Shown here: positions 1-28,445 of the stretch, piece by piece
How the letters are laid out: the number at the start of each line of letters is the position of its first letter
Numbering within the stretch: the stretch's first letter is position 1
IMG/VR virus record: IMGVR_UViG_3300046009_013647
Coordinates: 1-28,445 of that record
DNA length: 28,445 nucleotides
Source of the DNA: a virus
Direction: 5' to 3' (one strand)
Position numbers and translations under genes: made by a program
The notes under the pieces: model-generated
What the model saw: the letters and a program-made list of their open reading frames with translations, nothing else
What the model was told of the DNA's origin: nothing
Database searches by the model: none

Positions 1-904
1 TTTTCTTCATTGTGTTGATAGTTTTCTGCATAAATGCTTCAACTTCAGCAGGTGGAATATTACCTACGTTAATGTAGAAAATACGTTTTTCTGGAGCGCG
101 GGCAATACGGTGGATAAGCATCGCATCTTCCATCAACACATATTGCTTAAATAAGCGACGTCCTGGTTCAAGATATGAACGACCATAAGGAAGATAGTTA
201 ACATCTGTTAATAAACGGAAGTGAGCTATCTCGTAGTTATCAAATACAATTTGATTATCAGTCGGTTTAGTATTTGGGGTAGCATAGTAGCCTGAACCAC
301 CAGTATAGTATCCATCAGGAGAGTAAAGAAATTGTACTTTAGCTGGGTTTTCCATATCAAAGTTTTCGCGTCTTTGAATATGATATGCTGTATAAGGGAT
401 TACATTATAAACACCAAATTTTTCTGCAATTTCTAATTTTAAGAAAAAGTCACCATACTTACACATTTGGCGAGTCCAAGACCAAAGGTTAAACTCAATG
501 TTAAGTACATCATAAAATAGGTTGTAAAGAATTTTCTGAATATCGTCATTGCTACTTCTAATTTGAAGTACTTCACCCATATCATTCTTTAAAGTACATT
601 CATCCGAAATGATATCAAGAGCAGAAGCTACAATAGCGTCTGTATCCATTGTATCATAGTCACTATATAAATAAGTTCTAAGATACTGGTATTGTAGATT
701 AAATTGGGATCCTAAAAGAGATGTAGAAGCAGGGTTGGTATAAATTTTTCCAAATCTATCTACTAATGAGTTAGTTTGAAATTCACCACTAGTTTGAATG
801 TGATCAGTGTCAACTACTTTAAGTTGACTTCCCCCCTCATTTCTGATGATTACATCAGTTGAGAAGAGTCTTCTTAATCTTGAAAATATACTAGTATCAG
901 CCAT
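1..904 (-). CDS. Portal vertex protein, T4 gp20-like (3' end outside window)
   Basis: The portal forms the dodecameric ring at one head vertex through which DNA is packaged and ejected, and it docks the terminase and neck. The reading frame opens with ATG at 904 (MADTSIFSRLRRLFSTDV) and stays open to base 1, giving about 301 codons of a protein that is about 520 residues in T4. The recognisable part is the stretch near the left edge, HRIARAPEKRIFYINVGN followed by a Pro-Pro and AEAFMQK-like helix, which matches the conserved gp20 core. An earlier segment (DIISDECTLKNDMGEVL) is also gp20-like. It follows the terminase by 23 bp, and a candidate promoter element sits in that gap. The C-terminal half lies beyond the window. 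The family call is secure; the exact length cannot be seen. Confidence 0.9.
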   Translation of the reverse strand, partial: MADTSIFSRLRRLFSTDVIIRNEGGSQLKVVDTDHIQTSGEFQTNSLVDRFGKIYTNPASTSLLGSQFNLQYQYLRTYLYSDYDTMDTDAIVASALDIISDECTLKNDMGEVLQIRSSNDDIQKILYNLFYDVLNIEFNLWSWTRQMCKYGDFFLKLEIAEKFGVYNVIPYTAYHIQRRENFDMENPAKVQFLYSPDGYYTGGSGYYATPNTKPTDNQIVFDNYEIAHFRLLTDVNYLPYGRSYLEPGRRLFKQYVLMEDAMLIHRIARAPEKRIFYINVGNIPPAEVEAFMQKTINTMKK

Positions 905-920
905 TGCTTATTTTATTATC

Positions 921-928
921 ATAAATAT
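921..928 (-). promoter_or_regulatory. ATATTTAT element before portal gene
   Basis: The minus strand reads ATATTTAT and ends 16 bases before the portal ATG. The same 8-mer recurs in six other intergenic gaps of this window. It is a candidate phage promoter or leader signal; no experimental support is available here. Confidence 0.4.
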
Positions 929-2493
929 CAAAGAAGCCAACGGAGATCTTCCTGTTGGTTTCCTATTTTTTGTGTATAAGGATTTTGAACAGCATTACCT
1001 GAATATACTCCTCCTTGTGTTTTTGTCATACTACCTAAAGCGGCTCTAGTCATGTCTAAACCTTGTTGTTGGAATTTAAGTGAAGTATCTCTTAAAAGCA
1101 TACCAATACCAAACGACATTACTAAATCATCGTTGTATCCACCTTGTGCTTCTGGACGTCCGTTTTTCCAAATGAATACTTTCATTTCTTCTAGTAAACG
1201 TTTTGATTGGATTGTTACAGAATGGTCACCAACGTATTCTCTAAATTTGTTTACCACTAAAGGTCTGGTTTTTAAAGACATTGTAAAACCAGGAGTTAAA
1301 TTGTTGCCGTATTCATATCGGTTAAAATACGAATCAGCTGTTACTAAGTCACTCTTAGGTGACTGGTAGAAGTTCTGATAGCCGCGTTCTATAACAGTTT
1401 CAATAGTTGCCCAACCTACTGATGCATTTTCTATCACTAGTAGAGCATTGTTGTATTCAGAGGCTAAACCTACAAGAAAATGTCCAAATTCTTTTGGTGA
1501 TAATTGTCCTTTATATTCAGCAACTTGTGTATTGGTTTCAATATCCATTACGTGACACGCTGAAAAGTCTCTACCATCACCTCTAGCTACGTCAGCTACT
1601 ACCATGTAATCTCGCGTGTAAGAGGCAGGTTCCCATACCCATAGGTTTTTGTCTGCTCCGCGTCTTTCAACCGGTTCTTTAATGGTAGTTTGCGATATAA
1701 ATTCGATCCACTCTGGGTAAAATACTGTTTCACCTGAGGTGCTAAAGTCACAGTCACATTCCTGTGCTGCCATTCTAGGATCACCTAAAAGTTCATTTTG
1801 TTTCTTTCTCCACGCTTCGTCCCTCTCCGGGTGTACATACCAAGGTAACTTGATAGGTAAAAAGTCGTTCTCCTGTGCTTCCGCTCTTACCCATGTCTGG
1901 TGAAACCAGTTTCCAGTTCCATAAGGGGTTGAAAGTACTATTGCTCCACCACCCGTGGCAAGTGTTTGTTGTGCTGATGCCCATATTTCTCCAATGTTTT
2001 CAATAAATGCGGCCTCATCCACTATCAGCAAAGATACTGCTTCTGATCGACCAGCATCACCAGCTGCGGATACTGCTTTGATTTGAGAACCGTTATTTAA
2101 TCGTAACGTTAATTTGTTGTTTTCGTCTGCTGGTACTTTAAGCCATGAAGGTAAATTCTCGTACATGAATTTTACCTTAGTTACCATGTTTTTAGCTGTT
2201 TCTTGTTTTGTAGCTAAACAAAGTACGTTTTTGTCTTTGTGGAATGTCATCCACCAAAGTGAATACCCTGCGGCTAATGTAGAGATACCTAGCTGGCGGG
2301 ATTTAAGTACAATGGAATATGGGTTATCTTTCCATAAATTAAGTACTTTACCTTGGAAAGGGTATAGATTAAAGACAACACGGCCACGTTGGGGGTGTTG
2401 GATATAACAATATTTACGCATAAAGTGTGCTGGGTCTTGAGCACACTTAACATATTCTTGTTGGATTATTTTTCTTAGATCTTGATCACTCAT
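928..2493 (-). CDS. Terminase large subunit, T4 gp17-like packaging ATPase/nuclease
   Basis: This is the DNA-packaging motor: an N-terminal ATPase pumps DNA through the portal and a C-terminal RNase H-fold nuclease cuts the concatemer. At 521 aa it is slightly shorter than T4 gp17. Visible motifs are the Walker A variant KSRQLGIST (residues 64-72), Walker B LLIVDE (155-160) with the catalytic Glu, and a coupling motif STPYGTGNW (188-196). The nuclease acidic residues are D301 in VVADVARGDG, E355 in LLVIENASVG, and D455/D456 in GGYNDDLVMS. The ATG at 2493 lies 4 bases past the stop of the upstream lysis-type gene. No small terminase is evident nearby. The family call is very secure. Confidence 0.97.
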   Translation of the reverse strand: MSDQDLRKIIQQEYVKCAQDPAHFMRKYCYIQHPQRGRVVFNLYPFQGKVLNLWKDNPYSIVLKSRQLGISTLAAGYSLWWMTFHKDKNVLCLATKQETAKNMVTKVKFMYENLPSWLKVPADENNKLTLRLNNGSQIKAVSAAGDAGRSEAVSLLIVDEAAFIENIGEIWASAQQTLATGGGAIVLSTPYGTGNWFHQTWVRAEAQENDFLPIKLPWYVHPERDEAWRKKQNELLGDPRMAAQECDCDFSTSGETVFYPEWIEFISQTTIKEPVERRGADKNLWVWEPASYTRDYMVVADVARGDGRDFSACHVMDIETNTQVAEYKGQLSPKEFGHFLVGLASEYNNALLVIENASVGWATIETVIERGYQNFYQSPKSDLVTADSYFNRYEYGNNLTPGFTMSLKTRPLVVNKFREYVGDHSVTIQSKRLLEEMKVFIWKNGRPEAQGGYNDDLVMSFGIGMLLRDTSLKFQQQGLDMTRAALGSMTKTQGGVYSGNAVQNPYTQKIGNQQEDLRWLL

Positions 2494-2497
2494 AACT

Positions 2498-2917
2498 TTA
2501 TAGTAGGAATATTAGGGTTACCCCTACAATCCCGGTTCCTAAACCTAATGCTGCCCCTCTCCAAAAATTGGATCCTTTTTCTCGTTTAAGGGCTTGTATT
2601 TCATCGTCTTTTAATCGTATTTGTAAATCTTTTTCTTTAACCACTCCTTTGCAATCATTTAGACGACCAACAGTATTTTCATACTCTTGCTCTCTAATAG
2701 CCATCAATTTACGAAGATTTCCAATGTCACGCAAGTAACTTTGCTTTTCTTGTTGACAAAAATCACCTGTTTCTAGATCAACCATAATCTGGCGAACTAT
2801 AGATTCAGGAAAGCATATTAACGTATCGCCATTAACGACTGTAACGCTTTGAGAAATAGCCGGGAAGCTCATCAGTAGAAAGCTTGCCAAGCTCAGCCAT
2901 TTTTTTATCGTATTCAT
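2498..2917 (-). CDS. Secreted or membrane-anchored spanin-like partner (Rz1-position gene)
   Basis: A 139-aa protein starting MNTIKKWLSLASFLL, which gives a textbook signal peptide with a possible cleavage near FPAIS/QS. An in-frame ATG at 2953 would add 12 very basic residues; I prefer 2917 because it gives a normal signal peptide. The middle is a charged, probably coiled-coil region (NLRKLMAIREQEYENTVGRL to about 110) with two Cys, and the protein ends in a Gly-rich hydrophobic segment (GAALGLGTGIVGVTLIFLL). The 5' end overlaps the upstream gene out of frame by 86 bases (122 from the longer start), an arrangement typical of Rz/Rz1 spanin pairs. There is no lipobox Cys, so this is not a classic o-spanin. 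Signal peptide plus C-terminal membrane segment recalls unimolecular spanins. Function is inferred. Confidence 0.6.
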   Translation of the reverse strand: MNTIKKWLSLASFLLMSFPAISQSVTVVNGDTLICFPESIVRQIMVDLETGDFCQQEKQSYLRDIGNLRKLMAIREQEYENTVGRLNDCKGVVKEKDLQIRLKDDEIQALKREKGSNFWRGAALGLGTGIVGVTLIFLL

Positions 2918-3188
2918 TTTTTGCTTTTTTACGTCGTTTTTCTTCTTTGTCAAGTTCTACTAAAACAGAATCGGCTTGTGCACGTAGTTTTACGTTTACT
3001 GTCTCTAAAGAATCAGAATGGTCCTCTAGTTTTTTAATTCTAGCTTCGCTCTCTACTCGTTGCTGTTTCAATTGTTGTTGAAATGCCTTTTTATATGTGT
3101 TAGGCATCATGAACATTTGAAAAAGGATAACCCCCAGCAAGGTGATTATCACCAATAGCTGGGGGTTCTTTTTAATTAGGGATAGCAT
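2832..3188 (-). CDS. i-spanin-like membrane protein (N-terminal TM plus coiled coil)
   Basis: A 118-aa protein with a short basic N-terminus, one membrane helix (about residues 9-28, QLLVIITLLGVILFQMFMM) and then a long charged heptad-like coiled coil to about residue 105, ending DELPGYFSKRYSR. This is the architecture of Rz-type inner-membrane spanins, which with a partner fuse inner and outer membranes at the end of lysis. Its 3' end overlaps the next gene in another frame, supporting the pair. It starts at a TAATG junction with the AT-hook protein gene. A strong hairpin with a T-run is embedded in the first 20 codons, so expression may be attenuated. No holin or endolysin is visible beside it. 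Other single-TM coiled-coil proteins would look similar. Confidence 0.6.
   Translation of the reverse strand: MLSLIKKNPQLLVIITLLGVILFQMFMMPNTYKKAFQQQLKQQRVESEARIKKLEDHSDSLETVNVKLRAQADSVLVELDKEEKRRKKAKNEYDKKMAELGKLSTDELPGYFSKRYSR
3121..3177. terminator. Strong terminator-like hairpin inside the spanin-like gene
   Basis: AACCCCCAGC (3129-3138) pairs perfectly with GCTGGGGGTT (3158-3167). A second palindrome, GGTGATTATCACC, sits in the loop (3141-3153). On the plus strand the stem is followed directly by CTTTTTAATT; on the minus strand by ATCCTTTTTC. The C5/G5 runs stand out in this AT-rich DNA. The hairpin lies within the membrane-helix codons of the minus-strand gene, so it could act as an attenuator for the lysis genes and terminase, or stop antisense transcripts. 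Confidence 0.6.
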
Positions 3189-3955
3189 TATTTTAACTTA
3201 GCTATAGCTGCATCAATAGCAGGCTTAGCTTTTGCCCATTCAGCAGCATATATTTCTTTATCTAATACACGGTTAGCGGCATCTACAACACCTTTGTCTC
3301 TTAAACCTTTCAAGAAGGCTTTAACCATTTTAGTTTTTTCTTGTTGGCGAAGTTGAGAAATTTTGCTTTTCTCTACTTTACCACCTGAGCTAGCAAGTGA
3401 TCTTAATTCAGCATCAGATGGACCTTCTTTATCGTCAGCGTAGTATTTTCTATCATCGCCCATTTTATATGTCTTTTGGGTTGCTTTTTTAGCAGCAGCA
3501 GACATTTTTGGAGTAGCAGATTTAGGACGGCCACGCATTCCACCTTCTTTTTTCTCTTTTTCAGGTTTGTTTGGATCAGCTTTACGACCGCGTTGACCAA
3601 CTTCTCTTTCGCCTCTTACTAAGTCGATAAATTTGTTAAGTTGGTTATCGAATAGATCATCGTCTGGTCCTAGAGCTGCTTGAACATCATCATCGGTTTT
3701 AATAGCCTTACGAATATCTTTCTTTTCACCGTCTTTGTTCTTTTCGATTACTTTTTCGATTGCTACTTTTAGATCACCTGCAATTTTAGCCATTTCGTTA
3801 AGAGCCTCATCTTCAGCTACTACTTTAACTGTATCACCAGGTTTTAATCTGTCTTTGATTTTATCAACCTCTCCAGCTTTAGACTGAAACTCGGCTTCGT
3901 TAAGCTCACTGATGATCATCTCGCGGATAGCAGACTTTAATTTAGATATTTTCAT
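3188..3955 (-). CDS. AT-hook-like DNA-binding protein with capsid-targeting-type leader
   Basis: A 255-aa, Lys-rich protein of no family I recognise. I start it at 3955 (MKISKLKSAIREMI); a longer frame to 4105 would run out of frame through the upstream kinase gene and is not credible. The leader ends ELNE (E20) followed by Ala, matching the L-x-E/A rule of T4-type prohead proteases. Further in are an acidic patch (TDDD..GPDDD, 87-100) and two basic AT-hook-like cores, QRGRKADP (121-128) and MRGRPKSATP (140-149), which in other proteins bind the minor groove of AT-rich DNA. The C-terminal third is helical (KMVKAFLKGLRDKG). A promoter-type element lies 24 bases upstream. A role as packaged, DNA-associated head protein is inferred. 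Confidence 0.72.
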   Translation of the reverse strand: MKISKLKSAIREMIISELNEAEFQSKAGEVDKIKDRLKPGDTVKVVAEDEALNEMAKIAGDLKVAIEKVIEKNKDGEKKDIRKAIKTDDDVQAALGPDDDLFDNQLNKFIDLVRGEREVGQRGRKADPNKPEKEKKEGGMRGRPKSATPKMSAAAKKATQKTYKMGDDRKYYADDKEGPSDAELRSLASSGGKVEKSKISQLRQQEKTKMVKAFLKGLRDKGVVDAANRVLDKEIYAAEWAKAKPAIDAAIAKLK

Positions 3956-3979
3956 CTCTAGATATATTATAGTTTTCTT

Positions 3980-3987
3980 ATAAATAT
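3980..3987 (-). promoter_or_regulatory. ATATTTAT element before AT-hook gene
   Basis: The minus strand reads AATATTTATAAG, ending 24 bases before the ATG at 3955 and touching the stop codon of the upstream kinase gene. It is one of seven copies in intergenic gaps. Confidence 0.4.
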
Positions 3988-4517
3988 TACAGAGAAAGTG
4001 TCTCTTTAATTTGTTGAATGCGATTTTCAGTAGTTCCTGAAATGCTGTGAAAGTTTTGTATTCTGTGTTTGTTTGACTTAATAAGATGGTTAATTGTAAA
4101 ATCAATTAAGTTACGATATTCCAGATTTGTTTCGCGTACACCATTATTTTCCATCTCTACACCCTCAGGAGATACATAAAAGATATAATCATATTCTGAA
4201 ATAAAATTACGAGCAAAATCAGTAAATGCCTCTTTATCAATATGATTTATTGTTTTAGATGCAATTGCAAACGCCATAACATCAATTACAGTACGATCTG
4301 TAATGATATTTTCTTGTATAAGCTCCATAGCTCGTTCAGCTAAAAATACTGTTTGACCTTTTAGTGTTGAGTCAGTATTTAATGGAATGCCTTGTTCCAT
4401 CAAATATTTTGAACGCTCAGTCCTGAAAGTATAATCTTTAAATTCAGGTAGCTCTTTAAGAGCATTTACAAGTGTAGTTTTACCTACACTCATTGTCCCA
4501 CATAATCCTATCTTCAT
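3987..4517 (-). CDS. P-loop nucleotide kinase/ATPase, NadR-like (AAA_28-type)
   Basis: A 176-aa P-loop protein with Walker A GTMSVGKTT (residues 7-15 from MKIGLCG). An aspartate-bearing strand follows (ITDRTVIDVMAFA), as in small-molecule kinases and the ATPase part of NadR, which phosphorylates nicotinamide riboside. I choose ATG 4517, which makes an ATGA overlap with the methyltransferase gene; ATG 4526 adds three residues. The protein is little more than the kinase core, with no helix-turn-helix and no nucleotidyltransferase. It ends the four-gene set that begins with the FAD enzyme at 7256. Substrate is unknown: a nucleoside, a sugar or an NAD precursor are all possible. Confidence 0.75.
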   Translation of the reverse strand: MKIGLCGTMSVGKTTLVNALKELPEFKDYTFRTERSKYLMEQGIPLNTDSTLKGQTVFLAERAMELIQENIITDRTVIDVMAFAIASKTINHIDKEAFTDFARNFISEYDYIFYVSPEGVEMENNGVRETNLEYRNLIDFTINHLIKSNKHRIQNFHSISGTTENRIQQIKETLSL

Positions 4518-5623
4518 ACTCTCCAAAAATACAAAAAGCTTTGATTACCGGCAATGGATACATGAAAATTAAAACCATATTGGTGAATAGTTTTAATAAA
4601 TTCTGTTCGAGCTTCTTCAGAATACCCAAATACATCTTCGTGATATTCAATAAAAATTTTACTAATTTTAGCCCAAGTTTCTGGTTGAATTGAAGGGATA
4701 AGTTCTTTTTCTCCACCTTCAATATCAATTTTAAGATAGTCTATTTTTTCTATATTATTACGTTCAATAATATCTTCTAAAGTAGTACATTTTAATATGC
4801 GTTTTACTTGCCAATTAGGCCACATACTAATTTCCATAAACCCTTTTTTATTAGAAACAGCAATATTTTCTAGTGTCCAATTTTTACCTGAGTTTTTCTG
4901 AAGAGCTTTAAATACATCTGGGTCAGGTTCAACAGCATAAATTTTAGATGCTCCTTTACTTTCAGCATAAGCACAATTCATACCAATATTAGATCCTAAA
5001 TCAACATAGATATCTCCTGGGTTAAGTTGGAAAAATTCGTTATCTAATTCTTTATGAGTAATGTTAGACCAATGCATAGCAGCTTCCCACCCAAGTTCTG
5101 CTTCAGCTTCTGCTTGAGAAATGGTATGAAGGTTCATACTAGAAAAATCAATCAATTTGTCATTTAAAGACCAAAATTTAGTTAAATCTCTAGATACTAC
5201 AACTTCTGGCAATTGCTGTTGAATAATTTCATTTACAAAATCATCTTGTGAACTGCCTGGTATAATACGATAACTATCTTCTTCATAGTGTTTAGTAGAT
5301 ACTTCAAAAATAGTAGCGCCTTCAGTTAATGCTGTAAGCTGGTGGGGTTGACCTCTTTCAAGATCAATTATATCTCCTTCTTTAATAGTTACAGTTTTAA
5401 CAGCTGCTTTTTCAGTATCGACCCAACTGTATTCAAATTCTCCTTTAGCTACATACCACGATTCTTTTTTAATCAAATGGTAGTGCATTGAAAACTTTTT
5501 ATCTTTACCAAATACTAGGAGTTTACCACAGTATTCTTCATCATTAATAATCCAAAGCTCATGTCCCCAAGCTTTTTTATAAAAGTCACCTTGACGAGGT
5601 ACTGGTTCGTATTTATGTCCCAT
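4514..5623 (-). CDS. Cupin-FkbM methyltransferase fusion
   Basis: A 369-aa two-domain protein. Residues about 10-115 form a single cupin barrel with metal ligands visible in MHYHLIKKES (H47, H49, E54) and PHQ (H94), of the type seen in sugar isomerases/epimerases. Residues about 195-365 are an FkbM-type SAM-dependent methyltransferase: VDLGSNIGMN (207-216) is the SAM loop, VEPDPD (231-236) the acidic ribose-binding turn, and DYLKIDIEGGE (295-305) the family signature. FkbM enzymes methylate sugar or polyketide hydroxyls. I place the start at 5623, a TAATG junction; the frame extends to 5665 but would overlap the 90-aa gene. A role in modifying a glycan or nucleotide-linked sugar is inferred. 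Confidence 0.85.
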   Translation of the reverse strand: MGHKYEPVPRQGDFYKKAWGHELWIINDEEYCGKLLVFGKDKKFSMHYHLIKKESWYVAKGEFEYSWVDTEKAAVKTVTIKEGDIIDLERGQPHQLTALTEGATIFEVSTKHYEEDSYRIIPGSSQDDFVNEIIQQQLPEVVVSRDLTKFWSLNDKLIDFSSMNLHTISQAEAEAELGWEAAMHWSNITHKELDNEFFQLNPGDIYVDLGSNIGMNCAYAESKGASKIYAVEPDPDVFKALQKNSGKNWTLENIAVSNKKGFMEISMWPNWQVKRILKCTTLEDIIERNNIEKIDYLKIDIEGGEKELIPSIQPETWAKISKIFIEYHEDVFGYSEEARTEFIKTIHQYGFNFHVSIAGNQSFLYFWRV

Positions 5624-5895
5624 TAGAATCGAGTTGTTCCGCGCATTGATGGATTTTTGTACCAAGGTAAGCCTTCTCTATTTTTACGGGCTTCTTCCCA
5701 CTGCTCAAGTGTTAGTTGGCGACCATATAAATGATATTCTTTTTTATATTCTGATTCTTCACCTTCGATAGGTTGAACCGCTGGTCCATCCCAATTGTGG
5801 TATTTCCAAGCATCACTACCACTTTCTTTAAAGAAATAGTGGTGTGCCCCTTTAGATCTCATTCGGCGTTCTTCGTAAATTGTTTCTTTTTTCAT
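5623..5895 (-). CDS. Small conserved-looking phage protein, function unknown
   Basis: A 90-aa protein with many Glu, Lys, Trp and Tyr residues. The most distinctive part is WKYHNWDGPAVQPIEG (residues 30-45), followed by YHLYGRQLTLEQWEEARK and GLPWYKNPS. The DGPA and LYGR pieces look like short beta-hairpin repeats of the MORN or wd-like kind, but only one full copy is present. It is translationally coupled on both sides: ATGA with the FAD dehydrogenase stop, TAATG with the cupin-methyltransferase start. I recognise the style from other aquatic phages but know no function. The coupling suggests it serves the same pathway as its neighbours. Confidence 0.7.
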   Translation of the reverse strand: MKKETIYEERRMRSKGAHHYFFKESGSDAWKYHNWDGPAVQPIEGEESEYKKEYHLYGRQLTLEQWEEARKNREGLPWYKNPSMRGTTRF

Positions 5896-7256
5896 ACTGC
5901 GTAATGGCTTAAAAATTCCGGATATTCGGTATCGCGAAGGTAATAAGAAAGAATGTCCTCGGCAACGTATATTGCCTGAGCTCCTGAAACTGTTATACCT
6001 CTAGCTGATAAAGCATCACCTACAAAGTGTACATTTGAGAACTTAGTAAGAGATAAGTTACGGTAGTTTACAAGTGGTTCTGGTGAAAGATATTTTACCT
6101 CGGGAACGTAAATACCCCAATCGTCTTGTAGTGTTGGAAATACTTTTTTCATATCCTCGATAAAATCCATAATATAGCTCCAATATTCACCCATTACGTT
6201 TTCTACTCCACTTAAATTATCGATTTGGAAAGCTGATACACCATTGCCTTCTGAGGTAGTAGAGGGGATTCGAGTAGGTGAATAGTATAAACCAGTACCA
6301 CCAAATTGAAGCTTGTTTACCACATCACGTGACCAAGTAAATGGATCTTCAATACCATTGATTTCCATCAAGATGCCAAAATTGGTCATCCCGTTTAGAT
6401 ATTTTGGATCTTTTTTAGCGTGGCCGTTATAGCTATGATCTCCATATGTTTCCTCTACAGCAACGTAAGCAGCATTGTTGTTTGTACAGAATGAGCGAAG
6501 CGAAACACCTTTATCTTCAAATTTGCGATACAACTTAAAGTCGTATGAAATATCAATTAGTTTTTGGAAGTGTTTTTGTGGTGCTTCAAATCGAACACCA
6601 ATTTGTACTGATTTGGGTTCATCTGGTAGGGTATATTCGTTTGCTAATTGTTGAGCAAAATCAATACCTGATTTACCTACAGCAAATATAAGTTCATCAT
6701 AGTCTAAAGTAGATATATTTAGTATAGGATTTGTAAGGTTAGTATAATTAACTTTATTAGCAATCATGGCTATCCCTGTTACTTTATTTTCCCAAATAAA
6801 TTTAACACCTTTAGACACTAAATAATCGTACCAGTTTTTAGCAATTTCAGATAGGTAATCTGTACCTACGTGCCATACAGGAAACAATCGTAAACCGAAG
6901 TATGGTTTAATGAAATCTGGTTCTGTATCTGGATTTGAACATTGTACTTCCTCTGGTTTAGGGTGGAAACGCTTAAAATTGGTGATGACTTGATCCATCA
7001 ATTCCATTGCTTTTTCCTCACCACAATACTTAGACAATTGACCTCCAATTGCTGTGTGATAAGTTAATTTACCATCTGACCAACCACCTGCTCCTAAAAA
7101 CCCTGTCATTACCTCTTCGGGTAAGCGGGTATATGGGTCTTTACCCATATCAATGATTGTGATTAGTTCACCAGGATAACCTTTATCTACAAGTTTGGTA
7201 GCAGCATTCACTCCTGCCACACCTGCACCTACGATTACAATTTTCTTTTCCTTCAT
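5892..7256 (-). CDS. FAD-dependent dehydrogenase (COG2509-like)
   Basis: A 454-aa flavoprotein. The N-terminal Rossmann motif KIVIVGAGVAGVNAA (GxGxxG at 10-15) binds the FAD ADP moiety. The segment GAGGWSDGKL (about 55-64) matches the loop typical of the uncharacterised NAD(FAD)-dependent dehydrogenases grouped as COG2509. The C-terminal HFVGDALSARGITVSGAQA is the usual FAD-closing motif. The length is near normal, so the enzyme looks intact. It is the first gene of a coupled set with the 90-aa protein, the cupin-methyltransferase and the kinase. A full-length enzyme of this kind is unusual in a phage and probably acts on a nucleotide or cofactor. Substrate is not known even for the cellular family. 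Confidence 0.85.
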   Translation of the reverse strand: MKEKKIVIVGAGVAGVNAATKLVDKGYPGELITIIDMGKDPYTRLPEEVMTGFLGAGGWSDGKLTYHTAIGGQLSKYCGEEKAMELMDQVITNFKRFHPKPEEVQCSNPDTEPDFIKPYFGLRLFPVWHVGTDYLSEIAKNWYDYLVSKGVKFIWENKVTGIAMIANKVNYTNLTNPILNISTLDYDELIFAVGKSGIDFAQQLANEYTLPDEPKSVQIGVRFEAPQKHFQKLIDISYDFKLYRKFEDKGVSLRSFCTNNNAAYVAVEETYGDHSYNGHAKKDPKYLNGMTNFGILMEINGIEDPFTWSRDVVNKLQFGGTGLYYSPTRIPSTTSEGNGVSAFQIDNLSGVENVMGEYWSYIMDFIEDMKKVFPTLQDDWGIYVPEVKYLSPEPLVNYRNLSLTKFSNVHFVGDALSARGITVSGAQAIYVAEDILSYYLRDTEYPEFLSHYAV

Positions 7257-7287
7257 ATTTCTATTTGTTACGCGTTAAGATAATTAA

Positions 7288-7324
7288 AGAGAGCCGGGAC
7301 TCAAAATTGAGGCCACAGCTCTCT
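7288..7324 (-). terminator. Hairpin between the 89-aa gene and the FAD dehydrogenase
   Basis: AGAGAGC (7288-7294) pairs with GCTCTCT (7318-7324), and CTCA (7300-7303) with TGAG (7308-7311). The stems are separated by an asymmetric internal loop and closed by a 4-nt loop. On the minus strand it is followed by TTTAATTA, a poor T-run. It may be a weak terminator, an RNA-processing site or a stabiliser at the 5' end of the metabolic operon. It occupies the largest gap of the window (7257-7353), in which I see nothing else. Confidence 0.4.
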
Positions 7325-7353
7325 GTAAATTGTTCTAAGCGACTGGCTATGAA

Positions 7354-7623
7354 TCAGTCTAAATGTATTTTGACCTTTAAGGTGCCTTCACCTTTCCAAG
7401 CCCTGTGCCATTTGTGGCGCATCATAAATATACGCATTTTAGGTTCAAGGTCCAAAGGCAATTGATCGTCAAATTGCATTTTCCAACCTTTTCCTACCTC
7501 TAAAATTTCTATTGTACGATCCTCGTCATCGCGGTGCCAAAGTAGCTCAATCGGATCTATGTTCTCGTTGAACTCTCTGATAATGTATTGTTCTGTAACC
7601 TCTAAATCTTTATACGGTTTCAT
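7354..7623 (-). CDS. Small conserved-looking phage protein, function unknown
   Basis: An 89-aa protein (MKPYKDLEVTEQYIIREF) with a mid-region ELLWHRDDEDRTIEILEVGK (residues 26-45) and a C-terminal HKWHRAWKGEGTLKVKIH. The paired His residues (WHRD and HKWHR) with alternating beta-strand-like segments could suit a small cupin-like or metal-binding fold, but this is only a visual impression. I recognise no named family. It overlaps the 3' end of the 205-aa gene by 14 bases, so the two are probably co-expressed, and it is followed by a hairpin before the FAD dehydrogenase. Confidence 0.68.
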   Translation of the reverse strand: MKPYKDLEVTEQYIIREFNENIDPIELLWHRDDEDRTIEILEVGKGWKMQFDDQLPLDLEPKMRIFMMRHKWHRAWKGEGTLKVKIHLD

Positions 7624-8227
7624 TCATATCGTAATAAAAAGAATCTCCATCTTCAGTAATCCATCTATCAGATTGATTTTCCACGCTTGGAAGTTCTGTA
7701 TCTACTTTATATTGCTTTAAATCCTCTGGAAGTGGTTTAGTTACCCAGTTTGAGTCTTTCCAGAATATTCTATTATTGGGCATACACATTAAATATCCTT
7801 CATCGGATTCAAATATATGACCACATTTGTAATCTGTTGGTTCATCGCTGTATGGATTATTAAACCAATCTACAGTAAACATATATGTGCCCCAAACTTT
7901 ACTTCCGTCTCTTAAAACAATTTGTGCTCTGTGGTATGCTAAAAAGCTATATTCTATAACAGCTACGTTTTCACTAAAACAATCCCATAACTGTTTAAAG
8001 TTAAAGGGAATATCGTTTGTTGGAATTTCTGTATAAATTTCGGAAAGTGGAACACGAGAACGAATCATTCCGTTATCTGTCATAACGTGGAATGTTAATA
8101 TAGTTCCTGCGCAAGATTGAAGACCAAAAACGTATACATTATAGAATTCGTTATGGTCTTCTTGGTTTTTTGTAAAATATGATTTACGAACTAGCGCTTT
8201 AAAGCTAGGAATGTTTGCGTTAAGCAT
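7610..8227 (-). CDS. Hypothetical phage protein, 205 aa
   Basis: A soluble-looking protein with no membrane segment, rich in aromatic residues (W, Y, F) and acidic at the C-terminus. The N-terminal half (FYNVYVFGLQSCAGTILTFH) looks beta-rich; the middle has the segment AYHRAQIVLRDGSKVWGTYM (residues about 98-117), and the C-terminal part ends DGDSFYYDMNETV. I recognise no catalytic motif or family. It begins at a TAATG junction with the tagged 105-aa gene and overlaps the following 89-aa gene by 14 bases. It carries no L-x-E/A leader, unlike most genes upstream of it, so it marks the edge of the tagged cluster. Confidence 0.7.
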   Translation of the reverse strand: MLNANIPSFKALVRKSYFTKNQEDHNEFYNVYVFGLQSCAGTILTFHVMTDNGMIRSRVPLSEIYTEIPTNDIPFNFKQLWDCFSENVAVIEYSFLAYHRAQIVLRDGSKVWGTYMFTVDWFNNPYSDEPTDYKCGHIFESDEGYLMCMPNNRIFWKDSNWVTKPLPEDLKQYKVDTELPSVENQSDRWITEDGDSFYYDMNETV

Positions 8228-8544
8228 TAATTTTCTCTGATAAGTAGTTCACCTAGTACCTCTAAACGACCAACTTCACGTTGGAATTCTGTTTGGGTCA
8301 TATCTAATGATATTTTTTTATAGGTTTCATCAAATTCTTTTTTAGCTGCTTCTTTATCAAATTTACCTTTTATAGCTTTTTTATAGTAGGATGGTTTAAC
8401 ATTAAAGTGGGTGTATGTTAATAAAGCATCGCCGCCTTTTTCTTTAGCATTAGCTATAATTTTTTCAGCACCTGCTAAACGATTTTCAGCAAATGTTTCA
8501 AAGCTTTCTTTAGCTTCGGTTAGTAGTTGAAGCAATTTAATCAT
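8227..8544 (-). CDS. Small helical protein with T4-like capsid-targeting leader
   Basis: A 105-aa, mostly helical and Lys/Glu-rich protein. Its first ten residues, MIKLLQLLTE, are followed by Ala. This matches in length and in the L-x-E/A junction what I know of T4 internal proteins (MKTYQEFIAE before Ala), whose leader carries them into the prohead and is then removed by gp21. The remainder (AKESFETFAENRLAGAEKII and a basic YYKKAIKGKFDKEAAKK) has no motif I recognise. It lies between the Cys-rich 203-aa gene (1-bp gap) and the 205-aa gene (1-base overlap). An internal head protein is the best inference. Confidence 0.72.
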   Translation of the reverse strand: MIKLLQLLTEAKESFETFAENRLAGAEKIIANAKEKGGDALLTYTHFNVKPSYYKKAIKGKFDKEAAKKEFDETYKKISLDMTQTEFQREVGRLEVLGELLIREN

Positions 8545-8545
8545 A

Positions 8546-9157
8546 TCACCAAAATCCTGAAAAGTTAGACTTAAGTCCTAATAGTTTAGCATAACGTGGT
8601 AGACGGCAGCTCCAATATGAAGCCTTTGTTCTATCTTTTTTATTTTTACAATCGTGGCGAGCTGCAAATGCTCTACGTGCTTCTGGGTTATTAATCTTAG
8701 CTGATAAGCCGGTTGTATCACCAAATGATACTTTTTTAATTCCACCCCCAGGTTTTCTTACGTAAACGTAGAATTTTTTAGAACCTCCACGTTTTGGTTT
8801 ACCAATTGGAGGATTTTTCTTTTTCTTGTCGGCTTCGTCTATTTCCTGCTCTTCAAAGATAAAATCTAAAGGTACTTTTTGATTCTCGTATAAACCGAAA
8901 TGACCTAAATCGGTTTCAGTTAGTATCTCTAAATCATCTCCTTGTACCTCAATGATGTTGCGGCTATATAAAGCGCGTGCTTCTGCCCATAAATTAAAAT
9001 AGCTCTCCGAGCCTGCACGGTACACGTGCTCTGTAAGAGGTCGTGCGTTATCTAAGTGATATTTCAACCCTTCGGAAAGAATTGCTCTTGGTGCTACACT
9101 TTCGTTTAGCATTACTGGTTTTTTAGTATCGCAAGTATTGCAGCCGCAGTCACACAT
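8546..9157 (-). CDS. Tagged protein with basic Cys C-terminal module
   Basis: A 203-aa protein with three visible parts. The N-terminus MCDCGCNTCD has four Cys in ten residues and could bind metal. Two protease-type junctions follow: MLNE/S (E19) and ILSE/G (E29). After an acidic middle (FIFEEQEIDEAD) a basic C-terminal module begins with GSKKFYVYVRKPGGGIKKV and ends AFAARHDCKNKKDRTKASYW then SCRLPRYAKLLG. I have seen this ARH-x-C...YWSCR pattern at the ends of other marine phage proteins but know no function; Lys/Arg content and two Cys suggest nucleic-acid binding. It sits 1 bp after the nuclease-like gene. Packaging in the head is inferred from the leader. Confidence 0.72.
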   Translation of the reverse strand: MCDCGCNTCDTKKPVMLNESVAPRAILSEGLKYHLDNARPLTEHVYRAGSESYFNLWAEARALYSRNIIEVQGDDLEILTETDLGHFGLYENQKVPLDFIFEEQEIDEADKKKKNPPIGKPKRGGSKKFYVYVRKPGGGIKKVSFGDTTGLSAKINNPEARRAFAARHDCKNKKDRTKASYWSCRLPRYAKLLGLKSNFSGFW

Positions 9158-9158
9158 A

Positions 9159-10133
9159 TTATTTAAATAATTTAGGGAAGTTCATACCTAATTCAGAAGA
9201 TGAAACGTAAACACCGTTTAAAATTCTTTCATCATCTATAGCATCTATTACAGCATCGTTCATAAGATAAAATTTACCTCGCCCGTTTACACTTACGTTT
9301 AGTATATATCCTACATCTTTACCCATTCTGGGTTTTTTTAATAGCTTAGTTTTTAAGATTTGCTTAAGTAATTTAGCTGCTCCTTCTTGTGGGGATGCTG
9401 AAGGTGCTAATTCTAATCTAGAATATAAAGCATCAATACTAGCATATAAAGGTTCAAACGCATCTATATCTCTTAGCTGTTTATTTTTTTCAAACATAGC
9501 CATGATATCAAAAGCTGGGATTATATCTCGTGCTTTAAAATTGCCGGCATTAACTGTAACTTCAGATTCTGCATCAAATTTACTAAATAAGGTTAAAAGA
9601 GATACTACTTTATTTAATAATTTTATATTTTCTTTATCACCAGAAAATTTACCTAGTGTAATATTGGATGTATCGTATGATTTAATTTCGCATCCAATAC
9701 CATCAATGGTTAAATCCGGATCTTCACCTTTTCTAGAATCGGTAACGTTGTGTTTGTTAACGTTAAATTCAAAAGCCCAGTATGTAGCGATTTCTCCTTT
9801 ACCAGCTCCTGCGGTTGGAACTTCACTATCTTTTTTTAGTGGGAGGGTTGGGTATAATTTTTCCCAAATTTTTTCGTCTTCTCCACCTAAGTTAAAATCT
9901 TCACCTAGCTTTAAAGGAGTATTACATGTTGGAATTTTTTCCCCAGTTTTTAAACCTAGTGCTTTACGAATCCTTTCGTTATAGTCAATTTGTGCTTCGT
10001 TGATAATAAATTCGCCCATAAAATCTTCTGCTAGTTCAAACAACATAGCTTTATCTTTTGGGTTGTTCATATCAGGATACCCCTTTGGGAATTTCCAACC
10101 TACACTTTTAATAAATTTATCTAAACTGTCCAT
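9159..10133 (-). CDS. Tagged PD-(D/E)xK nuclease-like protein
   Basis: A 324-aa protein. The N-terminal module (residues 1-46) contains SVGWKFPKGYPDMNNPKDKA, a string I associate with the starts of several marine phage proteins, and ends FIINE/A (E46), a protease-type junction. The body carries GAGKGEIATYW (about 109-119) and then DPDLTIDGIGCEIKSYD, where D..(D)..E-x-K spacing fits a PD-(D/E)xK nuclease core as in restriction enzymes. No DNA-recognition domain is recognised. It is joined to the 149-aa gene by a TAATG overlap. If the leader is cut, a nuclease would be carried in the virion, able to act on host DNA on entry; that role is inference, and only a fold comparison would settle the nuclease call. 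Confidence 0.72.
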   Translation of the reverse strand: MDSLDKFIKSVGWKFPKGYPDMNNPKDKAMLFELAEDFMGEFIINEAQIDYNERIRKALGLKTGEKIPTCNTPLKLGEDFNLGGEDEKIWEKLYPTLPLKKDSEVPTAGAGKGEIATYWAFEFNVNKHNVTDSRKGEDPDLTIDGIGCEIKSYDTSNITLGKFSGDKENIKLLNKVVSLLTLFSKFDAESEVTVNAGNFKARDIIPAFDIMAMFEKNKQLRDIDAFEPLYASIDALYSRLELAPSASPQEGAAKLLKQILKTKLLKKPRMGKDVGYILNVSVNGRGKFYLMNDAVIDAIDDERILNGVYVSSSELGMNFPKLFK

Positions 10134-10582
10134 TATACTCCGGGTTCAGCTGCTGGTTCTTCTATTGTTGTTTCGGTCTCTGTTGAGGTAGTTTCTATTC
10201 CATTAGCAGGTGCCTCTGCTTTGCTACCATAACGTAATATACGAGAGATAGATTCGCAAGCCGACTCTTCCTCATTTAAGTTAAGTAGGTAATATTTTTT
10301 ACCTTCTACTTGAGCGATCCAGCTTTTGGGTGTGTAAATAAGATAGAAATCTTGTCCGTTTTTTAAATTGATACGGAATGTTGTAGGACGAGGAGCAACC
10401 CAATCAATTGAGGCTAAAAAGTAGTCGAAATCCGGAGATAACAGATCTACTATAACCGCTTTAAGTTCTGGGAATTTTGTTAGCTCATCGTATTCGGCAG
10501 CAGCAACGTCAGCCTTAAGTCTGCCTCTGTAGACATCCTTGGCTAACGTTCTGATTTTGGCTACGAGTTCTTCACGAGTCAT
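10133..10582 (-). CDS. Hypothetical phage protein with acidic tail, 149 aa
   Basis: The protein starts MTREELVAKIRTLAKDVYRG, a helical region, followed by a beta-looking core RINLKNGQDFYLIYTPKSW (about 71-89) and KKYYLLNLNEEESA. The last 30 residues are a low-complexity Thr/Glu/Pro tail (TSTETETTIEEPAAEPG). No leader of the L-x-E/A kind is present. It is coupled to both neighbours by 1-base TAATG overlaps, so it is translated with the tagged 439-aa protein and the nuclease-like protein. I recognise no family with a known function. Confidence 0.72.
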   Translation of the reverse strand: MTREELVAKIRTLAKDVYRGRLKADVAAAEYDELTKFPELKAVIVDLLSPDFDYFLASIDWVAPRPTTFRINLKNGQDFYLIYTPKSWIAQVEGKKYYLLNLNEEESACESISRILRYGSKAEAPANGIETTSTETETTIEEPAAEPGV

Positions 10583-11901
10583 TATCCTACATCTACTTTA
10601 GTAGTTACGAAATTTGGGTTATTAAATTTCTTTTTATAAAGAGGAAAATTAAAATCTTCTTTTCCACTATTCATATAATCAATTGCGGTCTTTAGCTGAT
10701 TAAGTTTATCTAAAGAATAACCTAAAAATTTTTCACTATTATATTCTTCAGCTGAGGATTTTTGACCTTTTTTTCTTGGGTGACCAATTAATTTTTCTTT
10801 CCCATCACTCCAAACATCCATTTCGTATCCACTATATTCAATAGTATCTACTTTTTTAAAGTTATTACCAAATAAACCTTCTTTAACTTTTTGTTTTGCG
10901 GTTGGACCTTTACCACCACCTTTTGCTTTGTAGTTAGCTACAGCACCAGCGATTGCTTTAGCTGCTTTTTCTGATTTGCCTTGTTTTTTAAGTTTACCTA
11001 CAAGTTTTTCGAATGATTCGTCTAGCTCGGCTGTTGCTTTTTTAAAATAGCCTTTAGGTAAACCTTCTTCGATTTCGTCTTCTAGAGGTACTGAAGGAAT
11101 GTTTGGGATAATATCTTCACCAGTAGCAACACCTACCATAGCATCGATTTCTGGTTCTTTTAATTCGAACTCAAGATAGTGCTTAGCACTAGAAACCATA
11201 TTTTTAGCTGTGGTAATTTTTGCTTGCCACCATGCTGGGAAATCTACTTCACCTTCACCTTCAAATTGATCTACCATCTGGTAAAGCTCCATAGAGTATT
11301 TTCCAATACGATATAGTTCGCTTTTGATCATGTGTGGTTCATCGTCTTCGTGACCTAAGTCTAAATCTTCACCCAAACCTAAAGGTTTTCCTTCGTCATC
11401 ATATGACATAGGAATTTCATCTTCATCATCTAATTGGGCTTGGTCTGGGTCATAATCTTCGCCTACCATTTTACCACCAATATACTCTTCGTAATCAACA
11501 ATAAAATCATCTTCACTGTAATCAACATATCCTTCTACCCCATTGAGGCGGATATCATTAACTAATGATTTAACATAAGTAGCCCAATCTCTATCTTCAG
11601 GACCCTCCTTTAATTCAATGCCTCTACCCTTAAGGATATCTGCTTTGGTCACTTTGCCATCGCCAGTTAAATCAGGAAATGATTTTTTCTTTTCGTTCAT
11701 TAAGGCTGCTCTAACTAGTTCTTTTAGATTGGTTTTTTCCATTTCAGATTCTGCTACTTTTTTTGCTATGTTTGTGGCGCGACCATACATTACTTTCTCA
11801 GCGTCTGGACCATAACGCTTAACAAGACTACGCTTGTTTTTTTTCATCTTCATGATGACGTCTTCGCGTTTAGCGAGTTCGGCTGAGGAAAGTTTTGCCA
11901 T
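10582..11901 (-). CDS. Multi-module tagged protein with EF-hand-like loop, 439 aa
   Basis: This protein looks built from modules seen scattered among marine phage proteins. Residues 11-50 (KREDVIMKMKKNKRSLVKRY...ATNIAKK) are a basic helical module. An amphipathic segment NLKELVRAALMNE (58-70) resembles a capsid-targeting leader in an internal position. Directly after it DLTGDGKVTKAD (77-88) has the D-x-x-G-D-G-x-(I/V)-x-x-x-D spacing of an EF-hand/dockerin calcium loop. GIELKE/G (E99) is a possible protease site. A long acidic region follows (about 100-250), then KKQGKSEKAAKAIAGAVANY and a Gly-Lys stretch, then a beta-like C-terminal part. The start at 11901 lies 10 bases after the upstream stop. 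Function is unknown; a packaged head protein is inferred. Confidence 0.72.
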   Translation of the reverse strand: MAKLSSAELAKREDVIMKMKKNKRSLVKRYGPDAEKVMYGRATNIAKKVAESEMEKTNLKELVRAALMNEKKKSFPDLTGDGKVTKADILKGRGIELKEGPEDRDWATYVKSLVNDIRLNGVEGYVDYSEDDFIVDYEEYIGGKMVGEDYDPDQAQLDDEDEIPMSYDDEGKPLGLGEDLDLGHEDDEPHMIKSELYRIGKYSMELYQMVDQFEGEGEVDFPAWWQAKITTAKNMVSSAKHYLEFELKEPEIDAMVGVATGEDIIPNIPSVPLEDEIEEGLPKGYFKKATAELDESFEKLVGKLKKQGKSEKAAKAIAGAVANYKAKGGGKGPTAKQKVKEGLFGNNFKKVDTIEYSGYEMDVWSDGKEKLIGHPRKKGQKSSAEEYNSEKFLGYSLDKLNQLKTAIDYMNSGKEDFNFPLYKKKFNNPNFVTTKVDVG

Positions 11902-11911
11902 TTATTTTATT

Positions 11912-12724
11912 TTAAAAATCCGAATCTACTCTGGTGCCGAGTACATTATCGTCTTGAGATGCATTTACTTTTTTTTGTTGACCTCTTTTAATTCTACTAT
12001 TAAATAAAGCTTCTTCATCACCTACAACATCTCTATCTTTTATAGATATTCTATATATTTTTTTACCTTTTAGTTCAGGTGGAGTAGCACCATTATCTAC
12101 TATATAAAAAAGAGATCTATCTGGTGCTGATAATCTAATATAAAAATAATTAGGATCATCTTTATCTAGTAATTTTTCGTTACTATAACGGCCAAATTCT
12201 CTAGAAGCTTTATCTTTTAATTCGTAATCTGGGACTTCACCTCCTGAATCTTTTCTAGTGTCTCTTAAAGCACCAGTACTAGCTCCAAGTCCTGTAAGAG
12301 CTCCTGCTAAAGTCAAAGTTAAAATCGCTGGAAGAGTAATAGGGTTTAATAAAGCAAAAGCACCTATAGCTAAGGTTCCTACTCCAGCTCCAGTTGCCAT
12401 TTTGCCAAGAATTTCCTTAAAATATTCTGATTTTTGGGTTTGTTTTGCCTGGTCTATTGTTACTTCATCTAATGAATTAGAAATAGATTTCAAAACAGAT
12501 TCAGGAGAAGAACCTGCTTTTAATTGCTTAGCGGCCTTAACAATTTGATCTATGTCAATCCCTGCAGATTTAGCTTGGGATATATATTGTTGAAGTTGCT
12601 TAGGATCTTTAGCTAAATCCTTTGCAATTTTTTCAGAAGCATCAATTAACTTACCTGTATCAGGTTTGGTTTCTTCATATAATTTACCTTCAACAAGATA
12701 TTTTCTTAGATCAAAATTGCTCAT
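11912..12724 (-). CDS. Tagged membrane-segment protein (NFDLRKYL leader)
   Basis: A 270-aa protein starting MSNFDLRKYLVE/G, with a protease-type L-x-E/G junction at E12. The leader is nearly identical to that of the 251-aa protein at 14322-15077 (MDNFDLRKYL), while the bodies differ. After an acidic/helical region (to about 105) come two hydrophobic Gly/Ala-rich segments at about 108-126 (GKMATGAGVGTLAIGAFALL) and 129-150, probably two membrane helices forming a hairpin. The soluble C-terminal domain (about 160-270) contains RLSAPDRSLFYIVDNG. Membrane segments behind a head-targeting leader are unexpected for a capsid protein and could suit one that enters the host membrane during infection; that is inference. 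I recognise no family. Confidence 0.72.
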   Translation of the reverse strand: MSNFDLRKYLVEGKLYEETKPDTGKLIDASEKIAKDLAKDPKQLQQYISQAKSAGIDIDQIVKAAKQLKAGSSPESVLKSISNSLDEVTIDQAKQTQKSEYFKEILGKMATGAGVGTLAIGAFALLNPITLPAILTLTLAGALTGLGASTGALRDTRKDSGGEVPDYELKDKASREFGRYSNEKLLDKDDPNYFYIRLSAPDRSLFYIVDNGATPPELKGKKIYRISIKDRDVVGDEEALFNSRIKRGQQKKVNASQDDNVLGTRVDSDF

Positions 12725-12735
12725 AGTATTGTATT

Positions 12736-12909
12736 TTATTTTTGCTTGTCTTCTGCGGTAGATGCCTTGCGGTATTCTGTTGCTAGTTTTTTAAGCTCAC
12801 CTGCTGCTTTACGAGCACGTCCGTGTGCTGCTTTAGCTGTTTTGTGGTGTTCGATAGTTAGGGTTTCTAAAACCACTACCATTTTGTCGTGTAGTTCTTG
12901 TGATGTCAT
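12736..12909 (-). CDS. Hc1/histone H1-like small nucleoid protein, 57 aa
   Basis: A short gene fitting exactly between the stop at 12919 and the ATG at 12724. The product starts MTSQELHDKMVVVLETLTIE and continues with a basic part containing AAHGRARKAAGELKKLATEY and RKAS. That basic segment resembles the Hc1-type histone-like proteins of Chlamydia and Bacteroidota (core A-G-x-R-x-R-K-x-x-x-x-L-x-K-L), which bind and compact DNA. Here 15 of 57 residues are Lys or Arg. It sits inside the cluster of predicted head-packaged proteins, so a role in condensing phage DNA or host DNA is plausible. The resemblance is by eye over about 25 residues. It lacks a protease-type leader. Confidence 0.75.
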   Translation of the reverse strand: MTSQELHDKMVVVLETLTIEHHKTAKAAHGRARKAAGELKKLATEYRKASTAEDKQK

Positions 12910-12918
12910 ATCTTTTAT

Positions 12919-13284
12919 TTATTTAATTTTATTTAATTTTTTCCACATTGGGAACATAGATTCGTTCATTGATGATTTGTCTGATAGAATGTCTTTTACT
13001 TTTTGTGGGACTTTAACTCCACCTTGCTCAAATTCATCAACAAAATCTTCAGCATCACTTTCAGAATAACCAGCGTCTATTAATTTTTGTTTATTAGATT
13101 TTTTACCTTCTTCCATATTGTCATTGTATCCAAATTCATTATTAAGGTAATCTACTAATGTTGTTGAAGGGTTACTTTCAGCAAAAGATAAAATCATAGA
13201 AACTAATTGTTCTTGATCCATATCTAACATTCTATCATAGATTAAATCATCGTTTTGTAAAACTTCGTTTAAAGATTTTTTCAT
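12919..13284 (-). CDS. Acidic helical phage protein, 121 aa
   Basis: It starts MKKSLNEVLQNDDLIYDRML and is strongly acidic in the middle (DAEDFVDEFEQG, residues about 76-87). LNE at 5-7 is followed by Val, so the protease-site match is weak; MNE/S occurs near the end (SSMNESMFP). The part KKSNKQKLIDAGYSESDAED looks like a small helical UBA-like motif (IDAGYSE..AE), but this is only a resemblance. It lies 13 bp after the 237-aa acidic protein and 9 bp before the Hc1-like gene. Function is unknown. Confidence 0.7.
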   Translation of the reverse strand: MKKSLNEVLQNDDLIYDRMLDMDQEQLVSMILSFAESNPSTTLVDYLNNEFGYNDNMEEGKKSNKQKLIDAGYSESDAEDFVDEFEQGGVKVPQKVKDILSDKSSMNESMFPMWKKLNKIK

Positions 13285-13297
13285 GGTTGTTTTATAT

Positions 13298-14011
13298 TTA
13301 CATATCTATATCTTGGTTATCCCTTACTAATTCATTCCATTCAGGAATTCTTTCTAATATAGCAAGTACTCTTTTACCTTCATCACCCATTTCTAAAAGT
13401 TGGTTAAGTATCGCCATTACATTATTAAAAGTAATAAAATCACCTTCGTTTAACAATGCTTTAGCGTACTCGCCTTCTGTTAAAAGGCCAGCTAGTTTTT
13501 TCATTCTAAGGATTTCGAGTGATTCGTCCACTTTTGCTTTTGTAGGCTCGTCACCTGCAACAACGAAATCACGAGTAAAGAATGTGATTGTGTTACCAAC
13601 CTGAGTGATGAATTTTTGATCACCAAACTCTTCTGCTTGTGCTCTTAGAGTTTCTAGTGTGTCAAGGATTTTTCTTGTTTCACCTGGGAGAGAAGATAAA
13701 GAAACAATTCTTTTATCTACTACGATTGAATCGTTTGCTGTTTTTTCTTCAGCGTCTACTTCCATGTCTGTTTCTTCTTCAGCGTCTACTTCCATGTCTG
13801 TTTCTTCTTCTTCAGCTTCAGCTAAATATGGATCTACTTTAGTACCTGTGATACGAGCTAGAATATCGTCTAGGCTTTCTTCTTCGTCTTCGGCTTCATA
13901 AACAGGATCGTACATACCACCTAAAGCAGCATCATCGTCTTGAGCATTAGTGAAATCTGCCTCTGATAAGAAAGCAGTTTTAATCATTTCTTTAAGTTCT
14001 GATTTTTTCAT
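13298..14011 (-). CDS. Acidic tagged protein, possible prohead core or internal protein
   Basis: A 237-aa protein with leader MKKSELKEMIKTAFLSE/A (E17), a clear L-x-E/A junction. Residues 20-92 are extremely acidic (EDEEESLDDIL, then two tandem copies of EETDMEVDA encoded by a perfect 30-bp duplication). Additional protease-type sites are YLAE/A (E65), LLTE/G (E179) and LLNE/G (E189). In T4, acidic scaffolding-core proteins such as gp22 and gp67 are cut several times by gp21, so several sites in an acidic protein fit a core protein. The segment RMKKLAGLLTE (169-179) is shared with the 87-aa protein at 22098 (RMQKLAGVLKE). A promoter-type element lies 17 bases upstream. Function is inferred. 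Confidence 0.72.
   Translation of the reverse strand: MKKSELKEMIKTAFLSEADFTNAQDDDAALGGMYDPVYEAEDEEESLDDILARITGTKVDPYLAEAEEEETDMEVDAEEETDMEVDAEEKTANDSIVVDKRIVSLSSLPGETRKILDTLETLRAQAEEFGDQKFITQVGNTITFFTRDFVVAGDEPTKAKVDESLEILRMKKLAGLLTEGEYAKALLNEGDFITFNNVMAILNQLLEMGDEGKRVLAILERIPEWNELVRDNQDIDM
13751..13810. repeat. Perfect 30-bp tandem duplication within coding sequence
   Basis: Two identical 30-bp units (13751-13780 and 13781-13810, each starting AGCGTCTACT) lie head to tail and are in frame, duplicating ten residues of the acidic stretch. Perfect identity at synonymous positions indicates a recent slippage or duplication event. Confidence 0.9.
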
Positions 14012-14028
14012 TTGAGTGATAATTTGTT

Positions 14029-14036
14029 ATAAATAT
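14029..14036 (-). promoter_or_regulatory. ATATTTAT element before acidic tagged gene
   Basis: The minus strand reads CATATTTATAAC, ending 17 bases before the ATG at 14011. It is one of seven intergenic copies; the flanking TAACAAA resembles the copy before 25518. Confidence 0.4.
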
Positions 14037-14040
14037 GTGT

Positions 14041-14319
14041 TTATTTATTAAAGCGTACCTTTGCCTTAGGTGTGTTCTTGACAAATTGCTTGCCTTTCTT
14101 ACTTCCTGCTACCTTTTTTCGCGCTGTAGCGGCTCGTTCAGCTTGGGTTAAGCGTTGTGCTTTGGCTTTAGGTAAGCAACGAGTTGTTGCTTGACCTTTT
14201 TTCATTGTACCACAAGGACCGGTTATATTACCTGCAGTATCGATACGCACCCAGTTCTCTTTTTTGAACCAGTCGCGTAGCGATTCTGTAATTATCTCTT
14301 GTAGACGTTCGTGGGTCAT
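14041..14319 (-). CDS. Small basic tagged protein with GPCGTMKKGQ module
   Basis: A 92-aa protein. The leader MTHERLQEIITE/S (E12) is amphipathic and ends in an I-x-E/S junction. After WFKKENWVRIDTAGNITGPC comes a basic module with Cys36 and Cys48 (PCGTMKKGQATTRCLPKAKA), followed by a Lys/Ala-rich helix (ERAATARKKVAGSKKGK) and a basic end. I have seen this GPCG...RCLPKAKA pattern in other phage and large-virus proteins, where it is uncharacterised. The strong positive charge suggests binding to packaged DNA. It is 2 bp after the 251-aa membrane-segment gene. With the modules at 8546-9157 and 15082-15606 it makes three different basic Cys-pair modules in one cluster. Confidence 0.75.
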   Translation of the reverse strand: MTHERLQEIITESLRDWFKKENWVRIDTAGNITGPCGTMKKGQATTRCLPKAKAQRLTQAERAATARKKVAGSKKGKQFVKNTPKAKVRFNK

Positions 14320-14321
14320 AA

Positions 14322-15077
14322 TTAAATTAATAAAGCAGCATCCTTAACTATATCTACTACACTTTTACCGGCTTTAACTCCATCAGCTAATGTTGTAAGA
14401 ACTGGACCTACTCCTACTAAGTGTTTGATGTGGGAAGCAACTCCATATCCAGCAACACTAAGCATGGCAGCAGCATATATAATGTTGGCTAATTTTTCTC
14501 TATATTTTTCGTCTTGTAGTTTAGTTTTTTTACCAAACATTTCGGCAGTCCAAGCTACAAATTGAAGCATTTTTCTAATAGGGTATGTGTAAGCTTCGTG
14601 CAAACTATGACCAGCGTGTTTAGCCATATTACCTATTTTAGCACCAAACTTTTCGTCTCTCTGTTTTTTAGCCTGCTCTAATCGAGATCTTTCTTCTTCT
14701 TCTTTAGGAGAATTTTTTTTATCTAAGTTTTCGATATATTTCTCCATATCTTCGATATACTTATCTAGTTTAGCTAATTCAGCTTGTTCTTCATCAGAAA
14801 GGCCAAACATTTGTTTTGCTTTATTAGCTATAGATCCTACTAAATTAAGTGCAGGTGGAATTAAACCTGCAATTGTAATAGCTAAGGTAACAGCTGATTC
14901 ATCAACTTTAGCTTTTTCTTCTTCAGTAGGTTCTTGATCGGGAACATCATCAACAGAAACATTTAGAGCGGCAGCTGCTGCTTTTTCTATTTCGTCATCA
15001 CTTATAGCTTCAAAAATTAAATCCTCGTTTAAAAGAGGGTTATTAGCTAAATATTTTCTTAAATCAAAATTATCCAT
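14322..15077 (-). CDS. Tagged membrane-segment protein (second NFDLRKYL leader)
   Basis: A 251-aa protein beginning MDNFDLRKYLANNPLLNE. I start it at 15077, 4 bases past the upstream stop; the frame extends to 15218 but only by overlapping the 174-aa gene. Junctions LLNE/D (E18) and IFE/A (E23) fit the protease rule. Hydrophobic segments lie at about 63-82 (VTLAITIAGLIPPALNLVG) and 197-215 (ANIIYAAAMLSVAGYGVA), flanking a charged coiled coil (about 95-145). A third moderately hydrophobic stretch follows (HLVGVGPVLTTLA). As in the 270-aa protein with the same leader, the combination of head-type leader and membrane segments is odd. I recognise no family. Delivery into the host envelope is a possibility, not shown. 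Confidence 0.72.
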   Translation of the reverse strand: MDNFDLRKYLANNPLLNEDLIFEAISDDEIEKAAAAALNVSVDDVPDQEPTEEEKAKVDESAVTLAITIAGLIPPALNLVGSIANKAKQMFGLSDEEQAELAKLDKYIEDMEKYIENLDKKNSPKEEEERSRLEQAKKQRDEKFGAKIGNMAKHAGHSLHEAYTYPIRKMLQFVAWTAEMFGKKTKLQDEKYREKLANIIYAAAMLSVAGYGVASHIKHLVGVGPVLTTLADGVKAGKSVVDIVKDAALLI

Positions 15078-15081
15078 AATA

Positions 15082-15606
15082 TTATCCTTGCATTTGCCCT
15101 TTACAAACTTTAACAGCACGACCTGAGAGATAAGCGGATGATTTTTCTCCAGCTGCTTGTCTCTTTTTGATATATGCTTTACCTTTTGGGCAAAGTTCCT
15201 CGTATACCATATTTTCACCTAAACGGATAGTCTCGTCAATATCATCTACGTTAGCAATCTTCATTAAGATTCTGTCTAATACCGCTGGTGTAAGGCCTGG
15301 TGTTTTACCTCCTGGAAATTCGGGGTCGTCTTTTAAATATTGTGAATAGCCTGTTTCTTCTTCGATTGGTTCGCCTACAATATCAGTGTAATCTTCCATT
15401 GAAAGAAGACCTCTTAACTTAACTGCCTCGATAGCGCGTTCTGTTACCTTGTGTAGATCAATATCTTGTTCGGCGTCCTCTCTTGCGTATTCTAACATGC
15501 GAAGAAATAGGGGCACATCCATTGCGATAATGTCTGTTGGGTCTTCTTGTGATTGCTCTGGGAGTGGTTTAGAGAAGAATTCTTGTACTTTTTTTAGGTC
15601 TTTCAT
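15082..15606 (-). CDS. Phage protein with basic Cys-pair C-terminal module, 174 aa
   Basis: The N-terminal two thirds are acidic and helical, with DVPLFLRMLEYAREDAEQDI (residues 30-49) and LTPAVLDRILMKIANVDDID (105-124), both strings I associate with marine phage proteins of unknown function. The last 40 residues form a basic module bounded by Cys139 and Cys168: ELCPKGKAYIKKRQAAGEKS then SAYLSGRAVKVCKGQ. This CxKGK...SAYxxGxAVxVCKG pattern also looks like a mobile phage module. No L-x-E/A leader is seen at the N-terminus. The gene overlaps the 161-aa gene (ATGA) and precedes the membrane-segment gene by 4 bp. Confidence 0.72.
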   Translation of the reverse strand: MKDLKKVQEFFSKPLPEQSQEDPTDIIAMDVPLFLRMLEYAREDAEQDIDLHKVTERAIEAVKLRGLLSMEDYTDIVGEPIEEETGYSQYLKDDPEFPGGKTPGLTPAVLDRILMKIANVDDIDETIRLGENMVYEELCPKGKAYIKKRQAAGEKSSAYLSGRAVKVCKGQMQG

Positions 15607-16088
15607 TTTTTGTTAAATCTAATTCTTGGCCAGAAATCTCTTTCTCCAGGTTCATAATCATAATCAAAGTTAGATCGTTTTTTATCTACTATATAACCTT
15701 TAGATTCGATCCAATTAATCATTCTTTCAGCTGTGTCGTCTCCAATAATATCTTTTGTACGTATAGTGATACTATCTTCATCACTACTAGCTCGGACTTT
15801 AAATTCTTCACTGAATTCTTCGCCTAAACTTTTTTCAGCTTCATTTAAAGATTCTTTCATACCTAATTCGGCGTGAAGTATATCCATAAAAGGATTAAAA
15901 TTTTGAGAACCGTATTCGTCCTTTAAAATTTTAGCTACTGCTAAAGCAAAATCCTTATATGATAGATTTTCATCTACGGTTTCAATTGCCTTGCTAATTA
16001 CTGTAGCAGTTTTATCAGAGATATTTTCTAGAAGACCTGCTTCTGAAAGATATTGTTGCTTAAACCATTTAGTAGTATTGAATCCCAT
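15603..16088 (-). CDS. Tagged helical protein, 161 aa
   Basis: The leader MGFNTTKWFKQQYLSE/A (E16) is amphipathic and ends in an L-x-E/A junction, the best match to a capsid-targeting sequence in this stretch. The body is acidic and helical up to about residue 85 (including ESLNE/A as a second possible site), then a C-terminal beta-like part (FKVRASSDEDSITIRTKDI ... ERDFWPRIRFNKK). No known domain is recognised. A promoter-type element lies 13 bases before the start. It overlaps the following 174-aa gene by 4 bases. Packaging into the head is inferred from the leader. Confidence 0.72.
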   Translation of the reverse strand: MGFNTTKWFKQQYLSEAGLLENISDKTATVISKAIETVDENLSYKDFALAVAKILKDEYGSQNFNPFMDILHAELGMKESLNEAEKSLGEEFSEEFKVRASSDEDSITIRTKDIIGDDTAERMINWIESKGYIVDKKRSNFDYDYEPGERDFWPRIRFNKK

Positions 16089-16101
16089 AATGTATTTCTT
16101 T

Positions 16102-16109
16102 ATAAATAT
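16102..16109 (-). promoter_or_regulatory. ATATTTAT element before 161-aa tagged gene
   Basis: The minus strand reads TAATATTTATAAAG, ending 13 bases before the ATG at 16088, the shortest spacing of the seven copies. It touches the stop of the upstream zinc-ribbon gene. Confidence 0.4.
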
Positions 16110-16690
16110 TAGTCTTTCTTTAGACTTTGCAGATATTTAATAGTTTCTTCTTTTGATTCAAGAAGTTTATTTTTTACTGAACCTGTCCATTTTTCAACAT
16201 CACCTGCTTCGGTAATATAGGACTGAATATCACTATGTTCTATTTCTTCGTTAATCCAAATTTGGAATTCTTGGATGATACCTTCAATATCGGAATTATG
16301 TATCATTTTTTCATATTCTTCCCAAAGTCCCTGTTTTCGAATTTCATATTCAAAATCAATTTGACAGTTAAAGCAGCGCTTATACATGCTATACCACTTT
16401 TTATCCAAGTGGGGTTTCATCGGTTTTTTACACGAGGGGCAAAAAATCGGGAAATTAACTGCTTTACGGGCAGCATCAAGTTTCGTAACATTTTGTTTAA
16501 TGCCCTCCTTAATAGTCCATGTCTTATCTCCTTCAACCCATATATCTCCTTCGCTATGCGGACCTTCTTGCCCTTTTGTAAAACCGACTGATACTTGGGA
16601 TTTATCTGCATGTTTGCCTTTTACTAAATTTCTTAACCTTTGAACGTCTTTTTCTGCAAATTGTTTTTTTAGAACATTATCTTTACTCAT
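16109..16690 (-). CDS. Zinc-ribbon protein, conserved marine phage type, 193 aa
   Basis: The N-terminal part (MSKDNVLKKQFAEKDVQRLR ... SVGFTKGQ) leads into GDIWVEGDKTWTIKEG (48-63), then a four-Cys zinc ribbon, CPSC (84-87) and CFNC (106-109), with an intervening HLDKKWYSMYKR. The C-terminal third is helical, with SYITE/AGDVEKW (E161 before Ala) as a possible protease site far from the N-terminus. I recognise the overall pattern from T4-like phages of marine bacteria but no function has been assigned to my knowledge. The ribbon suggests nucleic-acid or protein binding. The start overlaps the stop of the 813-aa gene (ATGA). Confidence 0.78.
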   Translation of the reverse strand: MSKDNVLKKQFAEKDVQRLRNLVKGKHADKSQVSVGFTKGQEGPHSEGDIWVEGDKTWTIKEGIKQNVTKLDAARKAVNFPIFCPSCKKPMKPHLDKKWYSMYKRCFNCQIDFEYEIRKQGLWEEYEKMIHNSDIEGIIQEFQIWINEEIEHSDIQSYITEAGDVEKWTGSVKNKLLESKEETIKYLQSLKKD

Positions 16691-19128
16691 AAACCTAGTT
16701 CTTGTAACTGTTTGATTGTGTTAGCTGCTGAAGTGTGTAATATGCCTATACCACCGTTAGCATTCCATTTATCGATAGTATCTTTTCTATCGTCAATTAA
16801 AATTTTGTTTGGTCCCGCAAAATCCGCTTTTCTACCAGCAGAGCGGAAATATATTTTACGCATATTAGGTAAACGTTGAACCCACTCGGTTTTACCTTGC
16901 ATTGATTCATTGTTTTCTACTTTGTAACGCTCCTCAAATGGGATGTCGAAATTAACAGAAGGAGCGGTTAAAACATATGGGTTATATCCTTTGATATAGT
17001 CCCAAAGTTGTTTTCCGTCGGGCATCCAATCTAGGTTAGCCCAATATGAACGTTCGGGAATGTCTTTTTCTTTTAGACTGTTTCTAAATAAACTCCAAAA
17101 TTCGTTTTTACCTTGTGAATCGGCGTGTTGGGTGCTTACACCTGTTAGTTCTTTATACCCCTCATCGAAGTCTACTAACACACCATCCATGTCACAAAAT
17201 ATCACATATTTCTTCTCTCCCATTTCCTTATCCATTTTTTCAACACCCGTATCATGAAGGTACGAGGTCTCTTTTACATAGTCACTGGTAAAGGAGGGTA
17301 AACCTAGAGGTTTTAATCTTTTAGCCCATAAATCAAGAATTTCTTTTCTTTCTTTTTGATTAACAGGTTGCTTGTCTAAATAATCATCTATAACTGCTAA
17401 GAATGGTCTTCTAGATTTTTTGGCTTTAAGGTACATTCCCTGAAGCATAGCATCCACTTCTTTTTCTAGTTTAAAGTAAGCTGATTTAGGAAGTAGATCG
17501 GCATCAATCATTCTTCTTAAAAGTGTATCATCATCCATTAACTTTCCAGGTCTTACTAATCTAGGATCTTTTTGAGCTCTAGGATCATCTATTGTAACTA
17601 CTCCCTTTACGTTAGCTCCTTCTTGAGTTAAGTGTTCTAGCTCGTGCCTAATAACGTCTTTTAAATCAAATGATACTGTCTGCCAGTCTATATCTTTGGG
17701 AATATCAAAGCGAACTGAAAGAAGTGGTTGGATTTCTTCATCATTCTCATCATATCCAGCGTTTGCCCCTCCATCTACTTTATAGGTATCTTCTGTGTAG
17801 ACTGCTTGAATTGCAAAATCAAATTCGAAATCATCAGAGACAATATCTGGATCTTCATCAGCTGGTCCTACTACAAATAACTCGTCTACTACTTTTTTAC
17901 CAACATCGTAGCCGTCTTTGATTAACTCAAATGCTAAACGAGAAAGCTCGTTGGTGAATTTATCGTAGCGACCTTCTGTTAGCTGTTCTTCTTCTAACCC
18001 TTGAGCTAGTTCGCGAGCGTATTGGTTTAGACCAAATGGATCTTTTACTTTACCGCTTGGATTATTTTGTTTTTTGTAGTCATCCATGTTTTTATTGGAT
18101 GTTTTTTGACCATCTTCCTGTAAACTATCTGTCCAGTTACGGAACGTCATAGTACCCTTTAGATTAGCTTCAGCTTCAATATCGTTTAGATGATCGTCCT
18201 CTTGAGTATTTGTAGTTGTAATATCTCCTAATCTACCCTCTAGATTTTGAATGTGGTGAATTATCTCATGCGCGTAAGAACGCACAATATCTTTGGGATG
18301 ACGCCCGTAAGTGTATAGGGTGATAGACTTATTGATCGGATCATAGTACGCGGTTTTACCCAAGAATTCTTCGGCATTATTTACGTCATCACCTACTAGC
18401 TCAATGCTAGGAGCTGGATCGATATTGTATCCTTTCCCACGCATGTAATTGGTTAACTCGGCTATTTTTTCGAGTATGTCAATAGATGGAATAGTGTTTT
18501 CTTTTAGTGGTTTGTATCCTGAACCGTATGGGGCTGCTTTGCCTGGTGTTTCTTTTAAAACGTTGGGCTCCAAAATATTGTAGATATCCTCTTTCTCGTT
18601 AGCTGGAATCTCAGTAGGCAAATAAGTGAAGAATTTCTCTTTATCTCCTTTTTGAAGTGCTTTACGAGCGTTTGTTCCGCTCATATCACCAGCTGGAGTT
18701 TTGATTACTCGAACCTCAACGTTTGGGTATTTTTCTTCTACCCCTTTAGTGCGCGATTTGATATCTTGTAGATCGTCTTCTCTACCTTCACGATAACCCA
18801 AAACAAAGTATATTTTCTCGTCTGGGTGGTTTTTAGCGTAACGTAAGATATCTCCGATTGGGGTTGTGGATGGTTCTATTTGAACTTTAGATGGGAGCAA
18901 TTCCTTGTAAATATCCCATACTTGCATAGATTGTTCTTGTTCGATTCCATCTCTAACACCTCCACCAACATAGATTAGAAATTTGTCTATGTCTTTGAAA
19001 TCTTTTAAAGCGGTTTTAACTAAGTCAAAGTGACCTTTGGTAGGTGGTTTAAAACCACCCCCATAGATTGCTGTAACGGATTTTCCGTCTATTAGCTCGT
19101 TAACTAAAAACTTTGTAAGTTGGTCCAT
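16687..19128 (-). CDS. Four-domain protein: nucleotidyltransferase, two zincin-like domains, HAD phosphatase
   Basis: An 813-aa multidomain protein. (1) Residues 17-160 are a cytidylyltransferase-like nucleotidyltransferase: GGGFKPPTKGHFDL (23-36, with the GH of HxGH-type sites) and MSGTNARKAL (149-158) for the downstream S/T-x-x-R motif. (2) About 215-330: AHEIIHH, an HExxH metallopeptidase motif at 287-291. (3) About 384-600: a second HExxH, RHELEH (495-499), in a segment beginning EGRYDKFTNELSRLAFELI. (4) About 638-813: HAD-type phosphatase like 5'(3')-deoxynucleotidases, with FCDMDGVLVDFD (D646, D648), T721, K746 and ILIDD (D779/D780). QLTE/G (E385) between domains 2 and 3 fits the prohead-protease rule, so it may be a polyprotein. 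Leader MDQLTKFLVNE is amphipathic but an imperfect match. It overlaps the zinc-ribbon gene by ATGA. Confidence 0.85.
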   Translation of the reverse strand: MDQLTKFLVNELIDGKSVTAIYGGGFKPPTKGHFDLVKTALKDFKDIDKFLIYVGGGVRDGIEQEQSMQVWDIYKELLPSKVQIEPSTTPIGDILRYAKNHPDEKIYFVLGYREGREDDLQDIKSRTKGVEEKYPNVEVRVIKTPAGDMSGTNARKALQKGDKEKFFTYLPTEIPANEKEDIYNILEPNVLKETPGKAAPYGSGYKPLKENTIPSIDILEKIAELTNYMRGKGYNIDPAPSIELVGDDVNNAEEFLGKTAYYDPINKSITLYTYGRHPKDIVRSYAHEIIHHIQNLEGRLGDITTTNTQEDDHLNDIEAEANLKGTMTFRNWTDSLQEDGQKTSNKNMDDYKKQNNPSGKVKDPFGLNQYARELAQGLEEEQLTEGRYDKFTNELSRLAFELIKDGYDVGKKVVDELFVVGPADEDPDIVSDDFEFDFAIQAVYTEDTYKVDGGANAGYDENDEEIQPLLSVRFDIPKDIDWQTVSFDLKDVIRHELEHLTQEGANVKGVVTIDDPRAQKDPRLVRPGKLMDDDTLLRRMIDADLLPKSAYFKLEKEVDAMLQGMYLKAKKSRRPFLAVIDDYLDKQPVNQKERKEILDLWAKRLKPLGLPSFTSDYVKETSYLHDTGVEKMDKEMGEKKYVIFCDMDGVLVDFDEGYKELTGVSTQHADSQGKNEFWSLFRNSLKEKDIPERSYWANLDWMPDGKQLWDYIKGYNPYVLTAPSVNFDIPFEERYKVENNESMQGKTEWVQRLPNMRKIYFRSAGRKADFAGPNKILIDDRKDTIDKWNANGGIGILHTSAANTIKQLQELGL

Positions 19129-19491
19129 TTACTTAAGCTTCATGATAAGCTCTTTGGCCTTGCTTTTCTTTTCTTCAATTTCTTTTTTAGCTGTTCTGTA
19201 CTCGTCCATTTCACGCTTAAGAGCTTCTTTCTGCATTTCGTACTCTTTCATAGCTAATTTAGCTGCCTTACGAGCTGCTGATTTATTATTAGAAGTGTAA
19301 GCACCCGCAATCTCGTTCATATCAATTTGATCATAGATTGAAGCAGGACGAACCATATCGTCCATAGACATACCTCTTTTAGGTTTCATTACAAGAATGA
19401 TCTCGCCGATCTCGTTATATGGCTCTACCATTTCCATTGTTTCTGCTTCAAGGGCTTCCTTGATAAGGGATTTTAATACTGATTTTTTCAT
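19129..19491 (-). CDS. Tagged coiled-coil protein, 120 aa
   Basis: The leader MKKSVLKSLIKE/ALEAE (I10-K11-E12 before Ala13) is amphipathic and fits the protease rule; it resembles MKKSELKEMIKTAFLSE of the protein at 13298. The middle contains IGEIILVMKPKRGMSMDDMV. From about residue 65 on the protein is a Lys/Glu-rich coiled coil (AARKAAKLAMKEYEMQKEAL to the end). No catalytic motif is seen. It overlaps the kinase gene by ATGA and abuts the 813-aa gene directly (stop next to start). An internal or scaffold-like head protein is the likeliest reading. Confidence 0.72.
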   Translation of the reverse strand: MKKSVLKSLIKEALEAETMEMVEPYNEIGEIILVMKPKRGMSMDDMVRPASIYDQIDMNEIAGAYTSNNKSAARKAAKLAMKEYEMQKEALKREMDEYRTAKKEIEEKKSKAKELIMKLK

Positions 19492-20291
19492 GAGTTAAGG
19501 AATTGTTTTATTTTAGATTGTGCTTCTGGGATAGAAACGGTTTGTTGTAAAATGTCTTGAACGTTTTTCTCGTCGCGTAATGATATAATTTCTTGTTCAA
19601 GTTTTTCTTTTTCAGCTCTAGATCTAGCCTGTTCTTTTTCTGTTTTTGGTTTAGTATCTTGAGGGGTAAATGGTTCGAGGTAGCGCTTTACGATTTTATC
19701 TAAGCTTGCTTTACCGAATGGATCCTTATCTTTTGTAGTAGCTACAAAGTTTTGACCGAATAAGTTAAGGTACGGGATAAAGTTTTTAGTTACGTTAGCC
19801 CACGTTTGCATTACAATACCAGGCATTAAACTTCTATCCTCACCAGCAGAACGCTCGAATCGATCTTCGTTTTTCTTAAGTGATTTCTCAAGTGAAGAAT
19901 ATACAAACACCATCATTACATCGTACCCAGCTGCCTCTAAAGTATTTTTTAGCGATTCTGTTTTCTTGTATGATGCTGCTGTACCATCGATTACGATGTT
20001 TTCTCTAGAGCCAATCTCTTGTGCTAAAGCCTCTTGATAGTCTTTTTGGGCAGCTTGCATAGCACGAGCAGCTCCACTTCTACCTTCAGCATCTGCCATT
20101 TTTAAGTCAAGTGAAATACCTGCGTCGCGAAGGTTTTTGATAAAGAAATCGTCAATGTTCATTACTTTTAAACCAAGGTCTCTAATAACATCGTCTATAA
20201 CAGAGGATTTACCAGCGCCAGGGGCACCAGCTAAAATAATAGCTTTAGGGGCACCTTGTGCCTCTCTAAGTAATCTCACTAATGAAATCAT
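19488..20291 (-). CDS. Tagged P-loop kinase, zeta-toxin-like
   Basis: A 267-aa protein. Its first ten residues, MISLVRLLRE, are followed by Ala11, the same length and junction as T4 internal-protein leaders. Immediately after comes Walker A GAPGAGKSS (22-30), then MNIDDFF (44-50), a DGTAAS segment near 97-102 and a C-terminal charged coiled coil. The layout fits small P-loop kinases of the zeta-toxin/AAA_33 group, which phosphorylate nucleotide sugars or other small substrates. If the leader is cut, an active kinase would be carried in the head and could act in the newly infected cell; that is inference. It has a promoter-type element 16 bases upstream and overlaps the next gene by ATGA. Substrate is not determinable. 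Confidence 0.82.
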   Translation of the reverse strand: MISLVRLLREAQGAPKAIILAGAPGAGKSSVIDDVIRDLGLKVMNIDDFFIKNLRDAGISLDLKMADAEGRSGAARAMQAAQKDYQEALAQEIGSRENIVIDGTAASYKKTESLKNTLEAAGYDVMMVFVYSSLEKSLKKNEDRFERSAGEDRSLMPGIVMQTWANVTKNFIPYLNLFGQNFVATTKDKDPFGKASLDKIVKRYLEPFTPQDTKPKTEKEQARSRAEKEKLEQEIISLRDEKNVQDILQQTVSIPEAQSKIKQFLNS

Positions 20292-20307
20292 ATACGCGCG
20301 TTTACGT

Positions 20308-20315
20308 ATAAATAT
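20308..20315 (-). promoter_or_regulatory. ATATTTAT element before kinase gene
   Basis: The minus strand reads GATATTTATACG, ending 16 bases before the ATG at 20291, in the 23-bp gap after the nuclease gene. The downstream bases GCGCG are unusually GC-rich for a leader here. Confidence 0.4.
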
Positions 20316-21088
20316 CAGAGCTCTCTCTTAACTGTAGTTCTGAATTCAGTAAAGATAGGGCTGTGATTTGGGTTTTCTAGATCGAATAATTTCTTAACAG
20401 TCTTGAATATATCCATGTTTTCCTCTAGAGTACGAGGCGATTCATAGATTTCCCATCCCTTACCTTGTATAGATCCGGTTTTTGGACCACGCTTAGATGA
20501 TTTAAGCCACAAAATAGCTGTGCGGTCAACGTGCTTACCGTAGCATTCCTCGTAACACGTAGCGTAGGCGGCTGTTTGTAAATCGTACGTGGTTTGTAAA
20601 TTATTAGAGGTTTTAAAGTCGATAATCCATAACTCGTCCTCAATCTCGCAAACCAAGTCACAGGTGCCCGCAATCTCATATACATCAGAGAACAAATGAA
20701 CTTCGGTCTCAATCAATTTAGGTTTGTATGTTTCCCAAAAGTCTACAAAACGAAGAAACATCTGCCATACATCTGGATTGTGTTGTGGGTTACCCCACTC
20801 GTTTAGGAAATGGAGCTCTTTACCGTTCAAATAATCTTCGATTAGCTCGTGGGTAGCTGTACCTTCTTCACCTGCTTTTTTAACAATATATTCTGAAGAA
20901 TATCCTACTTTCTTTAACCAATCCTCAAAGAACTTTCCTTTAGGGTAAGCCGACAACACATAAGTGATAGAGGGATAGTATTTCCCATTACGTCTATAAT
21001 AACGTGAGTCTGGCATTGTAATCTGTTTAGCATCTTCAGAGATCTCTAGGATTCTGTTATAAGATTGCTTGATGTTTCTTTTACTCAT
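20315..21088 (-). CDS. PD-(D/E)xK exonuclease (RecB/Cas4-like)
   Basis: A 257-aa nuclease. The N-terminal YYPSITYVLSAYPKGKFFEDW (split here near 38-57) and GTATHELIEDYL (76-87, with H80) match the N-terminal motifs of phage PDDEXK_1-type exonucleases. The catalytic core is GTCDLVCEIEDELWIIDFKT (141-160) with D144 and D157-F-K159, followed by LQTAAYATCYEE (170-181), the Q-x-x-x-Y motif of RecB-like enzymes. Similar proteins are common in T4-like marine phages and are presumed to act in recombination or in recycling host DNA. It is coupled to the primase gene by an ATGA overlap, which supports a DNA-metabolism role. It carries no head-type leader. Confidence 0.88.
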   Translation of the reverse strand: MSKRNIKQSYNRILEISEDAKQITMPDSRYYRRNGKYYPSITYVLSAYPKGKFFEDWLKKVGYSSEYIVKKAGEEGTATHELIEDYLNGKELHFLNEWGNPQHNPDVWQMFLRFVDFWETYKPKLIETEVHLFSDVYEIAGTCDLVCEIEDELWIIDFKTSNNLQTTYDLQTAAYATCYEECYGKHVDRTAILWLKSSKRGPKTGSIQGKGWEIYESPRTLEENMDIFKTVKKLFDLENPNHSPIFTEFRTTVKREL

Positions 21089-22017
21089 ATAAGTTCTATT
21101 TTCTTAGCCATCAAATCATAAGTGGTTAATGGATAAGTGTTTTGGATAAGGTTTGTAAAATTTTCAAAACCCATTTCGCTTGGATCTTTTTCATCCAAAT
21201 CTACGAGGTAAACCTCTTTACCCTCGTTTAATAATAGTTCAGCAAATCGCAAAGCATCCTTCATTGCATCTTTATCCAGAGCAATGTAAATTTGTTTTAC
21301 GGTTGACGTTACAATTCTTTTCATCAAATTCTCTTGCAAGTGTTTTCCAAGCAAGGGAATAGCGTTGCGTTTGATTGCTAAAGCATCAAATGGTCCCTCA
21401 CACAATACGAGTGGAGAGGACCAGTTTACAAATAGCTCAAACGGTATAATATTTTTATTTATTGGTGGATTCTTGTATTTGACTGGGGAATTCGAGTCAA
21501 AGTTACGAGCCACGAAATAGTTTAGTTTAGCTTCGCTGCTATACGAGGGTATAACGATCATTTTGTTATATACACCACCCTCACAATAACCAATATTGTA
21601 TTTAAGTATATCGTGTTTAGAAATACCGCGCTTCTTTAAATAGTTTAAAGCATGTCTTCCTATAATATCGTTTTTGGTAAGCTCTGATAGTGGTTTAAAT
21701 TCTTTAGGTAGTTCTACCTTGCTAGAATTTTCACTAGAGGTGATTTGTCTTGTAGACCCTACTAATGAGCGTAGCTCGTTTATTTTATCTAACGGAGCAT
21801 CTATCTTTTTGAATAAACTAAGTAGTTTAGAGCCTCTAGCATCGCAAACCCAACAGTGCCAACTCTGAAAGTGAGTAGCATTCTCATCAAAACTGATTTC
21901 GAGTTTGGGTTTGTGGTGGTTACATAGGGGACAAATATGTGCTTGATTACCTCGAGCAGTGGGTTTACCGTGTCCTATAACAGAGTTAACTAAGTTGACT
22001 ACTAGTTGATTTACCAT
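21085..22017 (-). CDS. DNA primase, T4 gp61/DnaG-type
   Basis: A 310-aa primase that makes RNA primers for lagging-strand synthesis, normally with a replicative helicase. It has an N-terminal zinc-binding domain, CPLC (29-32) and CWVC (55-58), and a TOPRIM catalytic domain: LVLCEGPFDALA (203-214, E207), IYIALDKD (243-250, D248 and D250) and DEKDPSEMG (275-283). Length is close to T4 gp61 (about 340). No helicase gene is in the window. A hairpin with a T-run ends only about 19 bases before the ATG, so synthesis may be limited at the transcriptional or translational level. It is followed by the PD-(D/E)xK nuclease with a 4-base overlap. Confidence 0.93.
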   Translation of the reverse strand: MVNQLVVNLVNSVIGHGKPTARGNQAHICPLCNHHKPKLEISFDENATHFQSWHCWVCDARGSKLLSLFKKIDAPLDKINELRSLVGSTRQITSSENSSKVELPKEFKPLSELTKNDIIGRHALNYLKKRGISKHDILKYNIGYCEGGVYNKMIVIPSYSSEAKLNYFVARNFDSNSPVKYKNPPINKNIIPFELFVNWSSPLVLCEGPFDALAIKRNAIPLLGKHLQENLMKRIVTSTVKQIYIALDKDAMKDALRFAELLLNEGKEVYLVDLDEKDPSEMGFENFTNLIQNTYPLTTYDLMAKKIELI

Positions 22018-22028
22018 GCGAACAAGGT

Positions 22029-22056
22029 AAAAAAGAAAGCTTGGATAACCAAGCTT
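22029..22056 (-). terminator. Intrinsic terminator or attenuator just before primase
   Basis: On the minus strand, AAGCTTGG (22056-22049), loop TTAT, CCAAGCTT (22044-22037) form a perfect 8-bp stem followed by TCTTTTTT. It ends the transcript carrying the 87-aa tagged gene. The primase ATG follows after about 12 more bases, too close for an ordinary promoter between them, so read-through or an attenuator is implied. Confidence 0.65.
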
Positions 22057-22097
22057 AACTTTAAAGATATTTTATTTAATTTATCTCAAATATTTCC

Positions 22098-22361
22098 TTA
22101 TCGGTAATGATCAATTCTGTCTTGTAATGTATCAATAATAAATTGGATTGCTAATTCTTCCCTAGTTGGGCTAAAATATTCACTATCATCATCAACAATG
22201 CCTGAACTGAATACTGAAGAATTTAAAAATGTTTCTACTTCACCTTCTAAGAAAATTTTTTCTTCTAGAGTTAATGGTGGTGCTTCATTTTCGTTTTCTT
22301 TTAAAACACCTGCTAATTTTTGCATGCGTTTAATTTCTTCAGATAAAATTTGTTTCCCCAT
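22098..22361 (-). CDS. Small acidic tagged protein, 87 aa
   Basis: It starts MGKQILSEEIKRMQKLAGVL, with ILSE (E8) before Glu and VLKE (E22) before Asn. The string RMQKLAGVLKE recurs almost exactly as RMKKLAGLLTE in the 237-aa protein at 13298-14011, and I associate similar RMxxLAG strings with many marine phage proteins. The rest is acidic and helical (LTLEEKIFLEGEVETFL, REELAIQFIIDTLQDRI). No enzyme motif is seen. It stands between the GIY-YIG-type gene (41-bp gap holding a promoter-type element) and the hairpin before primase. I infer a head-targeted protein from the leader style. Confidence 0.68.
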   Translation of the reverse strand: MGKQILSEEIKRMQKLAGVLKENENEAPPLTLEEKIFLEGEVETFLNSSVFSSGIVDDDSEYFSPTREELAIQFIIDTLQDRIDHYR

Positions 22362-22389
22362 TTTATTAATTATTAAATATTATTTTATG

Positions 22390-22397
22390 ATAAATAT
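22390..22397 (-). promoter_or_regulatory. ATATTTAT element before 87-aa tagged gene
   Basis: The minus strand reads CATATTTATCAT, ending 28 bases before the ATG at 22361, the longest spacing of the seven copies; the leader between is pure A/T-rich sequence (ATAATATTTAATAATTAATA). Confidence 0.4.
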
Positions 22398-22402
22398 GTT
22401 GT

Positions 22403-22846
22403 TTATTCAGTAAAGTCTTTTCTGAAGAATTTCCCGAGCACATTATCGTTGTACCATTTTTCTGGCTCTTCCAATACCCCCATTGTAAACAAATATTTGC
22501 ACTCGTAATAAGTTAATAACTTTTTGTTGGGAACCAACTTTAAGATGACTCTCTCGAACTCATCTTGTCTACCTTGCTTAAGCAACTCCAGTATAGGTTT
22601 AGCTGAACCATAGTATGTTTTCCAATCACTTTCCTTTTGAATTACCTCGGTAGATGATTTTCTGCCTCTACCTGTTTGTTCAGCGAGTTGTTTTTTGGTG
22701 AGTTTTTTCTTCACGTTGTGGTGTAGTACTTTCTTACCAATATAAGAAAATCCACTTGGAACGTGAGTAACCTGATAAATAAAACCATAGGTATCTGCTG
22801 GGAAGTTTTCTAAGCTAGATACCTCTTTGTCATTGTATAACCACAT
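22403..22846 (-). CDS. GIY-YIG-type nuclease, possible homing endonuclease
   Basis: A 147-aa protein. YGFIYQVTHVPSGFSYIGKK (residues 20-39) gives the G(I/F)IY and YIG elements at the usual spacing of about ten residues, and YYECKYLF (about 117-124) supplies a candidate catalytic Glu. Between them GRGRKSS and SDWKTYYGSAKPILELL match the style of phage-encoded putative endonucleases (T4 Seg-like). Stand-alone enzymes of this kind are often mobile. It is coupled to the structural gene before it by a TAATG overlap, which suggests it is settled rather than recently inserted. Cleavage target unknown; a non-homing role such as host DNA attack or recombination is equally possible. Confidence 0.75.
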   Translation of the reverse strand: MWLYNDKEVSSLENFPADTYGFIYQVTHVPSGFSYIGKKVLHHNVKKKLTKKQLAEQTGRGRKSSTEVIQKESDWKTYYGSAKPILELLKQGRQDEFERVILKLVPNKKLLTYYECKYLFTMGVLEEPEKWYNDNVLGKFFRKDFTE

Positions 22847-23817
22847 TATCTGTCTATATTAACTAGTATTGTTGTATCTGTTGTATCTGAGGTAGGTAAT
22901 GGTTGAGCTAATTTACCTATTGCTAGAAGATTTTGTGCTTCATCATATAAGCCTACTGTTGTAACATATGGGCTAAAGTAGGAACCGGTTACATTATTAG
23001 CTAGAGTTCCATCTCCTCTTTGAGAAAAATAACTTCCATTTACTTCAATAACAGATCCGCTTTGTTGTGCTGATGGGTTTAATGTAGCATTAAACTCACT
23101 TTCTCTTAAAGTACATTTATATTGCGCTTCATAAATTGTCATTGAAGAAGAGAATGAACAAGTCATATTTGTCTCTTGACTCCAAAATGAAAGATCTTCG
23201 TTATAAATCTGTCCTTGAGTAGTTAATATAGCTAACCCGTGAGTATAAATTATATTACCTATGTAAGTACTTCCTGAAAGTAAATTTCCTTGACCATCAT
23301 CTAAAATAGCTCCGTCAACACCAGCTGCCCCACAATACCAATTAAAACTATTAGGTACTATATATTCCCCGTATAATTTAGAAGGTATAGACAATACTAA
23401 AATCTCAGCATTAGAAGCTGTTGGAAAATATCTATTAGGTACTAGTGTACTTTGTAAAAAATTATCATATAGTGGACCTTCTGCTTGACCTATAAAAACA
23501 TCCCCAGACCCTGAAGGCCCTGCTCCTGGGACTAATACAGGTTGTGTTACATTATCTCCTGTACTAGAAGATAAAAAGTTAGAGTAATAAAGCTGTTTAG
23601 CTGAGTTATAAACTAAAGCTTGATATTGAGTAGATAAAGTACCTGTAGTTGATTGATCTGTAAACCAATTGACATTTATTCCAAAAAATCTATCAATACC
23701 TACTAATTGCCCATCAGACCCAGTAGCCCATTGAGTATAGGGAAAAGAAAAACCTTTGTTAACCACAAATGGGTTAACAATTATATCAGAGGCTAAAAAT
23801 TGTTTCCAAGCACTCAT
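22846..23817 (-). CDS. Virion structural protein with GLYDxxxxLLAIGKL C-terminal module
   Basis: A 323-aa protein rich in Ser, Thr, Gly, Asn and Tyr, with few charges, as in tail or baseplate proteins. It starts MSAWKQFLASDIIVNPFVVN. The C-terminal 90 residues contain ESEFNATLNPS and YVTTVGLYDEAQNLLAIGKL, which align with EFNYTTNPS and TTVGLYNDSNELLAVAKL in the neighbour at 23822-24856, so both share a C-terminal domain by duplication. I associate this module with uncharacterised structural proteins of T4-like marine phages. It has no transmembrane segment or enzyme motif. A 4-bp gap separates it from the neighbour. The exact place in the particle is unknown. Confidence 0.72.
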   Translation of the reverse strand: MSAWKQFLASDIIVNPFVVNKGFSFPYTQWATGSDGQLVGIDRFFGINVNWFTDQSTTGTLSTQYQALVYNSAKQLYYSNFLSSSTGDNVTQPVLVPGAGPSGSGDVFIGQAEGPLYDNFLQSTLVPNRYFPTASNAEILVLSIPSKLYGEYIVPNSFNWYCGAAGVDGAILDDGQGNLLSGSTYIGNIIYTHGLAILTTQGQIYNEDLSFWSQETNMTCSFSSSMTIYEAQYKCTLRESEFNATLNPSAQQSGSVIEVNGSYFSQRGDGTLANNVTGSYFSPYVTTVGLYDEAQNLLAIGKLAQPLPTSDTTDTTILVNIDR

Positions 23818-23821
23818 TCAT

Positions 23822-24856
23822 TTAGAAATCAAGCTTTACTCTAATAAGAGCTTCCTTAGTGAAGTCTTTAACTAGTGGTCTAGAAAGTTTAGCCACAGCT
23901 AATAACTCATTTGAATCATTATACAAACCTACAGTTGTAATATAAGTTTGTGGGTTATTGATATACACTGGATAAATTACCTCCCCAGTTGAACCTGAAA
24001 TAAATGATGGGTTAGTTGTATAGTTAAACTCAGCATTTTGTGGTCTAATAAATACGTAATCTGAAGTTATATTTTCTTGAGAGTTTAATTGAAAACTACC
24101 TCCGTTTTTAATAGTTGTAAATATAATTTTATTATTTAAACCATTAGCGTTAGCACTTCCTGAAAGAAATCCTAAACTTACACCCCCACTAGCTATAGGT
24201 AATTCTAAAGCTTTAGAATTTAAAAGTAAAGTACCTAAATCTGGGAGGAACCAACCATATGATCCTGAAATAGTATAACCTGCTTGGCTTGCTCCTGATG
24301 GAACTCCAGCTGTAGTAGCTGTACCATTTGATCCAGAAATAATTTGATAAACTCGAGTACCATTAATGTAAGGCACTACAGATACATCATTACTGTTATC
24401 TGTTAAAAATACACTATTACTACCACTAGTTAACTTTAAGTTTAAAGAACCTGGGAATAATGATTGTTTGTAATTAGCTCTTTCAACTGAAACAATATAA
24501 AAACTAGATTGAGTTACACTACCAAAAATAAAAGGAGCGTTTTCATCTTCTAAAATTAAATTTTTATATTGACCATACAAAGTACGAGAAGGACTTAAAC
24601 CTGGTACAGCTGCATTATAAGCTGTAGATCCCGAACCAAATTTATTAGCAAATCCTAAATAAAACTGAATAGCAGCAGTATCATCTGAAGATGCCGTTTG
24701 ATAAACTGCTAGTACATAGTCACCTTGTGAGCTAGCTTCTTGAGTTGAACTAGTAAAGAAAGTAGTTAAATTATATACGTTATTAGTCCAACAAGGAGCT
24801 GTAACCGAATCAGCTGATATTAAAAAATCGGATGGGGTTAATCTTTTAAATGACAT
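23822..24856 (-). CDS. Virion structural protein, paralogous C-terminus with downstream gene
   Basis: A 344-aa protein beginning MSFKRLTPSDFLISADSVTA, beta-rich and Ser/Thr/Asn/Gly-rich in composition. The C-terminal module (about 255-344) has EFNYTTNPSFISGSTGEV, TYITTVGLYNDSNELLAVAK and an ending FTKEALIRVKLDF, a tail I associate with virion proteins of marine T4-like phages. The same module closes the following gene product; the N-terminal parts look different. It follows the 219-aa structural gene by 2 bp. The role is probably in the tail, baseplate or a decoration, but no T4 counterpart can be named from sequence alone. Confidence 0.74.
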   Translation of the reverse strand: MSFKRLTPSDFLISADSVTAPCWTNNVYNLTTFFTSSTQEASSQGDYVLAVYQTASSDDTAAIQFYLGFANKFGSGSTAYNAAVPGLSPSRTLYGQYKNLILEDENAPFIFGSVTQSSFYIVSVERANYKQSLFPGSLNLKLTSGSNSVFLTDNSNDVSVVPYINGTRVYQIISGSNGTATTAGVPSGASQAGYTISGSYGWFLPDLGTLLLNSKALELPIASGGVSLGFLSGSANANGLNNKIIFTTIKNGGSFQLNSQENITSDYVFIRPQNAEFNYTTNPSFISGSTGEVIYPVYINNPQTYITTVGLYNDSNELLAVAKLSRPLVKDFTKEALIRVKLDF

Positions 24857-24858
24857 AA

Positions 24859-25518
24859 TTAAGCTGAGGTTTTAGTAATCGTTACTGGAATTGTAATACG
24901 GGCACCTGAATCTCTACCTACTACTGTTAAAGTAGCTTGTAAAATTGAATTTGAACCAAATAAAGTATTTACTGTAGTTGCAGTCATGTTAATTGTAGTA
25001 CCTACAACTGTTTTAGACACGTTAGTACCAATAGTTACAGTTTGATTTAAAGCTGCAGCATCGGGGGTATTAATACCTACTCCATTAAATGTGTTAAGTA
25101 CTCTAACGTCTGAAATAGTAGCAGTATAACCTGAAGTTTCATAGGTTGAATTACCACCTAAATAGTTTAGTGTTTGAGGAGTAATAGCAAGTGAAGCACC
25201 TTGTTTTAGAGTAATTGCGGCGTATCCTAGATCAAGTACTGGCATTTTAGAAGTTCCACGAGGTAGTGTAGTTAACACATACTTCATCTCTTGTGTTACA
25301 AGAGGAAATGCTTCTAAAAGAGGCATGTTTTCAATTGCTTGACCATAGTAAGCTGAACCTGATGGATTATTTGGATTGTAAAGTGTATAATCAATCTCGT
25401 CATCAGATAAAGCAAACTGAGTGATTCTGAATGAACCGTCATTTTTAGCAAGTAACTCTCTACCTACATCTGTTAAGATAGCATCTACGGTTACGACTGC
25501 ATTATTTAAATATCCCAT
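24859..25518 (-). CDS. Virion structural protein, conserved marine phage type, 219 aa
   Basis: It starts MGYLNNAVVTVDAILTDVGR, followed by SFRITQFALSDDEIDYTLYN (residues about 29-48) and YYGQAIENMPLLEAFPLVTQ. These strings are characteristic, in my memory, of a structural protein family in T4-like phages of marine bacteria, where it stands beside the GLYND-type proteins as it does here. The C-terminal half is a Thr/Val-rich beta region (TVTIGTNVSKTVVGTTINMT), like an Ig or carbohydrate-binding fold. A promoter-type element is 23 bases upstream, so this gene may head a late transcript covering 25518-22403. Its exact location in the virion is unknown. Confidence 0.76.
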   Translation of the reverse strand: MGYLNNAVVTVDAILTDVGRELLAKNDGSFRITQFALSDDEIDYTLYNPNNPSGSAYYGQAIENMPLLEAFPLVTQEMKYVLTTLPRGTSKMPVLDLGYAAITLKQGASLAITPQTLNYLGGNSTYETSGYTATISDVRVLNTFNGVGINTPDAAALNQTVTIGTNVSKTVVGTTINMTATTVNTLFGSNSILQATLTVVGRDSGARITIPVTITKTSA

Positions 25519-25541
25519 TTGTTTGAATGCTTAGTTTTGTT

Positions 25542-25549
25542 ATAAATAT
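25542..25549 (-). promoter_or_regulatory. ATATTTAT element before 219-aa structural gene
   Basis: The minus strand reads GTATATTTATAACAAAAC, ending 23 bases before the ATG at 25518, in the 61-bp gap after the fibre gene. Confidence 0.4.
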
Positions 25550-25579
25550 ACGAAAGAAAAATTTGAGTGACAAGTTATC

Positions 25580-27268
25580 TTATACTTGGGGTAAAGGTTG
25601 TTGGCAAATTTTGAATACATGTCCCCATCTTCCTCGAATCATAGTATTAACATTACCCTGAGCTTCAGGATTTAGTATAATATACCCTTCATCATCCTCA
25701 GGATTATCAGCATTAATTATAGTAAAACCTATCCCATAATGGTTATATCCTGAAATATCTGCAACTCCTGTGGATCTCCAGTTATTAGTAGCTCTAACAA
25801 AAGTTTCACTAAGGAATGGGGTGTCACTAGCATTTATACCTCCTATAAATCTAACATTATATTCAATTACCTTAGGATTATTAGTAGAAGTATTAGGATT
25901 ATAAGGATCATAATATAAATCAGGACCCCAAAATGTTTCTAAGTGAGCAGGTTTAGGAGTTAACCCAAATACCATCATACAAACCCCAAATGAAGCAAAA
26001 TCATTAGATCCAGTTATGTTTCCTATAAAAGAAAAATTAGTTGCTAAATATGGTCTTCTATAAGCTGGAGCTGTTGATGGGTCTGGGTCTTGAGCGTATG
26101 GAGTGTACATAACAGTATCCATAGGTAGCATGTTAGAAATTTCTCCAGCATAAAGAGGGTCTTGGTCTAAAAGGCTACCTTCATAAGTAGCAGGAGACGT
26201 AAGAGAAGCTAGGATGGCATTGGCAAAATTTGTATTAATTTTAGCATTAGGAACAGAAACTGGGATTTCAGAAGTACCTCCTGTGTAAGCCGGGTTATTA
26301 AAGTTATACATCTCATAAGAAGGAGTAGTACTAATTCCCCCAGCTTGAGTAGCTAATATAGGTAAAGTATAAAGTCTTCTAAATTTTAACTGAACATTTT
26401 GAGCTGTACTTTGAAGAATAGCTGCTGATTGAAATGCTACAGCATTACCACAAGTAGCCCCTCCTGTAGGAGAAGTACCAGAAGTACCGGCAACCCCAGA
26501 ACTACCAGTAGCACCTGAAGTACCACTGACTCCTGAAGTGCCATTTATGCCTGATGTGCCTGCAATTCCTGAAGTACCGTTAACACCTGAGGTACCGTTA
26601 GCACCAGAAGTACCTGCTGTACCGTTTATACCAGAGGTACCTGAAATTCCTGAAGTACCTGAAATGCCATTTGTACCTGAAGTTCCAGAAGTACCTGCTG
26701 TACCGTTTATACCAGAGGTACCTGCGATGCCTGAAGTTCCAGCAATTCCTGAAGTACCGTTAGTACCTGAGGTACCTGCAGTACCGTTAATTCCTGAGGT
26801 ACCATTAATACCAGAAGTACCATTAATACCTGAGGTGCCGTTGATTCCTGAAGTACCACTTATACCTGCAGTTCCTGAAGTTATACCTGGGGTTGAAGTA
26901 CCTGAAGTACCTGCAATACCCGAAGTGCCATTAGATCCTGAAGTACCTTGAGCTCCACTAGTTCCAGTTGTTCCTGATGTGCCAGGAGAACCTACACCAG
27001 AAGTACCTGAGGTGCCTCGAGCTCCTGAAGTTCCTGTAGTACCTGAAGTACCATAAGAGAAACCGGATGTACCAGCAGTACCCGCTCCACTTGTTCCTCC
27101 CCCACCTTCTGTAAGAGAAGTAATACCATCATTATCAATGGTTAAAACATAGTTTTGCCATCCTGAAGGGATGATGGGTAGATTAAATTTATTAAAGGCT
27201 AAACGTCTATCTACCCAAATACCACCATCAGTATCAACTCGTTTATTGGCTATTCTTTTCTCACCCAT
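25580..27268 (-). CDS. Collagen-like tail fibre or appendage protein
   Basis: A 562-aa protein in three parts. Residues 1-54 form an attachment domain (VDTDGGIWVDRRLAFNKFNL). Residues about 55-270 are Gly-x-y triplets built mainly from G-T-S, G-I-N, G-I-A and G-T-A (for example GTSGINGTSGINGTSG), a collagen-like rod that should trimerise. Residues about 271-562 form a globular C-terminal domain rich in aromatic and Pro/Asn residues, plausibly the receptor-binding or particle-surface head. Phage collagen-like proteins are usually fibre stalks. The repeat DNA is near-periodic at 18 bp, so length changes by slippage or recombination are likely. It is 6 bp after the upstream structural gene. Receptor unknown. 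Confidence 0.85.
   Translation of the reverse strand: MGEKRIANKRVDTDGGIWVDRRLAFNKFNLPIIPSGWQNYVLTIDNDGITSLTEGGGGTSGAGTAGTSGFSYGTSGTTGTSGARGTSGTSGVGSPGTSGTTGTSGAQGTSGSNGTSGIAGTSGTSTPGITSGTAGISGTSGINGTSGINGTSGINGTSGINGTAGTSGTNGTSGIAGTSGIAGTSGINGTAGTSGTSGTNGISGTSGISGTSGINGTAGTSGANGTSGVNGTSGIAGTSGINGTSGVSGTSGATGSSGVAGTSGTSPTGGATCGNAVAFQSAAILQSTAQNVQLKFRRLYTLPILATQAGGISTTPSYEMYNFNNPAYTGGTSEIPVSVPNAKINTNFANAILASLTSPATYEGSLLDQDPLYAGEISNMLPMDTVMYTPYAQDPDPSTAPAYRRPYLATNFSFIGNITGSNDFASFGVCMMVFGLTPKPAHLETFWGPDLYYDPYNPNTSTNNPKVIEYNVRFIGGINASDTPFLSETFVRATNNWRSTGVADISGYNHYGIGFTIINADNPEDDEGYIILNPEAQGNVNTMIRGRWGHVFKICQQPLPQV
26459..27106. repeat. 18-bp-periodic tandem repeat coding Gly-x-y
   Basis: Degenerate copies of a unit such as CCTGAAGTACCATTAATA (plus strand) run through this segment, encoding GTSGIN-type hexapeptides on the minus strand. 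Copies vary at third codon positions, so the array is old or under diversification rather than freshly expanded. The complementary frame is also open, as an artefact. Confidence 0.88.
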
Positions 27269-27274
27269 ATATTA

Positions 27275-28445
27275 TTAAGATCCTATAAGGCCTTTTTCTT
27301 CTAGATTTTGTAAAATACTGTCTATTTTACCTTCAATTCTACCTAATAAATATTCAGGTTTTAAAATACCCCCACCTGAATCACCTGCAGGTTTATCTAC
27401 ATCAAGAATAATGAATGCAGGGTCATCTACATATCTTCTGATTAAAAATTGATTAACATCTATTGTTGATGGTATATTTTTATTTAAAGTTAAATACAAT
27501 CTGTTAGTATAAGTTACATCAGTAATAGTATAAGCTTCAGATTCTACTCCTTCAAATCTAATTTCATCATAGGGTTGGGGAATAAAAGGATAACTAATAG
27601 CATTAAATCCACTATTAGGTATTCCTGTAGCAGTGTAACTATAGAAACTAGATAATTCTGTAGATCCGGTTAAAACATTTTTTACAACAGTGTTAGTTAT
27701 AAAATAGGGGCTGCTTGATGTGGCAGCAGTTCCTGGGGATTTAGATTGAAGGTTATAGAAATATGACCCAGCCACTATTTTAATTTCGGCCATATTAGTT
27801 GTAAATGGATTAATTGCAAGTGATGTTATAGCTACTCTAACCCTATCGCCTGCTGAAAAGTTTAAAGGTTGAGTTTCAATTATTACCTCTTGAGAATCTT
27901 TTTGATTTTGCTTATTAAATGTTAAATTAGCGATTGATAAATTAGTCCAAACTGAATAAGGGCTAGCTGCTTTTTGAATTGCGTATGTTACAGTAGCTTG
28001 TTGATTTGGCTGATTAAATGTAAGATTTATATAAGAAAAAAGAGATGCTATAAATCTAACTTGAGTATCAGTATCTGTAGGAAATTCGTATTCGCCTGAT
28101 GAAGTGTTGAAATAATAAGGTGGGGTACCATTATCAAAAGATTCATTATTCCAAGTTAAAACTCCAGGTGTTGTATCAAAAACTGTTCTAATATTATTAA
28201 ATTCTCCTGTAATACGGTTGGCTTGGAATAACCAATTTGTAGTGGCTGATGTACCTGGTTGTAAGTTAAAGTTAATAGAGCCTGTAAAGTCATACCCAGT
28301 TGTATTACCATTACCATCATATATAGAATACTGGTTGTAAAGAATAGGTTGGATAGTTTTACCACTCTTAAATATAGGATAAGAACCATTTAAAATAGAA
28401 AGTTCAGTTCCAAATATATTGGTATTAGTTAGAGCGGAGTCAGCT
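27275..28445 (-). CDS. Virion structural protein, N-terminus outside window
   Basis: The frame ending at 27275 is open without a stop to the right edge, about 389 codons. There is an internal ATG at 27793 (MAEIKIVAGSYFYN), but sequence before it in the same frame is clearly protein-like (GDRVRVAITSLAINPFTTN, and AIQKAASPYSVWTNLSIANL further up). No other in-frame ATG occurs to the edge, so the true start lies outside. The visible part is Asn/Thr/Ser/Tyr-rich and beta-like, as in tail-surface proteins. It ends with a helical EYLLGRIEGKIDSILQNLEE, perhaps a trimerising or attachment tail. It precedes the collagen-like fibre gene by 6 bp and may be its partner or the fibre's distal piece. Family not recognised. 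Confidence 0.7.
   Translation of the reverse strand, partial: ADSALTNTNIFGTELSILNGSYPIFKSGKTIQPILYNQYSIYDGNGNTTGYDFTGSINFNLQPGTSATTNWLFQANRITGEFNNIRTVFDTTPGVLTWNNESFDNGTPPYYFNTSSGEYEFPTDTDTQVRFIASLFSYINLTFNQPNQQATVTYAIQKAASPYSVWTNLSIANLTFNKQNQKDSQEVIIETQPLNFSAGDRVRVAITSLAINPFTTNMAEIKIVAGSYFYNLQSKSPGTAATSSSPYFITNTVVKNVLTGSTELSSFYSYTATGIPNSGFNAISYPFIPQPYDEIRFEGVESEAYTITDVTYTNRLYLTLNKNIPSTIDVNQFLIRRYVDDPAFIILDVDKPAGDSGGGILKPEYLLGRIEGKIDSILQNLEEKGLIGS

Follow-up and report, generated by a model that had tools for sequence, protein, structure and literature searches.

T4 packs the internal proteins IPI-IPIII and Alt into its head by means of a capsid-targeting sequence which is cut by gp21, while gp22, gp67 and gp68 are scaffold or core parts. 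Polymorphic toxins keep their trafficking domain. According to excerpts of PMC3012670, T-even phages hold a diverse set of bodies behind a conserved leader, and excerpts of PMC5694885 describe many head-packaged proteins in the giant phages phiKZ and SPN3US, several of which a related protease cleaves after Glu. Several of the propeptides described there exceed 100 residues and they are not described as interchangeable, unlike the leaders reported here. Among the PMC open-licence papers listed by our searches, none was seen to describe leaders of this kind for aquatic phages.

We analysed a stretch of 28,445 nt of viral DNA, hereafter the window, in which a 19-kb block holds about ten genes with leaders. 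As in T4 IPI-IPIII and Alt, the leaders of this phage group are short, N-terminal, placed on unrelated bodies and end in L/I-x-E. Unlike in T4, there are several distinct leader families, the leaders reach about 33 residues, one body can bear different leaders, and some bodies are enzyme-like. The leader set is a variation on the T4 internal-protein system, and the leaders are most likely exchangeable capsid-targeting propeptides. We consider it probable that the block encodes prohead-interior proteins, each with one of several exchangeable leaders of about 10 to 33 residues, which a gp21-type protease cuts and whose bodies are delivered with the DNA. For the phage of the window we infer docking, cleavage, retention in the head and injection: the leader would dock the protein into the prohead core during head assembly, a gp21-type serine protease would cleave after L/I-x-E and remove the leader, and the body would remain in the head beside the DNA and pass with it into the next host. 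Such bodies would comprise a kinase resembling zeta toxins, a protein that joins a nucleotidylyltransferase-like region to peptidase-like and nucleotidase-like parts, one of PD-(D/E)XK-like character, and small basic and acidic proteins.

Leader-bearing genes of the window

The phage of the window is an aquatic T4-like phage, and the leader-bearing block is also found in many relatives. All genes given here are on the minus strand. Of a T4-type head module the window holds the terminase large subunit (928..2493; PF03237, 4e-14) and a partial portal protein gp20 (1..904), which is truncated at the window end and whose translation resembles by eye the gp20 of Flavobacterium phage immuto. The N-terminus of the terminase fits the class A leader pattern, which we regard as a chance match.

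All 11 leader junctions cited in the initial annotation are present at the gene starts given there. Counting [LI]xE[AGS] ending at residues 5-50, the motif was found in the first 50 residues of 11 of 27 block genes, where shuffles of the same residues give 3.05 (P 5.4e-5), and in 0/3 and 0/7 genes outside the block; the gene at 2832-3188, which has no site, straddles the block border and was excluded. Over whole genomes the same test gave 32 matches against 25.0 expected in T4 (z 1.5) and no enrichment in Syn9 (z 1.2), HTVC008M (0.8) or Mel-JY01 (0.3), so that the motif on its own marks leaders poorly. The genome-wide count was dropped as main evidence, being too weak even in T4, and the motif count in general is outweighed by the sharing of leaders among relatives. 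The proposed amphipathicity of the leaders holds weakly, with a mean hydrophobic moment of 0.39 in 11 leader genes and 0.30 in 27 others (P 0.047), and some leaders exceed the 10-24 residues first given.

Two leaders, both of class C, fit the exact 10-residue register of T4. One, MIKLLQLLTE/A (leader bases 8515-8544), starts a 105-aa protein (8227..8544) whose family bears class C leaders in 11/15 members; in cellular genomes it gave 171 pattern matches, none confirmed. The other, MISLVRLLRE/A (20262-20291), starts a zeta-toxin/AAA-type kinase (19488..20291; Pfam Zeta_toxin, 4e-16), where E10 is invariant in 15/15 aligned homologs from a family of 51. PADLOC gave only weak ATPase matches for the kinase and none for nine other proteins. 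Class A leaders are found on an acidic protein of net charge -36, or -15 per 100 residues (13298..14011; MKKSELKEMIKTAFLSE/A, leader bases 13961-14011), on a 120-aa protein (19129..19491; MKKSVLKSLIKE/A, 19456-19491) and on a 255-aa protein (3188..3955; MKISKLKSAIREMIISELNE/A, 3896-3955). Class B leaders start a 270-aa protein (11912..12724; MSNFDLRKYLVE, followed by GKLYEE, bases 12689-12724 and perhaps longer) and a 251-aa protein with a candidate cut at E23/A (14322..15077; MDNFDLRKYLANNPLLNE, 15009-15077). A class D leader is on a 161-aa protein (15603..16088; MGFNTTKWFKQQYLSE/A, 16041-16088), and a very basic 92-aa protein of net charge +16 begins with MTHERLQEIITE/S (14041..14319; 14284-14319). 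The initial annotation overlooked the class E leader MGKQILSEEIKRMQKLAGVLKE/N (22296-22361) of an acidic 87-aa protein (22098..22361; -11.5 charge per 100 residues).

Two of the cited sites need a different reading. In the 203-aa protein at 8546..9157, which has a Cys-rich N-terminus and a basic C-terminal part, it is not clear that the leader ends at E19/S; of 18 phage records that contain a relative, 8 have a match beginning at residue 31, right after E29/G, and the body begins after this LSE29/G (bases 9071-9157). Homologs in the relatives G002 and G007 have a class A-like leader in front. In the 324-aa protein at 9159..10133 the E46/A site does exist, but it sits in a low-confidence linker behind a longer, constant leader of about 33 residues, KFPKGYPDM...LFE (bases 10035-10133).

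In an 813-aa multidomain protein (16687..19128) a short leader-like extension precedes a nucleotidylyltransferase-like N-terminus (GGGFKPPTKGH). The protein also has two HExxH stretches, seen by eye, and a C-terminal 5'-nucleotidase-like HAD domain, with LTE385/G between the N- and C-terminal parts. Its Pfam matches were all below the Pfam cut-offs, and pairwise BLAST against the Syn9 transferase gave no match at E 1e-3. Transferases and HAD proteins of this type occur in relatives both with and without leaders.

Head proteins, protease and virion proteomes of related phages

The gp21-type (S77) protease, which the initial annotation had proposed to look for nearby, was not found in the 28-kb window, a genome fragment, but 11 of the 12 longer relatives encode it, as do all six of T4, Syn9, Mel-JY01, HTVC008M, RM378 and immuto. 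In immuto and relatives the gene order is T4-type, with terminase, portal, protease, a scaffold-like protein and gp23; the immuto protein between the protease and capsid genes is annotated otherwise, and scaffold-like is our reading.

The relatives' head proteins begin with the same form of leader. Their gp21 has [LIM]xE followed by G/S at 15-27 in 25/29, the major capsid protein has LLE/S or LVE/S at 9 in 17/18 and LFE/G at 8 in one, the gp22-like proteins have LKE/A or close in most of 20, and the core-like proteins have LIKE/G or close in 18/24, with Lys or another residue replacing Glu in 6/24. At the capsid protein site near 60 the residue after Glu is also loose.

Excerpts of PMC3037559, PMC10665884, PMC9602691 and PMC9146016 report a nucleotidylyltransferase detected by mass spectrometry in virions of S-CREM2, S-SM1, S-SCSM1 and S-SZBM1, and that of S-CBWM1 is cited in PMC9602691. 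Like the leader proteins of the window, the virion-detected transferases of S-CREM2 (MKNFSSFLTE/A), S-SM1 (MKKFSAFLNE/A) and S-SCSM1 (MKSFLQFLKE/A) bear a leader, here in the T4 register; word searches in two of these papers gave no mention of a leader. In S-CREM2, using a 10-residue pattern written only after its N-termini had been inspected, this leader was found on 5/27 non-structural virion proteins against 1/168 undetected proteins. The bare [LI]xE[AGS] fails to separate detected (4/28) from undetected (10/168) proteins (P 0.12). Among the papers listed by the literature searches there was no virion proteomics for immuto or the window phage.

The leader form of the gp22-like and core-like proteins would also be expected if the leaders mark membership of the prohead core, most block proteins being scaffold or core parts destroyed by the protease and few being delivered. 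Several block proteins are strongly acidic, those at 13298..14011 and 22098..22361 among them, and the former has an internal KKLAGLLTEGE stretch. Against this stand the conserved enzyme motifs in the kinase, transferase and nucleotidase parts and the detection of leader-bearing transferases in purified cyanophage virions. We find this reading unlikely for the block at large, though part of its proteins may be core or scaffold and not cargo.

Leader sharing and exchange

The proposal that proteins of many kinds carry T4-type capsid-targeting leaders is supported by the head-protein leader form, the relatives' protease and the cyanophage virion enzymes, together with leader sharing and leader exchange on one body. 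In a pattern-free comparison of N-termini, 620 pairs linking families whose bodies show no detected similarity scored at least 40, whereas shuffled N-termini gave 3 such pairs, interior segments 9 and C-terminal segments 16. Some common N-termini may be far-diverged homologs rather than exchanged leaders. Among 1087 families the class patterns matched 26.6 (B), 30.2 (C) and 15.5 (E), and 0.0, 0.3 and 0.0 after shuffling. L/I-x-E is held at a fixed position, at 12 in 40/46 for class B, at 10 in 84/100 for class C and at 16-17 in 11/12 for class D. The A, G or S proposed to follow Glu is enriched but not required, with a frequency of 49% among 100 class B to E families and a background of 20.6% (P 2.5e-10); class A, excluded from this test, has it in 27/88.

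The leader patterns are concentrated in the block relative to the remaining genes in G002 (9/38 vs 7/202), G003 (8/30 vs 3/113), immuto (7/29 vs 6/197) and G001 (3/32 vs 1/202), not in G006 (3/23 vs 3/40), and not significantly in the window (10/28 vs 1/10); G004 and G007 were excluded from this test. Outside the block lie 7/16 of the pattern matches in G002 and 6/13 in immuto.

Leaders and bodies appear to recombine, with several leaders per body and many bodies per leader. The kinase body, behind a class C leader in the window, bears a class B leader in L196. Clustering gave 11 families in which more than one leader class occurs, and pairs from 7 of these, plus the kinase, were aligned. Five were clean swaps, and one, the 14041..14319 body from residue 10 onward behind a class C leader in L150, is a domain within a longer protein. 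Bodies of the 19129..19491 type align behind a class A leader in L127 and a class C leader in L168. The pairs L036/L157 (E 0.94) and L152/G003 (matching parts out of line) were dropped.

The class B leader of the 11912..12724 protein recurs on 25 body families, where third codon positions are 78% alike with 70% expected, therefore it is kept mainly at the protein level. This slight excess, along with class B leaders common to the tandem neighbours L133, L160, L200 and L219, is what one would see if common N-termini were recombination seams or relics of recent duplication with fast-diverging bodies and no targeting role; the different leaders on one body, and the L/I-x-E that many families keep at a fixed leader length, make this very improbable. 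That the leaders are uncut helices which dock elsewhere, at the tail, the host membrane or a replication complex, fits the loose residue after Glu and the weak amphipathicity, but is hardly credible given that head proteins share the leader form and that the S-CREM2 leader is associated with virion detection.

A possible modular loading of the phage head

If the leaders are exchangeable capsid-targeting propeptides, many 'hypothetical' genes of aquatic phages become candidate virion cargo, and the leaders would offer a sequence rule for predicting proteins injected along with phage DNA, a possible reason for the recurrent enzymes in cyanophage virion proteomes, and naturally occurring modules with which to load phage heads with proteins. 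We give about even chances to the further idea of a modular delivery code, where a few interchangeable head-address tags turn any recombined gene into virion cargo and at least one locus (9159-10133) keeps its tag and replaces its body, in the manner of the polymorphic toxins with their constant trafficking domain. In that case the protein payloads that aquatic T4-like phages bring into their hosts would be large and would change fast.

At this locus, nine body clusters stand behind one constant leader in the relatives. Pfam gave no family above cut-off for ten variant proteins. No hit of the fold search with the 9159..10133 body reached an E of 0.001 or lower, so its nuclease fold is unconfirmed; one restriction endonuclease appeared at E 5.4, rank 32. 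Within this body, P139 D140 ... E149-x-K151 is invariant in 7 sequences.

Gene order and the leader motif

All 38 genes called on the 28,445-base virus fragment lie on the minus strand: a partial portal protein (1-904; its translation resembles the gp20 of Flavobacterium phage immuto by eye), a T4-type terminase (928-2493), the leader-gene block (3188-22361) and, beyond 22361, tail-type genes. Judged by its terminase, the fragment is nearest, among named phages, to the immuto group of Flavobacterium phages (59% identity). The order in immuto is tail genes, a block of the same kind, terminase, gp20, three unnamed genes, protease, a few genes (one scaffold-like) and the major capsid protein (MCP). 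An S77 protease was present in 11 of 12 relative records, which were taken from 80 loci and picked mostly by length.

The initial annotation had proposed that unrelated proteins of the block begin with short leaders ending in [LI]xE[AGS], and all 11 of its junctions were found where it had placed them. The motif is enriched within the first 50 residues (11 of 27 block genes against 3.05 expected, P 5.4e-5, omitting one border-crossing gene that has no site), and the flanking window genes gave 0/3 and 0/7. When the window and six relatives are taken together, its density is highest at residues 5-19 (86 of 12,930 positions, 0.7%, against 360 of 157,932, 0.23%, past residue 60). T4, a control for which the answer is known, gave just 32 against 25.0 expected, hence the motif alone is a weak marker. 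The proposed A, G or S after the Glu is favoured and not required: one of these residues follows it in 49% of the 100 families compared from leader classes B to E (background 20.6%, P 2.5e-10) and in 27/88 of class A, which was excluded from this test owing to the overlap of its pattern with the site.

We further compared the 30 kb preceding the terminase with the rest of each sequence for immuto, the window and four IMG/VR relatives. Genes with leader patterns numbered 3/32 against 1/202 elsewhere in G001, 9/38 against 7/202 in G002, 8/30 against 3/113 in G003 and 7/29 against 6/197 in immuto. G006 showed no such concentration (3/23 against 3/40), and the window values (10/28 against 1/10) were not significant. 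Some leader genes are located outside the block.

Leader classes and their exchange between bodies

Genes from the window, immuto, six relatives in IMG/VR and additional loci (3,834, genes at extreme piece ends having been skipped beforehand) were reduced to 3,140 by removing duplicates and those below 50 residues. They were grouped on the body, minus the first 30 residues (20 for short proteins), into 1,087 families. Five leader classes recur on unrelated bodies. Family sums, given as observed, with shuffled first 30 residues and at interior Met windows (testable in just 642 of the 1,087 families), were 37.6, 2.5 and 2.5 for class A (MKKSELKxxIKE...); 26.6, 0.0 and 0.5 for B (MxNFDLxKYLxE); 30.2, 0.3 and 0.0 for C (MISLIxLLKE); 8.6, 0.1 and 1.0 for D (MxFNxxKW...YLxE); and 15.5, 0.0 and 0.6 for E (MKKQILSEEFxRMQKLAGIITE). 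A terminase match to pattern A is taken as chance.

As these patterns were composed after inspection of the data, we added a pattern-free comparison of 22 N-terminal residues from one protein in each of 809 families, excluding pairs with any BLAST body match. It gave 620 pairs scoring at least 40, spanning 185 families. At that threshold, shuffling the N-termini left 3 pairs, and segments taken from residues 41-62 or from the C-terminal end gave 9 and 16. Some of the excess could come from homologs that have diverged very far. Over 25 families the class B leader has 80% amino-acid identity and 78% third-position identity against 70% expected; this ordinary synonymous variation indicates that it is kept mainly at the protein level.

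The leaders end at regular positions. Past the prefix, the first L/I-x-E has its Glu at residue 12 in 40/46 class B, residue 10 in 84/100 class C and residue 16 or 17 in 11/12 class D leaders. In an alignment of 15 of the 51 kinases in one family, every sequence has Glu10, and residues 11-14 are variable.

The same body was found behind different leaders. One carries leader B at locus L133 and E at L142 (65% identity, 102 columns), the alignment beginning directly past one leader and six residues past the other. Direct alignment supported four more: B (G001) and C (L016) at 44%, A (L127) and C (L168) at 42%, the kinase body with C (window) and B (L196) at 48%, and B (immuto) and E (L181) at 31%. 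Two further candidates were dropped on alignment, L036/L157 (E 0.94) and L152/G003 (matching parts out of line). Nucleotidase-like and transferase-like proteins have a leader in some relatives and lack it in others.

At the locus of window gene 9159-10133, 28 proteins share a constant start of ~35 residues, but their bodies form nine clusters not joined by BLAST at E 1e-3. The variant-body gene adjoins a 10133-type gene in 24/28 and an 8546-type gene in 18/28. The structure model of the window protein (mean pLDDT 75.8) has helices at 3-14 and 25-39, a linker at 39-47 (pLDDT <50) and the body after it. P139, D140, E149 and K151, invariant in seven sequences, suggest a PD-(D/E)XK nuclease; a fold search with this body gave no significant match.

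Head proteins and virion proteomes

Head proteins of relatives have the same N-terminal form. The gp21 protease carries L/I/M-x-E then G or S at residues 15 to 27 in 25/29, and the MCP carries LLE|S or LVE|S at residue 9 in 17/18, the remaining one having LFE|G at 8. LKE|A lies near residue 8-10 of the gp22-like protein in 14/20, with close variants in the remaining 6, and L/I/V-x-E|G near residue 13 of the core-like protein preceding gp21 in 18/24, being absent in the other six. The MCP has additional sites at about residues 35 and 60; since T, A, S, N, Q, E or V follows the Glu near 60, a loose position there is normal in this phage group.

T4 IPII and IPIII start MKTYQEFIAE|A and gp24 starts MAKINELLRE|S; these and two leaders of the window, MIKLLQLLTE|A and MISLVRLLRE|A, all fit the register M-x-x-h-x-x-h-h-x-E. 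Such starts number 4 in T4 (0.61 expected) and 2 in the window (0.08 expected), and are not significant in Syn9, HTVC008M and several relatives. In the Microcystis phage Mel-JY01 (60276-62718) three nearby, alike genes start MIKLxSLxxE in this register.

Table 3 of PMC10665884 gives a virion proteome of S-CREM2. With any in-frame start allowed, and the pattern composed after the S-CREM2 N-termini had been viewed, the register occurs in 5/27 non-structural proteins detected there and 1/168 undetected (P 2e-4); the table holds 28 non-structural proteins, one unmatched by our gene caller, and its 24 structural ones were left out. The five are a SAM hydrolase, an APH-like kinase, a cytidylyltransferase, gp13 and gp136. 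[LI]xE[AGS] did not separate S-CREM2 proteins significantly (detected 4/28, undetected 10/168, P 0.12). The virion-detected, Cas9-like annotated protein at 7704-10313 (L264) has FASFMAE|A at residue 25, a leader-like stretch set back from the annotated start.

Transferases with the same start as the S-CREM2 register proteins are listed as virion-detected in S-SM1 (T4-GC190 in a passage of PMC3037559; MKKFSAFLNE|A, gene labelled GC 190 in the record) and in S-SCSM1 (QFG06348.1 in a passage of PMC9602691; MKSFLQFLKE|A, gene labelled likewise). A part of PMC9146016 reports a transferase in the S-SZBM1 virion, and another, in S-CBWM1, is cited in PMC9602691; a Syn9 query found no match in S-CBWM1. 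At S-SCSM1 87458-91623 both neighbours of the leader-bearing transferase are also annotated virion proteins, which raises the possibility of a small cargo cluster.

Interpretation and other window genes

The data are most simply explained by a T4-type capsid-targeting system turned modular, in which bodies would dock in the prohead core by means of exchangeable leaders that gp21 would remove. Docking, cleavage and injection are what we infer for this phage. The kind of system is known, since a review (PMC3012670) already describes T-even internal proteins as varied bodies behind a single conserved leader. The number of leader families and the way they are exchanged appear new, as do bodies resembling enzymes and the presence of the system in aquatic phages; a search of open-licence papers turned up no published account of this.

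Two block proteins at 4514-7256, one with cupin and FkbM methyltransferase parts and one FAD/NAD oxidoreductase-like, have no leaders. Those at 8546-9157, 14041-14319 and 15082-15606 have basic Cys-containing stretches and may bind DNA inside the head; the first two have relatives in other phages. At 2498-3188 genes overlap in different frames: by eye, 2832-3188 encodes a membrane-anchored coiled-coil-like protein and a signal-peptide-like protein starts inside it at ~2917, a pair reminiscent of spanins. The tail-type protein at 25580-27268 has a long GTSG collagen-like repeat.

Follow-up and report, generated by a model that had tools for sequence, protein, structure and literature searches.

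In bacteriophage T4, the internal proteins IPI–IPIII and Alt carry a short N-terminal propeptide that ends in L/I-x-E (PMC9026906). Capsid-targeting sequences (CTS) of this kind are N-terminal propeptides of 10–19 residues, and the T4 prohead protease gp21 cuts after L/I-X-E (PMC9026906). The T4 internal proteins are single proteins which lose terminal propeptides (PMC9026906). In phiKZ and SPN3US heads, many packaged proteins are cut after Glu by relatives of gp21; the cuts reported there take off propeptides, the phiKZ motif being S/A-x-E, and a chain of several enzyme modules is not reported for these phages in the portion of the source available to us (PMC9026906). The polyvalent proteins described by Iyer et al. 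in 2017 (PMC5512222) combine disparate enzyme domains in one polypeptide, occur in a phage context and have shuffled architectures. Their authors drew a comparison to the polyproteins of RNA viruses and proposed release by peptidase domains within the chain (PMC5512222). A third group comprises the cytidyltransferases of cyanophages and pelagiphages (T4-GC190; phrog_3041/395; HTVC008M and S-SM1). The T4-GC190 cytidyltransferase has been detected in S-SM1 virions (PMC3037559) and a cytidylyltransferase, an NMNAT homologue according to its authors, in S-CREM2 virions (PMC10665884).

The stretch of viral DNA analysed here, referred to as the window, is 28,445 nucleotides long (IMG/VR record IMGVR_UViG_3300046009_013647). 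It encodes a protein of 813 amino acids which shares features with all of these systems. As with the T4 internal proteins, a gp21-family protease occurs in the same phages and diverse cargo is exchanged among relatives; the N-terminus is a short propeptide-like sequence that ends in V-x-E in the window protein and that resembles the T4 format less closely in some relatives. Unlike the T4 proteins, the family carries several enzymes per chain, in 3–9 segments, each set off from the next by a site. It satisfies the architectural criterion for polyvalent proteins (a single phage chain, encoded close to late genes, that unites two or more dissimilar activities), whereas its boundary sites would serve a separate capsid-maturation protease rather than an embedded peptidase. 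With the cytidyltransferases it shares a nucleotidyltransferase fold class, a CTS-like N-terminus, several LxE sites and, in the case of HTVC008M, a related gene neighbourhood; in those phages, however, the two HExxH modules are absent and the HAD domain lies on a separate gene.

We consider it highly likely that the product of this gene is a polyprotein which a T4-like phage packages in its head as cargo and which a gp21-family protease cuts after [LIV]-x-E into about four enzymes. This reading is built on the observed modularity of the family, the position and conservation of sites at module boundaries and their location in linkers, the presence of the protease in the same phages and the conserved active sites, while cleavage, packaging, ejection and targets are inferred. 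A literature search on prohead-protease cleavage of polyproteins in phages, which did not cover subscription papers, turned up the paper on polyvalent proteins and nothing that describes the present arrangement; such a polyprotein strategy has not clearly been described in phages before.

The gene and its four modules

The reading frame runs on the minus strand from an ATG at 19128 to a stop at 16687 (Table 1). An earlier note, made from the sequence alone, had the coordinates and length right and left out the strand. The motifs it named are all found in the translation, those with stated residues at these residues: GGGFKPPTKGHFDL at 23–36, HEIIH at 287–291, HELEH at 495–499 and DMDGVLVDFD at 646–655, together with LKE/ at 193 and 210 and QLTE/G at E385 (codon 17974–17976; a slash marks a putative cut). 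Two further putative sites are FLVNE/11, which ends the N-terminal peptide, and VKE/620, between the second HExxH module and the HAD module.

Table 1. Features of the window discussed in the text (module names as used throughout; NT, nucleotidyltransferase; M1 and M2, first and second HExxH modules).
Feature	Position	Strand	Basis and remarks
Large terminase subunit, T4-type, head-gene anchor	928..2493	-	phrog_2, E=2e-51
Putative cargo polyprotein, 813 aa	16687..19128	-	Order CTS-NT-M1-M2-HAD
HAD module, residues 621-813, 5'(3')-deoxyribonucleotidase-like	16687..17268	-	phrog_2643, E=1e-26; conservation; separate gene elsewhere
M2 module, residues 386-620, second HExxH, VKE/620 at end	17269..17973	-	Conservation; site contexts
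M1/M2 junction element, residues 363-385, DPFGLNQYARELAQGLEE/EQLTE/, helix-plus-site repeat including E385	17974..18042	-	Linker in model; recurs in relatives
M1 module, residues 211-385, zincin-like HExxH	17974..18498	-	Residue conservation; weak Peptidase_M91/DUF6782 similarity in homologues
Spacer, residues 194-210, LKE/193 to LKE/210	18499..18549	-	Extra modules here in L002, L004, L005 and L009; pLDDT <50
NT module, residues 12-193, NadD/PPAT-type nucleotidyltransferase, LKE/193 at end	18550..19095	-	Structure matches by Foldseek and VIA-align (highest Z 18); motif conservation
Capsid-targeting-like N-terminal helix, residues 1-11, MDQLTKFLVNE/, V-x-E end	19096..19128	-	Helix in model; format common to neighbours and solo HAD genes; T4 CTS description in PMC9026906
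Neighbouring cargo candidate, P-loop kinase, N-terminus MISLVRLLRE/	19488..20291	-	Syntenic with NT in Pelagibacter phage HTVC008M

The NT module is a NadD/PPAT-type nucleotidyltransferase by its fold (VIA Z of 15–18 against PPAT and NadD structures) and its (H/T)xxH and S-x-x-R-type motifs, though its substrate remains unresolved. The motifs GGFKPPxxxH and SGTxxR are conserved among 128 copies and are represented in the window protein by H33 and SGTNAR. In M1 the ligand-type residues H287, E288 and H291, with E318 or E320 as candidate third ligand, are kept in 95% or more of the 108 copies. The corresponding residues of M2 are H495, E496 and H499 with E557 as candidate third ligand, and the HExxH and a downstream Glu are conserved. 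The HAD module has DxDGV, the S/T of motif II, the Lys and the DD pair, with D646, D648, K746, D779 and D780 conserved. In each of the four modules the active-site residues are kept in at least 95% of copies, from which we infer that the enzymes are probably active.

A Pfam search with the full-length protein returned only sub-threshold matches, with NT5C below the cut-off, and the matches for M1 and M2 are weak. The folds of the two HExxH domains are unresolved because the VIA-align and Foldseek lists were taken up by matches to the NT domain. We do not claim a new fold for either of them.

A modular family in related phages

Homologues were sought in IMG/VR, with at least 366 confirmed matches for NT and at least 539 for M1. 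Profiles of NT, M1, M2 and HAD were then run on ORFs from about 200 loci, and architectures were counted on complete ORFs. The window protein belongs to a large modular family present in uncultured T4-like phages and in the cultured Flavobacterium phage immuto. The commonest multi-module architectures are NT-M1-HAD (27 ORFs), NT-M1-M2-HAD (23), NT-M1 (20), NT-M2-M1 (7) and NT-M1-M2 (6), followed by NT-M1-M2-M2-HAD (2) and NT-M2-M1-HAD (1); HAD stands alone in 26. This mix is not a census, since the searches were seeded with the same modules. Additional modules lie between the four, including zinc ribbons, a GTGKKPKGSSRRLYTDEDP module and others which match Polbeta, YunG-like, DUF6934 and, weakly, RegB-like domains. 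At one locus (L005) an unrelated module stands in place of the entire M2, with LxE-type junctions. Judged from these comparisons, the window protein represents one way of combining modules that are exchangeable and vary in order and number.

In immuto, a single gene (gp088) encodes NT-M1-M2 together with an additional N-terminal domain, and the gene next to it (gp087) encodes HAD. HAD is its own gene in immuto and at 25 other loci, so the separate-gene homologues which the earlier note had proposed to look for do exist for this module. Phage records searched for NT or M1 gave four immuto-type records and no others. In immuto and in one further locus (L051), a long extra sequence precedes the usual NT module; it gives a second NT match in L051 and the impression of a polymerase-beta-like nucleotidyltransferase in gp088.

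Putative cut sites at module boundaries

Since the window protein contains 16 [LIVM]xE triplets, a single LxE proves nothing. What goes beyond chance is the comparative pattern, in which putative sites coincide with the boundaries of module exchange among homologues. We aligned 140 polyproteins with one another by BLAST, derived boundaries from the alignments with no reference to any motif, and collapsed them to 249 peaks in 35 non-redundant representatives. An [LIV]xE lies within 3 residues of 142 of the 249 boundaries, whereas 1000 circular shifts gave 27.3±5.0 and never more than 46. Split by P3 residue, the observed and expected numbers are 78 and 12.1 for LxE, 38 and 7.8 for VxE and 33 and 8.6 for IxE, whereas FxE is found at 2 (4.4 expected). 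None of the control motifs is enriched at these boundaries ([LIV]xD, 20 vs 31.5; [LIV]xK, 49 vs 42.1; [LIV]xN, 23 vs 21.5; [STA]xE, 16 vs 24.9). The boundary z-score of 22.9 is descriptive and gives no strict probability, because the sequences are related and the boundaries are BLAST ends; the specificity against control motifs is the stronger argument.

Conservation at the individual junctions follows the same pattern. Each of the 38 distinct contexts before M2, which begins with G-x-Y-D, has E as its P1 residue and L, I, V or M as its P3 residue, whereas positions P2 and P4–P8 are variable. An [LIVM]xE precedes M1 in 102/102 distinct contexts and is present in 48/48 HAD linkers. P3 in this family thus includes V and M, beyond the L/I documented for T4. 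A helix of the form DPFGLNxYAxELAxGLxE occurs in 81 distinct copies, 77 of them followed by [LIVM]xE, and was not found among the other ORFs of the fetched loci, outside the polyprotein family. This helix may serve for targeting from within the chain, or as a spacer. Cutting 88 polyproteins in silico at the sites gives 3–9 segments each, with a median of 134 aa.

The AlphaFold2 model used here was built with 63 aligned sequences (mean pLDDT 83.6, pTM 0.40), a run with six sequences (mean pLDDT 48.5) having been discarded. Four domains are modelled with confidence, and the linkers, at 193–213, 340–360, 369–384 and 615–636, have low confidence. The sites at 193, 210, 380, 385 and 620 lie inside these linkers or within 1 residue of them, and most of the remaining [LIVM]xE triplets sit within confident folds. 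We set aside the LxE at 132, 224, 416, 687, 692 and 810 as cut sites, as they are structured in folded domains of the model. A buried E385 site would have counted against the earlier note, but the model places it in a linker, outside any fold, so this structural test fails to refute the proposal. The two LKE sites that the note listed at 193 and 210 are module boundaries as well, as is VKE at 620, which it had not listed. The two fragments of 385 and 428 residues that it expected give way to at least four enzyme-bearing products, predicted at about 20.6, 19.9, 27.0 and 22.3 kDa.

A prohead protease in the same phages

Peptidase_S77, the gp21 family, is encoded in four of the closest contigs and in immuto, while the window contig ends short of the protease gene. 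Among 16 long contigs, 12 carry the S77 protease; the other four are probably fragments, because the major capsid gene is missing from them too. The N-termini of the S77 proteases of related phages carry VLIE/T and QLTE/G, the latter being the same as the E385 site. Fifteen capsid proteins of related phages have conserved sites in their N-terminal region (GLLE/G, ILE/NQAKQ and LV[VMT]E/), and LV[VMT]E/ is near the position expected for the T4 capsid propeptide, a correspondence which we infer by analogy.

The sites could nevertheless be relics in an uncut, polyvalent-type protein whose domains cooperate, as fusion of genes that begin with LxE-ending peptides would leave such triplets at the junctions and solo HAD genes do begin in this way. 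Relics would be expected to decay, yet before M2 the E at P1 and the L/I/V/M at P3 are invariant while the surrounding linker varies. The sites also persist in reordered or duplicated modules, and the S77 protease is found in all site-bearing phages wherever head genes are sampled. Because P1 and P3 are conserved at reshuffled junctions, we regard an uncut protein as improbable.

It is also conceivable that the chain processes itself through an embedded HExxH domain. Both M1 and M2 keep residues of zinc-ligand type, and release by an embedded peptidase is the published model for polyvalent proteins (PMC5512222). However, relatives that have no HExxH, namely the cyanophage proteins and the NT polyproteins in HTVC008M and Melnitz, are rich in LxE, which argues against cutting by M1 or M2. 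Neighbouring genes without a peptidase domain also encode N-terminal peptides that end in this site, and the motif agrees with S77 specificity. Self-processing is in our view less likely still than an uncut protein, and cutting by the S77 protease remains the preferred reading.

Putative N-terminal targeting

The N-terminal peptide MDQLTKFLVNE/, shared by the window protein and its close relatives, matches the T4 propeptide format with V at P3. The N-termini at two other loci (L001 and L009; MNRLVKEIVNSILQE and MNQLVKELIRPLLEN) are less neat. Solo HAD genes start in a similar manner, for example with MYKLTDLYKQIKE/ and MKLIQLLRE/. In immuto, an [LIV]xE at residues 6–20 is found in 23/34 genes of the head/cargo cluster and in 41/195 genes elsewhere (Fisher p=1.7e-7), the cluster limits having been chosen after viewing the genome. 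The same test gives p=0.80 for [LIV]xD, p=0.63 for [STA]xE and p=0.02 for [LIV]xK. In the window, 17/29 non-tail genes and 0/6 tail genes have an N-terminal [LIV]xE. Entry into the head by way of an N-terminal targeting peptide is the most likely route, which adds to the idea of the earlier note. We know of no cleavage product or virion peptide for the window protein or its immuto homologue.

The S-SM1 cytidyltransferase begins with MKKFSAFLNE/A. The cyanophage proteins proven to be in virions are distant, having only the NT module in common with the window protein (window NT to phrog_3041, E=8e-6). An unpackaged enzyme serving nucleotide metabolism in the infected cell, to which the kinship of NT and HAD with nucleotide-metabolism enzymes would point, is very unlikely, because the gene belongs to a cluster, next to the terminase, of genes with capsid-targeting-like N-termini and the cyanophage NT relatives are virion proteins. 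None of the three alternatives is excluded on the present evidence. The sequence comparisons (junction sites conserved across swapped modules, S77 in the same phages) strongly support and extend the central inference of the earlier note, that a polyprotein is split by a cut of the prohead-protease type as the head matures, cleavage itself being inferred.

Proposed mechanism and implications

According to the packaged-polyprotein reading, the N-terminal amphipathic peptide, perhaps together with the internal DPFGLN...LEE helix, would bring the chain into the assembling head in the manner of T4 internal proteins. During head maturation the gp21-family (S77) prohead protease would cut the linkers at 11, 193, 210, 380/385 and 620, releasing about four compact enzymes of 20–27 kDa: the nucleotidyltransferase, the HAD nucleotidase and, between them, two domains that resemble zinc-dependent hydrolases. 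The freed enzymes would leave with the DNA through the portal and tail and take effect in the host as infection begins. The size of the segments is compatible with exit through the portal, which we infer from the argument made for IPI (PMC9026906). Roles in nucleotide or NAD metabolism or in counter-defence are plausible and untested. Because each module would be bounded by a cut site, phages could swap, reorder, add or duplicate modules freely.

Whether this amounts to a general plug-in cargo system of T4-like marine phages is, in our estimate, evenly balanced. In such a system, exchangeable cassettes of early-infection enzymes would lie between capsid-protease sites, the DPFGLNxxAxELAxxLxE helix would serve as an internal targeting element, and one targeting peptide would load several enzymes in equal dose for release at head maturation. 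If the polyprotein is processed as proposed, capsid-targeted internal proteins and polyvalent proteins would be joined in one scheme, with processing like that of RNA-virus polyproteins carried out by the head-maturation protease. The cargo of uncultured marine phages would then be readable from sequence alone, each piece after an [LIV]xE cut being a candidate early effector. Immuto offers a cultured test case, since its protease (gp070), capsid protein and polyprotein have all been identified. The putative cut sites may, in addition, suggest where several proteins could naturally be joined for delivery into phage heads.

Neighbouring genes

Many small neighbours of the polyprotein gene have amphipathic N-termini ending in LxE (MKKSxLKxLIKE, MISLVRLLRE and MSNFDLRKYLVE). 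They lie on the minus strand at 3188–4045, 8227–8544, 11912–12724, 13298–14011, 15603–16088, 19129–19491 and 19488–20291, and are likely to form, judging by these N-termini, a whole cluster of packaged cargo genes. Comparison of the neighbours at 3188–4045 and 8546–9157 with the closest long contig in the neighbour-gene comparison (G005, 43443–44243 and 48659–49495) suggests that segments between LxE sites have been gained or lost. A GGSKKFYVYV...CRLPRYAKLLGL module forms its own gene in the window (8546–9157, minus strand) and in immuto, and in Methylophilales phage Melnitz (L244:1587-3539) it forms the C-terminal part of the NT polyprotein, behind an LIE/ site.

Two metabolic-looking genes on the minus strand are placed between the terminase and the cargo genes, a fusion of a cupin and an FkbM-like methyltransferase (4514–5665) and an FAD-dependent protein (5892–7256), both named by sequence impression only. 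A fibre-like protein with long GTSG repeats is encoded at 25580–27268, also on the minus strand.
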